A stretch of DNA of 64,000 nucleotides from Haladaptatus halobius (GTDB lineage Archaea; Halobacteriota; Halobacteria; Halobacteriales; Haladaptataceae): NCBI RefSeq assembly GCF_020618475.1, contig NZ_CP085335.1, positions 806,001-870,000 on the forward strand. The letters run 5' to 3'. Position numbers and translations under genes: made by a program. Positions 1-64,000 of this stretch are shown here, piece after piece. Numbering within the stretch: the first letter of the stretch is position 1; every line of letters starts with the position of its first letter. Under the pieces are notes generated by a model. That model searched no databases and had not been told where the DNA came from. It was given only the letters and a program-made list of their open reading frames with translations.

Positions 1-147
1 ACGGGTATTAAGTTTGCCATTATTTCAGGACGCCAACTCGGGAATGATTTGTCGGAGAGGGTGAATCGTAGTGAACCGAGTACAGGTCAGTTCGCTTCAG
101 CGTTCTCGGCGGGAGTTTCTTTATTGTTGGTCTCCTACAGGAACACC

Positions 148-714
148 ATGCCCGACTGGCTGGTTCTGGGCCTGTGGTTGTCGGTGGCGGTGGCGGTGGT
201 CATCACCGGGATATTTCTCGTCGGTGCGCGCCTGTTTCCTACTCGCCGAGCGACCAACGCCACCTACGTGTTCGGCGAGGGGAAACGCCGAACCGAGATC
301 CGCCAGTATCTCCGCGCCATCGGCGAAGATTTCGCGGAAGACCACTTCGTCGCAGGCCAGCACGTCGCGTTCTACCTCCCGAAACGGGACGTCGCAATCA
401 CCTTCGACGCTCGGGCGTTCTTCCGCATCGAGAAATCAGAGACGTACGCCGTCCTCGTCGAACACGAGATGCCCGGCTACCACCTCGGCGACCGCCTCCC
501 GTTCGAAACGCCAATACTGGACGACGAGCAGGAAGTCGATACCACGCGGGCCGCGTTCGCAGTTCTCGGAGTGCCGACCAACGCGACGCTCTCGGAGATC
601 AAATCGGCCTACCGCGAAAAGGTGAAAGACGTGCATCCCGACCACGGCGGCACGCGGGAAGAGTTCCAGCGCGTCCGCGAAGCATACACGACCGCGAAGC
701 GACGCGCTAGCTGA
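148..714 (+). CDS. membrane-anchored J-domain protein
   Basis: A 188-residue protein. One membrane helix near residues 5-27 is followed by a charged region and a C-terminal J-domain (about residues 130-185) carrying the HPD tripeptide in 'KDVHPDHGG'. In the family this tripeptide stimulates the ATPase of Hsp70/DnaK. There is no Gly/Phe linker and no zinc cysteine cluster, so it is not a complete DnaJ; a membrane-tethered co-chaperone is inferred. The ATG at 148 is chosen because the helix follows directly; an in-frame TTG at 49 would add 33 unremarkable residues. The 3' end overlaps the convergent regulator gene by 8 bases. Confidence 0.8.
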   Translation: MPDWLVLGLWLSVAVAVVITGIFLVGARLFPTRRATNATYVFGEGKRRTEIRQYLRAIGEDFAEDHFVAGQHVAFYLPKRDVAITFDARAFFRIEKSETYAVLVEHEMPGYHLGDRLPFETPILDDEQEVDTTRAAFAVLGVPTNATLSEIKSAYREKVKDVHPDHGGTREEFQRVREAYTTAKRRAS

Positions 715-1489
715 CGTTCGCCACTTCGTACGCGACGCCCGCATCGCGGAGGGCGTCCGTCACCCTCCCTACGCTGTCGGCGGTCGCAACGATGACCACG
801 TCGAGCCCGCGCTCCGCTCCCTCGGCGGCGACTTCGCCCGCCGCGAACGTCGTGTCCGGTTCGACGTTCGCGGCGCGAAGGGCGACGACGGCTTCGACGC
901 CGGTCGCCGCGAGCACGTCGCCTCGTTCGCACGCCGCCGCCAGCGCGTCGGAATCGACCGCTCGACTCCCGCCGGAGCGAACCGGCGGAATCTGGTACAC
1001 CGCCACCCGGCCTGGTTCGAGGTCGATGATGCCCTCGAACTCCGTGACGCCGACCTCCTCGCCCGCCTCCGCGTCGGTCGTGGCGATGCCGGTGGCCGGT
1101 CCCTCGTCGCTCGGTCGGGCGTGGAGCAGTCCACCCCGTAGCGAGAGCGTCACGGCCGACCCTTCCTCGACGTCGGTTATCGCTATCGCGGCGTCCTCGC
1201 CGACGTTCCCGAGGATGTCGTCGGTGACATGGTCGGCAAACCGGCGCACGTCAGTCGCCGACTGTAGGAGCCAATCGACCCCTTCTTTCGTCACGCTGTA
1301 GCGCGAGCGACCCTCCTTCTCAACGAGTTCGTCGTCGACGAGTCCCCGGATGTACTCGCTCACGGCCTGACTCGTGACGCCGACGGCATCCGCTATCTCG
1401 CCCTGGCTCACCGCCGGTTGGCGGTCCGCTATCTCGGAGAGGATGCGAAACCGGGTCGCGGCACGCTTGTCCTCCAGCACGTCGGCCAT
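707..1489 (-). CDS. winged-helix transcriptional regulator (haloarchaeal DUF7839-like)
   Basis: 260 residues. An N-terminal helix-turn-helix (about residues 10-65, 'QGEIADAVGVTSQAVSEYI') is followed by 'KEGVDWLL', typical of a MarR/ArsR-like winged helix. The C-terminal ~180 residues look like a ligand-sensing or regulatory domain rich in acidic residues; its ligand is unknown. The ATG at 1489 lies about 27 bases after a TATA-like run (TTTTTATC on this strand, 1512-1521), so the mRNA is probably leaderless. The gene is divergent from artA and could regulate it, but this is context only. The DUF number is from memory. Confidence 0.75.
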   Translation of the reverse strand: MADVLEDKRAATRFRILSEIADRQPAVSQGEIADAVGVTSQAVSEYIRGLVDDELVEKEGRSRYSVTKEGVDWLLQSATDVRRFADHVTDDILGNVGEDAAIAITDVEEGSAVTLSLRGGLLHARPSDEGPATGIATTDAEAGEEVGVTEFEGIIDLEPGRVAVYQIPPVRSGGSRAVDSDALAAACERGDVLAATGVEAVVALRAANVEPDTTFAAGEVAAEGAERGLDVVIVATADSVGRVTDALRDAGVAYEVANVS

Positions 1490-1595
1490 GTGCGAACAGT
1501 CGGGCGGAGCGATAAAAATACCAGCGGTGTTCCGCCGTCCTCCGGCAGTCCGGAAGAGCGTCAGGTCTATATTTTGGGACGACAACCCACGAACA
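1490..1595. promoter_or_regulatory. divergent promoters of the regulator and artA
   Basis: The 106-base gap carries two TATA-like elements in opposite orientation: TTTTTATC on the minus strand (1512-1521) and CTATATTTT on the plus strand (1567-1575). Each sits 25-27 bases from the chosen start codon (ATG 1489, GTG 1596). That spacing fits leaderless haloarchaeal transcripts and decides the GTG start of artA. Confidence 0.55.
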
Positions 1596-2570
1596 GTGAC
1601 CGCAGCACTCCCTGAAATCCTCCCCGACGTACCCCTCACCGCCCTTCCCGACGTACTCGCGTGGCTGGTCGTCGCCGCGTTCGTCGCAACCGCGGTGCTC
1701 GAACGGTTCGACCGCCGAACGGCCCGAACCGTCGGAGCCGGGGCGTGGGTGCTGTTCGGCGCGTTCTGGGGCGTCCTCTTCCCACGGTTCGCGTTCGAGA
1801 TGAAGAGTTTCGTGGAAGGGGCGCTCAGCCTCGCGGCGGTGCCCCTCTGCGTCTACGCCGGGTACCAACTCTACGCAGGTCGAGACTCCCTGTTCGTGCT
1901 CTCCCGCGCCGTGGCGGCGATGGGCGTCATCTACCTCCCATTTACCGGCGTCGGCTTCCTCCGCGAGTGGCTGGTCGAGACGGTGAGTTACCAGACGAAC
2001 GCCGTCATCGAACTGCTCGGCTACAACCCGGCGTTCACGACGGCGAAGAAGAACGGCTATCACAGCGCCTTCGTCTTCACCGACGACGTGGGCCACACCT
2101 ACTACACGTACCTCGTGCTCGCCTGCACCGGCATCGGGAGCATGAGCATCTTCGGCGGCCTCATCGCGGCGGTGAAAGCGCCGCTCCGTCGGAAACTCCG
2201 AGCGTTCGTGATAGCCGTCTCCATCATCTGGGTGCTGAACGTCGTCCGCAACGTCTTCATCGCGCTGGCGTTCGGCAACCAGTGGTTCCAGTTCTTCGTC
2301 GGCCCCATCACGAATCTCGTCGGCTACAGCGACCCCGGGATGGTGTCGTTCTTCATCGCCGACCGCGTGCTCTCCCAACTGCTCGCGGTGGTCGCGTTGG
2401 TTGGCATCCTATGGCTGGTCGTCCGCGACCTGCCAGAACTGCTGACCGTCATCGAGGACGTGGCGTACCTCGTCACGGGCAAGGAGTACGACCTCTCCCG
2501 CACCATTGGCAGCGACGATAGTACCGCCCAAGGCGACGACGCCACGGTCAGGGCCGATGGAGGACGCTGA
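1596..2570 (+). CDS. artA: archaeosortase A
   Basis: A 324-residue multi-spanning membrane transpeptidase of the exosortase/archaeosortase family. In haloarchaea ArtA processes PGF-CTERM proteins such as the S-layer glycoprotein and links their C-termini to lipid. The expected catalytic Cys is in 'LVLACTGIGSMS', and the two conserved Arg residues are in 'NVVRNVFIAL' and 'FIADRVLSQL'. A hydrophilic tail follows the last helix. The GTG at 1596 is chosen because a TATA box at 1567-1575 places transcription at that codon; the frame stays open upstream as far as 1374, but that part overlaps the divergent promoter and regulator. The 3' end overlaps the phosphoesterase gene by 14 bases, implying co-transcription. 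Confidence 0.9.
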   Translation: MTAALPEILPDVPLTALPDVLAWLVVAAFVATAVLERFDRRTARTVGAGAWVLFGAFWGVLFPRFAFEMKSFVEGALSLAAVPLCVYAGYQLYAGRDSLFVLSRAVAAMGVIYLPFTGVGFLREWLVETVSYQTNAVIELLGYNPAFTTAKKNGYHSAFVFTDDVGHTYYTYLVLACTGIGSMSIFGGLIAAVKAPLRRKLRAFVIAVSIIWVLNVVRNVFIALAFGNQWFQFFVGPITNLVGYSDPGMVSFFIADRVLSQLLAVVALVGILWLVVRDLPELLTVIEDVAYLVTGKEYDLSRTIGSDDSTAQGDDATVRADGGR

Positions 2571-3243
2571 GTTCGCAGACCGGGCGGTGTACCTCCCCAC
2601 AGCTGACGCGCTCGTTCTCGCGGACCTTCACGCCGGTAAGGACGCCACTTCCAGCGTCGAGCTCCCGCTCGGCGAGCGGCGCGACCTCACGACCCGATTC
2701 GAAGCACTGCTCGACCGATTCTCCCCGAGCGAAGCCGTCCTCGCGGGCGACGTGCTCCACGCGTTCGACCGACTGCCGGACGGCGTTTCGGAGACCGTCG
2801 CCGACCTCCGAACGCTCGCCGACGAGGCGGGCGCGGAACTCATCGCGGTTGAAGGCAACCATGATTCGATGCTCGCCGAACTGACCGACTGCCCCGACGA
2901 ACACCGCCTCGCCGACGACACGCTGATCTGTCACGGCCACGCGGAACCCGAGGGAACCGCCCCGCGCTACGTCGTCGGCCACGACCATCCGGCCATCGAG
3001 ATCGAGGGCAAACGGCGACCCTGCTACCTCTGGGGGGCGGGGACGTACCGCGGTTCGGACGTGCTCGTCCTCCCGGCGTTCACCCGACTCGCCAGCGGAA
3101 CGGTGGTCAACGGGATGCGAGGAAGCGACTTCCAGACGCCGCTCGTCGCCAGTTCTGACCCGTTCCGCCCCATCGTCCGCGACGAGGAGGCAGACGAGAC
3201 GTACCGATTTCCGTCGCTCGGAAAGTTTCGGGAGATGTTGTAA
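2557..3243 (+). CDS. calcineurin-like metallophosphoesterase
   Basis: 228 residues with the ordered two-metal phosphoesterase motifs: 'LADLHAGKD' (D-x-H), 'LAGDVLH' (GD), 'VEGNHDS' (GNHD), 'ICHGHAEP' (GH) and 'VVGHDHPA' (G-H-x-H). It belongs to the group of small archaeal phosphoesterases annotated as ICC-like; the natural substrate is unknown. The ATG at 2557 lies inside the end of artA and gives a protein starting just before the first strand. The overlap suggests translation coupled to artA, although no functional link to protein sorting is known. Confidence 0.85.
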   Translation: MEDAEFADRAVYLPTADALVLADLHAGKDATSSVELPLGERRDLTTRFEALLDRFSPSEAVLAGDVLHAFDRLPDGVSETVADLRTLADEAGAELIAVEGNHDSMLAELTDCPDEHRLADDTLICHGHAEPEGTAPRYVVGHDHPAIEIEGKRRPCYLWGAGTYRGSDVLVLPAFTRLASGTVVNGMRGSDFQTPLVASSDPFRPIVRDEEADETYRFPSLGKFREML

Positions 3244-3268
3244 ATTCTCACGGGAAGCGGTCGTATCG

Positions 3269-3799
3269 CTACCCTCTCGGTGCTAACGAACGAATATCCT
3301 CGGTGAACTGCGTCTCTTTGGATAGTTCGTCCATCGAGAACCACGCGGCCTCTTCGATCTTTTTCTTGCCCGTGCGCGCTCGCCCATCCACGCGCCGGGT
3401 GAGAAACCCGGCATGCAAAACGGGCGCGAGTACTGACTCTCCGTAGTCGAACTGGAGTGTCTCGGTGAACAGCAGGTTGGCCACCTCGCACTCGATTCCC
3501 GTCTCGTCGCGCGTCTCGCGCTCGGCGGTTTCGGCGACTGTCTCTCCGTTTTCACCCTTCTCTCCCGGCGGTTCCCACGAAAACGAGTGTCCGGAATCCC
3601 GCACCAGCAGGATTCGTCCGTCGTCCGCGACCCACGGAAAGATGTCGTCGGGTGTCTCCGGAAAGTCGTGTTCCGTAACGCGAATCGGGTCGCGCACCCG
3701 GTAGGGTAGTTCGCCCCAGCGTTCCGTCAGCGAATCGCGGCGTTCCTCGCCGCGATCGGCGAGTTCCGACCCGACGACGTCAAGTTCCACGCCTGTCAC
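3269..3799 (-). CDS. NUDIX hydrolase
   Basis: A 176-residue NUDIX protein with a recognisable box running from 'GEKGENGETVAETAERE' into 'TRDETGIE' (G-x5-E-x7-REx2EExG pattern, one substitution). The family hydrolyses nucleoside diphosphates linked to another moiety; the substrate is not predictable here. An insert 'RRVDGRARTGKKKIEEAAWF' follows the box. The start is taken as the GTG at 3799; a longer frame to 3889 would overlap the divergent thrC start region. It is convergent with the phosphoesterase and divergent from thrC. Confidence 0.8.
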   Translation of the reverse strand: MTGVELDVVGSELADRGEERRDSLTERWGELPYRVRDPIRVTEHDFPETPDDIFPWVADDGRILLVRDSGHSFSWEPPGEKGENGETVAETAERETRDETGIECEVANLLFTETLQFDYGESVLAPVLHAGFLTRRVDGRARTGKKKIEEAAWFSMDELSKETQFTEDIRSLAPRG

Positions 3800-3866
3800 T
3801 TCGCAGCTAGGAGCAAAAGGTACGGGGGATGAACAGGGCTTAGTGTTCGCCCGCAAACGTCCGACT

Positions 3867-5057
3867 ATGGAGACGACGGACGCTTTCATCGGTCTGACGT
3901 GTGTTGACTGCGGCGAGACGTTCGACGCCGAAACCGGAACCCACCGCTGTCCCGACTGTGGCGGTATCCTCGACCCGGACTACGACTACGACGCCATCGA
4001 CCTCTCGCGGCGCGACCTCGAATCACGGCCCTTCGAGACGATGTGGAAGTACGCGGAACTGCTTCCCTTCACGCGCGACTCCGCGGTGACAATGGACGAG
4101 GGCGCAACCCCCCTCGTCGAATGTCCGACCCTCGCGGAGGAGATGGGCGTCCGCCGCGTCCTGTTCAAGGACGAGGGGCGCAACCCGACTGGGACGTTCA
4201 AAGACCGCGGGCAGACGACGGCGGTGACGGCGGCGGCACAGCACGGCGCGACCGACGTGGCCCTCGCCTCGGCCGGAAACGCGGGACAGTCCGCCGCGGC
4301 CTACGCCGCCCGCGCTGGACTCGCCTCGCACGTCTTTCTCCCGGCGCGCGCCGGATTCACGAACAAGGCGATGGTCAACGTCCACGGCGGCGATATGACC
4401 GTCGTGGGAGGACGGATCGGCGACGCAGGCGCGGCCTACGCCGACGCCATGGAGGACGAGGACTGGTACTCCGTCAAGACGTTCGTCACGCCCTACCGCC
4501 ACGAAGGCAAGAAGACGATGTTCTACGAGATCGCCGAGCAGATGGACTGGGAAGTCCCCGACGCGGTGGTCTATCCCACAGGCGGCGGCGTCGGATTGAT
4601 CGGCATGCACAAGGCCGCCAAGGAGTTCCGCGACTTGGGGCTAACCGACGACCTTCCGGCGATGTACGCCGCCCAATCGACCGGCTGTGCGCCCATCGTG
4701 GAAGCGTGGGACGAGGGAAGGGATGTACACGAAGCGTGGGAGACGCCCGACACCATCTGCGGCGGTATCGAGATTCCCGACCCCGGCGCGAGTCCGCTCA
4801 TCCTGGACGCCCTCCGCGAGAGCGACGGCGGAGCGGTCGCGACGAGCGACGAAGACATCCTCGATTCAGCCGTGGCCGTCGCGCAGAAAGAAGGGTTGGA
4901 GATGGGCGCGACCTGCGCCGCCGCCGCGAGCGGCGCGTGGGAACTCGCACAGCGCGGCGAGTTCGACGAAGACGACACCGTCGTCCTGCTCAACACGGGT
5001 GCCGGGAACAAGGACGACGACGTGCTCCGCAGTCACCTGATGGGCAAGGGTATCTGA
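3867..5057 (+). CDS. thrC: threonine synthase
   Basis: 396 residues. An N-terminal zinc-ribbon-like stretch ('CVDCGET' and 'CPDCGG') precedes a fold-type II PLP enzyme. The Schiff-base lysine is in 'GTFKDRGQT' near residue 111, and the phosphate-binding loop is 'PTGGGVGL'. The enzyme converts O-phosphohomoserine to threonine. Related cysteate/threonine-synthase-like paralogues exist in haloarchaea, so specificity is inferred. ATG 3867 gives the family-typical N-terminus; a weak TATA-like CTTAGT lies about 27 bases upstream. Confidence 0.85.
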   Translation: METTDAFIGLTCVDCGETFDAETGTHRCPDCGGILDPDYDYDAIDLSRRDLESRPFETMWKYAELLPFTRDSAVTMDEGATPLVECPTLAEEMGVRRVLFKDEGRNPTGTFKDRGQTTAVTAAAQHGATDVALASAGNAGQSAAAYAARAGLASHVFLPARAGFTNKAMVNVHGGDMTVVGGRIGDAGAAYADAMEDEDWYSVKTFVTPYRHEGKKTMFYEIAEQMDWEVPDAVVYPTGGGVGLIGMHKAAKEFRDLGLTDDLPAMYAAQSTGCAPIVEAWDEGRDVHEAWETPDTICGGIEIPDPGASPLILDALRESDGGAVATSDEDILDSAVAVAQKEGLEMGATCAAAASGAWELAQRGEFDEDDTVVLLNTGAGNKDDDVLRSHLMGKGI

Positions 5058-5083
5058 CTCGTCGAGGCGATTTCTCCCGTAGG

Positions 5084-5158
5084 TTTATATCGAAAGCCGG
5101 AACCAGACCGACCCGAATGGCCGGTTCCGACATCGTTCCCGAGGGCGCTATCCGGTAA
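5084..5158 (+). other. strong TATA box with leaderless 13-codon ORF
   Basis: Downstream of thrC a good TATA element (TTTATAT, 5084-5090) is followed 27-30 bases later by ATG 5117, which opens a 13-codon frame (reading MAGSDIVPEGAIR) closed by TAA at 5156-5158. A perfect hairpin follows 7 bases later. This could be a small RNA, a leader peptide or an untranslated leader for the symporter locus starting at 5360/5419. Only sequence geometry supports it. Confidence 0.35.
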
Positions 5159-5165
5159 ACTGTTC

Positions 5166-5190
5166 GGGGACTTCGTCCGACGAAGTCCCC
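5166..5190. terminator. perfect 11-bp hairpin, terminator-like
   Basis: GGGGACTTCGT (5166-5176), loop CCG, ACGAAGTCCCC (5180-5190): an uninterrupted 11-bp stem with a 3-base loop. No clear T-run follows, so it may instead be an RNA structural element or a protein-binding palindrome. It lies between the 13-codon ORF and the symporter locus. Confidence 0.45.
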
Positions 5191-5418
5191 TCGGCAAGTC
5201 TTTCCCACAGCTCTGACGCGACATCGACCGGAGAACGTGACGCTCCATCTCTGAACCGACCATCATCGCCGATATCGACCGCGTTTCCTCGTTTCGAGGG
5301 AGAGGGTGTATTCGCCGCCAACAGTCTCGGTTTAGGCACGATCTGCATACGGGCCGACGATGGAACATCCCAATCTCGATGCAGCGGGGCACCGCACGAC
5401 CGAACCGACTCCGGAGCC

Positions 5419-5562
5419 ATGACCGTCCTCGGGCTACCGCTCTCGACGTTCCTCGTGTTCGTCGCAACGTTCGTCGCGGGGAGTCTCGGCGCGGTCCACG
5501 ACTTCGTGGTACACGTCCTCCGGGACGAATCGTTCGACCGGTACGACGTGGAGGGTGCGTAG
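5419..5562 (+). CDS. 47-residue single-helix membrane protein preceding symporter
   Basis: ATG at 5419, stop TAG at 5560-5562, immediately followed by the symporter ATG at 5563 in the same frame. The protein has one hydrophobic helix (about residues 5-25, 'LSTFLVFVATFVAGSLGA'), then His/Asp residues and an acidic tail. A 20-codon frame (5360-5422) ends in TGA overlapping this ATG as ATGA, so coupled translation is plausible. Small single-helix partners next to SSS-family transporters are known for other symporters; a subunit role is inferred. No family is recognised. Confidence 0.55.
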   Translation: MTVLGLPLSTFLVFVATFVAGSLGAVHDFVVHVLRDESFDRYDVEGA

Positions 5563-6979
5563 ATGGCGGTGAGCACGGTCTACCTCGTCACGTTCGCGGC
5601 GTATCTCCTCCTCGTCCTCGCGGTCGGCGCGTGGGGCTACACCCGAACGAACGACGTGGAGGACTTCTGGGTGTACGGGCGCGACTTGGGTCCGTGGCTC
5701 GCCACGTGGTCGTACGTCGCCAACTTCGTCAGCGCGGTGGCCGTCGTCGGCTTCATCGGCGCGATCTACGACGTGGGCTACGCCGTGATGGCCGGCATCT
5801 CGTTCGGGCTGATACTCGGCATCAGCTGTCTCTACTTCGTCGTCCATCGAGTGCGCGAACTGAACCACGTCACGCTGCCGGACATCATCGCCGACGTGAC
5901 GGGGCGTGAGTGGTCGCGCCCGATAGCCGCTATCGTCATGCTCGGCAACGCATGGCTTTACCTCATCATGCAACTCGTCGGGGCGAGTATCCTCGTAACG
6001 ACCATCACGGGCGTCCCCTACCGCTACATGGTGTGGGTCATCGGCTTCGTGTTCATCGTCTACACGGTCATGGGCGGGCTGGTGAGCGTCGCGTGGACCG
6101 ACCTCATGCAGGGAGTCGTGATGTACGCGATGGTCGTGCTCGCGCTCGTCTACCTCGGCGGTATCGGGTCCATCAACGCGCAGTTCGCCGCCTTGGACGC
6201 CGCGAACACTGCTCCGCTCGGGAAGGGCGTCTACACCGTCGTCGGTATCGTCGGCTCCATCGTCGCGTTCTTCGGGACGGCGTTCACCAGCCAGAGCAAC
6301 ATCATCCGCATCAACGCCACCCGTGACGTGAAGACGGCCAAGTTCCACCTCGCGGCGGCGGGCGTCCTGCTCGGCGTCTTCGAGGTCATCCTCGTACTCC
6401 TCGGCGGTGCGACGAGCGTCGCTCTCCACAACGCGGGACTCACCATCCAAAACACCGACCGCGCCTTCCCGGTGCTCATCACCGAGTACCTGCCCACGGA
6501 GGTCGGCGTCATCATCATTCTCGCCGCGATGAGCGCAATCCTCTCGACGACCGACACTCGCCTCCACGCGACCGGCGTCACCACGGCGCGCGACATCTAC
6601 GGGTACTTCGAGCCGGACGCCGACGAGTCCCGGCAGCTCGCCGTCTCGCGCTACGCAACCGTCTTCTTCGGTCTCGCACGACGGTCGTCGCGGTGAACCC
6701 GCCGGCCGCGATCATCAGCCTCTATGAGTTTCGCGCCGTGTTGCTCACCTGCGCGTTCCTCCTGCCCGTGTACGCGGGCCTCTACTGGCGGGGCGTCGCG
6801 GGACGCGCGCTCGTCGCTTCGATGGTCTCCGGAACCGTCGTCGGCGTCGGCCTGCGACTCGCCGGTAGCCCGACGGGTATCCGCCCACCATCGCGGGCGT
6901 CGGCGTGGCGGCGCTGACGCTCGTCGGCGGACACCTCCTCGCGGAAGACGCGTCGAAATCGGCGTCGGCGACCGATTAG
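5563..6979 (+). pseudogene. sodium:solute symporter (SSS family), two frameshifts
   Basis: The frame from ATG 5563 encodes a typical SSS transporter ('YLVTFAAYLLLVLAVGAWGY', 'FWVYGRDLGPWLATWSYVAN', 'DTRLHATGVTTARDIYG'). It reads into an early stop near 6696. Homology continues in the next frame from about 6690 ('VVAVNPPAAIISLYEF') and then, after about 6885, in a third frame ending at TAG 6977-6979. Both changes fit loss of a single C (in a GCC and in a CCC context). Restoring two bases gives 472 residues, normal for the family. It is either a recent pseudogene or affected by sequencing indels. It was preceded by the 47-residue membrane protein, and its 3' end touches the convergent aminotransferase stop. 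Confidence 0.75.
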
Positions 6980-8118
6980 ACGTATTCGTTCTCGACCAGT
7001 CGCTCGATGGCCTCCTCGATTCGCTCGATGTCCGCCGCGTAGGAGATGCGCGCGTAGCCCGGCGCGCCGAAGGCGCTTCCCGGCACCGTGGCGACGTGAG
7101 CCTCTTCCAACACGTTCTCACACCACTGCTGGTCGTCGTCGGCTACCGGCAGCATCAGATAGAATGCCCCGTCGGGCGTCCGAACGTCCACGTCGTGCTG
7201 TTTAAGCAGGGCGACGAGGCGGTCTCGGCGTTCGTGGAACGCTTCAACCATCTCGCCGACCGCGGCGTCGGTGTCGCGCAGGGCTTCGATTCCGGCGTGC
7301 TGGACGAAGTTCGTCGCCGACGAGACGGAGTGTGAGTGCAGTTTCGCCGCCTCCGAGACGAGTTCCTCCGGCGCGGCGAGGTAGCCGAGCCGCCAGCCGG
7401 TCATCGAGTAGGCCTTCGAGAAGCCGTTTATCGTGACCGTTCGTTCGAACATCCCGTCGAGCGTGGCGAGGCTCGTGAACTCGACGCCGTACGTTATCCG
7501 CTCGTAAATCTCGTCGCTGATGACGGTCACGTCGTGTTCGACGGCTAGATCGCGGACGCCTTCGAGCGCGGCGTCGGAGTACACCGCCCCGGTCGGATTC
7601 GACGGCGAGTTGACGACGAGCAGTTCGGTGTCGTCCGAAACGGCGTCGCCGAGGTCGCCGAGGGCGGGTTCGAGTTGGAAGTCGTGCGGTGCGAGGTTCA
7701 CGCGGTTCAGGTCGCCCCCCGCGAGTTTCACCATCGCCTCGTAGGAGACCCACGCCGGGTCGAGGAGGACGACCTCGTCGCCATCGTCCACCACGGTCTG
7801 CACCGTCTCGTAGAGCGCCTGTTTCGCGCCGGGCGTGACGATGACGTTGTCGGCTCGGTAGTCCAGACCGTCGGCCTGTAATTTCTCGGCGACGGCTTCG
7901 CGGAGTTCCGGAACGCCCTTCGACGGTGGATAACCCGTGTGGCCCGCTTCCACCGCCCGTTCGCAGGCTTGGACGACGTTCTCCGGCGTGGCGAAGTCCG
8001 GTTCGCCCACGCTCAGGTCGATGACGTCGACGCCGTCCGCTTCGAGTTGCGAGGCGAGGCTGCTGATGGCGAGCGTCGCGCTCGGTTCGACGCGCCGGAT
8101 TCGTTCGGAGAAGTTCAT
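6976..8118 (-). CDS. class I/II pyridoxal-phosphate aminotransferase
   Basis: 380 residues, full length for the aspartate aminotransferase group. It shows 'SVGEPDF' near the N-terminus, 'SPSNPTGAVY', 'VISDEIYERITY' and the PLP lysine in 'NGFSKAYSMTGWRLGY' (about residue 234). It probably transfers the amino group from aspartate or an aromatic amino acid to 2-oxoglutarate; specificity cannot be read. It follows ribH on the same strand with a 4-base overlap (ATGA), so the two form one operon transcribed leftward. Confidence 0.88.
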   Translation of the reverse strand: MNFSERIRRVEPSATLAISSLASQLEADGVDVIDLSVGEPDFATPENVVQACERAVEAGHTGYPPSKGVPELREAVAEKLQADGLDYRADNVIVTPGAKQALYETVQTVVDDGDEVVLLDPAWVSYEAMVKLAGGDLNRVNLAPHDFQLEPALGDLGDAVSDDTELLVVNSPSNPTGAVYSDAALEGVRDLAVEHDVTVISDEIYERITYGVEFTSLATLDGMFERTVTINGFSKAYSMTGWRLGYLAAPEELVSEAAKLHSHSVSSATNFVQHAGIEALRDTDAAVGEMVEAFHERRDRLVALLKQHDVDVRTPDGAFYLMLPVADDDQQWCENVLEEAHVATVPGSAFGAPGYARISYAADIERIEEAIERLVENEYV

Positions 8119-8522
8119 GCCGGGAGCTCCTCCGTGAGGTCGACGGCTCCTTCGACCGCTCGCGCGCCGTAGTCGGTGCGTTCGCGGGCCTCCGCCCCCG
8201 ACATCCCCGGCCCGGTGATGCCGAGCGCGACGGGCGTGTCCCGGTTCAGGCTCACGTCCGTCAGCTTCTGGGTCGCCGCGGTCGTGATGACTTGGTCGTG
8301 GTCGGTGTTGCCTGTGACGACCGCGCCGAGCACCGCGACGGCGTCGATGTCGTCCCGCCGGGCAAGCCTGTCCGCCGCGAGGGGCGTGTCGTACGCCCCC
8401 GGGACGTGTAACGTTTCGACGATCTCTGCGTCTCGCTCGGCGGCAGCCTCGCGCGCCGACGCCTCCATCTGTTCCGTTATCGGAGCGTTGAACTCCGCAA
8501 CGACGAGTCCGAGCGTTACCAT
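8115..8522 (-). CDS. ribH: 6,7-dimethyl-8-ribityllumazine synthase
   Basis: A 135-residue lumazine synthase, the penultimate riboflavin biosynthesis step (condensing 5-amino-6-ribitylaminouracil with 3,4-dihydroxy-2-butanone 4-phosphate). Recognisable family blocks are 'VVAEFNAPITEQM' at the start, 'VPGAYDTPLAADRL' and 'AVLGAVVTGNTDHDQVI' with the catalytic His region. A TATA-like TTTTAG lies about 28 bases upstream of the ATG. First gene of the leftward pair with the aminotransferase. Confidence 0.92.
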   Translation of the reverse strand: MVTLGLVVAEFNAPITEQMEASAREAAAERDAEIVETLHVPGAYDTPLAADRLARRDDIDAVAVLGAVVTGNTDHDQVITTAATQKLTDVSLNRDTPVALGITGPGMSGAEARERTDYGARAVEGAVDLTEELPA

Positions 8523-8603
8523 GTGTGGCGGGAGGCCAGCGCGACTAAAAGAACTACCGCTCTCCGCAACGCTTGTATTCCCCCTCTGTCTTGAAAGAAA
8601 ACG

Positions 8604-10355
8604 ATGAGTTCAGACGACCGACCGTCCTCCGGGTGGATATCTTCCAACCGGACTCTCGTCACCCTCCTCGCCGTCTCGGCGCTCGCGCTGGCGCTCCGGC
8701 TCTTCCGCCTCGGAAACCGGGTCGCCCACTGGGACGAGGCCCGCGTCGGCTACTGGATACTCCGCTATCAGAAGACGGGAATCTGGGAGTATCACGCCGT
8801 CATCCACGGACCGTTCTTCCCGCAGGTGAACAGCGTCCTCTTCCAGCTGTTCGGCGCGAGCGATTTCGTGGCTCGGCTGCCCGTCGCGCTCGTCACCGGA
8901 TTGCTCCCGCTCGCGGCGTGGCTCTACCGCGACCACCTCCTCGACTCCGAGATGATCGCGCTCGCGCTCTTTCTCGCCGCGAACCCCATCCTCCTCTACT
9001 ACTCGCGGTTCATGCGAAACGACGTGCTCCTCGCGGCGTTCATGCTGTTCGCCCTCGGATTTTTCCTTCGTGCACGCGCGACGGGGAAGGCTCGATATCT
9101 CTACGCGGGAACGGCGATGTTGGCGCTCGGGTTCACGACGAAGGAGAATGTTCTCCTCTACGTCCTCTCGTGGCTCGGCGCGGGCGCGTTGTTGCTCGAC
9201 CACCGACTGTTCCTCGCCCGCAATCACGACCGAGGATGGACTGGCGTGTTCGTCGAGCACGCGACGCGGACGAGTCGATGGCTGCTGCGGTTCGCCCCGC
9301 ACCTCGCGCTCGCGGTGGTCGAGTTCTTCGCCATTATCGTCTACTTCTACGCGCCCCGAGCGCGCGGCGTCGAGGGGCCGGGACTGTGGAAAGCGTTCGG
9401 AGACCCCGCGATGTTCGGCGCGGTGGTGTGGGAAGCGACGGTCGGGTCGTGGAACGAGCTCACCGACCAGTGGGTCACGAGCCAAGACCACTCGTATCTT
9501 CCCTATTTCGAGCACTTCGTGGACGTGCTTGAACAGGGTGCGCTTCCGCTCGTCGTCTTCGCGGTGATCGGATTCCTCGCGGCCAGATACGTGGACGAAC
9601 GCCCCCGCGACCTCGTTTCGTTCGCGTTCTACTGGGGTGCGGTCGGCGTCCTCGGCTATCCCCTCGTCACGGATATCCAAGCAGGATGGGTCACCGCCCA
9701 CGTCGTCGCCCCGCTCGCCATCCCGGCGGCGGTCGGCGTGGCACTCCTCTACCGGTGGGGTCGAGAGGCGTACGAGGACGGCGACGATACGGGCACCGCC
9801 GCCGCCGCGCTCGTCGCCCTGCTCGTCGTCGCGCAGGTCGCATTTCCGGCGGTGAGTTTCGTGTATCTCCACCCGCAAGACCGGCACGTTCCCGGTCCGT
9901 TCGGCGGCCAGCAGGATAACCACATCGTGCAGTACGGCCAACCGGCGGACGGAATCGCCCCGACGCTGGAGAAGATGCAGGCCGTGTCGAGGGCCAACGA
10001 GAACGGAACGGACGTGCTCTACTACGGGTACATCAACGAACAGAGCGATTACATCTTCTACGTCCCGGACGAGAGCGACAACGACCGCTGGCCCGCCGCG
10101 AACAGTTGGTACAATCGCTTACCGTTGCCGTGGTACACCGAGTTGTCGAACGCGAGCGTCGACAGTACGATGAAAAACGAAATACTCCGGAATCGACGAC
10201 CGCCGGTCGTCATCACCAGGACGGAGAAGAAACCCGATATCGATCAGTATCTGAACGGGTACGTGGCCTACGACCACGAACTCACGCTGCATGGGAGCGA
10301 AACGACGATATACGTCAAGCAGAGCGCGCTCCGCGAGGCGAACTCGACCGCATAA
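8604..10355 (+). CDS. Agl23-like polytopic membrane protein (TIGR03663 family)
   Basis: 583 residues with an N-terminal array of about ten membrane helices and a C-terminal extracytoplasmic region. The first loop has 'VAHWDEARVGYW' and later 'SRFMRNDVLLA', as in GT-C fold glycosyltransferase-like proteins of the TIGR03663 group, often called flippase-activity-associated Agl23. Acidic residues in loop 1 are the usual catalytic signature of GT-C enzymes. A role in lipid-linked sugar transfer or protein glycosylation is inferred. No other agl genes are in the window. Confidence 0.75.
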   Translation: MSSDDRPSSGWISSNRTLVTLLAVSALALALRLFRLGNRVAHWDEARVGYWILRYQKTGIWEYHAVIHGPFFPQVNSVLFQLFGASDFVARLPVALVTGLLPLAAWLYRDHLLDSEMIALALFLAANPILLYYSRFMRNDVLLAAFMLFALGFFLRARATGKARYLYAGTAMLALGFTTKENVLLYVLSWLGAGALLLDHRLFLARNHDRGWTGVFVEHATRTSRWLLRFAPHLALAVVEFFAIIVYFYAPRARGVEGPGLWKAFGDPAMFGAVVWEATVGSWNELTDQWVTSQDHSYLPYFEHFVDVLEQGALPLVVFAVIGFLAARYVDERPRDLVSFAFYWGAVGVLGYPLVTDIQAGWVTAHVVAPLAIPAAVGVALLYRWGREAYEDGDDTGTAAAALVALLVVAQVAFPAVSFVYLHPQDRHVPGPFGGQQDNHIVQYGQPADGIAPTLEKMQAVSRANENGTDVLYYGYINEQSDYIFYVPDESDNDRWPAANSWYNRLPLPWYTELSNASVDSTMKNEILRNRRPPVVITRTEKKPDIDQYLNGYVAYDHELTLHGSETTIYVKQSALREANSTA

Positions 10356-10386
10356 TCGTGCATATTCTTCGCTGAAGTTGGCAAAT

Positions 10387-10419
10387 CTTATGCACCCACA
10401 GCGATAACCAGCGGACGAC
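10387..10419 (+). promoter_or_regulatory. purKE promoter
   Basis: The TATA-like element CTTATG at 10387-10392 lies about 30 bases before the purK ATG (10420), predicting a leader of only a few bases. No ribosome binding site is visible. Confidence 0.45.
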
Positions 10420-11640
10420 ATGGTTACGGCTTCACCGCCAACGCTGGGTGTCGTCGGCGGCGGACAACTCGGTCGGATGCTGGCGGAGGCGGCCGCTCCG
10501 CTCGGCGTCGAACTGATCGTCGTCGACCCGACGCCCGACTGCCCGGCGTCGCCGGTCGTCCGCGACCAGATCGTGGGCGACTTCGACGATCCGGACGCGA
10601 TCCGCGAACTCGCCGACCGCGCCGACGCGCTGACGTTCGAGATCGAACTCGCCGACCCCGACCTGCTCGACGCGGTCGGCGAGCAGTACGACGTACCGGT
10701 TCACCCCGACCCCGACACGCTCCGAACCATCCAGGACAAACTCGTCCAGAAGCGCGCGCTTCGGGAGCGAGGGGTTCCGGTGCCCGACTTCCGCGCCGTC
10801 GAAGACCGCGACGACCTGCTCGACTCGGGCGAGGCGTTCGGCTACCCGATGATGCTGAAAGCCCGCCGAGGCGGCTACGACGGTCGCGGAAACCTCCCTG
10901 TCCAGTCGCCGGACGAGGTGGACGACTTGCTTGCGGAGATGTCGGGCGAACTGATGGTCGAGGAGTTCGTCCCCTTCGAGCGCGAACTCTCGGTCATCGC
11001 CGTCAAGGGCAACGATGAGGTGGCGACCTTCCCCGTCGGCGAGAACGTCCACGAAGAAGAGATCCTCCGCGAAACGGTCGTTCCCGCGCGCGCACCCGAA
11101 CAGGTGCGAGAGCGTGCCGAGGCGGTCGCGCGCGACGTGCTCTCGGCGCTGTCCGGACGCGGTGCGTACGGCATCGAACTCTTCGAACGCGAGGACGGCG
11201 CTATCTCGGTGAACGAAATCGCGCCGCGCCCCCACAACTCCGGCCACTACACCATCGAGGGGGCGCTGACCTCGCAGTTCGAGCAGCACGTTCGCGGCGT
11301 CCTCGGCTATCCGCTCGGCGCGACCGACCTCCGGTGTCCCGTCGCGATGTCGAACGTGCTCGGCGACGTGGCGGAGACTCGACCGGCCGACCTCTCTGGA
11401 TTCGAAACGGTTCTCGCCGCGCACGGCGCGTCCTTCCACTGGTACGGCAAACGCGAGGTGCGACCCCTCCGGAAGATGGGGCACGTCACGCTCGTCGGCG
11501 ATTCGCGCGTGCGCGAATCGCCGACCGGAAGGTCGGCCGCGGAGGAATCGTCCACCGACGACCCGTCCGGTCCCGAATCGTCCGTCAGCGATCTGCTGGC
11601 CGAAGCGCGTTCGCTCACCGACTCACTCACGTTCCGATGA
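10420..11640 (+). CDS. purK: 5-(carboxyamino)imidazole ribonucleotide synthase
   Basis: A 406-residue ATP-grasp enzyme carboxylating AIR to N5-CAIR in purine synthesis. Visible features are the N-terminal 'VVGGGQLGRMLAEAA' nucleotide-fold loop, 'LKARRGGYDGRGN' (ATP-grasp lysine loop) and 'NEIAPRPHNSGHYTIEG' (metal/phosphate binding). The segment around residues 360-392 is rich in Ser/Glu/Asp and looks like a haloadaptation linker before a final short helix. It overlaps purE by 4 bases. Confidence 0.93.
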   Translation: MVTASPPTLGVVGGGQLGRMLAEAAAPLGVELIVVDPTPDCPASPVVRDQIVGDFDDPDAIRELADRADALTFEIELADPDLLDAVGEQYDVPVHPDPDTLRTIQDKLVQKRALRERGVPVPDFRAVEDRDDLLDSGEAFGYPMMLKARRGGYDGRGNLPVQSPDEVDDLLAEMSGELMVEEFVPFERELSVIAVKGNDEVATFPVGENVHEEEILRETVVPARAPEQVRERAEAVARDVLSALSGRGAYGIELFEREDGAISVNEIAPRPHNSGHYTIEGALTSQFEQHVRGVLGYPLGATDLRCPVAMSNVLGDVAETRPADLSGFETVLAAHGASFHWYGKREVRPLRKMGHVTLVGDSRVRESPTGRSAAEESSTDDPSGPESSVSDLLAEARSLTDSLTFR

Positions 11641-12257
11641 CTACCGTAGAATCAGTAACGAACCTCGTCGAACAGTTCGAAGCCGAAGCGGAGCGCGGTC
11701 GCGCTCCCGAAGCGACGCCGGAAGTGGGAATCGTCATGGGGAGCGACTCCGACCTCGACGTGATGTCGGGGGCGTACGACGCCCTCACGGAACTCGGCTT
11801 CAAGGAAGTGACCGACTACGACGACCCGCCGGAATCGCGGTTCAGCTTCGAGACCTACGTCGTCTCCGCCCACCGCACCCCCGAACTGATGTACGCCTAC
11901 GCGAAGACGGCGGAAGCCCGAGGGTTGGACGTTATCATCGCCGGGGCGGGCGGCAAGTCCGCCGATCTGCCGAACATGACCGCCTCGCTCGCCTACCCGC
12001 TTCCGGTCGTCGGCGTTCCGGTGCAGGAGAAGTCCGTCTCGTCGGTCATCGGGATGCCGACGGGTGCGCCCATCGTCGCCGTGGATGCCGGCAAGTCGTT
12101 CAACGCAGCACTCTCCGCGGTGCAGATTCTCGCCCGCGAGCACGACGAACTTCGGAAACGATTGGTCACGTACCACGACGAACTGCAAGAGAGCGTCGGA
12201 GAAGTCTCCAGAAATTTACACGAATCGGGGACTCCGGCGTTCCGAGACCGGTCGTAA
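11637..12257 (+). CDS. purE: N5-carboxyaminoimidazole ribonucleotide mutase
   Basis: 206 residues. The PurE core has 'IVMGSDSDLDVM', 'VVSAHRTPELMYAYA', 'IIAGAGGKSADLPNMTA' and 'GVPVQEKSVSSV', converting N5-CAIR to CAIR. There are N-terminal (~25 residues) and C-terminal (~30 residues) extensions relative to bacterial PurE. The ATG at 11637 overlaps the purK stop (ATGA), so the two consecutive steps are made from one transcript. Confidence 0.93.
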   Translation: MTTVESVTNLVEQFEAEAERGRAPEATPEVGIVMGSDSDLDVMSGAYDALTELGFKEVTDYDDPPESRFSFETYVVSAHRTPELMYAYAKTAEARGLDVIIAGAGGKSADLPNMTASLAYPLPVVGVPVQEKSVSSVIGMPTGAPIVAVDAGKSFNAALSAVQILAREHDELRKRLVTYHDELQESVGEVSRNLHESGTPAFRDRS

Positions 12258-12395
12258 ACTATCTATCTTCTTTCTCCTCCGCCGTGACGGCCATTCCGTT
12301 CGCCACGGGAAATGTTCCGTTACGGAAAAGAAAGCGTCAGTTGCCACGAGACGGACGGAAGAGCCGCTGACCGGCCTAAATCGCAAGAATCAACG

Positions 12396-12434
12396 CTTAT
12401 AGGGGTGCGCTCACAAAACACCGCCTGCTAGGAG
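12396..12434 (+). promoter_or_regulatory. nuo operon promoter and Shine-Dalgarno
   Basis: The TATA-like CTTATAGG at 12396-12403 predicts a start near 12425. AGGAG at 12430-12434 sits 9 bases before the nuoA ATG (12444). A clear ribosome binding site on a first gene is unusual for this genome, where most first genes look leaderless. Confidence 0.5.
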
Positions 12435-12443
12435 AATACCGGT

Positions 12444-12851
12444 ATGAATCCATGGGTAGCTATTGGCGCGCTGGCGCTGGTGGGGATCGCCATCCCGTTG
12501 AGTATGATGGCGATTTCGAGCCTCCTCAGGCCGAGCGTACCAGAACAAGGCAAATCCGCCACCTACGAGAGCGGTGAGGTTCCAACGGGGACGACGCGCA
12601 TCCGTTTCAACATCCAGTACTACATGGTTGCGCTGCTGTTCGTCATTTTCGACATCGAGACGGTTCTCATCTTCCCTTGGACCGTCATCTATCGAAACGC
12701 CATCGAAAGCGGTGTCGACCTGGCGACGATACTCGTCCCGATGTTGGTCTTCATCGCCGTTCTCGTCGTCGGGCTCGCGTGGGCCTGGCGTAACGGTGCG
12801 GTGCGGTGGGTTCGCAGCCCCCGCGGAACACAACGGAGCGCTGAACAATGA
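12444..12851 (+). CDS. nuoA: complex I subunit A (NADH-quinone oxidoreductase-like)
   Basis: A 135-residue membrane protein with three helices. The family signature is in 'YESGEVPTGTTRIRFNIQYY' and 'LLFVIFDIETVLIFPW' (quinone-site loop and conserved acidic residues in helix 2). First gene of an operon of eleven, overlapping nuoB by 4 bases. In haloarchaea the complex lacks the NADH module, so the electron donor is probably ferredoxin or another carrier. Confidence 0.95.
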   Translation: MNPWVAIGALALVGIAIPLSMMAISSLLRPSVPEQGKSATYESGEVPTGTTRIRFNIQYYMVALLFVIFDIETVLIFPWTVIYRNAIESGVDLATILVPMLVFIAVLVVGLAWAWRNGAVRWVRSPRGTQRSAEQ

Positions 12852-13549
12852 GCAACGAACCACGGGAGTTTATACAGGGTAGCACAGTCCCGCAGACGAA
12901 GACCCGTGAGGCACGAAAAGGAGACGCCGACAACCGTTTCAACTCGAAACTTCGGGAAGCGTTCGGCGCGTCGCCGTTCATCCTCACGAAGTTCGACAAG
13001 TTCATGAACTGGGTGCGGGGATCGTCGATGTTCATGCTCCAGTTCGGCATCGCCTGCTGTAGCATCGAGATGATGCACACCTACGCCGTCAAACACGACT
13101 TAGACCGCTTCGGCTCCGGTGTGCCGCGCGCCTCGCCGCGACAGGCCGATGTAATGATCGTGCCGGGCACCATCGTCTCGAAGTTCGCGCCTCGGATGAA
13201 GCGCGTCTACGACCAGATGCCCGAACCCAAGTTCGTCGTGAACATGGGGTCGTGCGCCATCAGCGGCGGACCGTTTCAGGAAGGGTACAACGTCATCAAG
13301 GGCGCGGAAGAGGTCATCCCCATCGACATCCACGTCCCCGGATGCCCGCCGCGCCCCGAGGCGCTCGTCTACGGCGTCGTGAAACTGCAAGAGCGCATCG
13401 CCAACGGCGAGAGCAGTCCGGTCGTCGTGAAGCCGTACGAACTGGAGCAGTTCAGCGACCTCGAACGCGACGAATTGGTCGAATCGCTCGCCGACCAGAT
13501 CGACGAGGACTCCCTCGTCATGCGCTACAACTGGGCTGATTCACCATGA
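12848..13549 (+). CDS. nuoB: complex I subunit B (N2 iron-sulfur subunit)
   Basis: A 233-residue peripheral-arm subunit binding the terminal cluster N2 next to quinone. The four ligand cysteines are visible in '[10 protein letters not shown]', 'MGSCAISGG' and 'VPGCPPRPE'. The N-terminal ~50 residues are a hydrophilic extension, and the C-terminus continues past the usual bacterial end by an acidic helix. Overlaps nuoA and nuoCD by 4 bases each. Confidence 0.95.
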
Positions 13550-15204
13550 GTTCGCAGGAAGAAGCACCCCCGGCGGTCGAGAGCGTCGACGGCGACGAAC
13601 TCGCGGAGTTGCTCGGCGACCACGTCGTCGGGCGCGAGGAACACCTGAACGCGCCGGGGATCGTGATTCGGCCCGACGAGGTGCAGGACGTGCTCACCAC
13701 CCTGCGCGACGAGGCCGGATTCGACCACCTCTCGATGGTGACCGCACAGGACTACGAGGATCGCTACGAGAGCATCTACCACCTGAAGAAGTTCGCCGAC
13801 CCGACGCAGGAAGTAAGCGTCGTCGTGCCGACGCCCCGCGATGCACCGAAGAGCCAGACGGCGGAACCCGTCTACCGCACCGCGAACTGGCAGGAGCGAG
13901 AGGCGTACGACCTCGTCGGCATCGAGTACGACGGACACTCCGACCTGCGGCGCATCCTCCTTCCCGAGACGTGGCAGGGCCACCCGCTTTCCCGAAACTA
14001 CGACCAAGATAGACCCCAGATCGTCTCGTTCAACGAGCATCAGAATCCGATTCAAGGTGACCATCACGACGAGGAATCGGATACGATGTTCCTCAACATC
14101 GGGCCGCACCACCCGGCCACCCACGGGGTGCTCCACCTCAAGACGACCCTCGACGGCGAGCAGGTCGCCGACGTCGACCCGGACATCGGCTACCTCCACC
14201 GCTGCGAGGAGCAAATGGCCCAGAACGGGACGTACCGACACCAGATTATGCCGTACCCCGACCGTTGGGACTACGCGTCGGCGGGCCTGCTCAACGAGTG
14301 GGCGTACGCGCGCGTGGCCGAGGATTTGAACGATCTCGACGTGCCGGAGTACGCGCAGGTCATCCGGACGATGAGCGCGGAACTGTGCCGCATCGCGGCG
14401 CACATGCTCGCGGTCGGGACGTTCGCGCTCGACATCTACGGCGACTTCACTGCCATCTTCATGTACGCGATGCGCGACCGGGAAATCGTCCAGAACATCT
14501 TGGAAGATCTCACGGGGCAGCGCATGATGTTCAACTACTTCCGCCTCGGCGGCGTCGTCTGGGACATTCCGGAGCCGCGCGAGGAGTTCTTCGAGAAGAC
14601 CCGGGATTTCCTCGACGGGCTTCCGGAGGCGCTCGACGAGTACCACGACCTCGTCACGAGCAACGAGATCTTCCAGATTCGAACCATCGACACGGGTATC
14701 CTCGAACCAGAGACCGCGAAGCAGTACGGCGCGACGGGGCCGGTCGCCCGCGGATCGGGCATCGACTACGACCTGCGCCGCGACGACCCCTACGGCTACT
14801 ACGACCAACTCGACTGGGAAGTCGTCACCGAGGATGGCTGCGACAACTACTCGCGCTTCCTCGTCCGGATGCGCGAGGTCGAGGAGTCGGCGAAGATAAT
14901 CGAGCAGTGTCTCGAACTGCTCGAAGACTGGCCGGAAGACGACCGCGAGATTCAGTCGAACGTTCCCCGGACGCTCAAGCCGGACGCTGACACCGAAGTG
15001 TACCGCGCGGTCGAAGCCGCGAAGGGTGAACTCGGCATCTACATCCGGAGCGACGGGACGGACAAGCCGGGACGGTTCAAGATTCGCAGCCCGTGTTTCT
15101 GTAACCTCTCGGCGCTCGGCGAGATGTCCAGAGGGGAGTACATTCCCGACCTCGTCGCCACGCTCGGCAGTCTCGACGTTATCCTCGGGGAGGTAGACCG
15201 ATGA
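13546..15204 (+). CDS. nuoCD: complex I subunits C and D, fused
   Basis: 552 residues. The N-terminal NuoC-like 30 kDa domain (about 1-165) contains 'REAYDLVGIEYDGHSDLRRI'. An acidic linker then leads into the 49 kDa NuoD domain, which begins near residue 183 with 'NIGPHHPATHGVLH'; that loop forms the quinone pocket with NuoB. The fusion is also known in enterobacterial and some archaeal complex I. Confidence 0.95.
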   Translation: MSSQEEAPPAVESVDGDELAELLGDHVVGREEHLNAPGIVIRPDEVQDVLTTLRDEAGFDHLSMVTAQDYEDRYESIYHLKKFADPTQEVSVVVPTPRDAPKSQTAEPVYRTANWQEREAYDLVGIEYDGHSDLRRILLPETWQGHPLSRNYDQDRPQIVSFNEHQNPIQGDHHDEESDTMFLNIGPHHPATHGVLHLKTTLDGEQVADVDPDIGYLHRCEEQMAQNGTYRHQIMPYPDRWDYASAGLLNEWAYARVAEDLNDLDVPEYAQVIRTMSAELCRIAAHMLAVGTFALDIYGDFTAIFMYAMRDREIVQNILEDLTGQRMMFNYFRLGGVVWDIPEPREEFFEKTRDFLDGLPEALDEYHDLVTSNEIFQIRTIDTGILEPETAKQYGATGPVARGSGIDYDLRRDDPYGYYDQLDWEVVTEDGCDNYSRFLVRMREVEESAKIIEQCLELLEDWPEDDREIQSNVPRTLKPDADTEVYRAVEAAKGELGIYIRSDGTDKPGRFKIRSPCFCNLSALGEMSRGEYIPDLVATLGSLDVILGEVDR

Positions 15205-16295
15205 ACTTCGTCCCGCTTCAGGGCGACAGTCCGGTGCTCCTCCCCGAGCAGATCGCCCGCGCGCTGGGCGGCCAGAACCCCAGCGCGCCGATAGAGCTGC
15301 TCTCGGCGCTCATCGCGGCGGCCATCGTCGGCACCGTCATGCTGACGATGACGGCGTTCGCGGGACCGTGGGCGAAGCGGAAGATCACCGCGGCGTTCAC
15401 CGACCGTATCGCGGTCAACCGGGTCGGACCGTTCGGCCTGCTCATCATCGTCGCGGACGCAGTGCGGCTACTGTCGAAAGAGCTCATCATCCCGGAGGGC
15501 GCGGACCGTCCCGCCTTCGACCTCGCGCCGGTCGTGATGGCGGGGTCGGCGCTCCTCGGCTTCGCGGTCATCCCGATGGGGTACCTCTTCGGCATCAACA
15601 TGCAGCTCGCCGACCCCGAGACTGGGTTGGCGTACGTGTTCGCCGTGGCGTCCATCGCCACCCTCGGACTGACGATGGGTGGCTACGCATCAAACAACAA
15701 ATACTCGCTTCTCGGCGCGCTCCGCGCAGTGGCACAGAACATCGCATACGAGATTCCGCTCATCATAACGGCGGCGTCCGTCGTCATCTTCGCGGGGTCG
15801 CTCCAGACGAGCCAGATCGTCGCACAGCAGCAACAGACGCTGGTGTCCATCGCCGGAGTCAGCATTCCCGCGTGGTACGCGTTCGTGAATCCGTTCGCGT
15901 TCGTGCTGTTCATGGTGGCGAACCTCGCGGAGGTCGGACGCAACCCGTTCGACATTCCGGAAGCACCGACGGAGATCGTCGCCGGGTATCAGACGGAGTA
16001 CTCCAGCGTGTACTTCGTGTTGTTCTACCTCGGCGAGTTCCTGCACATCTTCCTCGGCGGAGCCATCATCGCCACCGTCTTCCTCGGCGGTCCGGACGGC
16101 CCGGCGTCGGGTTCCATCGGCTTCGTCTGGTTCACCGTCAAGATATGGGCGGTGTTCCTGTTCACGCAGTGGGCGCGCTCGGCGATTCCGCGCGTCCGTA
16201 TCGACCAACTCATCGAGATCGGCTGGAAGGGCATGCTCGTGCTTTCGTTCGCGAACTTGGTTCTCACGGCCATCATCGTAGGGGTGATGCTATGA
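15201..16295 (+). CDS. nuoH: complex I subunit H
   Basis: 364 residues with about eight membrane helices, anchoring the peripheral arm and closing the quinone chamber. 'RIAVNRVGPFGLLIIVADAV' is the quinone-loop signature, and 'EVGRNPFDIPEAPTEIVAGY' with 'TEYSSVYFVLFYLGEF' are the conserved acidic loops. Overlaps both neighbours by 4 bases. Confidence 0.95.
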   Translation: MNFVPLQGDSPVLLPEQIARALGGQNPSAPIELLSALIAAAIVGTVMLTMTAFAGPWAKRKITAAFTDRIAVNRVGPFGLLIIVADAVRLLSKELIIPEGADRPAFDLAPVVMAGSALLGFAVIPMGYLFGINMQLADPETGLAYVFAVASIATLGLTMGGYASNNKYSLLGALRAVAQNIAYEIPLIITAASVVIFAGSLQTSQIVAQQQQTLVSIAGVSIPAWYAFVNPFAFVLFMVANLAEVGRNPFDIPEAPTEIVAGYQTEYSSVYFVLFYLGEFLHIFLGGAIIATVFLGGPDGPASGSIGFVWFTVKIWAVFLFTQWARSAIPRVRIDQLIEIGWKGMLVLSFANLVLTAIIVGVML

Positions 16296-16753
16296 TCGGA
16301 CTACTCAAAGGAATGGCAACGACGATGAAACACGCATTGGACGGGTCGACGTTCACGGTGGAGTATCCGGACGTGGCACCCGAAGTGAGCCCGCGCTTCC
16401 GCGGCATCCACAAGTTCAGTCAGGAGCGCTGCATCTGGTGTCGCCAGTGCGAGAACGTCTGTCCGAATGACACCATCCAGATCGTGATGGACGAGCAACG
16501 AAACGGCGAGCAGTACAACCTCCACGTCGGCCAGTGCATCTACTGCCGACTCTGCGAGGAGGTCTGTCCCGTCGACGCGATCCTCCTGACGCAGAACTTC
16601 GAGTTCACGGGCGATACGAAAGACGACCTCGTCTACAATAAAGAACAGTTGAAGAACGTCCCGTGGTACAAAGACATCGACCCGCTCGAATCCCGCGAGC
16701 CGGACAGAGGCGCGTGGATCGGAGAGGGCGAGGGAGCAGTCGACTATCAGTGA
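16292..16753 (+). CDS. nuoI: complex I subunit I (2x[4Fe-4S] ferredoxin-like)
   Basis: 153 residues with two full CxxCxxCxxxCP motifs, 'CIWCRQCENVCP' and 'CIYCRLCEEVCP', binding clusters N6a and N6b that pass electrons to N2 on NuoB. The ATG at 16292 overlaps the nuoH stop (ATGA). Since NuoE/F/G are absent, this subunit is the likely entry point for electrons from a soluble donor. Confidence 0.95.
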   Translation: MIGLLKGMATTMKHALDGSTFTVEYPDVAPEVSPRFRGIHKFSQERCIWCRQCENVCPNDTIQIVMDEQRNGEQYNLHVGQCIYCRLCEEVCPVDAILLTQNFEFTGDTKDDLVYNKEQLKNVPWYKDIDPLESREPDRGAWIGEGEGAVDYQ

Positions 16754-16800
16754 ACACGCCCGTCTCGAAATGTTAAAAGGGCGTTTCTCCAAACCATAAG

Positions 16801-17076
16801 GTGACTGAAATGGCATATGAGATGATCGCGTTCGGACTGTTCGCCGCCATCACCGTGGCGAGTAGCCTGAGCGCTGTCCTGGTGCGGGACGTGTGGCATG
16901 CCGCGCTGCTGCTCGGCGTTTCGTTGCTGAGCTTCGCGGTGCACTACGTCATGTTGCAGGCGGAGTTCGTTGCGGCGATGCAGATCCTCGTCTACGTGGG
17001 CGGGGTTCTCATCCTGATAACGTTCGCCGTCATGCTCACACGTCGAACAAGTACAGAGGAGGTGACCAACGCATGA
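16801..17076 (+). CDS. nuoJ1: complex I subunit J, N-terminal half
   Basis: 91 residues and three helices corresponding to the first part of bacterial NuoJ, including 'FVAAMQILVYVGGVLILITF' (the helix-3 region with the pi-bulge Gly/Tyr). Start could be GTG 16801 or ATG 16810; GTG is annotated because it follows a 47-base gap after nuoI with no other signal. The second half is a separate gene overlapping by 4 bases, a split typical of haloarchaea. Confidence 0.88.
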   Translation: MTEMAYEMIAFGLFAAITVASSLSAVLVRDVWHAALLLGVSLLSFAVHYVMLQAEFVAAMQILVYVGGVLILITFAVMLTRRTSTEEVTNA

Positions 17077-17429
17077 CGTCGCGGCCACGGATGCGCGACC
17101 CGGCGAAGATGCTTCCCGGCATCGTCGCGCTCGTGCTGTTCGTCGTCCTCGCCGTGGTGTTCCTCGGCGCGTCGTTCGGCGCGCCGCAAGGCTTCCCGAA
17201 CGGAGCCAACATCACGGCGAGTATCGGCTACGCGATGTTCAACATCTTCAACGTCGGAGGGGAGAACATCGTTCAGAGCGAGGGTTTCCTCATCGTGTTC
17301 GAGATAATCGACCTCGTCCTCGTCGCGGCGCTGGCGGCGGCGGTGATGCTCGCCCGCCGCGAGGACGTCGGCATCACGGAGTCGATTCGAACCGACGGTG
17401 GAAGAGAGGAGGGAGGTGACGACGAGTAA
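17073..17429 (+). CDS. nuoJ2: complex I subunit J, C-terminal half
   Basis: 118 residues with two helices (about 15-35 and 70-90) and a charged C-terminal tail, matching the second half of NuoJ ('GYAMFNIFNVGGENIVQSEG'). The ATG at 17073 overlaps nuoJ1 by 4 bases, and the last stop base overlaps nuoK. J1 and J2 are presumed to assemble as two pieces of one subunit. Confidence 0.85.
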   Translation: MTSRPRMRDPAKMLPGIVALVLFVVLAVVFLGASFGAPQGFPNGANITASIGYAMFNIFNVGGENIVQSEGFLIVFEIIDLVLVAALAAAVMLARREDVGITESIRTDGGREEGGDDE

Positions 17430-17737
17430 TGGCGGCAGTACCAGTCCAATACTACCTCCTGCTTTCGGCGGCCGTGTTCTGCACGGGGCTGTTCGGTATC
17501 CTCACCCGGCGGAACGCGCTGATGTTCCTCATCAGCGTCGAGCTGATGCTGAACGCCGCGAACATCAACCTCGTCGCGTTCTCCCACTACCACGGTAACC
17601 TGACCGGCCAGACGTTCAGCCTGTTCACGCTGGCGCTGGCCGCCGCGGAGGTCGCGGTGGGTATCGGCATCATCCTCGTGTTGTATCGCAACTTCAACGA
17701 CGTGGACGTGACCCAAGCGACGACTATGAGGTGGTAA
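17429..17737 (+). CDS. nuoK: complex I subunit K
   Basis: 102 residues, three helices, with the conserved membrane Glu in 'FLISVELMLNAANINLVAFS' and a second acidic position in 'AAAEVAVGIGIILVLY'. These form part of the proton path. The ATG overlaps the TAA of nuoJ2, and nuoL starts 2 bases after the stop. Confidence 0.94.
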   Translation: MAAVPVQYYLLLSAAVFCTGLFGILTRRNALMFLISVELMLNAANINLVAFSHYHGNLTGQTFSLFTLALAAAEVAVGIGIILVLYRNFNDVDVTQATTMRW

Positions 17738-17738
17738 G

Positions 17739-19763
17739 ATGGCGGCAACAGCATTCGAACTGGCTCCGGTTATCGCACTCCTGCCGTTCGTATCGTTCCT
17801 GATTGCGCTGTTCGGCGGCGAGTTCGCCCGCAAAATGCTTCCGAAGGGCGGCGCGCTGCCGGGCATCGCCGCCACGGGCGGCTCACTCCTCCTGTCGCTG
17901 TGGGTGATGCTCACGGTGGCCGGCGGACAGAGCTACCATCAGAACATCGTGTGGGTCACGGGTCACGAAACCTTCAACCTGCACTTCGGCATCTTCCTCG
18001 ACCCGCTGTCGGCGATGATGCTCGTCATCGTCTCGCTGGTCGCGTTCCTCGTCCACATCTTCAGCCTGGGCTACATGAACGACGAGGGCGAGACCGGCCT
18101 GCCGCGCTACTACGCCGGTCTCGGCCTGTTCACCTTCAGCATGCTCGCGTTCGTCTTCTCGGACAACCTGCTGATGGCGTTCATGTTCTTCGAACTGGTG
18201 GGCCTGTGTTCGTACCTGCTCATCGGGTTTTGGTTCCGCAACCCCGGGCCTGCGAGCGCCGCGAAGAAGGCGTTCCTCGTCACCCGCTTCGGTGACTACT
18301 TCTTCCTCATCGGCGTGGTGGCAGTGTTCGCCACGTTCGGCACGGCGCAGTTCGCGGGCGACCACTCGTTCGTGCATGCGGCCGAGCAGGCGCTCGGCGA
18401 AGGCGGCGCCGGCGACGTGACCACCTTCTTCGGCCTCGGGCCGCAGGCGTGGTTCTCCGTCGTCGGCCTGCTCGTGTTGGGCGGCGTGGTCGGCAAATCC
18501 GCGCAGTTCCCGCTTCACACGTGGCTGCCGGACGCGATGGAAGGCCCGACGCCTGTCTCCGCGCTCATCCACGCGGCGACGATGGTCGCGGCGGGCGTCT
18601 ACCTCGTCGCGCGGATGTACGGCTTCTACGCCCTGCTCCCGCAGGTGCTCGCCATCATCGCGTTCATCGGCGGTTTCACCGCGCTGTTCGCGGCGACGAT
18701 GGGCGTCGTCAAGCGGGAGATAAAGCAGGTGCTCGCGTATTCCACCATTTCTCAGTACGGCTACATGATGCTCGGACTGGGCGCCGGCGGCTACGTCGCG
18801 GCGACCTTCCACCTGATGACCCACGCCTTCTTCAAGGCGCTCCTGTTCCTCGGAGCGGGGTCGGTTATCATCGCCATGCATCACAACGAGGATATGTGGG
18901 ACATGGGCGGTCTCAAGGAGAAGATGCCGGTCACCTACTGGACGTTCCTCTCCGGGTCGCTCGCGCTCGCGGGCATTGTTCCGTTCGCCGGCTTCTGGTC
19001 GAAAGACGAGGTGCTCTACGAGGCGCTCATCCACGGGATGGGGAACCCGATTCTGCTCGCCGCCTACGCGATGGGACTGCTCGCGGTGTTCTTCACCGGC
19101 TTCTACACCTTCCGGATGGTCTTCCTGACCTTCCACGGCGAGCCGCGCACCGACACGGCGCGCGACCCGCACGGCGTCGGCTGGAACGTCAAGTTCCCGC
19201 TCGTCGTGCTCGGCGTCCTCGCGGCGACGGCCGGTCTCGTCAACATGACGCCGGTCGCCGAACTGACGGGGGCGCACATCGAGTACCTCCACACGTGGCT
19301 CAACGGCCCGGTCGAGGCGACCGGCGCGCACCACTACGAGGAACTCGTCGCGGGCGCCTACGGCGAACCAGGACAAATCTCGCCGCTGATCCCCGGCGCG
19401 ATGTCGCTCGCCCTTGCCCTCGCGGGCGCGGGACTCGCGTGGACGCTCTACAACGTCCCCGAGCCCGTCGAGCACACCGACAAGCTGGGCGGCGCGAAGA
19501 CGCTCCTGTTCAACAACTACTACCAGGACGAGTATCAGGTCTGGCTCGCGAGCGGCCTCACGCTCCCGCTCGCGCGAGCGGCGGACAAGTTCGACGCGGG
19601 CGTCATCGACGGCGTCGTCAACGGCGTCTCCAGCGTGAGCCTGTTCGGCGGTAACCGCGTGAAACGGATTCAGAGCGGTATCGTGACGAACTACGCGCTC
19701 ATGCTGGCGCTCGGCTTCGTCGTCCTGCTCCTCGTCATCGGCTTCACGGGAGGTTGGTTCTAG
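17739..19763 (+). CDS. nuoL: complex I subunit L (antiporter-like)
   Basis: 674 residues and about 16 helices. The Mrp-type antiporter core has 'FELVGLCSYLLIGFWF' (Glu of helix 5), 'LHTWLPDAMEGPTPVSALIH' and 'KREIKQVLAYSTISQYGYM' (helix 8 Lys). The C-terminal lateral-helix region follows 'LGGAKTLLFNNYYQDEYQ'. Distal proton pump of the membrane arm; abuts nuoM directly. Confidence 0.95.
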   Translation: MAATAFELAPVIALLPFVSFLIALFGGEFARKMLPKGGALPGIAATGGSLLLSLWVMLTVAGGQSYHQNIVWVTGHETFNLHFGIFLDPLSAMMLVIVSLVAFLVHIFSLGYMNDEGETGLPRYYAGLGLFTFSMLAFVFSDNLLMAFMFFELVGLCSYLLIGFWFRNPGPASAAKKAFLVTRFGDYFFLIGVVAVFATFGTAQFAGDHSFVHAAEQALGEGGAGDVTTFFGLGPQAWFSVVGLLVLGGVVGKSAQFPLHTWLPDAMEGPTPVSALIHAATMVAAGVYLVARMYGFYALLPQVLAIIAFIGGFTALFAATMGVVKREIKQVLAYSTISQYGYMMLGLGAGGYVAATFHLMTHAFFKALLFLGAGSVIIAMHHNEDMWDMGGLKEKMPVTYWTFLSGSLALAGIVPFAGFWSKDEVLYEALIHGMGNPILLAAYAMGLLAVFFTGFYTFRMVFLTFHGEPRTDTARDPHGVGWNVKFPLVVLGVLAATAGLVNMTPVAELTGAHIEYLHTWLNGPVEATGAHHYEELVAGAYGEPGQISPLIPGAMSLALALAGAGLAWTLYNVPEPVEHTDKLGGAKTLLFNNYYQDEYQVWLASGLTLPLARAADKFDAGVIDGVVNGVSSVSLFGGNRVKRIQSGIVTNYALMLALGFVVLLLVIGFTGGWF

Positions 19764-21326
19764 ATGATGATTGAAGCACTCATCGCGGTTTCACTGCTCA
19801 GCGCGTTCGCGGTGTTCCTCGCGCCCGACAAGGTCGCAGGAAAGCTGGCGTTCGTGCTGAGTCTGCTCCCGCTCGGCGGGAGCCTCTGGATGTACAGCGT
19901 CTTCGAAGAGACGGGTGCGAGCGGAAACGCCCTCTTGGGTGGCACCCTCGCCTTCGAAGAAACGTTCCAATGGGTCGCACTCGGCCCGTACACCTTAAAC
20001 TGGCACGTCGGCCTGGACGGCATCAGCATGCCGCTTCTGGTACTCACGACGGTGCTCACGCCCCTCGCAATCTTGGCGGCGTGGACACCGATCGACACGC
20101 GCCAGAGCCAATTCTACGGCTTGATGTTGTTCATGGAGACGAGCCTCCTCGGCGTCTTCTCGGCGCTTGACTTCTTCGTCTGGTTCGTCTTCTGGGAGAT
20201 GGTGCTGGTACCGATGTACTTCCTCATCGGCGTCTGGGGCGGACCGCGCCGCAAGTACGCGGCGATCAAGTTCTTCGTCTACACGAACGTCGCCTCGCTG
20301 GTGATGTTCATCGGCTTCATCGCCCTCGTCTTCGGACTGGGCGACTCGGTGAACACGCTGGATCTACCCGCCATCGCACTGGCGTTGAACGACGGCCAGC
20401 TCGGCGGACTCGGCGCGGTGGACGCGAACACCCTGAAGGTCGTCGCGTTCTTCGCCATGTTCGCCGGATTCGGCGTGAAGGTGCCTATCGTCCCGTTCCA
20501 CACGTGGCTGCCGGACGCCCACGTCGAGGCACCGACGCCGGTGTCCATCATGCTGGCGGGCGTCCTGCTGAAGATGGGGACGTACGCACTCTTGCGGTTC
20601 AACTTCACGATGCTCCCCGGCGTGGCGAAGGATTACGCACTCCTCATCGCCGTCGTGGCGGTCGTGAGCGTCATCTACGGCGCGATGCTCGCGCTGGCGC
20701 AGTCCGACCTCAAACGCATCGTCGCGTACTCCTCGGTGTCGTCGATGGGGTACGTCATCCTCGGACTCGTCGCGTTCACGATGTACGGTATCGGCGGCGC
20801 GACGTTCCAGATGATCGCGCACGGTCTCATCTCGGGTCTGATGTTCATGGCGGTCGGCGTCATCTACAACACGACCCACACTCGGATGGTCTCCGACATG
20901 TCCGGGCTTGCGAACAAGATGCCCATCACGGTCGCGGTGTTCGTGGCGGGCGCGTTCGGCTACATGGGGCTCCCCCTGATGGCCGGGTTCGCGGCGGAGT
21001 TCTTCATCTTCGTCGGCGCGTTCGAATCAACCGTGCTCGCCGGCACCGCGCTGGGAACCCACGGTCTCGCGCTGTTCACGGCTGCGGCGATGTTCGGTAT
21101 CGTCATCGTCGCGGGCTACCTGCTCTTCGCCATGCAGCGCACCCTGTTCGGTTCGTTCGACCTCGAAACGGACTACGAGGTCGGTCGCGCCGCGTTCCAC
21201 GACGTGGCACCCCTCGTGGTGCTCATTCTGCTCGTCATCCTGCTCGGCGTCCAGCCGGACATCTTCTACACGATGATCCAGGACGCCGTGGGTGAGATGG
21301 ACCTCATCGCGGGAGGTGGTCACTGA
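19764..21326 (+). CDS. nuoM: complex I subunit M (antiporter-like)
   Basis: 520 residues and about 14 helices. Signature blocks are 'FFVWFVFWEMVLVPMYFLIG' (helix 5 Glu), 'PFHTWLPDAHVEAPTPVSIM' and 'QSDLKRIVAYSSVSSMGYVI'. Pumping subunit between L and N. Starts on the base after the nuoL stop; its TGA shares one base with the nuoN ATG. Confidence 0.95.
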   Translation: MMIEALIAVSLLSAFAVFLAPDKVAGKLAFVLSLLPLGGSLWMYSVFEETGASGNALLGGTLAFEETFQWVALGPYTLNWHVGLDGISMPLLVLTTVLTPLAILAAWTPIDTRQSQFYGLMLFMETSLLGVFSALDFFVWFVFWEMVLVPMYFLIGVWGGPRRKYAAIKFFVYTNVASLVMFIGFIALVFGLGDSVNTLDLPAIALALNDGQLGGLGAVDANTLKVVAFFAMFAGFGVKVPIVPFHTWLPDAHVEAPTPVSIMLAGVLLKMGTYALLRFNFTMLPGVAKDYALLIAVVAVVSVIYGAMLALAQSDLKRIVAYSSVSSMGYVILGLVAFTMYGIGGATFQMIAHGLISGLMFMAVGVIYNTTHTRMVSDMSGLANKMPITVAVFVAGAFGYMGLPLMAGFAAEFFIFVGAFESTVLAGTALGTHGLALFTAAAMFGIVIVAGYLLFAMQRTLFGSFDLETDYEVGRAAFHDVAPLVVLILLVILLGVQPDIFYTMIQDAVGEMDLIAGGGH

Positions 21327-22822
21327 TGGCACAAGCGCTCGGATGGCCGACGTGGTCCGCGATGGCTCCCGCCATCGTCCTCGGACTAACGGCGCTCCTG
21401 CTGTTGGTCGTGGACAGCATCCGACCCGACTCGACGAACCGCCCGCTCCTCGCGGGCATCTCGACCGCTGGGGCGCTCGTCGCCGGCGGTCTCGCGGCGT
21501 GGTTCATCGTCGCCGGAACGGGCGAGAACCCGATTTCGCTGTACGACGGCGCGCTGGTCGTGGATACGATGAGCCTCTTCTTCGCGCTCATCTTCGCCAG
21601 CGTCACCGCGCTGGTGTGCGTGGCGAGCTACGACTACCTGAAAGGCCACGCCTATCAGGCGGAGTACTACACGCTGGTAATATTCGCGGCGACGGGGATG
21701 ACGCTGATGGCGAGCGCGAACAGCCTCGCCACGGTGTTCGTCAGCATTGAGCTGTCGAGTCTCCCGTCGTTCGCGCTGGTCGCCTTCCTGAAGAAGAACC
21801 GCGGGAGCGTCGAGGCGGGACTCAAGTACTTCCTCATCGGCGCGCTCTCGTCGGCCATCTTCGCCTACGGAATCAGCCTCGTCTACGCCGTCACCGGCCA
21901 CCTGCAGTTGGATCTGGTCGCGGCCAACCTCGGCGGGGCCGACCTCGCGAGCGTGCTCGGCGTCGGCGTGCTGATGGTGCTCGGCGGCTTCGCGTTCAAG
22001 ACCGCGAGCGTCCCGTTCCACTTCTGGGCACCCGAGGCGTACGAGGGCGCACCCGCGCCCATCTCGGCGTTCCTCTCGTCGGCCTCGAAGGCCGCCGGAT
22101 TCGCCGTCGCGTTCCGCGTGTTCACCACCGCGTTCCCAATCGCCGATGTGGCGAGCACTTTGGACTGGGTGCTGGCGTTCCAGATCCTCGCCGTCGTCAC
22201 GATGACGCTCGGCAACTTCGCCGCCGCGACCCAGGACACGGTCAAGCGCATGCTCGCGTACTCCTCCATCGGACACGCGGGCTACGCGCTCATCGGACTG
22301 GCCGCCCTCACCGTCGACGGCGGTGCGACGAACGACTTCGTCATGGGCGGCGCGATGATGCACCTGCTCGTCTACGGCTTCATGAACACGGGTGCGTTCC
22401 TGTTCATCGCGCTGGTCGAGTACTGGGACGTCGGTCGGACGTTCGAGGACTACAACGGACTGGCGACGAGAGCGCCGATGGCGTGCGTCGCCATGACCGC
22501 GTTCATGTTCAGCCTCGCGGGACTCCCGCCGTTTGCGGGCTTCTTCAGCAAGTACGTCCTGTTCGCCGGCGCGGTGCGGGCCGGCTTCTGGTGGCTCGCC
22601 GCCGTCGGTGCCATCAACAGCGCGCTGTCGCTGTACTACTACAGCCGCGTCGTCAAGGCGATGTGGATAGAGGAGCCGACGGGCGAGTTCAACATCCGGA
22701 GCACGCCCACCGGCCTCTACGTCGCGGTGCTCGTCGCTGCTGTTGCGACGGTGCTCCTGCTTCCGGCGTTTGGCCTGGTGGCCGACACGGCCATCAACGC
22801 CGCCGCGACGCTGTTCGCCTGA
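21326..22822 (+). CDS. nuoN: complex I subunit N (antiporter-like)
   Basis: 498 residues and about 14 helices with 'FVSIELSSLPSFALVAFLKK', 'PFHFWAPEAYEGAPAPISAF' and 'QDTVKRMLAYSSIGHAGYAL', the NuoN version of the antiporter motifs. Last gene of the operon; a hairpin followed by six T residues lies 12-42 bases after the stop. Confidence 0.95.
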   Translation: MAQALGWPTWSAMAPAIVLGLTALLLLVVDSIRPDSTNRPLLAGISTAGALVAGGLAAWFIVAGTGENPISLYDGALVVDTMSLFFALIFASVTALVCVASYDYLKGHAYQAEYYTLVIFAATGMTLMASANSLATVFVSIELSSLPSFALVAFLKKNRGSVEAGLKYFLIGALSSAIFAYGISLVYAVTGHLQLDLVAANLGGADLASVLGVGVLMVLGGFAFKTASVPFHFWAPEAYEGAPAPISAFLSSASKAAGFAVAFRVFTTAFPIADVASTLDWVLAFQILAVVTMTLGNFAAATQDTVKRMLAYSSIGHAGYALIGLAALTVDGGATNDFVMGGAMMHLLVYGFMNTGAFLFIALVEYWDVGRTFEDYNGLATRAPMACVAMTAFMFSLAGLPPFAGFFSKYVLFAGAVRAGFWWLAAVGAINSALSLYYYSRVVKAMWIEEPTGEFNIRSTPTGLYVAVLVAAVATVLLLPAFGLVADTAINAAATLFA

Positions 22823-22833
22823 GACGACCGCAC

Positions 22834-22864
22834 GAAGCGTCGTTCGCTTCAACGTCGATTTTTT
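22834..22864 (+). terminator. nuo operon terminator
   Basis: GAAGCG (22834-22839), loop TCGTT, CGCTTC (22845-22850), then T6 at 22859-22864. Hairpin plus T-run directly after the last nuo gene; archaeal termination depends mainly on the T-run. Confidence 0.6.
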
Positions 22865-23061
22865 AGCGTCTGACTGCGAGCGGCAGCGATCGACGTATCT
22901 CACTCTCCCCGACCGCACGGTTTTCCAACCGACCCCCGACGATGCTCGGTACCGTTTCCACCGCCGCACTCGTTTTCGGATTCGACCCGGCGCGCGCTCG
23001 AAATCGCGCGTAGAAGGATCCCCAACAGGTTTTAGGTCTCCGGACAGCAATCGGTGGTAGA

Positions 23062-24546
23062 ATGGTTTCGCGGCTCATGCTCGGCTGTGGTTCCGTCGGG
23101 CATGCAATCGTCGAGGCGGTGGCGGAACGCCCCGGAAACATCGTCGTCGTGGACGATAGCGAGAGCCGCGTCGAAACGCTCCGCACCGAAGGCGTCTCGG
23201 CGACCCGCGGCGACCCCACCGACCCCGACGTCATCGCCGAGCGCCCGCTCGTGGACGTGGCGTTCGTCGCGGGAGACGACCCTGAACGGAACCGACGGGC
23301 GGCGAGAGCACTTCGACAGGAGTACCCGAACGCCTATCTCGTCGCTTACACGGGCGACCGGCCGTCCCTCGAGGCGCGCGACGAACTAGCCGACCTCGCC
23401 GACAAACTGATTGACCCCGGCGAGGCCATCGTCGAGCGCCTGCTGTCGATGACCAGCGAGGACGCGGCGTTCAGAACTCACGAACTTCAGCGCGTGCTCC
23501 GCGATATCGACGGGAAACTCGGCATCTTCATGCACGACAATCCTGACCCTGACGCCATCGCCAGCGCGGTCGCACTGGCAGAGATCGCGGAGGCGGTCGG
23601 CACCGAGGCCGAGACGTGCTACTACGGGGCCATCTCCCATCAGGAGAACCGGGCGTTCGTCAACCTCCTCGATCTGACCCTCCGCAATCTCGACCCCGAC
23701 GACGACCTCTCGGAGTTCGCCGGCATCGCGCTCGTCGATCACTCCAGTCCGAGCGTCAACGACCAACTACCCGAAGACACGCCGGTCGACATGGTCATCG
23801 ACCACCACCCGCCGAACCATCCGGTCGAGGCGGGGTTCGTAGACCTCCGCAGCGGCGTCGGCGCGACGAGTTCCCTGCTCGCCGACCACCTCGAACACCT
23901 CGGAGGCGACCCCGACGAGCGGGTCGCAACCGGTTTGCTGTACGGCATCCGCGTCGACACGAAGAACTTCACGCGCGAGGTGTCCGAGGCCGATTTCGAG
24001 GCGGCGGCGTTCCTGCTCCCCCACGCCGACACCGACATCTTGGAGCGCGTCGAGAGCCCGTCCATCAGCCCCGAAACGTTCGAAACCATCGCCCGCGCGA
24101 TTCGGAATCGAGAGCTCGACGGTACGGTGCTGGCGAGTTGCGTCGGCTCGCTCTCCGACCGCGACGCCTTGGCGCAGGCCGCGGACCGCCTGCTCGACAT
24201 GGAGGGCGTCAATGTCACGCTCGTCTTCGGATTCACGGACGGAGTCGTGTACATCTCCGCGCGCGCCCGCGGCACCGACATCGACCTCGGCGAGACCATG
24301 CGGGCCGCCTTCGGACAGATCGGCAGTGCGGGCGGGCATGCCGACATGGCCGGCGCGCAGATTCCGCTCGGCCTGCTCGGCGAGGTCGAGGAGGAAGAGG
24401 AGGTATCGCTCACCACCATCGTCAGCGAGATTGTCATCGACCGCTTCTTCGAGACGGTTCGTTCCCGCCCCGACGTCGACGAGTACGGCTCCGGCCGCGA
24501 ACGGGTCGCCTCCTTCGACATCAAACTCGCGGAAAGCGACGAGTAG
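23062..24546 (+). CDS. TrkA-N / DHH-DHHA1 phosphoesterase fusion
   Basis: 494 residues. The N-terminus (1-140) is an NAD-binding RCK/TrkA-N-like Rossmann domain ('LMLGCGSVGHAIVEAV', acidic 'IVVVDDSESR'). Residues 150-490 are a DHH phosphoesterase with 'FMHDNPDPDAIASA', 'IALVDHSSPS', 'MVIDHHPPNHP' and a DHHA1 end containing 'GSAGGHADMAGAQIPLG'. Enzymes of this group cleave nano-RNA or cyclic dinucleotide products; fusion to a nucleotide-sensing domain suggests allosteric control. A TATA-like GGTTTTAGG (23029-23037) implies a leaderless start. Confidence 0.85.
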   Translation: MVSRLMLGCGSVGHAIVEAVAERPGNIVVVDDSESRVETLRTEGVSATRGDPTDPDVIAERPLVDVAFVAGDDPERNRRAARALRQEYPNAYLVAYTGDRPSLEARDELADLADKLIDPGEAIVERLLSMTSEDAAFRTHELQRVLRDIDGKLGIFMHDNPDPDAIASAVALAEIAEAVGTEAETCYYGAISHQENRAFVNLLDLTLRNLDPDDDLSEFAGIALVDHSSPSVNDQLPEDTPVDMVIDHHPPNHPVEAGFVDLRSGVGATSSLLADHLEHLGGDPDERVATGLLYGIRVDTKNFTREVSEADFEAAAFLLPHADTDILERVESPSISPETFETIARAIRNRELDGTVLASCVGSLSDRDALAQAADRLLDMEGVNVTLVFGFTDGVVYISARARGTDIDLGETMRAAFGQIGSAGGHADMAGAQIPLGLLGEVEEEEEVSLTTIVSEIVIDRFFETVRSRPDVDEYGSGRERVASFDIKLAESDE

Positions 24547-24587
24547 CGGTCGGGAAGTTTTTTGTCCGATAGCGCGTGCATACCTGC

Positions 24588-25442
24588 ATGGACGAGGCCG
24601 AGGAGGAAGACCGTCGCCGCACGTCACCCGACGTTCGAACCCTCTCCGACGGCGGAACGGAGGGTATCAAACCGAAGGTCAAAGAGTACATGACCCGCGA
24701 CGTGGCGACCGTCTCTCCCGACGCGACCGTCGAAGAGGTCGCCCGGCGCATCGCAGAGAGCGACGGACACAATGGATTCCCGGTGTGCGACGGGCGGCGC
24801 GTCGAGGGGTTTGTGAGTGCGCGCGACCTGCTGCTGGCGGACGACCGGGAGCCGATATTCAAGGTGATGAGCCAGGAACTCATCGTCGCCCATCCCGACC
24901 TCGACGTGAACGACGCGGCGCGCGTCATCCTCCGGTCGGGCATCCAGAAGCTTCCCGTGGTGGACGACGCGGGCAATCTCGTCGGCATCATCAGCAACAC
25001 GGACGTCATCCGCAGTCAGATAGAGCGCGTCACGCCCGAGAAGGTTGGGAAGCTGATGCGCACCCTCGAATCAATCCACGACACCGAGGTGTCCCAGAAG
25101 CGGCGGAAGGTGCGCCTCGACGACCTCGTGCCGACGCAGTCGAAGGTCTACGCCGACGAACTGGAGGGTCGCGTGTACGAGATGGAGCGCGGGCTGGCGG
25201 AACCCCTCGTCGTCATCGAGAACGGACGGACGCTCCTGCTGGCGGACGGGCACCACCGGGCGAAAGCCGCCGACAGACTCGATATCGGGGAAATGGACGC
25301 CTACGTCATCGTCACTGACCACCGGGTCGAACTCGGAATGGCCGAGACGGCGCGCAAGGAAGGACTGGAGACCATCGACGACATCCAAGTGGTCGATTAC
25401 GCCCGCCACCCGCTCGTGGAGACGACGAAGCGGTTGCAGTAG
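24588..25442 (+). CDS. CBS-pair protein with C-terminal ParB-like domain
   Basis: 284 residues. Two CBS motifs (about 25-80 'YMTRDVATVSPDATVEEVAR' and 85-140 'VMSQELIVAHPDLDVNDAAR'), a family that binds adenosyl ligands. They are followed by a ParB/sulfiredoxin-like nuclease-fold part with 'LLLADGHHRAKAADRL'. ATG 24588 is preferred over GTG 24576 because a TATA-like run (near 24556-24563) sits 28 bases before it. It follows the DHH gene after 41 bases but appears to have its own promoter. Function unknown; regulatory or ATP-sensing role inferred. Confidence 0.75.
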   Translation: MDEAEEEDRRRTSPDVRTLSDGGTEGIKPKVKEYMTRDVATVSPDATVEEVARRIAESDGHNGFPVCDGRRVEGFVSARDLLLADDREPIFKVMSQELIVAHPDLDVNDAARVILRSGIQKLPVVDDAGNLVGIISNTDVIRSQIERVTPEKVGKLMRTLESIHDTEVSQKRRKVRLDDLVPTQSKVYADELEGRVYEMERGLAEPLVVIENGRTLLLADGHHRAKAADRLDIGEMDAYVIVTDHRVELGMAETARKEGLETIDDIQVVDYARHPLVETTKRLQ

Positions 25443-25815
25443 CTACTCGATCGTTTACCACGGTTAGATTCTCTCGAGCGTCAGCGTCGGCGCGTCTCGT
25501 CGCCGAACAGCGCGAACGCCTCGGAAGGTGAGAGTGAAACGGAATCGTCGCCTGCCACGTCCGACGATTTACATCTTCGTCTCACAACGTTTTCGTATCA
25601 ATCTCCAGACTGAACGTCGATTCCGGAAACCATTATACTCCTTACACGACTGGTACGACCTTGCACGCTGAACTCAGTCGACCGAGTTCGAAAACCACCG
25701 ACGAGACGACGAGCGCGCGCGAAACCGTCGTCCGCGTCAAGAACCTCATCGTAGTTGTTCCGCACGCGGGCGTACCGACTCACGGTCGACGGGTCGGTGC
25801 CCGACGCGACGCACG
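25443..25815. other. gap with possible helix-turn-helix gene fragment (minus)
   Basis: No intact gene is evident. On the minus strand one frame open upstream of 25783 and ending at 25598 reads 'SGTDPSTVSRYARVRNNYDE', which resembles a helix-turn-helix recognition region. It has no credible start and would overlap the plus-strand small ORF at 25816. It is best treated as a possible degraded regulator remnant; the rest of the gap shows nothing. Confidence 0.2.
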
Positions 25816-25965
25816 ATGTCAGACGGCGTCCGTCTCTTGGAGTTCCCGGCGGAGAGTCTCGCGATCTTACTCCTGACGGCAGTGGGATACGTCGCTCTCA
25901 GATACCTCTTTTTCGACCGGGCACAACGCCGCGCCCGCCGGAACGGCGTCCTTGGCCACTACTGA
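25816..25965 (+). CDS. 49-residue putative membrane protein, possibly frameshifted
   Basis: The ATG at 25816 encodes a short acidic start, one hydrophobic helix ('LAILLLTAVGYVALRYLFF') and a basic tail, ending at TGA 25963-25965. Just past the stop, in the next frame, the sequence reads 'PLLTALGYLFDRRGEP', which resembles the first helix end and could be its continuation if one C was lost near 25955. Convergent with the small membrane gene at 26016. No family recognised. Confidence 0.35.
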   Translation: MSDGVRLLEFPAESLAILLLTAVGYVALRYLFFDRAQRRARRNGVLGHY

Positions 25966-26015
25966 CGGCGCTGGGGTACCTGTTCGACCGACGGGGCGAA
26001 CCGCTACCACCGTCT

Positions 26016-26282
26016 CTACCACCACTTCCACTTTCCACGAACTTCGGCACTGCCGCCGTAGGTGTACGGATTGCTCAGCGTGTGCCGAACCATCAGCCCG
26101 ACGCCGAGCGCGAGGATAGCCACTCCGAAGTTCGCTATCAACGCGACGGCGTACGCGCCGGTCGGGGCGGACGACCAGAAGAGAAGTTCGACGAGGATTC
26201 GAATCCCGTTGAGTCCGGTGACGACGCCGAGGGCGAGCGACGCGTAGCAGAAGACGACGAAAAATTTCGAGTCTGCGGTCAT
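26016..26282 (-). CDS. 88-residue two-helix membrane protein
   Basis: ATG at 26282 begins 'MTADSKFFVVFCYASLALGV'; a second helix covers about 38-60 ('AVALIANFGVAILALGVGLM'). The tail is short, Gly/Trp/Lys-rich. Upstream in-frame codons to 26414 lie in the mutase promoter and are excluded. Function unknown. Confidence 0.6.
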   Translation of the reverse strand: MTADSKFFVVFCYASLALGVVTGLNGIRILVELLFWSSAPTGAYAVALIANFGVAILALGVGLMVRHTLSNPYTYGGSAEVRGKWKWW

Positions 26283-26412
26283 CGTTCTCGAACTCCGTCG
26301 TCCCGAGTAAATCTCTTGTGGTGGCGAACGCCGCGAATTCGAGTCGAAACGCGATTCAACCTCGAAATCTTCCACCGAATCCTTAATGGATTCCCCGGCA
26401 GAAATTACGAAC

Positions 26413-28113
26413 ATGTACGACGAGGATGACCTGCGGGAGATTCAGCAGGCCAGAGAGGAGTGGGAAGACGACACCCTCTCGCCCGTGCTGGAGCGGTTCG
26501 GCGAGCGAAAAGACCGCTTCGCGACCGTCTCGAACCTAGAGGTAGACCGCATCTACGACCCGGACGACGTGGCGGATTTCGACTACGGGGACGACCTCGG
26601 ATTCCCCGGCGAGGAGCCCTACACGCGCGGGGTCTACCCGACGATGTACCGCGGGCGGACGTGGACGATGCGCCAGTTCGCCGGCTTCGGCACGGCCGAG
26701 GAGACGAACGAGCGATTCCACTACCTCATCGAGAACGGGCAGACCGGCCTCTCGACGGCCTTCGACATGCCGAGCCTGATGGGCAAGGATTCGGACGACC
26801 CGCTCTCGGACGGCGAGGTCGGCAAGGAGGGCGTCGCGGTGGACACCCTGCGCGACATGGAGATTCTCTTTGAGGGCATCGACTTGGACGAGGTCTCGAC
26901 AAGCTTCACTATCAACCCGAGCGCGCCAGTCATCTTCGCCATGTACGTCGCGCTGGCCGACAGTCGCGGCGTCCCACGTGAGAAACTTCGCGGAACCTTC
27001 CAGAACGACATGCTGAAGGAGTTCATCGCGCAGAAAGAGTGGGTTGTCCCGCCGGAGCCGTCGCTGGATGTCGTTACCGACACGGTCGAGTTCGCCATCG
27101 AGGAAACGCCGAACATCAAACCCATCTCGATCTCGGGCTACCACATCCGCGAGGCCGGTTCGACTGCGGTGCAGGAACTCGCGTTCACGCTCGCGGACGG
27201 TTTCGCCTACGTCGAGGACGCGACGGAGCGCGGGCTGGACGTGGACGAGTTCGCGCCGCAGCTCTCCTTCTTCTTCAACTCGCACAACTCGCTGTTCGAA
27301 GAAGTGGCGAAGTTCCGCGCGGCGCGGCGAATCTACGCCACCGTGATGGACGAGTGGTACGACGCGAACGACCCGAAATCGAAGCAGCTCAAGTTCCACA
27401 CGCAGACCGCCGGACAGTCGCTCACCGCCCAACAGCCGCTCAACAACATCGTTCGTGTGACGATTCAGGCGCTGGCGGGCGTCCTCGGCGGCACGCAGAG
27501 TCTCCACACCAACAGCTTCGACGAAGCCCTTGCACTCCCGGGCGAGGAGGCGGTTCGCGTCGCCTTGCGCACCCAGCAGATAATCGCGGAGGAGAGCGGC
27601 GCAGCGGACATCATCGACCCCTTGGGTGGGAGTTTCGCCGTTGAATCGCTCACCGACGAGGTCGAGGAGAAGGCGATGGCGTACATCGAGGAGATAAAGG
27701 AGATGGGCGACGGCTCGGTGCGAGACGGCGTCCTCGAAGGCATCGACCGGGGCTACTTCCACCGCGAGATTCAGGAAGCCTCCTACGAGTACCAGGAGCG
27801 CGTCGAGGAGGGCGAGGAGGTCGTCGTCGGCGTCAACGAGTACGAGATAGAAGAGGACACGCGACCCGACATCCTTCAGGTGGACGAGGAGACCCAAGAG
27901 CGACAGCTCGCGCGGTTGGCGGAGGTCAAAGACGAACGCGACGACGACGCGGTCGACGCCGCCCTCGACGACCTGCGCGACGCCGTCGAGAACGGCGAGA
28001 ACGTCATGCCCGCCATCGTGGACGCGGTGAAAGCGTACGCGACGATGGGCGAGATAATGCAGGTGTTCGAGGCGGAGCACGGTTCGTATCAGGAGAAGAT
28101 CGGACTGGCCTGA
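26413..28113 (+). CDS. mcmA1: methylmalonyl-CoA mutase, large (catalytic) subunit
   Basis: 566 residues containing only the N-terminal TIM-barrel substrate domain; there is no B12-binding domain, so a separate small subunit elsewhere is needed, as usual in archaea. Signature blocks are 'QFAGFGTAEETNERFHYLIE', 'GTFQNDMLKEFIA' and 'FHTQTAGQSLTAQQPLNN'. It interconverts methylmalonyl-CoA and succinyl-CoA. The ATG at 26386 lies within the TATA-like CCTTAATGG (26381-26389), so the ATG at 26413, 25-30 bases on, is the likely leaderless start. Confidence 0.92.
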   Translation: MYDEDDLREIQQAREEWEDDTLSPVLERFGERKDRFATVSNLEVDRIYDPDDVADFDYGDDLGFPGEEPYTRGVYPTMYRGRTWTMRQFAGFGTAEETNERFHYLIENGQTGLSTAFDMPSLMGKDSDDPLSDGEVGKEGVAVDTLRDMEILFEGIDLDEVSTSFTINPSAPVIFAMYVALADSRGVPREKLRGTFQNDMLKEFIAQKEWVVPPEPSLDVVTDTVEFAIEETPNIKPISISGYHIREAGSTAVQELAFTLADGFAYVEDATERGLDVDEFAPQLSFFFNSHNSLFEEVAKFRAARRIYATVMDEWYDANDPKSKQLKFHTQTAGQSLTAQQPLNNIVRVTIQALAGVLGGTQSLHTNSFDEALALPGEEAVRVALRTQQIIAEESGAADIIDPLGGSFAVESLTDEVEEKAMAYIEEIKEMGDGSVRDGVLEGIDRGYFHREIQEASYEYQERVEEGEEVVVGVNEYEIEEDTRPDILQVDEETQERQLARLAEVKDERDDDAVDAALDDLRDAVENGENVMPAIVDAVKAYATMGEIMQVFEAEHGSYQEKIGLA

Positions 28114-28191
28114 GCCGGACGACCGCGATTCTCTCAACTGGATGACGCTCACGGAGATTTATGCGGCGAGGGGGGCTCTCTGGAGATAACC

Positions 28192-28944
28192 ATGGAGGTC
28201 GCACTTCTCACGGTCGGCGACGAAATCCTCGCCGGAGACACGGTGAACACCAATGCGTCGTGGTTAGCCGCCGAAATCGGGGAGCACGGTGGGTCGGTGC
28301 GACGGATCCTAACCGTCCCGGACGATGAGACCGTCATCGCCGAGTTCGTCCGCGAGTGGTGCACGGCGTTCGACGCGGTCGTGGTGACGGGCGGTCTCGG
28401 CGGAACCCCGGACGACGTGACGATGGCGGCGGTGGCGAACGCGCTCGACCGGGAGCTCGTGGTGGACGAAGACGTGCGGCGTCGCCTCCGCGAGAAGGCG
28501 CGGCGGTTCGCCGAGGAGAACCCGGATCTGACCGACGAGTACGACTTCGACTTCGATTTCGACGCCGCGAGCGCGCTTCCGGAAGATGGTCGCCCGCTCG
28601 TCACTGACGCCGGGTGGGCCCCGGGCTGTGTCGTCGACGACGTCTACGTCCTCCCAGGAATCCCCCGCGAGATGAAGGCGATGTTCGCGCTCGTTTCCGA
28701 CGAGTTCGTCGGCGATGTCGTCGCCGAAACGTTGTACACACCGATCCCGGAGGGTGCGCTCGGCGACGTTCTCTCCGGCGTCCGCGAACGATTCGACGTG
28801 TCGGTCGGGAGTCACCCGGGCCGAGACGACGACCCCGGCCGCTTGAGAGTCACCGCCACGAACCGGTCGGAACTCTCGGCGGCGGTGTCGTGGCTTCGCA
28901 GTCGCGTCGAGACCGTCGAACGGTCGGAAGCGGAGGACGGATAA
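28192..28944 (+). CDS. CinA/MoaB-like molybdopterin-binding-fold protein
   Basis: A 250-residue protein with the MoCF fold: 'LLTVGDEILAGDTVNTNASW' at the start and the glycine-rich 'VVTGGLGGTPDDVTMAAV' pocket, then 'VLPGIPREMKAMF'. It corresponds to the N-terminal domain of CinA (COG1058, ADP-ribose/NMN-related pyrophosphatase in some members) without the deamidase domain. A TATA-like TTTATG (28158-28163) precedes the ATG by about 32 bases. Confidence 0.82.
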   Translation: MEVALLTVGDEILAGDTVNTNASWLAAEIGEHGGSVRRILTVPDDETVIAEFVREWCTAFDAVVVTGGLGGTPDDVTMAAVANALDRELVVDEDVRRRLREKARRFAEENPDLTDEYDFDFDFDAASALPEDGRPLVTDAGWAPGCVVDDVYVLPGIPREMKAMFALVSDEFVGDVVAETLYTPIPEGALGDVLSGVRERFDVSVGSHPGRDDDPGRLRVTATNRSELSAAVSWLRSRVETVERSEAEDG

Positions 28945-29003
28945 TCGCCGTCGGTACCGGCGACGGCGGTCAGTTTCAAGCACGTTCACGTGATAGCGCA
29001 AAT

Positions 29004-29038
29004 CTTTATGGCTCTGCTGAAAGCATTCTAATGTGGAT
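29004..29038 (+). promoter_or_regulatory. acs promoter
   Basis: CTTTATGG at 29004-29011 is a TATA-like box about 30 bases before ATG 29039; the alternative GTG at 29033 would fall at or before the predicted transcript start region. This supports ATG 29039. Confidence 0.45.
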
Positions 29039-31012
29039 ATGCCAGACGATACCGTGGAACTCGAAGCTCGGCTCGAAGAGGCGGAATCGTTCGAGCCGCC
29101 GGAATCGTTCGTCGAGCAGGCGAACGTCTCCGACGAGGGAATCTACGAGGAGTTCGAGGAGAACTGGCCGGAGTGCTGGGAGCAGGCGGCGGACTTGCTC
29201 GACTGGTACGAGGAGTACGACACCGTGCTGGACGACGACGACGCACCGTTTTACGAGTGGTTCACGGGCGGATCGCTCAACGCCTCGCACAACTGCCTCG
29301 ACCGCCACTTGGACGAGCGCGGCGACGAAACCGCCATCGAGTGGGTTGGCGAACTCGGCGAGACGCAAACCTATACCTACGAGGAACTCCACCGCGAGGT
29401 AAACGAGTTCGCGGCGTCCTTGCACGAGTTGGGCGTCGGCGAGGACGACGTGGTGACGATGTACATGCCGATGGTGCCGGAGCTACCCATCGCCATGCTG
29501 GCGTGCGCACGAATCGGCGCTCCACACAGCGTCGTCTTCGCCGGGTTTTCGGCGGACGCGTTGGCGACTCGGATGAACGCGGCCGCCTCGGAGTACCTCG
29601 TCACCTGCGACGGCTACTACCGGCGCGGCGACCCGCTCCAGCACAAGGAGAAAGCCGACGAGGGTCTCTCGCAGGTCGACCACGACGTGGAGGGCGTCGT
29701 GGTCGTCGACCGACTGGGCGACGAGTACGACCACCCGATGGAGAACGGCGAGCAAGACTACGCCGACCTCGTCGCCGAACAGGACGGTGCGGAGGTCGAC
29801 CCGGTCGAACGCGACGCCGAGGATATGCTCTTTTTAATGTACACCTCGGGCACGACCGGCGAGCCAAAAGGCGTCAAACACACCACCGCGGGGTACCTCT
29901 CCTACGTGACGTGGACCTCGCAGGCGGTGCTCGACGTAAAACCCGACGACACGTACTGGTGTGCCGCAGACATCGGCTGGATCACGGGTCACTCGTACAT
30001 CGTCTACGGGCCGCTGGCGCTTGGAACGACCAGCGTGATGTACGAGGGGACGCCGGACTACCCCGAGAAAGACCGCCTCTGGGAAATCGTCGAAGAGTAC
30101 GGTGTGGACATCTTCTACACCGCACCGACGGCGATTCGCGCGTTCATGAAGTGGGGGAGCGAGCACCCCGAACAGCACGACCTCTCCTCGCTCCGCCTGC
30201 TCGGAACCGTGGGTGAACCTATCAACCCGCGAGCGTGGAAGTGGTACTACAAGCACATCGGCGACGAATCCTGTCCTATCGTGGACACATGGTGGCAGAC
30301 CGAAACCGGCGGCATGATGGTCACCACCCTCCCGGGAATCGGAACGATGAAACCCGGCTCTGCTGGCCCGCCGCTCCCCGGTATCGACGCGAAAGTGGTA
30401 GACACGGCGGGCGAGGCGGTCGGCGCGGGGCGTGCGGGCTACCTCACGATTCAGAAACCGTGGCCGGGGATGCTCCGGACGGTCTACAAGAACGACGACC
30501 GCTACATCAGCGAGTACTGGCAGGAGTACTCAAACCCCGACGCGGACGAGTGGGTGTACTTCCCCGAAGACGGTGCGAAGTTGGACGACGACGGCTACAT
30601 CACCGTCTTGGGGCGCGTGGACGACGTGCTCAACGTCTCGGGTCACCGCCTCGGCACGATGGAGATAGAGTCCGCCATCGTCGGCGTCGAGGGCGTCGCT
30701 GAAGCCGCCGTCGTCGGCGGTCGCCACGAGGTGAAAGGCGAAGCCGTCTACGCCTACGTCATCACCGAGGAGGGCTACGAGGGCGACGACGAGATGCGCG
30801 ACCGCATCGTGGCGAGCGTCGAGGATTCGATCGGTCCCATCGCCCGCCCCGAGGAGGTCGTCTTCACGCCCGAACTGCCGAAGACGCGCTCCGGGAAAAT
30901 CATGCGTCGACTACTGGAAGACATCGCCAACGAGGACGAGTTGGGCGATACCTCGACGCTACGAAATCCGGACGTGGTCGAGGACATCCAGCAGAAGGTG
31001 CAGAGCGACTAG
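29039..31012 (+). CDS. acs: acetyl-CoA synthetase (AMP-forming)
   Basis: 657 residues, full length. The adenylation P-loop 'MYTSGTTGEPKGVKHTTAG' (about residue 262), 'DTWWQTETGGMM' and 'VDDVLNVSGHRLGTMEIES' are visible, with the conserved C-terminal Lys motif 'PKTRSGKIMRRLL'. It activates acetate through acetyl-AMP to acetyl-CoA. Monocistronic and convergent with uspA. Confidence 0.93.
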   Translation: MPDDTVELEARLEEAESFEPPESFVEQANVSDEGIYEEFEENWPECWEQAADLLDWYEEYDTVLDDDDAPFYEWFTGGSLNASHNCLDRHLDERGDETAIEWVGELGETQTYTYEELHREVNEFAASLHELGVGEDDVVTMYMPMVPELPIAMLACARIGAPHSVVFAGFSADALATRMNAAASEYLVTCDGYYRRGDPLQHKEKADEGLSQVDHDVEGVVVVDRLGDEYDHPMENGEQDYADLVAEQDGAEVDPVERDAEDMLFLMYTSGTTGEPKGVKHTTAGYLSYVTWTSQAVLDVKPDDTYWCAADIGWITGHSYIVYGPLALGTTSVMYEGTPDYPEKDRLWEIVEEYGVDIFYTAPTAIRAFMKWGSEHPEQHDLSSLRLLGTVGEPINPRAWKWYYKHIGDESCPIVDTWWQTETGGMMVTTLPGIGTMKPGSAGPPLPGIDAKVVDTAGEAVGAGRAGYLTIQKPWPGMLRTVYKNDDRYISEYWQEYSNPDADEWVYFPEDGAKLDDDGYITVLGRVDDVLNVSGHRLGTMEIESAIVGVEGVAEAAVVGGRHEVKGEAVYAYVITEEGYEGDDEMRDRIVASVEDSIGPIARPEEVVFTPELPKTRSGKIMRRLLEDIANEDELGDTSTLRNPDVVEDIQQKVQSD

Positions 31013-31246
31013 CGCGTCGTAGGATTTCGAAGGACGCTGTACCTTTTCTCGACGTCGCCGTGATTCGGTTCGAGTGAAAACGCGCCGCCTCTGGAGTCGT
31101 AGCCCTACCCCGGACATCGGCGGTCGAACCGCGTCGTTCCGCCATCCCACCACTGAACGAAGGTCGCTCGTAGAGCAACAGTAGCGGACGTATCGGTCGC
31201 GGCGCGTCACCCCAGCCCTCCTATTGCACTCTTGGCGACGCCCGTT

Positions 31247-31645
31247 CTACTGTTGGCCTTCGCCCGCGACGAGCACCGGTCGTTCCGCGTTCAGGATGAC
31301 CGATTGCGCGACGCTCCCGAACAGGGCCTTCCCGGCGGGCGAGCGCCTGCGACCGCCGACGCAGATGCAGTTGACGTCCCGCTCTTCGGCCACGTCGAGG
31401 ATGATGTCCGCCGGGTTTCCGCTCGTCTCGACCAAGTCCGTGTCGATGCCCGCGTCTTCGAGCGTTTCCTGCGCACGTCGGACGCCCGCGACCTGCAGGG
31501 CGGACGCACCGCTGGGGTTGTCGGTGAACGAGTAGAGGAGCGTGGCTCGTACCGCGGTCGCCGACTCTGGAAGGTCGGCGACCGCGGTGGCCTGTGCCAC
31601 CGCGCGCGATTCGTTTTCGTCCAGTGCGATGAGGACGTGATACAT
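31247..31645 (-). CDS. UspA-type universal stress protein
   Basis: 132 residues, a single Usp domain. The N-terminal strand 'MYHVLIALDENESRA' supplies the conserved Asp, and the ATP-binding loop 'GGRRRSPAGKALFGSVAQSV' is complete, so it is an ATP-binding Usp. Role in stress is known only for the family. Follows the small membrane gene at 31670 on the same strand after 24 bases. Confidence 0.88.
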   Translation of the reverse strand: MYHVLIALDENESRAVAQATAVADLPESATAVRATLLYSFTDNPSGASALQVAGVRRAQETLEDAGIDTDLVETSGNPADIILDVAEERDVNCICVGGRRRSPAGKALFGSVAQSVILNAERPVLVAGEGQQ

Positions 31646-31669
31646 ATCGGAACGTCCATCGGACTCGGC

Positions 31670-31936
31670 TTAGCCCTTGGGGTGGGCGTCGTCGTAGCGA
31701 TCGGCGACGAACACGACGAGAAAGAGCAGGATGCCGAGGAACAGGCCGATGGTCACCATCCCGAAGATGGCCAGTCCGACCGGCGTCGGCTGTAGCTCGA
31801 CGAGACCAAGCAGTTCGACGGGTCGGAGGTCGTCCGGACCGAACGCACCGAGCAGGACGCCGATGAACCCCGCGAACGCGACCAAGAAGACGTACAGCCC
31901 GACGACGAGTATTCGACCTGCGAGTCGAGATGGCAC
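31670..31936 (-). CDS. two-helix membrane protein of the cox neighbourhood
   Basis: 88 residues from a GTG at 31936. Helices lie at about 10-30 and 52-78, joined by a Pro/Asp/Leu loop ('FGPDDLRPVELLGLVELQPT'). I recall similar proteins near haloarchaeal coxA (DUF7520), but the number is from memory. Divergent from the 28-residue peptide gene at 31997. A role in oxidase assembly is an inference from position. Confidence 0.65.
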   Translation of the reverse strand: MPSRLAGRILVVGLYVFLVAFAGFIGVLLGAFGPDDLRPVELLGLVELQPTPVGLAIFGMVTIGLFLGILLFLVVFVADRYDDAHPKG

Positions 31937-31996
31937 GGGAGAAGCTTACGATAGGGCAAGGATTAGCCTTTTCATCCACTCGCGCCTAGGTCGCGT

Positions 31997-32083
31997 ATGT
32001 CCGAAAAAGAACTGCTGTTGGTCGTCCTCGGTGGCATCGCCGTGCTCATGTTCGCGATGGGAATAATCCTCGCGACGACGTAG
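31997..32083 (+). CDS. 28-residue single-helix peptide beside coxA
   Basis: ATG 31997 to TAG 32081-32083. The peptide is a four-residue charged start (MSEKE) followed by one continuous hydrophobic helix ending in AT-T, much like very small oxidase subunits. It lies in the 172-base gap between two leftward genes, pointing toward the end of coxA, whose stop is 26 bases away. No strong TATA is seen. Too short for standard gene callers; real expression is unproven. Confidence 0.4.
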   Translation: MSEKELLLVVLGGIAVLMFAMGIILATT

Positions 32084-32108
32084 CGAAAACGAGCCGAGTC
32101 CGAGTCGT

Positions 32109-33857
32109 CTACTCTTCCGAGTCGATCTGCTCGCCACCGTCCGCGAGCGCCGTCTCACGCTTCTTCTCGAACCACGTCCACTCCTTGGAGCGCAGGCCGT
32201 CGTCTTCGAGGTGCCACGGGTCGGCGCTCCTGACTGGGGGACCTTCGAGCCACGACTGAACGATGTTCCAGACGAAGATGAGCTGACCGATACCCATGAT
32301 GAACGCGCCGAGGGTTGCGACCTGATGCCACGTGGCGAACTGCGGGAGGTAGGTCGCGTACCGCCGGGGCATGCCGCCGTAGCCGAGGAACAGCATGGCA
32401 AAGAACGTCAGATTCGAACCGATCATGGTCAGCCAGAAGTGGATGTGCGCGAGCTTCTTCTGGTACATCTTGCCGGTGTAGATGGGGAACCAGTAATAGA
32501 TGCCCGCGAAGCCGGCGACGGCGATGGCTCCCATCACGATGTAGTGGAAGTGACCGACGACGTAGTAGGTGTCGTGAAGCACGAGGTCGACCGGGATGGC
32601 CGCGAGGAAGACGCCGGTGACACCGCCGATGATGAAGTTCTGCACGAAGCCGAGACAGAACAGCATCGGCGCGGTGAGGCGTAGGCGACCGTTCCACATC
32701 GTGGTTATCCAGTTGAACACCTTCACCGCACTTGGGATGGCGATCGCCATCGACACCGCCATGAAACTCACTCGGAGGCGCGGGTCGATGCCGGTGGCGA
32801 ACATGTGGTGGGCCCAGACGCCAAAGGAGAGCACGCCGATGGCCAGCGTCGAGTAGACGATGAACTTGAACCCGAACAGCTTTCGGCCCGTGAAGCGCGG
32901 GAGGATGAGGCTGACGAGTCCCATCGGCGGCAGGACGAGGATGTACACCTCCGGATGGCCGAAGAACCAGAAGAGATGTTGCCAGAGTATCGGCCCGCCG
33001 CCTTGGGCGGCGAAGAAGGTAGTGCCGAAGTTGCGGTCTAACAAGAGCATGATGAGCGCGCTGCCGAGCAGCGGGAACGCGAACAGGATGAGGCCCGACT
33101 GCGTGAGGATGGTCCACGAGAAAATGTCGAGGTTCGGCCAGCCGACGTCCTCGCCGCGCTCGGTGAAGATGGTGGCGATGAAGTTGATGGCACCCATCGT
33201 CGCCGACACGCCGGTCAGGTGCAGGCCGAGGAGCATCATATCGACGCCGGGGCTCGCCATCGCCTGACAGCTGGCTCCGCTTCCGCAGGCCGACAGCGGC
33301 GTATACATCGTCCAACTTGTCTGGGACGGGGCGACACCGGGGATGAAAAAGCCCGCCCAAATGAGCAGTGCGCCTGGCGGAAGGAGCCAGAAGGCGATGG
33401 CGTTGATGCGCGGGAACGCCATGTCGTCCGCCCCGATGAGTAACGGGATGAAGTAGTTCGAGAACGCCGCGATGATGGGCGTCCCGAACAGGAACAGCAT
33501 GGTGATACCGTGCGTGGTGAGTAGGCCGTTGTAGAAGTTCGCGCTGATGATGTCGGTCTCCGGTGCCATGAGTTCGGTGCGCATGATGAGCACCGCGAGA
33601 CCGCCCCACGCGAAGGCGAGAATACCGTACGTTCCGTACAGCATCCCGATATCCTTGTGGTCGACTGTCGTCAACCAGCGAATGATTCCGGCAGGCTTCT
33701 CCTCGTGTGCCTGCCCGGTCCGGTCTCCGTATCCGTAGCCCCCTCCGCTGAGGGGTGTGTAAGACCGCCAGTCCTCGATACGGGCGATGAACATGGCGAC
33801 CGCGAGTAGAAACACCCCCATAACGACGGTGAGCGCTATTTGCCCAGTAGCTGCCAT
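32109..33857 (-). CDS. coxA: haem-copper oxidase subunit I
   Basis: 582 residues, about 13 helices. Haem and CuB ligands are in 'TTHGITMLFLFGTP', 'FGHPEVYILVLPPMG' (His-Tyr crosslink and the A-type Glu), 'GVWAHHMFATG' and 'VVGHFHYIVMG'. This is the terminal oxygen-reducing subunit, type A by the GHPEVY motif. Subunit II is not adjacent and must be elsewhere. A TATA-like TTTCTTTACC sits about 27 bases before the ATG. Confidence 0.93.
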   Translation of the reverse strand: MAATGQIALTVVMGVFLLAVAMFIARIEDWRSYTPLSGGGYGYGDRTGQAHEEKPAGIIRWLTTVDHKDIGMLYGTYGILAFAWGGLAVLIMRTELMAPETDIISANFYNGLLTTHGITMLFLFGTPIIAAFSNYFIPLLIGADDMAFPRINAIAFWLLPPGALLIWAGFFIPGVAPSQTSWTMYTPLSACGSGASCQAMASPGVDMMLLGLHLTGVSATMGAINFIATIFTERGEDVGWPNLDIFSWTILTQSGLILFAFPLLGSALIMLLLDRNFGTTFFAAQGGGPILWQHLFWFFGHPEVYILVLPPMGLVSLILPRFTGRKLFGFKFIVYSTLAIGVLSFGVWAHHMFATGIDPRLRVSFMAVSMAIAIPSAVKVFNWITTMWNGRLRLTAPMLFCLGFVQNFIIGGVTGVFLAAIPVDLVLHDTYYVVGHFHYIVMGAIAVAGFAGIYYWFPIYTGKMYQKKLAHIHFWLTMIGSNLTFFAMLFLGYGGMPRRYATYLPQFATWHQVATLGAFIMGIGQLIFVWNIVQSWLEGPPVRSADPWHLEDDGLRSKEWTWFEKKRETALADGGEQIDSEE

Positions 33858-33947
33858 GCGAGAGCGTCGGGACTACAGGGTAAAGAAAGGTTAGGTTACG
33901 GCTCGGAGGGGTTCAGAAACGTTAGCATACGACAGGTGATACCGCAC

Positions 33948-33965
33948 GACACGCCCGGGGGTGTC
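33948..33965. terminator. imperfect hairpin between coxA promoter and upstream gene
   Basis: GACACGCCC followed by GGGGGTGTC pairs over nine positions with one mismatch, with essentially no loop unless the inner pairs open. It lies after the stop of the 33982 gene (leftward) and before the coxA promoter; terminator or regulator site, uncertain. Confidence 0.3.
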
Positions 33966-33981
33966 TGGCGCGAGTAAACGG

Positions 33982-34209
33982 TTAGGTTGCGTCCGGACCC
34001 TCGATTTTAATCGCCGCGATGTACGTCAACAAAGCGAGCGAGACGAAGGGAATCACCAACAGTCCCCAGCCGATCACGTCGATGAAGAAACTTCCCGTCC
34101 ACGGTCTAGCGGCGACGAAGAGGACGAGGAAGAACGCCATGATTCCGAGTGGGACGATGTTGACCGTGAGGTCGAGGATCGTTTCTCGGTCGAAGACTCG
34201 TTCTGCCAT
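33982..34209 (-). CDS. two-helix membrane protein (DUF6684-like)
   Basis: 75 residues from ATG 34209. It begins with a charged 'MAERVFDRETILDLTVN', followed by two helices (about 18-34 and 46-66). This matches what I recall of DUF6684, a family found beside haloarchaeal coxA genes. Function unknown; an accessory or assembly role in the oxidase is inferred from synteny. Upstream codons to 34239 would extend into the 48-base gap after the 34258 gene and look non-coding. Confidence 0.7.
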   Translation of the reverse strand: MAERVFDRETILDLTVNIVPLGIMAFFLVLFVAARPWTGSFFIDVIGWGLLVIPFVSLALLTYIAAIKIEGPDAT

Positions 34210-34257
34210 AGTACGAGAACGTAGAGAACAGGGCGTCAAATAGGTTTGTGATTCGGC

Positions 34258-34623
34258 TCAGATCGCTTGCGGTTGCCAGAGTGCCCCCGCGATACCGCCG
34301 ACGAGCAGGACAGCGCCGCCGACGAGGATGGCAGTGCCGCGTAGTTTGACCGACCCGGTCGTCATCGTCCAAATCGCACCGCCGACCAGAAACGCCACGC
34401 CGGCTGAGACGACGAGTCCCTTCCACGGGTTGCGGATGTACTCCGATTCGCGGAGGATGCCGACGACGCTCCCGACGAACATCAGCATGCCGCCGACTGC
34501 GACGGGAAAGAGAACTTCTGCCATCACGATACCGACCTCGAACAGCGCGAGACCGAACGCGACGAACAGCGGCCACGGACTGGATTTTCGGTACTGGTCG
34601 GAGAGTCCCGGTTGTTCGTCCAT
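34258..34623 (-). CDS. four-helix membrane protein (DUF7541-like)
   Basis: 121 residues from ATG 34623. A short hydrophilic start ('MDEQPGLSDQYRKSSPWPLF') precedes about four helices separated by short Gly-rich turns, including 'GGAIWTMTTGSVKLRGTAIL'. Part of the leftward run toward coxA. The family name is recalled, not checked. No catalytic motif. Confidence 0.7.
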   Translation of the reverse strand: MDEQPGLSDQYRKSSPWPLFVAFGLALFEVGIVMAEVLFPVAVGGMLMFVGSVVGILRESEYIRNPWKGLVVSAGVAFLVGGAIWTMTTGSVKLRGTAILVGGAVLLVGGIAGALWQPQAI

Positions 34624-34885
34624 GCGCGGCCTTGGGGCTTCAGCGGTTTGACCGTTGCGTCTTTCGACGCCCGCAGTTCGTCGCGTTCTCGAACTTTCTA
34701 GAACTGTATGACTCACGGCCGGCGAGAACGGAAGCTGCTCCGGTCACCGTCGTCGATTCCGCAGTGTACGTGGCCGATGGTGCCAGCCACGTTTACGGCA
34801 TCTGGCGAGCACGACCGCACTCCTACGATACCTCCTCTTAGAGGCTCTCGAAACTGACAGAAGGAGCGTGATGAGTACGGAACAT

Positions 34886-35139
34886 CTACCGTTCACTCTC
34901 GTCCGACGGAGTGGAAACTGACCGTTCCGCTTCGCGTTCGTCTCCCAGCTCTTCGACGCGCTTTTCGAGTTCGCCGATGCGCTCGCGTTGCCCGGTGCGG
35001 GTGGCTTCCATAATCGCACCGAAACCGAACACGAGAACGACTCCGTCCAGGAATCCGATCACCCCCGCGAGATTTCCCCTACGATTCCCGCCAGCATCGA
35101 AACGACGACCCAGCGTATCCAACTACTATCGTTCGCCAT
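34886..35139 (-). pseudogene. small membrane protein with C-terminal coiled coil, frameshifted
   Basis: ATG 35139 opens a frame reading 'MANDSSWIRWVVVSMLAGIV' that hits a stop after 26 codons. The adjacent frame continues smoothly as 'AGVIGFLDGVVLVFGFGAIM' and then a heptad-like 'RERIGELEKRVEELGDEREA' tail, ending at 34886. Adding one C near 35070 (ATCTCG to ATCCTCG) joins them into 84 residues with two helices and a coiled coil. A shorter intact reading from 35122 exists but lacks a sensible start. Confidence 0.45.
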
Positions 35140-35270
35140 CGATTAAATAATATTCATTGGGTAGATAAATATTACTGACAGTGCTCTTCGGGCCACGCCG
35201 TCCTGTTTTGTTAAAAATCAGCTACAGACTGACGGTTTAGAGAAACGGAGAAGCGAAGACGAGAACCGGT

Positions 35271-35705
35271 TCAGACCACGGCGCTCCAGAACGGTTTGAT
35301 GAAAGTGAACAGACTGAGGTACGCCACGTACAGGAACACGACGAAGGACGCCGCGAGTGCTCCTTTCGGCTTGTCCAGCGGGACGCCGCGACGCATCTCG
35401 ACGGAACGGGCCTCGACCTCGAAGAAGTCGGTGATGAACAGCCCGAGCACGAGTGACGAGAGGACGATTCCGGCGTGGTGGTGGGTCGTCAGGAAGTAGA
35501 ACGAACCGAGCACGAGCAGGACGTTCGACAGTTCGTGCGGAATCCACCGGTCGAGCGTCTCGCGGTCGTCGTCCGTCGCCTGCTTCGAGTAGTTCCGGTA
35601 CGCGAGCCATCGCGTTCCCATGTTGAGCAACACGAGCGCGAGGACGACGTACTCCACGAACGGTTCGATCACGTCGACCGGCCCGAGCAGCGATAGGAGT
35701 TGCAT
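35271..35705 (-). CDS. four-helix membrane protein (DUF7313-like)
   Basis: 144 residues. Helices lie at roughly 8-28, 58-75, 80-95 and 112-135; a charged loop 'YSKQATDDDRETLDRW' separates helices 1 and 2, and 'TTHHHAGIVLSS' contains a three-His cluster that could bind metal or haem. Family assignment is from memory. Own promoter region is AT-rich (35706-35750). Function unknown. Confidence 0.65.
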   Translation of the reverse strand: MQLLSLLGPVDVIEPFVEYVVLALVLLNMGTRWLAYRNYSKQATDDDRETLDRWIPHELSNVLLVLGSFYFLTTHHHAGIVLSSLVLGLFITDFFEVEARSVEMRRGVPLDKPKGALAASFVVFLYVAYLSLFTFIKPFWSAVV

Positions 35706-35761
35706 GTCCGAAACTCAGTCGGACAGTGTATTATATTCTTTCCAATTCGCTCGCCAGACTG

Positions 35762-36499
35762 CTACGCGAAGAAACTCTGACTCGCGTCCACGGACGTCAG
35801 TTCGACTGTCCCGTCGAACGCGATCTCCACCGGTTCGTGCGGCTCCACCGGACACACTTCGCGGTCGTCCGCGAGGAGCACCACCGCGTCCTCATCGCGT
35901 TCGACGGCGAGCGTGACCGGGCCGCGGAGCACCCAGTCGTCGACGTGGATGGCGAACGGCGCGACGGGGACGACAGAGACGACCTCCGTCCCCAACTGAA
36001 CGACCGGGCCGCCGGCGTCCCGCGCGTACCCCCGACTGCCGGTAGGCGTTGCGACGACGACTGCGTCTGCCCGGAACTGGTCGACGAACTCGCCGTCCGC
36101 GTGAACGCTGTACTCGGAGATTCGTGCCGGTTTGCTCGTCACCAGCGTCGCGTCGAACAGCGCGTCGGCGACGCGTTCGCCGCCGACCGACGCCGAGAGG
36201 AGCGGTCGGTTTCTCGTCGTCCACTCCTCCGCGAGGAGTTCCTCGACGGCCAGTTCGACTTGGGATTCTGGAACGCTCTCCAGCCCCGACCCCGCACCGA
36301 CCGGAAGAATCGGAATCGACACTCCGGCGCGGATGAGGCCGGTGACCGCCGATTCGCCGGGTGCGACAACGACCGACGGGTTCGCGTCGAGAACGGTGCG
36401 CGGGTCGTCGTCCACCGCTCGCTCGACGCCGTCGTCTATCGCCTCGTCGATTCGACGGACGAGGCGCGCGTCACCCCCCGTCACGACCCCTATCCGCAT
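35762..36499 (-). CDS. NAD-kinase-fold protein with degenerate active site
   Basis: 245 residues. The C-terminal half is typical of ATP-NAD kinases ('VVVATPTGSRGYARDAGG', then the beta-sandwich 'WVLRGPVTLAVERDED'). In the N-terminal half the normally invariant GGDG loop is replaced by 'VVVAPGESAVTG', and the next loop reads 'LPVGAGSGLESV'. The usual catalytic Asp is therefore missing. It may be a non-catalytic regulator or act on another ligand; the housekeeping NAD kinase would be elsewhere. Confidence 0.7.
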   Translation of the reverse strand: MRIGVVTGGDARLVRRIDEAIDDGVERAVDDDPRTVLDANPSVVVAPGESAVTGLIRAGVSIPILPVGAGSGLESVPESQVELAVEELLAEEWTTRNRPLLSASVGGERVADALFDATLVTSKPARISEYSVHADGEFVDQFRADAVVVATPTGSRGYARDAGGPVVQLGTEVVSVVPVAPFAIHVDDWVLRGPVTLAVERDEDAVVLLADDREVCPVEPHEPVEIAFDGTVELTSVDASQSFFA

Positions 36500-36571
36500 C
36501 GTCTTCCCCCATGTGCTCGCTCGCTTCTCATCACCCGAACAGTCTCGTCCCGTCCTGAAAAGGATACCGCG

Positions 36572-37882
36572 CTACTCGTCGTAGGGCCAGTCGCCGATCA
36601 CCTTCATCCCTGCCGCTTGGTCTTCGGCTTCTAGTGCGGCAGCGATCTCCTCGGGGTCTTTATGCGCGACCTCGAATTCGTCGCTTGCGAGGGTCACCGT
36701 AAGGTCGGTGAGCAAGATGGCCTGCTCGCGGAGGTCGCGGACTTCGATCTTGTCTAGCGTGTCGGCGAAAGTGTGACCCCAGCCACGCCCTTCGTCGCCC
36801 GTCTCGCTCATGACGTGGTAGCCCGGAACGCCCCACTGGACGAAGGGCCAGTGGTCGCTGTGCGGCCCCTGTTCCGGAATCGTGGTGATGGGATGGTCGA
36901 ACTTCTCCGCAACGTCGTGGGCCGCCTCGTCCAACTCCTCGAAACCGTGGGTGAAAAACGATAGCGTACGCCCGCGAACGACGCCGTCGTTGTTCACGAT
37001 TGCCTTGATGCTGTCGTGGTCGGTGACGCTCGCCATGTAGTTCGACCCGTCGAGGCCGACCTCCTCGGCGCCGAAGGCGACGAAGTGGACGCGCGTATCG
37101 AGTTCGTCTTCGCGCTCGGCGAGGGCGCGGGCCAACTCGACGACCATCGCCGTTCCGGCACCGTTGTCCATCGCTCCTTCGGCGATGTCGTGGGCGTCCA
37201 CGTGGCTGGTGATGAGCACCCGTTCGTCGGTGTCCGGCCCGAGTTCCGCGTGGACGTTCTGGCTGGTCGCGTCGTGTATCTCGGCGTCGACTTCGACCGT
37301 CACGTCCTCACCCTCCCACCGCCGAGCGAGGCGCGCCCCGACTTCTTTGCTCACGCCGACGGCGGGAACGTCGCCGATCGGGTCGTCTTCGGTGCCGACG
37401 CTCCCGGTCGGCGGGAGACAGCCTTCGACGTGGTTGCGGAAGACGAAGGCCGCCGCTCCGCCTTCGACCGCGTAGTAGTACTTCTCTCGGCGGTGGATGA
37501 AGCGATCGTAGTGATCCGGGACGTTCGAGGCGACCATGACGACCTTCCCCTCGACATCGTTGTGCTCGAAGTCTGACGGAAGACCGTAGCCGAGGTCGAC
37601 GAACTCGCCCTTCGCGCCGTCGGTGGGACTGCGGGGCAAGGCGATGCAGTCTTGCGTCGTGCCGCCCGCTCGAATCGCGCTATCGCCGCGTGTCCATCCC
37701 TGAACGTCGAATTCTTCCAGTCGAGTGTTCCGCGCCCCGACCGATTCGAGGGCGTCGCGGGTCGCTTCCGCACCGCGTCGTTCGCCGTCGCTTCCGGCCA
37801 TCCGATCGCCGATATCCACTACCGTTTCGAGGAGATTCCATCCCGCATTGCTCGTGAACGTCCGGCCGATCCATCGTGACAT
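36572..37882 (-). CDS. M28 family metallopeptidase with PA-like insert
   Basis: 436 residues from ATG 37882. Zinc ligands are visible in 'ITSHVDAHD', 'GAMDNGAGTAMVVE', 'AFGAEEVGLDG' and 'SDHWPF'. Residues ~100-190 form a protease-associated-like domain ('EGKVVMVASNVPDHYDRFIH'). No clear signal peptide, so probably cytoplasmic. Members are aminopeptidases or carboxypeptidases; specificity unknown. A TATA-like CTTAGG (37909-37914) lies 27 bases before the start; the upstream codon at 37894 is less well placed. Confidence 0.85.
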   Translation of the reverse strand: MSRWIGRTFTSNAGWNLLETVVDIGDRMAGSDGERRGAEATRDALESVGARNTRLEEFDVQGWTRGDSAIRAGGTTQDCIALPRSPTDGAKGEFVDLGYGLPSDFEHNDVEGKVVMVASNVPDHYDRFIHRREKYYYAVEGGAAAFVFRNHVEGCLPPTGSVGTEDDPIGDVPAVGVSKEVGARLARRWEGEDVTVEVDAEIHDATSQNVHAELGPDTDERVLITSHVDAHDIAEGAMDNGAGTAMVVELARALAEREDELDTRVHFVAFGAEEVGLDGSNYMASVTDHDSIKAIVNNDGVVRGRTLSFFTHGFEELDEAAHDVAEKFDHPITTIPEQGPHSDHWPFVQWGVPGYHVMSETGDEGRGWGHTFADTLDKIEVRDLREQAILLTDLTVTLASDEFEVAHKDPEEIAAALEAEDQAAGMKVIGDWPYDE

Positions 37883-38042
37883 ACGCTTCCACATCTCGCG
37901 GGGGGTCGCCTAAGCGTTTCGAACCGTAATATCCCGACGATTCGTCGGTTCTCTCCGTCTGTTTATCCCCAAAATCGGCAGTTCGTAACCCGCGTATTTA
38001 AACTATCTTCAAACTCTCGGCGGTTTCGTTAGTGTAGCGATG

Positions 38043-38096
38043 CTTTATAATGAATGGGGTTGTTTCACCGATAGACGGTCGGAGTTTCACTCAAAT
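38043..38096 (+). promoter_or_regulatory. promoter of the E1-alpha gene
   Basis: CTTTATAAT at 38043-38051 is one of the best TATA boxes in the window; the ATG at 38097 would follow a 20-25 base leader. An in-frame ATG at 38040 overlaps the box itself and is therefore rejected as start. Confidence 0.5.
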
Positions 38097-39158
38097 ATGG
38101 CTTCACAAGCACCTGATATGGCGCGCGTAGTTGGACTCGACGGAAGTGTCGAAAGGGACGTGAACCTCTCGGCGACGGACGTGGAGAACATGTACCGGTT
38201 GCAAGTGCTCGCGCGCACGTTCGACCGGAAAGCAGTCTCGCTCCACCGACAGGGGCGTATCGGAACCTACGCACCGCTGCAAGGACAGGAAGCGGCGCAG
38301 GTCGGGGCGGCGTACGCGCTCTCGCCGGACGACTACTGTTTCCCGACGTACCGCGACCACGCGATGTATCTCACTCGCGGGCACGCCATGCGGGATATCC
38401 TTTTGAACCTCTCCGGAGCGGGGAACTACGTCGACCGCGAGGACGCCGACGGACTTCGGACGTTCCCGCCGACGATTCCCATCGCCACACAACTTCCCCA
38501 CGCGGTCGGCGTCGGCATGGGAGCCAAATACAAGGACGACGACTGCACCGTGCTGGCGAGTTTCGGCGACGGCGCGACCAGCGAAGGCGACTTCCACGAG
38601 GCGATGAACTTCGCGGGCGTGTTCGAGACGCCGACGGTTTTCTTCTGCCAGAACAACCAGTGGGCGATATCGGTGCCCAGGGAGCGCCAGACGGCCAGCG
38701 CCACCATCGCGCAGAAAGCGCAGGCGTACGGCTTCGAAGGCGTCCGCGTGGACGGAAACGACGTGTTCGCCGTCTACAGCGCGGTGCGCGACGCCCTCGC
38801 GCGCGCGAAAGGTGGTAAAACGTTACTCATCGAAGCCGTCACCTACCGACGGGGCGCTCACACCACGACCGACGATCCCTCGAAGTACCGCGACGAAGCG
38901 GAGGTCGAGTCATGGGCCGAGAAAGATCCGCTCGAACGCACCCGCGAGTACCTCGAATCGGAGCACGAGTGGACCGACGAGGACGAACGGGCGCTCCGCG
39001 AAGAAGCGACCGACCGCGTGGCCGAGGCGGTCGAGGCCGCCGAAGCGCACGACGGGTACGACGCCGACGCCATCTTCGACCACGTGTACGACGGCGAACA
39101 TCCCCGATACGCCCGCCAGCGCGCCGCCGTCCCCGAGAACCCGGACGTGGAACGGTAG
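38097..39158 (+). CDS. pdhA: 2-oxoacid dehydrogenase E1 alpha subunit
   Basis: 353 residues with the thiamine diphosphate motif 'GDGATSEGDFHEAMNFAGV' ending near 'FFCQNNQWAIS'. 'TYRRGAHTTTDDPSKYR' is the conserved E1-alpha phosphorylation-loop region. It decarboxylates pyruvate or branched-chain 2-oxoacids with E1 beta, E2 and E3. None of these partners is adjacent, so this is an orphan E1-alpha; the substrate is unknown and the symbol is generic. Confidence 0.8.
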   Translation: MASQAPDMARVVGLDGSVERDVNLSATDVENMYRLQVLARTFDRKAVSLHRQGRIGTYAPLQGQEAAQVGAAYALSPDDYCFPTYRDHAMYLTRGHAMRDILLNLSGAGNYVDREDADGLRTFPPTIPIATQLPHAVGVGMGAKYKDDDCTVLASFGDGATSEGDFHEAMNFAGVFETPTVFFCQNNQWAISVPRERQTASATIAQKAQAYGFEGVRVDGNDVFAVYSAVRDALARAKGGKTLLIEAVTYRRGAHTTTDDPSKYRDEAEVESWAEKDPLERTREYLESEHEWTDEDERALREEATDRVAEAVEAAEAHDGYDADAIFDHVYDGEHPRYARQRAAVPENPDVER

Positions 39159-39209
39159 TCGCCAGCACAGTTATGTGCCGGGCTGTGGTATCCGGTACGG
39201 GGTGTTACG

Positions 39210-39452
39210 ATGGAACGTCAAGACGCGCGGATGGGGGAGTACGGGGCCGAAACCGAGGAAATAGCGGATATCGCCGAGATGGAGATCACGGAGCCGACGT
39301 TGACGTGGCTCGAGATCTCCCATCCGCAGCAACCGATTCCGATCGGCGAAAACGATAGGGTGTTGAACAGCTACTTCAACGAGCAACAGGACGTGTGGGA
39401 AGTGTTGCTCGTCGCGCTTCCCGACGAGGAGACGGACGCTGACGAAGAGTGA
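39210..39452 (+). CDS. 80-residue acidic protein of unknown function
   Basis: Starts 'MERQDARMGEYGAETEEIAD' and ends in an acidic tail; the middle ('PTLTWLEISHPQQPIPIGEN') looks like a small beta-containing fold. No known motif. It follows the E1-alpha gene after 51 bases in the same direction and abuts the convergent MTH865 gene stop to stop. Composition fits a haloarchaeal soluble protein. Confidence 0.6.
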   Translation: MERQDARMGEYGAETEEIADIAEMEITEPTLTWLEISHPQQPIPIGENDRVLNSYFNEQQDVWEVLLVALPDEETDADEE

Positions 39453-39710
39453 TTACAGCATGTCCTTCTGCTTCATCCCCTCGATGAGGTCATCGACGAG
39501 CGTGTCAACGTCCTCGTAGGGGAAGTCCTGCGAGTCGTTCATCTTCGTCGACAGCTCCATCGCGGTGAAGCTCGTGTCGCCGGCTTCGAAGCGCGTGCCG
39601 GGACCGTTCGGGAGCGCCGGAACGAGATCCATCGGGTTGCTGACTGGGTAGTCTGCACCTTTGAACGCATCGCGGAACTGCTGCCGGAATTCTGCTTCCT
39701 TGTCGGCCAT
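39453..39710 (-). CDS. MTH865-like family protein
   Basis: 85 residues matching the small helical MTH865 family ('DYPVSNPMDLVPALPNGPGT', 'AMELSTKMNDSQDFPYEDVD', 'VDDLIEGM'). The family has an EF-hand-like helical fold but no established function. Its upstream region carries a 6-bp inverted repeat at 39750-39768 located between a TATA-like TTTATC complement and the start. Confidence 0.82.
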   Translation of the reverse strand: MADKEAEFRQQFRDAFKGADYPVSNPMDLVPALPNGPGTRFEAGDTSFTAMELSTKMNDSQDFPYEDVDTLVDDLIEGMKQKDML

Positions 39711-40337
39711 GTCGTTTCATGTGTGAGTATCCGGCAAAAACGTTCCGAAACAACTAGAAACAAGTTGTAAGTTTATCCTACGTAGTGGGAAGTTCGTACT
39801 CCGGATGTTCGACTCCTCGTACCGCATTTTTCGGAACCGAGACCGGTAGGTACGACAAGACGCTGGAACTTCGACTCGGTTACGCCAGCGACGAAACGGC
39901 GAGTGAAACGAGTCGTTTCGAGCGATAGGCAGGTGACACAACCGCCAAGGTGCTAGCTCACTCTCCGGAAAATCGGAGATCTTCTGGGCCGACGATCCGC
40001 CGACGGAGCGAGGAAGAGCGAAGTTCTTCCGAGGGAGCGACGGTAGGAGTGAGGACGGTCTTCGTGAGCGAGTTCTCGCGAGCGACGAAGGAAGAACGAG
40101 AGCAGGGGAGAGCTTCCCACTTCTCGAGCCAGCAGGAACGTTCACGAGAGCGATGCTCTAGTGCGCCAATCATAAATCGACGATTTCCGCTGAGGTCTTC
40201 CGGTGCTTTCGATCGGCCTTTTACCAGAGAAGCAGGTCAAGACGCGTATCGTGCGGTCCGCGTCTCGGCTCCCGACCGCAGAAAAAGGTCGTGGTGAAAC
40301 CAAAGTATTCAGTACCCGTCGGTGCCAAGCCTCTCCC
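39711..40337. other. 627-base gap, low-complexity, no gene
   Basis: No coding frame is credible. The sequence is full of GAGCGA/GAACGA-type words and short hairpins, e.g. CTTCGT (40060-40065) with ACGAAG (40085-40090) enclosing GCGAG-TT-CTCGC, and TGAAACGA/TCGTTTC near 39900. The first 60 bases hold the MTH865 promoter; the last ~40 the halocyanin promoter. It may be eroded coding sequence or a structured untranscribed spacer. Confidence 0.4.
39750..39768. promoter_or_regulatory. inverted repeat upstream of MTH865 gene
   Basis: ACAACT, 7-base spacer, AGTTGT: a perfect 6-bp dyad about 40 bases upstream of the MTH865 start and downstream of its TATA-like element, the position of many archaeal repressor sites. 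Confidence 0.3.
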
Positions 40338-40907
40338 ATGACAGATGGGGAAGCGGACGAATCGATTACTCGACGCGGGTTTATCCTCGGCTCTGCGGGT
40401 GCAGCGGCCGCCGGTGCGGCTGGAACGGCGGCGGCGCAGGAGGGTGGCTCCGGCGGCGGTGGCGGCGGAACGAAGACGGTGAAGGTCGGCCCCGGTGGAA
40501 ATCTGACGTTCGAACCGTCCGAACTGTCGATTCCGCCAGGGACGACGGTGAAGTGGGTCTGGGAGTCGAACACCCACAACGTCGTCCCCGAGAGCCAACC
40601 TGAAGGGTCGAGTTGGCAGGGGTCGAAAGGCGCACCGAACAAGACGTACGATTCGGGTCACACCTACTCGCACACGTTCGACACGCCCGGTACGTACGAG
40701 TACTTCTGCCAGCCGCACAAGTCCGCCGGTATGACCGGTTCGATAACCGTCGGAAGCAGTGGCGGTGGCTCGTCGAAACCGGCGGTTCCGTCCAGCGCCA
40801 AGACGCTCGGCATCGCCACCTCGGGCGCACTGGTGTTCACCCTCGGACTGGCGTACTTCTTCATGAAGTTCGGCGGCGACTACGGCGAGTACGGCGAGTA
40901 CGAGTAG
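40338..40907 (+). CDS. halocyanin (Tat-exported blue copper protein), membrane-anchored
   Basis: 189 residues. A Tat signal 'TRRGFILGSAGAAAAG' leads to a Gly-rich linker and a plastocyanin-like domain (about 45-137) with copper ligands His in 'NTHNVV', Cys/His in 'YEYFCQPHKSAGM' and Met. A C-terminal helix ('TLGIATSGALVFTLGLAYFF') anchors it outside the membrane. It carries electrons between the bc complex or other donors and an oxidase. The copper domain is nearly identical in DNA to that of the halocyanin at 63319. Confidence 0.9.
   Translation: MTDGEADESITRRGFILGSAGAAAAGAAGTAAAQEGGSGGGGGGTKTVKVGPGGNLTFEPSELSIPPGTTVKWVWESNTHNVVPESQPEGSSWQGSKGAPNKTYDSGHTYSHTFDTPGTYEYFCQPHKSAGMTGSITVGSSGGGSSKPAVPSSAKTLGIATSGALVFTLGLAYFFMKFGGDYGEYGEYE
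40470..40738 (+). repeat. halocyanin-domain inverted repeat, copy 1
   Basis: These 269 bases align without gaps to the reverse complement of 63515-63783 with 13 mismatches by hand count. Eleven of them fall in one 25-30 base patch; two stretches of about 98 and 99 bases are identical, including third codon positions. Confidence 0.85.
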
Positions 40908-41465
40908 TTACTCTGCGTCGTCCGGCGTATTGAAGTCGTGGAACGCGCGACCCTTCTCCGCGCTCAGGATGTCCAGCCCCGCGGCTGCACCGCCACCGAC
41001 CGAGATGGCGGCCTGAATCTTGTCCGCGCGCGCCGTCCACCCGGCGGCGTAGGCGTTCTCGACCGTCGTCGCGTTGTCCATATCGATTTCGACGGTGCCG
41101 TCGTCGGCCAGTTCACAGCCGAGCGCCTCGGCCATGTCGCGCGAGCGTCCGGTGGTGAAGACGACGTACTTGGCGTCGTACTCGTCGGAATCGGTGGTGA
41201 CGGTGAAGCCGTCGTCCGCCCGTTCGACGGCGGTTACTTCCCCCCCTTGCTTTCGCTCCGCGCTGTGGTCGTCCACTTGCTTGCGAGCGACCTCCATGAA
41301 CTCGTCGCCGGCGATGCTCTCGATGCCAAGGTAGTTGTAGAGCCACGCGGCGTGCATCGCCGTGTCGTCCGTGTCGAAGACGACCGTATCGAGGTCGTTT
41401 TTCGCGGTGAACAGTGCGGCGCTCAGTCCGGCGGGACCGCCGCCGATGACGGCTACGTCTGACAT
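40908..41465 (-). CDS. short FAD-dependent oxidoreductase (thioredoxin-reductase-like)
   Basis: 185 residues. N-terminal dinucleotide-binding loop 'VIGGGPAGLSAALFTAKND' and a second 'FTTGRSRDMAEAL', ending in 'AYAAGWTARADKIQAAISVG' as in thioredoxin reductases. There is no redox CxxC and no NADPH domain, so it is a truncated-architecture member. It abuts the halocyanin stop (convergent, one base apart). The electron acceptor is unknown. Confidence 0.75.
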   Translation of the reverse strand: MSDVAVIGGGPAGLSAALFTAKNDLDTVVFDTDDTAMHAAWLYNYLGIESIAGDEFMEVARKQVDDHSAERKQGGEVTAVERADDGFTVTTDSDEYDAKYVVFTTGRSRDMAEALGCELADDGTVEIDMDNATTVENAYAAGWTARADKIQAAISVGGGAAAGLDILSAEKGRAFHDFNTPDDAE

Positions 41466-41499
41466 ACGACGTCACGTAGCATTGACGCGTCTATAAAAC

Positions 41500-41976
41500 T
41501 CATCGCTCCAGCAACTCCTTCGTCTTTCGGTGGCGGTAGCGAAACATTGGTTCGAACCCGACCTTTGCGAGCGGACTCCCCGCCGTCCCGAGTGCCGGGA
41601 ACCGATACTCTACCCTGTCGCGCACCAGCGTTCGTCCGTCGCCGTCGTGGAACTGGTGGGTGTGTCGCCATTCCGGAAACGGACCGTCCCTCATCTCGTC
41701 TTGAAACAGGGCGGATCCGTCGCGCTCTTCGCGGCGGGTGATTTTGGACGTCCATCGCTGTCGCGGACCGACGCCGAGGGGTTGGAGCGACAGGCGAATC
41801 TCCGTGCCCGTCTCCAGCACGACCTGTTCCGGGTCGCCGTCCGGCCCCCGAATCCCTTCGACGCGGAGGTGCATCCATTCGGGGGTGAGCGCCTCCAGCC
41901 CGTCAGTGGCCGAGTAGAACCGCCACACGTCCTCGAACGGTGCGTCCACCCAGACCTCGCGCTGGTAGGTAGCCAT
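41500..41976 (-). CDS. SRPBCC (START-like) family protein
   Basis: 158 residues. 'REVWVDAPFEDVWRFYSATD' is the typical first strand/helix of the polyketide cyclase/START-like fold, and 'DRVEYRFPALG' leads to the long C-terminal helix ending 'FRYRHRKTKELLE'. Binds an unknown hydrophobic ligand in the family. A TATA-like ACTTTA lies about 26 bases upstream, opposite the GNAT promoter. Confidence 0.8.
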   Translation of the reverse strand: MATYQREVWVDAPFEDVWRFYSATDGLEALTPEWMHLRVEGIRGPDGDPEQVVLETGTEIRLSLQPLGVGPRQRWTSKITRREERDGSALFQDEMRDGPFPEWRHTHQFHDGDGRTLVRDRVEYRFPALGTAGSPLAKVGFEPMFRYRHRKTKELLER

Positions 41977-42064
41977 CGTCGGGACTTTCGTCGCCGACGT
42001 AAAGTTTCTTATGCGCGGTAGCCGGGACGACGATTTATCCCGGTTCGACGCGCACGTCGAAGGG

Positions 42065-42706
42065 ATGGTCTCCGTTCGACTCGCCGAGGCGGACGACGCG
42101 CCGCAGATCGCGGCCATCTACGCGCCCCTCGTCCGCGAGACGGTCGTTTCGTTCGAAACCGACCCGCCGGATGACGGGGAGATGGCGGAGCGAATCCTGA
42201 CGACGCTTCCGACGTACCCGTGGCTGGTCTGCGAAAGCGGCGACGAGATTCTGGGGTACGCCTATGCGTCCGCCCACCGCACGCGGGACGCCTATCAGTG
42301 GTCTGTGGACGTGTCGGTGTACGTCCACGGTGAGCACCGTCGCTCGGGCGTCGGGCGAGGCTTATACGAATCGTTGTTCGCTCTCCTCTGGCGACAGGGA
42401 TTCTACAACGCCTACGCGGGAATCGCGCTTCCCAATCCGGCGAGCGTCGGTCTCCACGAGTCGCTCGGCTTCGAGGAGGTGGGCGTCTACCGGAGCGTCG
42501 GGTACAAAAACGGGGCGTGGCGCGACGTCGGTTGGTGGCACCGACGACTGCGCTCCAGCGACCCCGACTCGCCAACCAACAGCAACTCGTCGGGGGGCCT
42601 CAACTCGTCGGACGACCCCGAGCCGCCGTCGTCGCTGACCGAACTGGAATCGATAACGAAGGCCGAGGCGATGGAACGAGGCGTGCGGTCGATACGGATC
42701 ACTTGA
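42065..42706 (+). CDS. GNAT N-acetyltransferase (phosphinothricin acetyltransferase-like)
   Basis: 213 residues. The GNAT core has 'DDAPQIAAIYAPLVRETVVS' and the acetyl-CoA loop in 'EHRRSGVGRGLYESLF', ending near 'YKNGAWRDVGWWHRRL' as in the PAT group. A Ser/Asn/Pro-rich tail of ~50 residues follows and is not part of the fold. ATG 42065 is chosen because TTTATC (42034-42039) is 26-30 bases before it; ATG 42011 would lie upstream of that box. Overlaps the convergent Lrp gene by 8 bases. Confidence 0.8.
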   Translation: MVSVRLAEADDAPQIAAIYAPLVRETVVSFETDPPDDGEMAERILTTLPTYPWLVCESGDEILGYAYASAHRTRDAYQWSVDVSVYVHGEHRRSGVGRGLYESLFALLWRQGFYNAYAGIALPNPASVGLHESLGFEEVGVYRSVGYKNGAWRDVGWWHRRLRSSDPDSPTNSNSSGGLNSSDDPEPPSSLTELESITKAEAMERGVRSIRIT

Positions 42707-43127
42707 GACGCTCTTGGAGGAACGACGGATGGGCCGCGGAGACGCCGTCGATGACGAGAATCTGGTCGCTTATCACACCCCCGACCGCGTCGCCGTTCGG
42801 CGCGCGAACCTCCGCCATCAGCATGTGGTCGCCGCTGCACGTGTACAGCGTCTCGATGTCGTCGAGCTCCTTGAGCGCCCGCGTCGCCTCCACGTAGCGT
42901 TCGCTTTCCACATCGATGCCGACGAGCGCGATGCTCTGACTGGAGAGCTTCTTCGGGTCTACTTCCGCCGAGTAGCCGACGATGACGCCCTCGTCTTCGA
43001 GCTTGTCGATGTACTTCCGAACGGTCGGCTTTGAAACCCCTGCGCGGTCTGCGATCTCCGAGTACGACGCCTGCGCGTCGTGCTCCAAAACACGAAGGAT
43101 ACGGTCTTCGGTCGATTCCGTGCTCAT
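42699..43127 (-). CDS. Lrp/AsnC family transcriptional regulator
   Basis: 142 residues. N-terminal HTH 'ASYSEIADRAGVSKPTVRKY' and C-terminal RAM/AsnC ligand domain ('ALVGIDVESERYVEATRAL'). Such regulators sense amino acids or related metabolites as dimers/octamers. It lies 105 bases downstream of korB on the same strand, so may follow 2-oxoacid metabolism. Its promoter (TATA-like TATTTTTT, about 43154-43161) contains a dyad, suggesting autoregulation. Confidence 0.85.
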   Translation of the reverse strand: MSTESTEDRILRVLEHDAQASYSEIADRAGVSKPTVRKYIDKLEDEGVIVGYSAEVDPKKLSSQSIALVGIDVESERYVEATRALKELDDIETLYTCSGDHMLMAEVRAPNGDAVGGVISDQILVIDGVSAAHPSFLQERLK

Positions 43128-43139
43128 GTTAGTGGGTTG

Positions 43140-43155
43140 TTTCCCGTACAGGAAA
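43140..43155. promoter_or_regulatory. palindromic site between TATA box and lrp start
   Basis: TTTCC, 6-base spacer, GGAAA, centred about 20 bases upstream of the Lrp ATG and overlapping the TATA edge. Geometry fits an autoregulatory Lrp operator. Confidence 0.35.
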
Positions 43156-43231
43156 AAATACCTTGCGAAGTGGAAAACACATTGTGGACCGCGAAAAGCT
43201 TGTACGAACCTCGGACGGAAGCGAAACGAGA

Positions 43232-44167
43232 TTACTTGTGGCGGTCGAGGATGTCGTAGCTCCGTTCCCACTCGTACTCGTCGTCGAAGTACCGCTCCGC
43301 CAGCGGCGTCTCCGGCATGTCACCCGTGGCTTGTTTCTCCTGCTGGTAGGACGGGCGGTCGTCGTCGATGTAGAAGCGGCCGGTGAGCACCGTCCCCTCG
43401 TAGAGTTCGTCCTCGGCCTCGTACATCATCTCGGCCGCCTCGCGTCGGTCGTTCACGTCGAAGTCGTAGTCGTCGCTGTCCTGCACGTCGATGTACGGGA
43501 CGTATTGCTTCGCGTCCTTGTTCCACGTCGGGCACTGCGTGAGGAAGTCGATGTGCGCGAACCCGTTGTGTTCCATCGCCTCGGCGAGGATCTGCTTCGC
43601 CTGATTCGGGTTGACCGCCGCCGTTCGGGCGACGTACGACGCACCCGAGGTGAGCGCGAGCGACAGTGGCCGAATCGGGCTCTTCGCGCTACCGTGTGGC
43701 TGGGTCTTCGACTTGTGACCCTTTGGGCTGGTCGGGGACGTCTGGCCCTTCGTCAGCCCGAAGATCTCGTTGTCGAAGACGATATAGGTCATGTCGTGGT
43801 TCTCGCGGGCGGTGTGCATGAAGTGGTTCCCGCCGATACCGTACCCGTCGCCGTCACCGCCCGCGGCGATGACTTCGATGTCCGGATTGGCGAGTTTGGC
43901 CGCGCGCGCGACTGGCAGGGCGCGTCCGTGGATGGAGTGGAAGCCGTAGCTCTGGAAGTAGCTCGACAGCTTCCCGGAACAGCCGATCCCTGTGACGAGT
44001 AGCGTCTCGTCCGGCGTTCGACCGACCTCGGGCATCGCCTGCTTCAGTGCCTTCAGGACGCCGAAGTCACCACAGCCCGGACACCACGTCGCCTGCGGTT
44101 CGAGACTCGGCGTGAACTCGTTCGAATCGATCTCTCGTTCTTCTCCGATTGCGTTGAATACACTCAT
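43232..44167 (-). CDS. korB: 2-oxoacid:ferredoxin oxidoreductase beta subunit
   Basis: 311 residues. Thiamine diphosphate motif 'GGDGDGYGIGGNHFMH' and the cysteine motif 'WCPGCGDFGVLKALKQAM'. A later Cys in 'GIGCSGKLSSYF' completes the cluster site. With KorA it oxidises pyruvate or 2-oxoglutarate to acyl-CoA using ferredoxin. ATG 44167 starts one base after the korA stop; a GTG at 44176 is possible. Substrate cannot be decided (kor/por). Confidence 0.9.
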   Translation of the reverse strand: MSVFNAIGEEREIDSNEFTPSLEPQATWCPGCGDFGVLKALKQAMPEVGRTPDETLLVTGIGCSGKLSSYFQSYGFHSIHGRALPVARAAKLANPDIEVIAAGGDGDGYGIGGNHFMHTARENHDMTYIVFDNEIFGLTKGQTSPTSPKGHKSKTQPHGSAKSPIRPLSLALTSGASYVARTAAVNPNQAKQILAEAMEHNGFAHIDFLTQCPTWNKDAKQYVPYIDVQDSDDYDFDVNDRREAAEMMYEAEDELYEGTVLTGRFYIDDDRPSYQQEKQATGDMPETPLAERYFDDEYEWERSYDILDRHK

Positions 44168-44168
44168 T

Positions 44169-46058
44169 TTAGTCACCCGTTGCGGATTCGATGTGCGTGT
44201 TGTAGTCGGTCTCGGCGTTCTCGTCTAGTCTCACCTCGAAGCCGTCGACGATCTCGGCGGGTTCGAATGGATTGCCGTCGTACTTCAGCAGGCTGAACAT
44301 CTTCTCGCCGAAGCGTCCCGTCTGGCCCTGAATGTGTCTGCGGAACTGCGCCGTGGCGTTCATCTCGACGACCAGCGCCTCGTCCACGTCTTCGAGGAAC
44401 TCGCTGACCTCGTCTTTCGGGAACGGAACCATGTCGCTGACGTTCATCGCCTTGACCGAGTGGTCGTCCTCGTTCAGTACGTCCACCGCTTCCTCGACGG
44501 CACCCTTCGTGCTGCCGAAGTTGAGGATGGCGTAGTCGGCGTTGTCGGGGCCGTAGACGGTCTGGTGTGACTCGTCCATCGCGTCGAGTTCCTCGCGGAT
44601 GGCGTCGAGTTTCGACATCCGGCGGTTCATCTGTGTGACGCGGTTGTTCGCGTCCTCGCTGATGTGCCCTGCCTCGTTGTGCTCGTTTCCGGACGCGAGG
44701 AAGTTGCCGCCCTTCTGTCCCGGCAGGGAGCGCGGGCTGACGCCGTCTTCGCCGTCGTAGCGGTAACGCTTGAACCGTCCCGCGAGACGTTCGCCCGCTT
44801 CGATATCCTCTTCGGTCACGACGCTTCCGATGTCCGGGTTCGGCTCGCGGTCGAACACCGACTCGGGAACCGTCTCGTGCCCGCCGGAGAGCTTCTGATC
44901 GTAGAGGATGATGGACGGAATCTGGTACTCGTAGGCGATTTCGAACGCCTTACGCGTCTGGATGTACGACTCGCGCGCGTCACCCGGCGCGAAGACGACA
45001 CGGTTCGAGTCGCCTTGACTCGTGTAAAGTACGTGTTCTAAGTCACCCTGCTCGGGTTTCGTCGGCATCCCCGTCGAGGGTCCTGCGCGCATCGACTCGA
45101 CGAGCACGAGCGGCGTCTCGGTGATCTCCGCGAGACCGAGCGGTTCGGACATGAGCGCGAACCCGCCGCCGGACGACCCGCTTATCGCCTTCGCGCCCGC
45201 GTGGCTTGCACCGACGGCGAGACACGCAGCGGCGATCTCGTCCTCGACCTGCTCGGAGATACCTCCAAGGTCGGGGAGGTGTTGGGTCATGATCGTGAAC
45301 ACGTCGGTCCACGGCGTCATCGGATACCCCGAGATGAATCGGCATCCTTCGTCGATTGCGCCGTACGCGATTCCGTGACTACCGGAGATGAGCACCGGCT
45401 CTTCGTCGTGTTCGCTCTGGGAAACCGTCACGCCGACGTCCGTGTCGTAGTTCTCCGAAACGTCCTCGTAGGCTTCCCGGAGGATCTCGAGGTTCGGTTC
45501 GAGGATCTTCTCCGGCATCGCCTCGCTCATCAGCTCTTCGACGACGTCGAGGTCGAGGCCGATGATGGCACAGGTCGCCCCGACCCCTGCGGTGTTCCGC
45601 ATGACTTCCCGGCCGTGCTCCTTGGCGAGTCCGCGAAGATCCAAGTCGAAGACGTGCCAGTTGTTCTCCTCGACGCGCTCCTCGAAGTTCGGAATGTCGT
45701 CTGTGTCGAGCAGTCCAGCGTCGTAGATGATTACGCCGCCTTCTCGTAGCTCGTCCAAGTTCTCCGTTAGCGGTTTGATCTCTTCGTTGCCGTAGTAGGC
45801 TTCTTCCTGTGGGTTCCGCGCGAAGCTGTCACCGAGTGCGAGGAGGAAGTTGTAGTTGTCTCCCCGTGATTTCACTTCGTGATCGGCCGCGCGAATCTCC
45901 ACGTAGGTGTGGCCGCCGCGAATGCGCGACGGATAGTGTCGATGCGTGAATACGTTCAACCCCGATCGCATCAGGGCTTTTGCGAAGTTCTGGCTCGTCG
46001 AGTCGATTCCGTCCCCGGAACCCCCTGCGACTCGCCAAATTAGTTCTTCATCCGTCAT
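44169..46058 (-). CDS. korA: 2-oxoacid:ferredoxin oxidoreductase gamma-alpha fused subunit
   Basis: 629 residues. The N-terminal gamma domain (about 1-195, 'RVAGGSGDGIDSTSQNFAKA') is fused to the alpha pyrimidine-binding domain ('GSHGIAYGAIDEGCRFISGY', 'VLVESMRAGPSTGMPTKPEQ'). A Shine-Dalgarno GGAG (46067-46070 on this strand) precedes the ATG by about 8 bases. First gene of korA-korB. It supplies reduced ferredoxin, a plausible donor for the NuoE/F/G-less complex I. Confidence 0.92.
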   Translation of the reverse strand: MTDEELIWRVAGGSGDGIDSTSQNFAKALMRSGLNVFTHRHYPSRIRGGHTYVEIRAADHEVKSRGDNYNFLLALGDSFARNPQEEAYYGNEEIKPLTENLDELREGGVIIYDAGLLDTDDIPNFEERVEENNWHVFDLDLRGLAKEHGREVMRNTAGVGATCAIIGLDLDVVEELMSEAMPEKILEPNLEILREAYEDVSENYDTDVGVTVSQSEHDEEPVLISGSHGIAYGAIDEGCRFISGYPMTPWTDVFTIMTQHLPDLGGISEQVEDEIAAACLAVGASHAGAKAISGSSGGGFALMSEPLGLAEITETPLVLVESMRAGPSTGMPTKPEQGDLEHVLYTSQGDSNRVVFAPGDARESYIQTRKAFEIAYEYQIPSIILYDQKLSGGHETVPESVFDREPNPDIGSVVTEEDIEAGERLAGRFKRYRYDGEDGVSPRSLPGQKGGNFLASGNEHNEAGHISEDANNRVTQMNRRMSKLDAIREELDAMDESHQTVYGPDNADYAILNFGSTKGAVEEAVDVLNEDDHSVKAMNVSDMVPFPKDEVSEFLEDVDEALVVEMNATAQFRRHIQGQTGRFGEKMFSLLKYDGNPFEPAEIVDGFEVRLDENAETDYNTHIESATGD

Positions 46059-46113
46059 AATTGTAACTCCTGGCCTCCCCGGCCTAGTGTATTACGGTAG
46101 TAGCGCAAGGTGG

Positions 46114-46145
46114 TAAAGCCTTTGCCATAGATTAGCAAGGGTTTA
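46114..46145. promoter_or_regulatory. imperfect inverted repeat upstream of korA
   Basis: TAAAGCCTTTGC, 9-base spacer, GCAAGGGTTTA: two arms of 11-12 bases with about one mismatch and one bulge, 56-87 bases upstream of the korA ATG. It covers the place expected for the TATA/BRE of korA, so it could be an operator. Confidence 0.3.
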
Positions 46146-46293
46146 TCGTGATAGATGGGGTCTAACGGTTGATTTCGCGGTTTTCGAAGATGGAAATGTC
46201 TCGTTTCTTAATGATGGTTTATAGCTCAATGAACACCCTCTGTCCTACCCCCTTATCTCGGGATTTGGGTTACTATGTTAGAGTAATTACCAT

Positions 46294-46961
46294 CTAAACT
46301 TTATTCTCATCTAAAATAGAATTTTCACTATTCAAAGAACTTTCATGAAGGATTTCAATGATTATCCAGCCTAAATTTAGAGCTCCACTAAATGTCCACC
46401 CAACCGCAGCTGTTAATATCCCGACGATAAAGGTTGCCAAAGCAATAAAATAGAGAAACTTCCAGAAGTTACTTTGGTCAAGGAGAATTCCTAAGGTAGC
46501 GAAGAGGAGCATTCCAAACACAAATTCAAAAAACCTGTGGTAAGTGACTCCTTCCCTGGTATGATTGGTGTTGTTCCTTCGTTCATCCCTTGTAATTGGC
46601 CCGTGATAACCTTTCCAGTGAACGCCAGAATAACTGCTCCAATCAGGAATAGAGGATAAAAATTAACATTATCAAAGGGGATGTTGACGATTTCAACTTC
46701 CAATACATTTTCCACCACATTGTTAATAGAAAATAGACCGACAGCAACTCCACCAAGCCAACACAAAGACAACCCAAAATTCGATATGCGTCTTCCTATT
46801 GGAATCCACCGAGTTTTCTCCATCTTATTTTTCAAATGGTGTAGAATTGCAATAAAAAGGTACGCATCAACAAGTGGGAGAATTGAGAGAAGTGATCGAA
46901 TATAGATATGATCTTTATCTTTAGATTTTCCCTTCGTATAATCACATCTTAGCATCAGCAA
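46294..46961 (-). pseudogene. AT-rich multi-helix membrane protein, one frameshift
   Basis: The frame from 46961 encodes about 135 residues with three or four helices ('SLLSILPLVDAYLFIAILHH', 'PLFLIGAVILAFTGKVITG'), then runs to a stop. The next frame continues as 'REGVTYHRFFEFVFGMLLFA' and two more helices to TAG at 46294. Restoring one A near 46570 (CCAATC to CCAAATC) gives 222 residues. No family recognised. Codon use is AT-rich and foreign to the neighbourhood. Confidence 0.5.
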
Positions 46962-46979
46962 TGCTATTTGCGAACACTA

Positions 46980-47105
46980 TTACGATAACAAAATAGTGTC
47001 AGGAACCGCCAATTTGACAACCGTTCCTGTAATTAGGGACACATCTTCTCCGTATAGTGACGCATATACCAGGAGGATAATTCCACCACCGAAAAAGAAT
47101 ACGAC
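46980..47105 (-). pseudogene. truncated C-terminal part of an AT-rich membrane protein
   Basis: A minus-strand open frame of 41 codons with no start, bounded upstream by TAA at 47106-47108. It reads 'VVFFFGGGIILLVYASLYGE' and ends TAA at 46980-46982, 18 bases before the next AT-rich gene. It looks like the last helix and tail of a longer protein cut at the island edge. Confidence 0.35.
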
Positions 47106-47225
47106 TTATACTCCCGAACCTTCGGCGAGAAACTCAGCGGCAGTCACAAAATCGGTGAAATTCCAATCGCGTATCCGATACTCGTCCTGTTCGGTGTTGC
47201 AGTGCTCGCCCAACGATTGCGCTGA
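47061..47225 (+). pseudogene. 3' remnant of a plus-strand membrane or surface protein
   Basis: A start-less frame from the stops at 47055-47060 to TGA 47223-47225, reading 'EYDLYSRTFGEKLSGSHKIG' and then a terminal helix 'IAYPILVLFGVAVLAQRL' with basic end. Base composition from about 47106 is that of the host. It appears to be the C-terminus of a gene interrupted at the island boundary. Confidence 0.35.
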
Positions 47226-47240
47226 GGACGAACGATTTCT

Positions 47241-47468
47241 TTATTCTCCTTTTCCACCGGCGTCTTTCGTCCGAAGTATTTCGCGCATGTTGATGTAGAT
47301 ATCTTTCGGAGACGTATTCTCGTCGGGGTCGAACAGATCGCTCACTCGGTAGAGCATCGCCGCGACCTGCTTGCTCTCGCTGCTGTCACCGCGAACGTCG
47401 TCGGCGATCTCGCGGAGGATCGCCACGCGCTCCGCGTCCGGTTCGAACGATTCCGTCTCGCGTGCCAT
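47241..47468 (-). CDS. 75-residue charged helical protein
   Basis: From ATG 47468. Mostly helical and charged ('ERVAILREIADDVRGDSSES', 'DPDENTSPKDIYINMREILR'). No recognised motif. It starts two bases after the Mrp ATPase stop and is clearly in the same leftward operon; small conserved partners of this kind are seen beside haloarchaeal ApbC genes, so a link to iron-sulfur delivery is possible. Confidence 0.65.
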   Translation of the reverse strand: MARETESFEPDAERVAILREIADDVRGDSSESKQVAAMLYRVSDLFDPDENTSPKDIYINMREILRTKDAGGKGE

Positions 47469-47470
47469 AC

Positions 47471-48505
47471 TCAGGATTGCTTGCGGCGGTTGATAATCCC
47501 GACGTTGTTGGCGACGTTCTCCGTCAACACGCGGAAGGAGTCGCCCGTCTCGCTCTCGTCGTCGAGGACGATGGGCGTCCCCTCGTCGCCGCCAGTTCTG
47601 ACTGACGGGTCGAGCGGGACGGCACCGAGAAACGGCATATCGTGCTCTTCGGCGAAGGCCGCACCGCCGCCGCGTCCGAAGATGTCGTGTTCGCTCCCGC
47701 AGTCGGGGCACCTGAACGCGCTCATGTTCTCCGCGATGCCGAGAACGGGCGTCTCGTGTTTGCCGAACATCTGGAGACCCTTCTCCGCATCATCGAGCGC
47801 GACACGCTGTGGCGTGGTGACGATAACCGCACCGGTGACGGGGACGCTCTGGAGCAGCGTGAGTTGCGTATCGCCGGTTCCGGGCGGCAAGTCGACGACC
47901 ATGTAATCGAGTTGTCCCCACTCCACGTCCTCCCAGAGTTGGGTGAGCACCTTGTGAACCATCGGGCCGCGCCAGATGACGGGGTCGTCTTGGCCGGTAA
48001 GAAACGCCATACTCATCAGTTTCACGCCGAACTTTTCCGGCGGAACGAGTTTCCCGTCTTCGGTCGCTCGCGGTCGTTCGTCCGCATCGACCATTCGCGG
48101 GACGTTCGGTCCGTACACGTCGGCGTCGAACAGCCCGACGCGAGCGCCGAGTTTCGCTAACCCCGCGGCGAGATTGACGGCGATGGTGCTCTTTCCGACG
48201 CCGCCCTTTCCGGACGCGACTGCGATGATGTTCTTGACGCCGGGAAGTACCTGCTCATCCGGCGAGAGATTACTGTCGACGCGAGCCGAGAGCTGCGTTT
48301 CGATCCCTTCCTCGGCGAGCACTTCGCGGACGCGGTTCGCAATCGCGGTTTCGTGCGGCGCGTACGGTGCACCGAGGGCGAGCGAAATCCGTGCAATTCC
48401 CTCTTCGACTGTTACGTCGTTAACGAGACCGAGTGAGACGATATCCTCGTCGAGGTCGGGGTCTGTAACGGTTCGAAGGAGTTCTCGAACGTCAGCTTCG
48501 TCCAT
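47471..48505 (-). CDS. apbC: Mrp/NBP35-type iron-sulfur carrier ATPase
   Basis: 344 residues. N-terminal MIP18/DUF59 domain (1-80, 'LRTVTDPDLDEDIVSLGLVN'), then a deviant Walker A P-loop 'VASGKGGVGKSTIAVNLAAG' and, near residue 265, the CxxC 'FRCPDCGSEHDIFG' that bridges a cluster in the dimer. Delivers Fe-S clusters to target proteins, of which the window has many (Nuo, Rieske, KorAB, MoaA). A TATA-like CTTATC lies about 28 bases upstream. Confidence 0.92.
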   Translation of the reverse strand: MDEADVRELLRTVTDPDLDEDIVSLGLVNDVTVEEGIARISLALGAPYAPHETAIANRVREVLAEEGIETQLSARVDSNLSPDEQVLPGVKNIIAVASGKGGVGKSTIAVNLAAGLAKLGARVGLFDADVYGPNVPRMVDADERPRATEDGKLVPPEKFGVKLMSMAFLTGQDDPVIWRGPMVHKVLTQLWEDVEWGQLDYMVVDLPPGTGDTQLTLLQSVPVTGAVIVTTPQRVALDDAEKGLQMFGKHETPVLGIAENMSAFRCPDCGSEHDIFGRGGGAAFAEEHDMPFLGAVPLDPSVRTGGDEGTPIVLDDESETGDSFRVLTENVANNVGIINRRKQS

Positions 48506-48657
48506 GGTGACGGCTAGGGTGTGACCTGTCGATAAGACTTGTGAACCGGAAGAAAGGCTGATAAACCGGAGGACTCGATTCCGTCGTCGGAGGCAGTAGT
48601 TTCGCTCCGTGGCTGGCGTAAATAGATTCAGTTACGTTCCGATGGTGTTCTCCCACG

Positions 48658-48690
48658 AGTTTAAGAATACTCGTCCGAAAGAGGTGTGTG
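48658..48690 (+). promoter_or_regulatory. moaA promoter and ribosome binding site
   Basis: GTTTAAGAA near 48658-48666 is TATA-like; GAGGTG at 48681-48686 lies 4-5 bases before ATG 48691. The upstream in-frame GTG (48688) overlaps this spacing and is not preferred. Confidence 0.4.
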
Positions 48691-49650
48691 ATGCTCGAAG
48701 ATTCGTTCGGGCGCGAGGTATCGGGTGTGCGCGTCTCGCTCACCGACCGGTGTAATTTCGACTGTATCTACTGCCACAACGAGGGACTCGGGGATACGCG
48801 CGGTCCAATGGAGGCACAGGACGACGAGATGAGCGCCGACGACGTCGTTCGATTTCTGGAAGTCGCCCGCGAGTTCGGCGTCGAGAAAGTGAAATTCACC
48901 GGAGGAGAGCCGATGCTCCGACAAGATCTGGAGGAGATAATTCGTCGGACGCCCGACGAGATGGAGGTTTCTCTGACGACGAACGGAACCTTCCTCCCGG
49001 GGAGGGCCGAGCAACTCCGTGAAGCGGGACTAGAGCGCGTGAACGTCTCGCAGGACGCGCTCGACCCCGAAGCGTTCGCGGAGGTGACGAAAAGCGGCGC
49101 GTACGACAAAGTGCTAGAAGGCGTCGAAGCGGCGCTCGACGCCGGTCTCGACCCGGTGAAACTCAACATGGTCGTCTTCGAGGCAACCGCGGGCTACGTC
49201 CCTCGGATGGTCGAACACGTCGCCGAGAACGACGGACTTCAATTACAACTCATCGAGTACATGCCGGAGTTGACCGGCAAGCCGGAGTGGGCCATCGACA
49301 TCCAGCGTGTCCACGATTGGCTCGAAAAACAGGCCGAGGAGATCGAGGTACGGGAGATGCACGGCCGAAGACGGTACTGGGTGAACGGCGGGATGGTCGA
49401 GATTGTCGACCCGGTCGAGAACCCGAGTTTCTGTTCTAATTGTCATCGCGTACGCGTAACGCACGAGGGATATCTCAAGGGGTGTCTGAATCGCAACGAC
49501 GACCTCCGGTCGATGGGTGAGATGACGAAACCCGAAATCCGCGAGACGTTCCGCGAGACGGTAGCGAACCGCGTCCCCTACTACGGCGAGTACATGATTC
49601 GAAACGACGAGAACGAGTGGGAGATAAACGACCGGTACATCGACGTCTGA
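48691..49650 (+). CDS. moaA: GTP 3',8-cyclase (molybdenum cofactor step 1)
   Basis: 319 residues, radical SAM. N-terminal CxxxCxxC in '[16 protein letters not shown]', '[15 protein letters not shown]', and a C-terminal second cluster with '[20 protein letters not shown]'. Converts GTP to 3',8-cyclo-7,8-dihydro-GTP. No other moa gene is adjacent. The C-terminus lacks the bacterial double-Gly tail. Confidence 0.92.
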
Positions 49651-49693
49651 GTCGGCGATAAAGTTCATAGGGGCTGGCTACGCCCACTCTCGT

Positions 49694-50470
49694 ATGCGAC
49701 GACGGGCATTTCTCGCGAGGTCTAGTGCGTTGGCAGGCGGGTGCGCCGCGACGTCGGTCGTCGGAAGCGGACGACCGGTGGGGAAACCTTCGTCGTACAC
49801 CATTCTCGATGGGACGAAGTACGCGACGGAGGTGTTCGTCCGAAAAGCGGGTGACGGCCCGACGGCACTCGTCGTCGGAGGGATGCATGGCGACGAACCG
49901 AGCGGCTATCGCGCGGCAAGGGACGTCGCAAAGTGGCGAATCGACGGCGGAACGCTCGTTGTCCTTCCGAAGGCGAACCGCGTGGCGATTCGGAAGAGTC
50001 GGCGCGAAGGTGCGAACGGGGACTTGAATCGACAGTTCCCCACCGATGAGAACCCGCAGACGACGCTCGCTCGAGCTATCTGGAACGTGGTCTCCCGCCA
50101 CGACCCGGACGTAGTGTTCGACTTACACGGTTCCATCGGTATCTACGGTTATCACGAATCGTCGGTCGGTCAGGTCATCTGGCCGACCGACGCGGGAGAC
50201 GCGAGCGAATACGCGAAACGAACCGTCGAACAACTTAACGGCGACGTCGTCCCGTGGTACATGCCATTCCACGCCTACCGTCGCGGTGATGAACTGGGTG
50301 GGTCGAGTCCGATGCTCGTCCACAAGGTGGCGGGTGACCTCGACAAAGAGGGGTACATCGTGGAGACGACGAAGTTCCTGCTCGATCCCGATACGAGGGT
50401 TCGGTGGACGAAACGGGCCACCGCCGATCTCCTCTCCCGGCACGGAATCGAACGGAGGACAGATCGATGA
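49694..50470 (+). CDS. Tat-exported succinylglutamate desuccinylase/aspartoacylase-like protein
   Basis: 258 residues. It begins with 'MRRRAFLARSSALAGGCAAT', a twin-arginine-like signal with a Cys that could be a lipobox. The zinc hydrolase core has 'VGGMHGDEPSGYRAARDVAK', 'GANGDLNRQFPT' and 'VFDLHGSIG', the H-x-x-E...H pattern of the M14/AstE-AspA fold. Acts outside the membrane; substrate unknown. Overlaps the following membrane gene by 4 bases. Confidence 0.78.
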   Translation: MRRRAFLARSSALAGGCAATSVVGSGRPVGKPSSYTILDGTKYATEVFVRKAGDGPTALVVGGMHGDEPSGYRAARDVAKWRIDGGTLVVLPKANRVAIRKSRREGANGDLNRQFPTDENPQTTLARAIWNVVSRHDPDVVFDLHGSIGIYGYHESSVGQVIWPTDAGDASEYAKRTVEQLNGDVVPWYMPFHAYRRGDELGGSSPMLVHKVAGDLDKEGYIVETTKFLLDPDTRVRWTKRATADLLSRHGIERRTDR

Positions 50471-50751
50471 ACGTGCGAGAAGTGTTCGCGGGGCGGGCGG
50501 TGTGGGGGTCGTATCTCGCGCTGGTCGGCCCGCTCGTTCTTGGTGCGCTGGATAACCGGCTCATGACGCCGCTCGCGCTGCCGGGCTATCTCGTTTTCAC
50601 GCTCGGGAGCGCCGTCGGCAGTCGCCTATTTCCGACGCTCGAACTGTGGGTGTTCTGGGCTCCGTTTCTGGTCGGCTCGTACGTCGTCTCCGTGGTGCTG
50701 GCGGCGGGATACCGCGTGCTTCAGAAGACATTCGTTGCGTTTAAATACTAA
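50467..50751 (+). CDS. 94-residue three-helix membrane protein
   Basis: The ATG at 50467 overlaps the previous stop (ATGA). Helices lie at about 12-30, 38-55 and 62-82 ('LWVFWAPFLVGSYVVSVVLA'). No motif recognised. Translational coupling to the exported hydrolase suggests a partner role. Confidence 0.65.
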   Translation: MNVREVFAGRAVWGSYLALVGPLVLGALDNRLMTPLALPGYLVFTLGSAVGSRLFPTLELWVFWAPFLVGSYVVSVVLAAGYRVLQKTFVAFKY

Positions 50752-50826
50752 CCTCCGGTAGGATGAGTTGCAGACAACTGTAGGGATACGTGTCCCGAGT
50801 CCGGAAGGGCGAACGTAAGAGTATGT

Positions 50827-50911
50827 GTCGAGGTAGCCTAGTCTGGCCCACGGCGCAGGGTTGCTAACTCTGTGGCGTCAAGCCTCGAGGGTTCGAATCC
50901 CTCCCTCGACG
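50827..50911 (+). tRNA. tRNA-Ser(GCT)
   Basis: An 85-base cloverleaf. The acceptor stem GTCGAGG (50827-50833) pairs with CCTCGAC (50904-50910), with discriminator G. The anticodon GCT sits in 'GGGTTGCTAACTC', there is a long variable arm as in class II tRNAs, and the T-loop is GTTCGAATC. No encoded CCA and no intron. It lies 16 bases before rps13, probably on the same transcript. Confidence 0.95.
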
Positions 50912-50927
50912 CTCCAACCTATCAACC

Positions 50928-51437
50928 ATGAGCACGGAACAACCACAGGACGAAGACGACGACCTTCGGTACTTCGTCCGCATCGGGCAAACTGACCTCG
51001 ATGGGACGAAGTCCGTAGAGCGGTCGCTTTCCGAGATGAAAGGGATCGGTCGTCGCACGGCACGAATTATCGCGCGGGAGGCGGGCATCGACCGGACGGC
51101 GACGTTCGGTCGACTCGACGACGACGACATCGAAAGCGTCGTCGACGCCGTGGAGAACTACACCGACCGAACCCCGGAGTGGCTCGCGAACCACCGCAAG
51201 GGGTACTTCTCCGGCGAGACGACCCACGAGACCGGCAACGACCTGTCGATGACCCGTCGACAGGATATCAACCGAATGAAGATGATCAACTCGTACAAAG
51301 GCGTCCGTCACAAGCGAGGGCAGAAGGTTCGCGGTCAGCGAACCAAGTCCACGGGCCGTACCGAGGGGACGGTCGGCGTGAACGTCGAGGAGATCAAAGA
51401 AGAGGCCGCAGCGGCCGCCGAGGAGGGTGACGAATAA
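50928..51437 (+). CDS. rps13: 30S ribosomal protein S13
   Basis: 169 residues, archaeal/eukaryotic S13 (uS13). '[20 protein letters not shown]' and '[17 protein letters not shown]' form the helix-two-turn-helix, and the basic tail '[20 protein letters not shown]' reaches the decoding region. An acidic C-terminal extension is haloadaptive. First protein gene of the alpha-like operon with rps4, rps11 and rpoD; shares its last base with the rps4 ATG. Confidence 0.96.
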
Positions 51438-51958
51438 TGTCGCTCCCCGGAGAGAACACGAAGTTCTACGAGACGCCGAACCATCCGTTCCAGGGCGAGC
51501 GAATCGCCGAGGAACGCAGTCTGATGGATCGCTACGGCTTGAAGAATAAAGAAGAACTCTGGCGAACCCAGAGTCAGCTTCGTAACTTCCGCCGCGAGGC
51601 CCGCCGACTGCTCGGTAGCATCACGGGCGACGAGGCGGAGGAGAGCGACGAGTTCCTCTCCCGACTGAAGCGAATCGGCGTCCTCGACGAGGGCGACGAA
51701 CTCGGCGACGTGTTGCTCCTCGACATCACCGACGTGCTGGAGCGCCGACTCCAGACCGTCGCCTACCGGAAAGGACTGGCGCACACACCGCAGCAGGCGC
51801 GACAGTTCATCACCCACGGACACATCACCGTGGGCGATAGTCGAGTGTCCATCCCGTCGTACAAGGTCGAAGTGGACGAGGAAGATTTCGTCGCCTTCGA
51901 CGAGACAAGCCCGCTTGCGGACGAACTCCACCCGGAACGCGCGGAGGGTAACGAATGA
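51437..51958 (+). CDS. rps4: 30S ribosomal protein S4
   Basis: 173 residues (uS4). Contains the S4 RNA-binding domain '[20 protein letters not shown]' and '[20 protein letters not shown]'. Primary 16S rRNA binder. The stop overlaps the rps11 start by 4 bases. Confidence 0.96.
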
Positions 51959-52341
51959 GCAACAACGACGAGAAGTGGGGTATCGCCCACGTACACGCAT
52001 CGTTCAACAACACCATCATCACCATCACCGACCTCACCGGTGCGGAGACGATTGCAAAGTCGTCCGGCGGGTCGGTCGTGAAACAGAACCGCGACGAGTC
52101 CTCGCCGTACGCGGCCATGCAGATGGCCGAGACGGTCGCCGAGGAGGTCATAGCCGCTGGTATCGACGGCCTGCACGTTCGCGTGCGCGGCCCCGGTGGC
52201 AACCTACAGCAGAACCCCGGCCCCGGTGCGCAGGCGACGATTCGCGCACTCGCCCGCGCCGGTATCGAGATCGGTCGTATCGAGGACGTGACGCCGATTC
52301 CGCACGACGGCACTCGCGCACCGAAAGGTAGTGGGTTCTAA
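51955..52341 (+). CDS. rps11: 30S ribosomal protein S11
   Basis: 128 residues (uS11) with '[20 protein letters not shown]' and the C-terminal '[14 protein letters not shown]' that ends at the platform. Very conserved. rpoD starts 3 bases after the stop. Confidence 0.97.
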
Positions 52342-52344
52342 CAC

Positions 52345-53091
52345 ATGACCGAAGACTTCGACGTAGAGTTCATCGACCGCGACGAACGCGAGGCTCGGTT
52401 CCTCGTCCGCAACGTCACCCCGGCGTTCGCCAACGGGATTCGCCGGGCCATGATAGCGGACGTGCCGACGCTGTCCATCGACACGCTCCGAGTCATCGAG
52501 AACTCCTCGGTGATGTTCGACGAGCAAATCGCGCTACGGCTCGGTCTCGTCCCCTTGACGACGCCCCCCGGCGAGTTCGAGGAAGGCGACACCGTGACGC
52601 TCAGTCTCGACGTGTCGGGACCGGGCACCGCGTTCTCGGGCGACCTCATCAGCTCCGACGAGATGGTGCAGCCAGCCGACGACAACGTCCCGATAATCGA
52701 CCTGAAAGACGGTCAACGACTCGAACTGGAGGCCGACGCGGTGCTCGGTTTGGGCAAGGAGCACGCCAAGCATCAAGGTGGCGTCGCGGTCGGCTACCGT
52801 CACCTACAGCGCGTCGAAGTCGTCGGCGACCGGGACGAGTTCGGAGAGGAAGAACCGCAGATTCTCCGTGGCGTCATCGAGGACGACGGCGAACTCGTTC
52901 CGACGGAGGCGTTCGACCACGACCTCACCAACCGGTTCCCCGGAAAGGAGGTCGCGGTTCACGACGTACCGAACGCCTTCGTGTTCCACGTCGAGAGCGA
53001 CGGGTCGTTCACCATCGAAGAGCTGGTGACGCAGGCGGTCGATTCGCTGTCGGCGCGCGCGGACGAACTCGAACAGGCAATTCAACTATAA
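52345..53091 (+). CDS. rpoD: DNA-directed RNA polymerase subunit D
   Basis: 248 residues, the alpha-like assembly subunit pairing with RpoL. '[20 protein letters not shown]' and '[20 protein letters not shown]' are the conserved dimerisation blocks. No cysteine occurs anywhere in the protein, so the Fe-S cluster domain found in many archaeal RpoD proteins is absent here. Last protein gene before two GC-rich hairpins. Confidence 0.95.
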
Positions 53092-53169
53092 CCATGATAG
53101 GACCTTCGAACCTCCCTGACGCGTCCGCCGATTCGACGCGGAGTACCGACTCCCGAAACCGGCGGGCTC

Positions 53170-53214
53170 GCGGGCGGTGCCCGCTCGCGGTATCCGAGGC
53201 GCTCCGCGCCTCGG
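53170..53214. terminator. two GC-rich hairpins between rpoD and tRNA-Leu
   Basis: GCGGGC-GGT-GCCCGC (53170-53184) and CCGAGGCGC-TCC-GCGCCTCGG (53194-53214), both perfect stems with 3-base loops. No T-run follows. They separate the S13-S4-S11-RpoD operon from the tRNA-Leu/L18e operon and may act as processing or termination signals. Confidence 0.5.
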
Positions 53215-53286
53215 CAACCGAAACAGGTTTGAAGGGCCACAGTCAACACTGTGTTGCCCGCGAGGGTATGCACGTGTTCTCAGCGT

Positions 53287-53371
53287 GCAGGGATAGCCAA
53301 GTCTGGCCAACGGCGCAGCGTTCAGGGCGCTGTCTCGTAGGAGTCCGCAGGTTCAAATCCTGCTCCCTGCA
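53287..53371 (+). tRNA. tRNA-Leu(CAG)
   Basis: 85 bases. The acceptor stem GCAGGGA (53287-53293) pairs with TCCCTGC, discriminator A at 53371. The anticodon CAG sits in 'GCGTTCAGGGCGC', with a long variable arm and T-loop GTTCAAATC. No CCA, no intron. Directly upstream of rpl18e. Confidence 0.95.
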
Positions 53372-53401
53372 CTTCAGTTCTCAGTACTTGGAGGAAGCAG
53401 C

Positions 53402-53755
53402 ATGAGTAAAACTAATCCGAGGCTCAGTAGTCTCATCGCCGAACTCAAGTCGGTGTCCCGCGATTCGGACGCCGACGTGTGGAGCGACGTTGCGACACGT
53501 CTCGAGAAACCACGGAGCACGCACGCAGAGGTCAACCTGGGCCGCATCGAGCGGTACGCACAGGAAGACGAGACCGTCGTCGTGCCCGGCAAGGTTCTCG
53601 GGAGCGGTGTCTTGCAGAAGAACATCACCGTTGCAGCAGTCGATTTCTCCTCGACTGCACAGACGAAGATCGAGCAGGCGAACGGCGAACCGATTCGACT
53701 CGAACAGGCAATCGAACAGAACCCCAACGGCTCGAACGTCCGGGTGATTCGATGA
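53402..53755 (+). CDS. rpl18e: 50S ribosomal protein L18e
   Basis: 117 residues (eL18), an archaeal/eukaryotic ribosomal protein; '[20 protein letters not shown]' is conserved. A Shine-Dalgarno GGAGG lies about 8 bases before the ATG. Starts the L18e-L13-S9-RpoN-RpoK-enolase-S2 operon; the stop overlaps rpl13 by 4 bases. Confidence 0.95.
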
Positions 53756-54189
53756 GTATCGCGGAGTTCGACGCTGACGTTATCGTCGACGCCCGAGACT
53801 GTATTCTCGGTCGCGTGGCGAGTCAGGTCGCACAACGGGCGATGGACGGCGAACGAATCGCCGTCATCAACGCCGAACAAGCTATCATCACCGGGAGCGA
53901 AGAGGACGTCAAGGAGAAGTTCGAGACGCGCTTCAACTTAAGCTCCGACCAGGGTCCGTACTATCCGAAACGTCCGGACATGATCGCCAAACGTTCCATC
54001 CGCGGCATGCTTCCGTACAAGAAACCGCGGGGCCGCGAAGCCTTCGAGAACGTGCGCGTCTACGTCGGCAACCCCTACGACGAGGACGGCGAAATCCTCG
54101 ACGATACGTCGCTAGACCGACTCTCGAACATCCGCTTCGTCCAGTTGGGCGAAGTCAGTCAACACCTAGGTGCTAACGTCACATGGTAA
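53752..54189 (+). CDS. rpl13: 50S ribosomal protein L13
   Basis: 145 residues (uL13). '[20 protein letters not shown]' at the N-terminus and '[20 protein letters not shown]' are the family blocks. Overlaps rps9 by 7 bases. Confidence 0.95.
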
Positions 54190-54578
54190 CGAACACGAGC
54201 GGCAAGAAGAAGACAGCCATCGCCCGCGCCACGGTCAAGGAAGGCGAAGGTCGCGTACGAATCAACTCGAAACCGGTCGAACTGGTGGATCCGGAGATGG
54301 CCCGCCTCAAAATGCTCGAACCGTTCCGCATCGCGGAGGATGAGCGCGAAGGCGTGGACGTTGAGGTCACCGTTTCGGGCGGCGGAATCACCGGACAGGC
54401 GGATGCAGTCCGCACCGCGATCGCCCGCGGACTCGTCCAGTACATGGGTGACGCCGAACTCCGCGATGCGTTCATGGAGTTCGACCGCTCACTGCTGGTC
54501 AACGACGTTCGCCAGTCCGAACCCAAGAAGTGGGGCGGCCCCGGTGCCCGCGCCCGCTACCAGAAGTCCTACCGCTGA
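54183..54578 (+). CDS. rps9: 30S ribosomal protein S9
   Basis: 131 residues (uS9). Starts '[20 protein letters not shown]' and ends '[14 protein letters not shown]', the invariant basic tail reaching the P-site tRNA. In-operon between rpl13 and rpoN. Confidence 0.97.
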
Positions 54579-54590
54579 GGTGGTACAACC

Positions 54591-54791
54591 ATGATGATCC
54601 CAGTTCGGTGTTTCACGTGCGGTAACGTCGTCGGCGAACACTGGCAAGAGTACAAGGCTCGCGCCGAGACCCAGATGGGCGAGGAAGATCCGGCGAAGGT
54701 TCTCGACGACCTCGGCGTCGAGCGTCACTGCTGTCGGCGGATGCTCGTCTCACACAAAGACCTCGTGGACATCGTCGCTCCTTACCAGTGA
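54591..54791 (+). CDS. rpoN: DNA-directed RNA polymerase subunit N
   Basis: 66 residues. Zinc ligands CxnC...CC: '[14 protein letters not shown]' and '[12 protein letters not shown]'. Homologue of eukaryotic Rpb10. Start could also be the next ATG (54594). Followed by rpoK with overlap at the stop. Confidence 0.96.
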
Positions 54792-54973
54792 TGGCTCAAC
54801 AACACTACTCCCGATACGAGAAAGCTCGAATCCTCGGCGCGCGCGCACTGCAAGTGTCTTACGGCGCTCCGGTGCTCATCGACACCCAGGAGTCACAGCC
54901 GATCCTCATCGCGGCAGAGGAGTACGACGCGGGCGTGCTCCCGTTCACCGTCCGTCGTGGAGAGGAGCGATGA
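54791..54973 (+). CDS. rpoK: DNA-directed RNA polymerase subunit K
   Basis: 60 residues, homologue of Rpb6/omega: '[20 protein letters not shown]' and the C-terminal '[10 protein letters not shown]'. ATG 54791 (sharing a base with the rpoN TGA) is preferred over GTG 54788. Overlaps the enolase start by 4 bases. Confidence 0.95.
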
Positions 54974-56175
54974 CGCGCATCGAACGCGTTCGACTCCGGC
55001 AGGTGCTCGATTCGCGCGGCAACGCAACCGTCGAGGCGGACGTGCTGACCGAGAGCGGTGGATTCGGTCGCGCCGCCGCGCCGAGCGGGGCGAGTACGGG
55101 CGAGTACGAAGCGATAGAACTCGAACCCGGTGAGGCGATCGCCTCGGCCCGCGAACACGCGGTGCCGCGTCTCGAAGGGACGGTGTACGTCGGCGACCAG
55201 CGCGACGTCGACCGAACGCTTCGCGTCGCGGACGGAACCGACGACTTCTCGGAGATCGGCGCGAACAGCGCCGTCGCCATCAGCATGGCCGCCGCGAAGG
55301 CCGCGGCGGACGTGCTCGGTGCGCCGCTCTACCAGCACCTCGGCGGTGCGTTCCGCGGCAAGAACTTCCCGATTCCGCTCGGCAACGCCATCGGCGGCGG
55401 CGAACACGCCGCCGACGCGACGGCGATTCAGGAGTTCCTCGCGGCCCCGGTCGGCGCACCGAGCGTTCAGGACGCGGTGTTCGCTAACGCCGCAGTCCAC
55501 CGAGAAGTCGCTGACATCTTGGACGACCGTGGCATCTCCGCCGCGAAAGGTGACGAAGGCGCGTGGGCGCCGTCCATCGACGACGACGAAGCGTTCGAGG
55601 TGATGGAGGAGGCCGTCTCGACCGTCGCCGACGAGTTCGGATTCGACGTGCTGTTCGGACTCGACGTGGCCGGTGCCGAACTGTACGAGGACGGCGAGTA
55701 CCACTACCGCGACCGGACGCGCTCGACGGACGAGCAGATAGAGTACGTCGCGGAACTCGTCGACGAGTACGACCTCGTCTACGTCGAAGACCCGCTGGAC
55801 GAGAACGATTACGACGGATTCGCGGAACTCACCGACCGAGTGGGCGAGCGGACACTCATCTGCGGTGACGACCTGTTCGTCACGAACGTTGAGCGACTAT
55901 CGGAGGGTATCGAGCGAGGTGCCGGAAACAGCATCCTCATCAAGCCGAATCAGATCGGAACGCTCTCCGACGCCTTCGACGCGGTCGAACTTGCGGTCGA
56001 GAACGGGTACGACCCGGTCATCTCGCACCGGAGCGGAGAGACCGAAGACACGACCATCGCACACCTCGCCGTGGCGACCGACGCGCCGTTCATCAAGACG
56101 GGCGCGGTCGGCGGCGAGCGAACCGCCAAACTCAACGAACTCATCAGAATCGAGCAGAACGTGACACGACTATGA
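54970..56175 (+). CDS. eno: enolase
   Basis: 401 residues. 2-phosphoglycerate to phosphoenolpyruvate. Metal and catalytic blocks are '[17 protein letters not shown]', '[12 protein letters not shown]'-type '[14 protein letters not shown]', '[10 protein letters not shown]', '[14 protein letters not shown]' and '[11 protein letters not shown]'. Embedded in the ribosomal operon as usual in haloarchaea; overlaps rps2 by 4 bases. Confidence 0.96.
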
Positions 56176-56945
56176 GCGAAAACGAATCTGAACAGGTAGA
56201 AGACGAAGCGGACGGTTTCGACGCCGCGGAAGAGGAAGTCGACGCGGAAGCCACCGGACAGGCCGGTGCGGAACCCGACGTCGACCCCGACGAAGATGTC
56301 GCCGCACAAGCGGACGAGACCGAAGAAGAACCACGATTCGACGAGGACGTGCTCGGCGACGAGGAGGCGGATCTCCTCATCCCCGTCGAGGACTACCTCG
56401 GCGCCGGTGTCCACATCGGTACGCAACAGAAGACCCAGGACATGGAGCGGTTTATCCACCGCGTCCGAACCGACGGACTGTACGTCCTGGACGTGAGCAA
56501 GACCGACCAGCGAATCCGCACGGCGGCAGACTTCCTCGCCAACTACAACCCCGAGCAGATACTGGTCACGTCCTCGCGCCAGTACGGTCGCTTCCCGGCG
56601 GAGAAGTTCGCCGATGCCGTGGGCGCGCGCGCTCGCACCGGCCGGTTCATCCCCGGCACGCTGACGAACCCGAAGTACGACGGCTACATCGAACCCGACG
56701 TGGTCGTCGTTACCGACCCCATCGGCGACGCGCAGGCGGTCAAGGAGGCCATCACGGTTGGCATCCCCGTCATCGCCATGTGCGACTCGAACAACAACAC
56801 GAGCAACGTTGACCTCGTCGTCCCGACGAACAACAAGGGTCGCAAGGCGCTGTCGGTCGTCTACTGGCTGCTGGCCAACGAGACGCTCGACCGCCGCGGT
56901 GCCGAACCCGCTTACTCGCTCGACGACTTCGAGAGCGAGATTTAA
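56172..56945 (+). CDS. rps2: 30S ribosomal protein S2
   Basis: 257 residues (uS2/SA). The first ~65 residues are an extremely acidic extension not present in bacterial S2. The core has '[20 protein letters not shown]', '[20 protein letters not shown]' and '[20 protein letters not shown]'. Last gene of the operon. Confidence 0.96.
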
Positions 56946-57035
56946 TCGCCGAATTTTCGAAACCGGATTTGCGTTGTTTTACGGATTAGCTGAGGAATTA
57001 CGGTGTTGAGCGCCTTCTACCATCAACTCGACAGC

Positions 57036-57851
57036 TCAAAGCTGATACTCCGCGAAGTCGCGCCCAAGTTCGTATTCCGTATCGGCCGCGGCCGATCGCA
57101 GCTCCGCTGTCGACATCCGTTGGAAGTGTTCGTTGCAGTTCACCAGCACCGTCCGGTCGGCGCTCGCCGACTCCAGCGCAGATCGCAACTCCGCCTCCGA
57201 ACCGTGCCCCTCGGCGCGAAACAGCGCCACACCCTCTGCGAACAGAAGGTCTGCGTTCTCGTACTCCCGCCCCGCTTCGCGGTCGGGGAGGAACCCCCGT
57301 ACGTCGGGCGCGTAAACGACCTTGGCGTCGTCGTGGTAGACGGCGAACCCGAGCGTGTCGAACATCGGTCGCCCGTGATCGACCGGAAACGGTACGACTC
57401 GCATGTCGCCCACTCGAACCGCATCGCCGTGCGCGAGCAGGTTCAGGTCGAGGTGCTTTGCGACGTGGGCATTCGAGTAATTGAGGTGAAGACACGCCGT
57501 CGGAGTGAGAAAGACTTCGAAGCTCGCTTTGCGAGGGCGCTCGTCCGAAGCGACCGCTCCGGGGTTGAGCATGTGTTCGTCGAACGCCATAGCAGCGTGG
57601 TTGAGTTCGTGAAGGCCGCCAGCGTGATCGAAGTGATGGTGGGTGACGAAGAACGCGTTCACGTCCGGCATTTCAATCGCGTGGAGCTGTTCTTTCACAT
57701 CGGGAGACACGTCGAGGACGACTGTCGCACCCGCCATTTCGACCAGTAGACCCGGCCGTCGTCGTCTTTCACTCGTCCGACAGTACTCGCAGTCGCACAG
57801 CGGGGCCGGGACGCCGAGGGCGTCGCCGGATCCGAGCAGCGTGACGTCCAT
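57036..57851 (-). CDS. MBL-fold metallohydrolase (PhnP-like)
   Basis: 271 residues. It starts 'MDVTLLGSGDALGVPAPLCD' with a 'CDCEYC' cysteine pair as in PhnP. The zinc motif HxHxDH is in 'VTHHHFDHAGGLHEL', with later ligands in 'PFPVDHGRPMFD'. PhnP is a cyclic phosphodiesterase; haloarchaeal substrate unknown. It lies on the opposite strand between rps2 and the mevalonate kinase gene, so is not part of that operon. Confidence 0.85.
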   Translation of the reverse strand: MDVTLLGSGDALGVPAPLCDCEYCRTSERRRRPGLLVEMAGATVVLDVSPDVKEQLHAIEMPDVNAFFVTHHHFDHAGGLHELNHAAMAFDEHMLNPGAVASDERPRKASFEVFLTPTACLHLNYSNAHVAKHLDLNLLAHGDAVRVGDMRVVPFPVDHGRPMFDTLGFAVYHDDAKVVYAPDVRGFLPDREAGREYENADLLFAEGVALFRAEGHGSEAELRSALESASADRTVLVNCNEHFQRMSTAELRSAAADTEYELGRDFAEYQL

Positions 57852-58103
57852 GCGAAGAGGTTGACACGATGCGCGAAGACGGTGTCGGTCGTGCAGGCGA
57901 CCAGTCGTACCGGATCAGTGCGACCGTGATATTTCGAATCCGCCCGAACCCACCGAATTTTGCGAGGAACGTACGTGACGAGTAAATTCCTCCGCGAGGG
58001 GGATTCGGAATAGACCGAGCACAGCGAAACCAGCATGTCCGGGTGCAGATCGATTTCGCTTCATTCGAAAAAAGTGATACCCCCGGCTCACCGAGAGTAC
58101 GGC

Positions 58104-59087
58104 ATGATAGTTTCGAGCGCCCCGGGGAAGGTGTATCTATTCGGGGAACACGCCGTCGTTTACGGCGAACCCGCAGTGCCCTGCGCCATCGAACGTCGGG
58201 CGACGGTCACGGTCGAATCTCGCGATGACGACCGCCTCCGCGTCAATGCGAAGGATCTCAGCCTCAACGGGTTCACGGTCGAGTACAGCGGTGGAACCGA
58301 TGAGACACCCGACGTGAACGTCTCCGAATCGCTCGTCCGTGCCGGAGTGGGGTACATCGACGCCTCGATCGAACAGGCCCGCGACGCGACCGACACGCCG
58401 GACGCCGGTTTCGACATCACCGTCGAGAGCGACATCCCGTTGGGTGCCGGACTCGGCTCCTCGGCGGCGGTGACGGTGGCGACCATCGACGCCGCGAGCC
58501 GCGAATTGGGCGTCGAACTCCCGACCGATGAGATCGCAGACAGGGCGTACCGTGCGGAACTCGCGGTACAAGACGGGGAAGCTTCGCGCGCGGACACCTT
58601 CTGCTCGGCGACCGGCGGGGCGGTCCGGGTGGAGGGTGACGACTGTCGAGCTATCGAGGCTCCCGACCTCCCTATCGTCGTCGGCTTCGACGGCGGCGCA
58701 GGCGATACGGGAAAACTCGTGGCGGGCGTTCGCGCGCTCCGCGAGAAGTACGAGTTCGCCACCGACACAGTCGAGAGCGTCGGCGACATCGTCCGACGAG
58801 GTGAACGGGTGTTGGCCGAAGGAGACGTTGACGAACTCGGACGACTGATGGACTTCAATCACGGCTTACTGGAGGCGCTCGGCGTCTCCTCGCGCTCGCT
58901 AGACAACATGGTTTGGGCGGCCCGCGACGCGGGCGCGCTCGGCGCGAAACTGACCGGTGCGGGCGGCGGCGGCTGCATCGTCGCTCTCGACCCGACGGAC
59001 GAGACGAAGACCGCACTCCGGTTCACGCCGGGCTGCGAGGACGCCTTTCGCGCGGAACTCGACACCGAAGGGGTGCGCGTAGAATGA
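58104..59087 (+). CDS. mvk: mevalonate kinase
   Basis: A 327-residue GHMP kinase. 'VSSAPGKVYLFGEHAVVYGE' at the start, the phosphate loop 'IPLGAGLGSSAAVTVATIDA' and 'KLTGAGGGGCIVALDP' near the end. Phosphorylates mevalonate for archaeal lipid synthesis. ATG 58104 gives the standard N-terminus; upstream codons to 58035 are not conserved in character. Overlaps the next gene by 4 bases. Confidence 0.94.
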   Translation: MIVSSAPGKVYLFGEHAVVYGEPAVPCAIERRATVTVESRDDDRLRVNAKDLSLNGFTVEYSGGTDETPDVNVSESLVRAGVGYIDASIEQARDATDTPDAGFDITVESDIPLGAGLGSSAAVTVATIDAASRELGVELPTDEIADRAYRAELAVQDGEASRADTFCSATGGAVRVEGDDCRAIEAPDLPIVVGFDGGAGDTGKLVAGVRALREKYEFATDTVESVGDIVRRGERVLAEGDVDELGRLMDFNHGLLEALGVSSRSLDNMVWAARDAGALGAKLTGAGGGGCIVALDPTDETKTALRFTPGCEDAFRAELDTEGVRVE

Positions 59088-59824
59088 GTCTCACTGTGCT
59101 CAAACTCGGCGGGAGCGTCATCACGGACAAAGACCGCGCCGACACCCTGGACGGCGCGACCCTTGATCGCGTCGCCGACGCGGTGAGCGAGGCCGACGCG
59201 GAGAACCTCGTGCTCGTCCACGGCGGCGGGAGTTTCGGTCACCACCACGCGAGCCGACACGACGTCTCGACGACGGTGGGGAGTCACGACGCGGGTGCCA
59301 CGATGGATATCCACGGCGCGATGAAGACGCTGAACGAGTTCGTCCTCGCGCGCCTCCATGAACGCGACGTCCCCGCCGTCCCGGTGCATCCGTTCTCCGC
59401 CGCAGCACGCGATTCGAACGCGAATCTCGAACTCCCGACGAAACAGGTCGAAACGATGCTCGGCGAATGGTTTGTCCCCGTTCTGCACGGCGACGTCGTG
59501 GCCCACGCCGGAGCGGGTATCACGGTCGTCAGCGGAGACGAACTCGTCGTCTCGGTCGCCAACCAGCTCGACGCCGACCGAGTCGGCTTCTGTTCGACGG
59601 TGCCCGGCGTCTTGGACGAGGACGACTCGGTGATCCCCGAAATCACCGCCTACGAACAGGTCGCGGACGTGCTCGGCGAGAGCGAATCGACGGACGTGAC
59701 CGGCGGTATGGCGGAGAAGGTTCGTGCGCTTCTCGAACTCGGCGCTCCAGCCTCCATCTTCGGCCCGGACGACGTTGCCGCGTTTCTCGCCGACGAGACG
59801 CCGGGGACGCGCATCGACGGCTAG
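59084..59824 (+). CDS. ipk: isopentenyl phosphate kinase
   Basis: A 246-residue amino-acid-kinase-fold enzyme. 'VLKLGGSVITDKDRADTLDG' and the diagnostic His in 'VHGGGSFGHHHASRHD'. Makes isopentenyl diphosphate from isopentenyl phosphate in the archaeal mevalonate route, directly coupled to mvk by ATGA overlap. Confidence 0.93.
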   Translation: MSLTVLKLGGSVITDKDRADTLDGATLDRVADAVSEADAENLVLVHGGGSFGHHHASRHDVSTTVGSHDAGATMDIHGAMKTLNEFVLARLHERDVPAVPVHPFSAAARDSNANLELPTKQVETMLGEWFVPVLHGDVVAHAGAGITVVSGDELVVSVANQLDADRVGFCSTVPGVLDEDDSVIPEITAYEQVADVLGESESTDVTGGMAEKVRALLELGAPASIFGPDDVAAFLADETPGTRIDG

Positions 59825-59873
59825 TTGGAGTTACGGTTAGTGGACATTCGAGTACCGCGGAGAAAAAGCCGTG

Positions 59874-60128
59874 TTACGTCCGCGCTCGCCGGAACTTCCG
59901 CATGGCGGGGACGAGAACCCAGAAAAACACCATGGCGGAGATGGCGAACCAGAAGAACGCTTCGCGCAGGAGGATGGCGAGACTGCCGTACATATCCAGG
60001 TTTCCCGGAACCTCGCCGACGAGTTGGGTGTCCTCGAAGCCGGGGGTCGTGTACCACCCCGACAGAACCATCCAGGCGAGACCTGCGGCCGTGGCGATAC
60101 CGAGTCCCTTTACGAATTCGTCAGCCAT
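59874..60128 (-). CDS. two-helix membrane protein of the bc cluster (DUF7314-like)
   Basis: 84 residues: helices at about 8-28 and 50-72 ('EAFFWFAISAMVFFWVLVPA') with a loop 'YTTPGFEDTQLVGEVPGNLD'. Last gene of the leftward cytochrome bc operon; overlaps the preceding gene by 8 bases. The DUF name is recalled. Likely an accessory subunit, by position only. Confidence 0.7.
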   Translation of the reverse strand: MADEFVKGLGIATAAGLAWMVLSGWYTTPGFEDTQLVGEVPGNLDMYGSLAILLREAFFWFAISAMVFFWVLVPAMRKFRRART

Positions 60129-60498
60129 TGTTCGATGGTTCGTCGGAGCCGTCTTTAGACTTTCCCATTCCCTCGGCGCGAAATCGCGTGGAGAAGGCGT
60201 ACACCGCGGCTCCGGCCGCGATGAGCGCGAGCCCGAAGATGGCGAGCGGGAAATCGACTTTCGGAAGCGGGACGGTCGCTCGCTCGGTCGCCACGTCCAG
60301 CGCGATGAACCCGCCGACGACCGTAACGACGGCGAAAAGCGTCGAAAAGACCGTCACCGCCTTGTACACGCGAAGCGGGACGACCACGTCGCGGGAACGG
60401 AGCCCGGATGAATCGGCGCTGTCGTCGCTCTTCTCGTCACTCGCGTCGTCGTCGAACACCGAATAACTAGTCTCGAACTCGTCGTCACGACCGGACAT
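60121..60498 (-). CDS. two-helix membrane protein of the bc cluster (DUF7315-like)
   Basis: 125 residues. The first ~45 residues are very acidic and disordered, followed by helices at about 45-68 ('VYKAVTVFSTLFAVVTVVGG') and 84-105. A short hydrophilic tail ends it. Between the cytochrome b C-terminal gene (15-base gap) and the 84-residue protein. Family recalled, role inferred. Confidence 0.7.
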   Translation of the reverse strand: MSGRDDEFETSYSVFDDDASDEKSDDSADSSGLRSRDVVVPLRVYKAVTVFSTLFAVVTVVGGFIALDVATERATVPLPKVDFPLAIFGLALIAAGAAVYAFSTRFRAEGMGKSKDGSDEPSNNG

Positions 60499-60513
60499 GA
60501 GAAAAGAACTCGC

Positions 60514-61272
60514 TCACTTCGGCGGTCGCAGGCGGTAGTACCGTCGGTTCAGGCTGAACATGTAGCCTTCCCGCATTGACTTCAACACCGCGTACGCCAT
60601 CGTTCCCGCCACGATGGGAATGAGAAACGTCAGGTCGAACGCGAGGTGTGCGTTGATGGGGAGCAGGTTTTTGATGGACAGCGCGCTGATGGTGATCGCG
60701 AACGTGACGCCGAAGACGCCGACCGCCGCCCAGAACGGTTGCTCGACCGGGCGTCGGGCGCTCCCTTTGTTCAGGAACGGGACGATAGCGATTATACCGA
60801 CGACGATGACGTTCGCCACGACGCCGTAGGTTCGATCCGCCATCAGCTTGTCACCGCCGAGGATGGCGAGTTCGGGGTTGAGCGGCCCCAGCTTCAGCAG
60901 GCCGAACGACCAGTAGAGATACCAGTCGGGTAGGATGATCGCCGGGGTCGAACTCGGGTCGGCGGGCGGGCCGAGGTGCGGCGGGAGCGTCGCCGAGAGA
61001 AACAGGATCATCCCGACGAAGAAGCTCGTGATCGAGAGATTACGGATCATCTCGTGGGGCCACGTCGGGAACGCCAGCACGTCGCGCTCGACGTAGCTGG
61101 ACTCCTGTCGGAGGTCTTGGTCTTCGCGGCGGGCGCGCTCGAAGTACTCGTAGGTCAGCCGAGAGAGACCTTGCGTACGCTGTTTGCGCTCCAGCCACGA
61201 GGGGGTCTCGTCGTCCGGCGGGACGATGCCGGTGCCGCTTCCGTCGGTTTTTGGTTCGTTTTCGTCGGTCAT
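60514..61272 (-). CDS. petD: cytochrome b, C-terminal part (subunit IV-like)
   Basis: 252 residues. A hydrophilic N-terminus of ~75 residues precedes helices carrying 'AIILPDWYLYWSFGLLKLGP', the PDWY variant of the quinol-site PEWY motif. Corresponds to helices E-H of mitochondrial cytochrome b. Follows petB after 5 bases. The split b6/IV arrangement is the rule in haloarchaea. Symbol by analogy. Confidence 0.87.
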   Translation of the reverse strand: MTDENEPKTDGSGTGIVPPDDETPSWLERKQRTQGLSRLTYEYFERARREDQDLRQESSYVERDVLAFPTWPHEMIRNLSITSFFVGMILFLSATLPPHLGPPADPSSTPAIILPDWYLYWSFGLLKLGPLNPELAILGGDKLMADRTYGVVANVIVVGIIAIVPFLNKGSARRPVEQPFWAAVGVFGVTFAITISALSIKNLLPINAHLAFDLTFLIPIVAGTMAYAVLKSMREGYMFSLNRRYYRLRPPK

Positions 61273-61277
61273 TGGTA

Positions 61278-62081
61278 TCAGTGTGGTTCGGCGATGCCCT
61301 GCATCCAGACGATGCCGATGTGGACGGCGATGAGCGTCGTCACGACGAATGGCAGCAGGAATACGTGCAGGATGTACATTCGTTGGAGCGTCGATTGACT
61401 CAGGCTGAAGCCGCCGAACAGCAGTTGAGCGACCCATTCGCCGATGAGCGGAACCGAGAGACTCATCTCGACGCCGATCTGTCCGGCCCAGAACGCGAGC
61501 TGATCCCACGGGAGCAGGTAGCCGGTGTAACCGAACACCATCGTCAGGCTGATGAGGAGGATGCCGATTATCCAGTTGACTTCGCGCGGTTCCTTGTACG
61601 CGCCCGTGAAGTAGACGCGGAGCATGTGGAGGAACACCGCGGCGACCATCACCTGTGCCGACCAGCGGTGGATACTCCGGAGCATGAACCCGAAGTTGAG
61701 GTCGGTCATGATCAACGTCAGTTGTTGATACGCTGCCGATGGGTCTCCTTGGGCGGCCGCCGTCGATGGCGAGTAGTAGAAGCCGAGTAACGCGCCGCTG
61801 ATGGCGGCAACCACGTACGCGATGGTCGAGAAACTACCGAGCGCGTACAGCGGATACCAGTACCAGAACTTGTTGTCCAGCCCGTACTGTTCGGTGTGGC
61901 TTTTCGGCATCTGGAGGTTGACGCGGTAGTACAGCGTCTCCAGTATCTCCAGATAATCGACGATGCGGAACCGGCGATCCATCCATATGAGCGTCGTGAG
62001 GAACGTGCTCTCGATGGGCGTGAGGTCTTTCTCACGGAGCCACTCGCCGTGGTCGTGCTCGTCTTTTCGTTCGATACTCAT
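61278..62081 (-). CDS. petB: cytochrome b, N-terminal part (b6-like)
   Basis: 267 residues. Four haem-binding helices with the paired His in 'MLRSIHRWSAQVMVAAVFLH' and 'YILHVFLLPFVVTTLIAVHI'; 'FGYTGYLLPWDQLAFWAGQI' is the conserved quinol-site region. Carries two b haems. One base separates its ATG from the Rieske stop. Symbol by analogy. Confidence 0.9.
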   Translation of the reverse strand: MSIERKDEHDHGEWLREKDLTPIESTFLTTLIWMDRRFRIVDYLEILETLYYRVNLQMPKSHTEQYGLDNKFWYWYPLYALGSFSTIAYVVAAISGALLGFYYSPSTAAAQGDPSAAYQQLTLIMTDLNFGFMLRSIHRWSAQVMVAAVFLHMLRVYFTGAYKEPREVNWIIGILLISLTMVFGYTGYLLPWDQLAFWAGQIGVEMSLSVPLIGEWVAQLLFGGFSLSQSTLQRMYILHVFLLPFVVTTLIAVHIGIVWMQGIAEPH

Positions 62082-62082
62082 T

Positions 62083-62928
62083 TTACTCGTCCTCCGGCCG
62101 TGGCAGCGCCACGAACGATTCCTCGATGATGCTGAAGGGGTCGTACACCGACTGGTGGCACGGGCAGTAGATTTCATCCGCCGCGCCGAACTTCGCGGAT
62201 CCGGCGATGCCTTTGAACGAGGGCACGCAACAGAAGTGCGTACATTTGTTCAGATGGGCGATGAATCCTTTTTGGGTGGTCGCTTTGAGCCACTCGCTGT
62301 TGTTCGCTATCTCTTCGACGTTCGTGCTTCGAATCACTTCGACAGTCAGCGTCTGGCTCGCGGGCACGTCCTGTGAGCGCCACGTCACGCTCGCCGGCTT
62401 CCCTAAACCGGACTTACCGATTCCGTTGCCCCACGTTTTGTAGTCGCTGAAGTCATCGACGTGGACTTTGTTGCCGGGTTTGACCTCGCTAGATTGCCAA
62501 TCGTACCCGCCTTCCTTGTATCGGAAGTAGTTGTCCATGTCGGCCTCTGGGTCGACACCCTTGTACGTCTGGACGCCGCAGTACTGGAACCACTCCACGG
62601 AGTATGTGAGACCCGCGATCTTTGTCTCGGCGACCGTCACTTCTCGTCCCTGCACCGTCTTCGTCTCGGGTTTTGGGAACAACCCTTTCAGATATCCTTC
62701 GCCGTCGATTTCGATCGGAATCTGGGGCATCCCACGCGGTGCGGGGCCGTCCGTGTTTTCCACGCCCATGAACTTCGTGATACCGCCACCTTCGCCGGTC
62801 GGAGACGTAGCCGTCTTGAGCGCGGCGGCCGTGGCGGTGCCGAGGCCTGCGAGCGTCGCGCTTCCGACGACGCCTTTGACGAAACGGCGGCGACCTGTGC
62901 TTTCCGGATATTTGTCGTCTTCTGCCAT
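62083..62928 (-). CDS. petA: Rieske iron-sulfur protein
   Basis: 281 residues with a Tat-type N-terminal anchor 'TGRRRFVKGVVGSATLAGLG'. The [2Fe-2S] ligands are in 'LNKCTHFCCVPSF' and 'IYCPCHQSVYDP' (C-x-H ... C-x-x-H). The region between (~60-200) is a larger insert than in bacterial Rieske proteins. It takes electrons from quinol to halocyanin. Symbol by analogy with other bc clusters. Confidence 0.92.
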   Translation of the reverse strand: MAEDDKYPESTGRRRFVKGVVGSATLAGLGTATAAALKTATSPTGEGGGITKFMGVENTDGPAPRGMPQIPIEIDGEGYLKGLFPKPETKTVQGREVTVAETKIAGLTYSVEWFQYCGVQTYKGVDPEADMDNYFRYKEGGYDWQSSEVKPGNKVHVDDFSDYKTWGNGIGKSGLGKPASVTWRSQDVPASQTLTVEVIRSTNVEEIANNSEWLKATTQKGFIAHLNKCTHFCCVPSFKGIAGSAKFGAADEIYCPCHQSVYDPFSIIEESFVALPRPEDE

Positions 62929-62931
62929 TGT

Positions 62932-63318
62932 TTATCGTTTGTAGTAGGGGTACACTGCTCGTTTGAAATGATCCCACGCGTCACCGAACGACTCGGTTCC
63001 GTACTGTTCTTCTTCGCGCACGTAGAGGTCTTCCCACTTGCGCCGACGCTTCTTGACGATCATCACATCGGGGAGGAACTCCTTTCGGTACAGCATGAGA
63101 ACGAATGCGAGGTCGATGAAGATGACGGCGAGGATGCCGCCGAGGTACATGTTGCCGACCTCCGAGAGACCCCAGCCGTTGAGTAGGCCGTAGGTGAACA
63201 GGCCGACGAACACGACCTCGATGATCGTCAACAGGACGATGGCGATGGCTGCGGTCGTGCTCTCGCGGGCCGGTTCGTATCGGTGAATGTCGCCGTAGGT
63301 GCTTCCTGACGATGACAT
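62932..63318 (-). CDS. two-helix membrane protein of the bc cluster (DUF7318-like)
   Basis: 128 residues. Helices at about 22-45 ('AAIAIVLLTIIEVVFVGLFT') and 58-78, then a basic 'KKRRRKWEDLYVREEEQYGT' tail facing the cytoplasm. Sits between the halocyanin and Rieske genes with gaps of 0-3 bases. Conserved in haloarchaeal bc clusters as far as I recall; no known activity. Confidence 0.72.
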   Translation of the reverse strand: MSSSGSTYGDIHRYEPARESTTAAIAIVLLTIIEVVFVGLFTYGLLNGWGLSEVGNMYLGGILAVIFIDLAFVLMLYRKEFLPDVMIVKKRRRKWEDLYVREEEQYGTESFGDAWDHFKRAVYPYYKR

Positions 63319-64000
63319 CTATCTGTTCCCTCCGCTGGTGTGTGCGGACTCGCCGTACTTCAGGAAGAAGAACGTGTAGATGATCGAGACGACCATCATC
63401 AGAATCGTCGCGATTCCGACGTAGTGCGCCTGAAACGGCACGCCCATCTCTTCGGGGTCTGCTTCCTCGGCGGCACCGCCGCCACCGCCGCCACCGCCGC
63501 CGACCTGGAGCGTCCCGGTCATACCGGCGGACTTGTGCGGCTGGCAGAAGTACTCGTACGTACCGGGCGTGTCGAACGTGTGCGAGTAGGTGTGACCCGA
63601 ATCGTACGTCTTGCTCGGTGCGCCCGGCGTTCCCTTCCAACTCGACCCGCTGGGTTGGCTCTCGGGGACGACGTTGTGGGTGTTCGACTCCCAGACCCAC
63701 TTCACCGTCGTCCCTGGCGGAATCGACAGTTCGGACGGTTCGAACGTCAGGTTTCCGCCGGGGCCGACCTTCACCGTCTTCGTGGGGCCGCCACCGCCGC
63801 CGCCGCCACCGCCACCGCCTTGTGATTTGTTCCCGCTAGACTGGTTGCCACTCGACTGGTTGCCACCGCCCGACGTCTGGTTTCCGCCAGACCCGTTCCC
63901 GCCGGACTGGTTTCCACCTCCCGACGTGGTCGTCTGCTGCGCACCAGCGGGTGCCGCCGCCGCGGCAGTTCCGCCAGCAACGCCGCTGGCCGCCAGTAGA
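63319..64000 (-). CDS. halocyanin, first gene of the bc cluster (5' end outside window)
   Basis: Incomplete at the window edge. The visible part begins inside a Tat-like hydrophobic, Ala-rich signal. A ~45-residue Gly/Asn/Gln/Ser linker with repeated 'GGGNQS'-type units and a run of eleven Gly follow. The copper domain has ligands in 'NTHNVV' and 'YEYFCQPHKSAGM'. After a second Gly run a membrane helix ends the protein. Electron carrier for the adjacent Rieske/cytochrome b complex. Confidence 0.9.
   Translation of the reverse strand, partial: LLAASGVAGGTAAAAAPAGAQQTTTSGGGNQSGGNGSGGNQTSGGGNQSSGNQSSGNKSQGGGGGGGGGGGPTKTVKVGPGGNLTFEPSELSIPPGTTVKWVWESNTHNVVPESQPSGSSWKGTPGAPSKTYDSGHTYSHTFDTPGTYEYFCQPHKSAGMTGTLQVGGGGGGGGGAAEEADPEEMGVPFQAHYVGIATILMMVVSIIYTFFFLKYGESAHTSGGNR
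63515..63783 (-). repeat. halocyanin-domain inverted repeat, copy 2
   Basis: Partner of 40470-40738 in opposite orientation, 269 bases, no gaps, 13 mismatches. Homology stops abruptly at both ends, at the start of the copper domain and just after the ligand Met region. Confidence 0.85.

Follow-up and report, generated by a model that had tools for sequence, protein, structure and literature searches.

The copper domains of two halocyanin genes of Haladaptatus halobius, here called A and B, are alike because of what is very probably an order-wide, recurrent and domain-limited process of ectopic gene conversion without crossover. A domain of about 90 residues, in some genomes together with parts of the linkers, has repeatedly been copied from one locus to the other. 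Within a genome the domains therefore resemble each other, while the protein starts and anchors keep their own histories. The pair lies in a window of 64,000 nucleotides, meaning the whole stretch of DNA that was analysed (contig NZ_CP085335.1, positions 806,001 to 870,000, forward strand), within a genome of 7.28 Mb in nine contigs. The features concerned, in window coordinates, are as follows.

38040..39158, + strand: E1 dehydrogenase component (PF00676), on the outer flank of A
39453..39710, - strand: MTH865-like gene (PF07747; also labelled DUF5789) near A, also present in many loci of the same family
40297..40315, + strand: 19-base block, 22 bases ahead of the start of A
40338..40907, + strand: gene A, an orphan halocyanin of 189 aa, with Tat-type start, linker, copper domain, linker and anchor
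40470..40738, + strand: tract common to A and B, 256 of 269 bases
40601..40639, + strand: unhomogenised patch in the tract, with 11 differences
40797..40877, + strand: A-type C-terminal anchor (AKTLG..FMKFGG), not homogenised
40908..41465, - strand: FAD/pyridine-nucleotide oxidoreductase behind A, found beside A in Haladaptatus loci
60514..61272, - strand: cytochrome b, C-terminal part (PF00032)
61278..62081, - strand: cytochrome b, N-terminal part (PF00033)
62083..62928, - strand: probable Rieske protein, behind the DUF7318 gene
62932..63318, - strand: DUF7318 gene (PF24002), immediately behind B and its positional marker
63319..64000, - strand: gene B, a halocyanin of 232 aa in total heading the cytochrome b operon; its start lies 17 bases past the window end
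63349..63429, - strand: B-type C-terminal anchor (AHYVGIA..LKYGE), not homogenised
63515..63783, - strand: tract common to B and A

Both proteins share a layout of twin-arginine start, glycine-rich linker, plastocyanin-type copper domain (PF00127; 4.2e-20 and 3.5e-19 for the two window proteins), a second glycine-rich linker and a hydrophobic C-terminal anchor. Their ends outside the domain are clearly different in a whole-protein comparison, in agreement with a sequence-only reading of this DNA that had preceded the analysis. The NCBIfam halocyanin domain TIGR03102 was missed at its curated cut-off of 93.8 bits (68.8 and 65.2 bits), the window copies being of the short, plastocyanin-like form, and the solved structures nearest to A by sequence are plastocyanins. 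Residues H80, C124, H127 and M132 are invariant among 13 aligned A proteins, as are H114, C158, H161 and M166 among 13 aligned B proteins; we take these His, Cys, His and Met residues to be the copper ligands, and for both A and B the prediction is a type I copper protein tethered to the membrane. Within the operon headed by B, the protein encoded at 62083..62928 carries a CTHFC..CPCHQS motif, presumably of Rieske type, and had no Pfam match at 1e-3. In each of the seven genomes searched, a single exact match to the 19-base block (its first base being A or G) was found, solely ahead of A, and a shared regulon was accordingly rejected; the single two-mismatch copy elsewhere in the H. halobius genome is paralleled by one match of a control pattern there. 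No RNA family matched positions 40100-41000 at E 0.1.

The sequence-only reading had claimed a near-identical, inverted 269-base tract in the two genes. A gapless alignment bears this out, with 13 differences and with identical runs that are exact over 98 bases (40503-40600) and 99 bases (40640-40738), as against the claimed lengths of about 98 and 99. The clustering of 11 differences was likewise confirmed, in a patch that spans 39 bases (40601-40639) rather than the 25-30 first given. The two tracts are by far the best-matching pair in the genome, the next match reaching 79% over 200 bases. When the site order was shuffled 2000 times and the longest run of matching polymorphic sites recorded, the run in the window pair gave p 0.007 for the domain only and p 0.0005, the minimum obtainable from 2000 shuffles, for domain plus tail. 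Compared with the pair of Haladaptatus salinisoli (G007), 21 sites of the 282-base domain set both window copies against both H. salinisoli copies, and none set both A against both B, which is true by construction within the exact runs. Since these runs hold 18 of the 21 sites, the tracts were copied after the split from H. salinisoli. The patch carries seven private bases in A and three in B; it was either spared at the last copying or altered since.

It is doubtful that the patch is a docking loop that selection keeps distinct between A and B. At this place several family genomes do have K or D in A, against P in B, but the loop is variable everywhere, and the private bases of both window copies fall there. 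In a label-swap test over domain columns differing in at least five of 26 family genomes, the best column reached p 0.007 and the loop column 0.014, neither of which withstood correction for column number.

Comparison with other genomes began from a DNA search of 59 relatives, in which many genomes of the same family gave two strong matches, typically some 9 to 64 kb apart if on the same contig. A family set was assembled from A and B of 24 genomes, including that of H. halobius, plus one lone A (25 A and 24 B in the tree). Of 145 genomes sampled from the order, 110 matched the DUF7318 marker, 107 of them strongly. The full set comprises A and B from 104 haloarchaeal genomes, which represent nine family codes and include 26 from the same family as H. 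halobius; seven of the 107 strong genomes were left out (G038, G064, G066, G119, G129, G152 and G160), and four pairs (G005, G006, G026 and G027) were added from outside the 145-genome sample. Of the seven left out, G064 yielded no candidate for A. B genes were picked by their position ahead of DUF7318, in the last 39 genomes additionally by a B profile; A genes were chosen on profile and tail, a choice that in part builds in the purity of the A tail clade. A third, B-like gene in G115 (L178) was excluded from the 81- and 104-genome counts.

Separate trees for domain and flanks, which the sequence-only reading had put forward as a check, part company: the domains mix A and B, and the tails keep them apart. 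In the family set the A and B copper domains of one genome are closer to each other than to any orthologue in 14 of 24 genomes, the anchors in none of 24, and the A/B label changes 20 times in the domain tree and once in the anchor tree. A single A clade is rejected for the family domain tree (p-AU 1.35e-58), in which the window's B groups with the G007 pair (95/77) and so is not the exact sister of the window's A. Across 104 genomes, the tail tree (from an alignment of only 81 columns) has one A and one B clade (100/99), a single label change and no sister pairs in 104. The corresponding domain tree, in which bootstrap support is unsettled, has 71 label changes, 55 of them forced by starred branches, against about 70 for shuffled labels; A and B of one genome are sisters in 35 of 104 genomes, across eight family codes, and a single A clade is again rejected (p-AU 4.4e-5). 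As the tails fall into A and B clades and the loci have different neighbours, the duplication is older than the species split: A and B are old paralogues that were apart before the sampled families of the order separated.

Turning to the form of the domain itself, lineages differ: there is the short plastocyanin-like form of the window, and there are forms with a WEWTG-like loop, many of which also have an N-terminal extension. Scored as [WF]EW[TS]G, and uncorrected for kinship, the loop motif is present at both loci in 36 genomes, at neither in 65 and in B only in three (G100, G105 and G146), so that its state agrees between A and B in 101 of 104. In one genus (g8) both loop types are present, with A and B concordant in all nine genomes. 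The motif is crude, and counts as agreeing at least four genomes whose domains differ (G114, G153, G134 and G155); clearly different forms in A and B are found in these four and in the three with the motif in B only. In G114 and G153 only B is of the long form, and the best A candidates of G134 and G155, which may not be true A genes, carry yet another copper domain. A regular expression for the N-terminal extension, prone to false calls and superseded by the loop motif, gave 10 genomes with the extension in both, 66 with none and five with it in B only (G100, G105, G114, G146 and G153) among 81. Where the domain type changed, mostly both loci changed. Most simply, one locus would acquire a new form, which then spreads to the other; genomes in which the two differ resemble intermediates or escapes.

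Such switches of whole domain forms, between and within genera, indicate that foreign or other paralogous domains do enter, and would also be expected if both loci repeatedly received their domain by gene transfer from other haloarchaea and not from each other. We regard that account as improbable. Domains imported independently into the two loci would seldom be almost the same at silent sites, and the A protein of G118 matches only A, B and one far weaker protein (E 1.4e-22) in its genome. A better fit is that a domain is imported at one locus and the other locus is then converted by it.

Gene conversion is further supported by silent sites. Over the 104 genomes, the domains of A and B from one genome share 0.827 of their nucleotides and 2961 of 4225 fourfold sites (0.701), compared with 0.587 and 119459 of 251914 (0.474) for A and B of different genomes. 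The anchors show no such excess, at 0.538 (fourfold 246 of 515, 0.478) within genomes and 0.540 (fourfold 0.484) between them. In 99 of 104 genomes the fourfold identity of the domain exceeds the genome's mean with foreign partners, the excess being absent in five (G055, G099, G109, G116 and G134). For the domain, the best B for A is the genome's own B in 60 of 104 and the best A for B its own A in 65, and in 39 the own pair is closer than any orthologue of either copy, some orthologue being at least as close in the remaining 65; for the anchor the first three of these counts are 0, 3 and 0. Identity between a genome's own two domains reaches 0.80 or more in 71 genomes, 0.90 or more in 27 and 0.95 or more in 13, and falls below 0.80 in 33, the lowest values being those of G155 (0.524), G134 (0.552), G098 (0.593), G146 (0.610), G148 (0.611), G142 (0.619) and G116 (0.634). 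Exact blocks shared by A and B reach at least 60 bases in 26 genomes and at least 100 bases in 15, the longest being 271 (G006).

These figures leave very little room for strong functional constraint or parallel selection, acting without DNA exchange, as the source of the likeness. The copper ligands and many core positions are indeed invariant, but the domains diverge strongly between species and still match within a genome, and the fourfold sites follow. The equal silent identity across genomes that the sequence-only reading had associated with constraint is not what the fourfold values show, and the exact blocks of at least 100 bases speak against it as well. In the 26 family genomes, synonymous and non-synonymous codon differences number 382:227 between A and B of one genome and 1040:644 between a copy and the orthologue closest to it (where one pair may enter twice); silent and replacement codons were thus homogenised alike, in an equal ratio that argues against constraint. 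In the run test, domain plus tail gave p<0.01 in 22 of these 26 genomes and no significance in four, and for the domain alone p fell below 0.01 in 12 and below 0.05 in 17.

A single recent conversion in the lineage of H. halobius only, which would explain the exact runs with their 18 sites common to the window copies and unlike both G007 copies, is refuted by the 104-genome set, in which the pattern recurs across the genera and families of the order as sampled. The initial proposal of recent, domain-limited conversion therefore holds as regards confinement to the copper domain, silent sites included, and fails as regards one recent event, since the pattern recurs over nine families.

The A and B domains are alike regardless of the spacing of the genes. 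In 87 genomes the two genes share a contig, at distances of 5.8 kb to 1.7 Mb; in 17 they are on different contigs, with a mean identity of 0.801. The domains of G118 are 98.9% identical at a separation of 596 kb. Identity did not depend on distance among the 87 same-contig pairs (Spearman rho -0.001, p 0.99) or in a smaller set of 67 (0.08, p 0.50). By orientation, mean identity in 81 genomes was 0.862 for convergent (20), 0.809 for direct (39) and 0.816 for divergent pairs (8), with 0.820 for genes on different contigs (14). The sequence-only reading had also suggested that recombination between the inverted copies could flip the 23-kb segment between them. No inverted arrangement was found in six Haladaptatus relatives (G002 excluded; alignments >300 bases), where about 35-37 to 66-68 kb lies entirely in a single orientation bar the A/B cross-matches. 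Nor was a crossover product seen in any of the 104 genomes: B always has a short B-type start and a B tail, and A an A tail without a B-type start. A collinear segment and the lack of mixed start and anchor combinations fit conversion of the non-crossover kind.

We propose that ectopic gene conversion without crossover is the copying process. Haloarchaea are reported to be polyploid and to recombine efficiently, both of which may aid it; the partners perhaps reside on different genome copies of a polyploid cell. Tracts would stop in the glycine-rich linkers, where homology ends; since linkers and anchors share little sequence, the domain rather than the whole gene is converted. Selection may also hold the anchors apart, and may purge crossovers, since a crossover would flip or remove the segment that carries the cytochrome b operon. 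It could further favour equal domains if A and B serve the same docking partners or exchange electrons. A benefit of sameness, for example in an electron relay, would be plausible: two tethered carriers in series, or two that use one docking site, would gain from equal domains. More tentatively, and with less than even confidence, A and B might form an obligate matched pair, in which B on the cytochrome b complex passes electrons to A by contact of like copper domains, or both dock on one fast-changing partner. The domain would then act as a common cassette that has to be changed in both loci, conversion keeping the match even when the incoming form is quite different.

The closest precedent is the domain-limited concerted evolution of two paralogues, mtrA-1 and mtrA-2, of Methanococcales and Methanomicrobiales (PMC4632066). 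There, as in A and B, a soluble domain alone has been homogenised for very long, at the amino-acid and nucleotide level, and the membrane parts are distinct. The mtrA copies are neighbours in one operon, whereas A and B do not share one and lie kilobases to more than 1 megabase apart; mtrA-2 gained another membrane part by fusion, whereas A and B both retain their own old anchor; and, unlike in mtrA-1/mtrA-2, the form of the A/B domain has itself been replaced, mostly in both loci (PMC4632066). Long-lasting recurrent concerted evolution was surveyed in 69 prokaryotic orders, with 26 genes such as tuf, psbA and amoA-C (PMC6053082). As described in the accessible part of that survey, its genes resemble A and B in being closer within than between species, silent sites included, and the traits by which it defines the phenomenon, namely within-species likeness, at least five species, an older duplication and synonymous sites, are all found in A/B; unlike A/B, none of the seven archaeal genes listed there is from haloarchaea (PMC6053082). 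Very efficient intermolecular gene conversion is described for the polyploid Haloferax volcanii and would be a plausible engine for the exchange; in the portions available, it equalises alleles of one locus across genome copies with long tracts, whereas A and B are two loci with tracts of about domain length (PMC11276520, PMC8223754). Halocyanin is described as a probable one-electron carrier from a bc-type complex to terminal oxidases, which is the protein family and chain position of A and B; paired genes or conversion, as seen in A/B, are not mentioned in the text available from that source (PMC8305020). A search on halocyanin/plastocyanin, gene conversion and concerted evolution in archaea, mostly within openly accessible literature consulted in part, found no report of the A/B pair. 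Domain-limited concerted evolution itself was already known; what is new here is the dispersal of the loci, the breadth and the coupled change of domain form.

A and B represent a rare kind of concerted evolution, very long-lasting and restricted to one domain, between dispersed genes of the respiratory chain. The approximately 100 species that carry the pair make rates, direction and selection measurable. Trees and annotations based on the halocyanin domain misassign orthology, since A and B are told apart by their anchors and neighbouring genes and not by the copper domain. The pair also provides a testable hint on a poorly known electron path, that from the haloarchaeal cytochrome b complex to the oxidases.

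The orphan halocyanin gene A is preceded by a conserved block:
40297-40315, + strand, 19-base block AAACCAAAGTATTCAGTAC, 22 bases upstream of the A start

With its first base read as A or G, this block gave one exact match per genome, each upstream of A, across the seven genomes searched (four families), and variants of it precede other A genes. It is probably a promoter, conserved to an unusual degree. Two Haladaptatus genomes carry a second gene matching the A-type profile at full length:
G004:C2:266283-266870
G003:C26:217642-218220

The probable Rieske protein of 62083-62928 (-) contains a CTH..CPCH motif, yet a Pfam search of it returned no match at E 1e-3.

Genome G115 encodes a third, B-like halocyanin:
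G115:C105:4500-8000 (stretch L178)

This gene, on a different contig from the A and B pair, combines the B-type C-terminal anchor with a short-form, plastocyanin-like domain, whereas the domains of A and B in G115 are of the other form.

The H. halobius assembly comprises nine contigs (7.28 Mb, larger than the other genomes listed for comparison; contamination estimate 9.5%). In this genome, the 269-base tract common to A and B also matches the genes of two further halocyanins, each with two domains, at 68-79% identity on the DNA level:
C1:1574398 (stretch L083, 3391-4074)
C2:161038 (stretch L084, 3907-4713)

Both may be participants in domain exchange.
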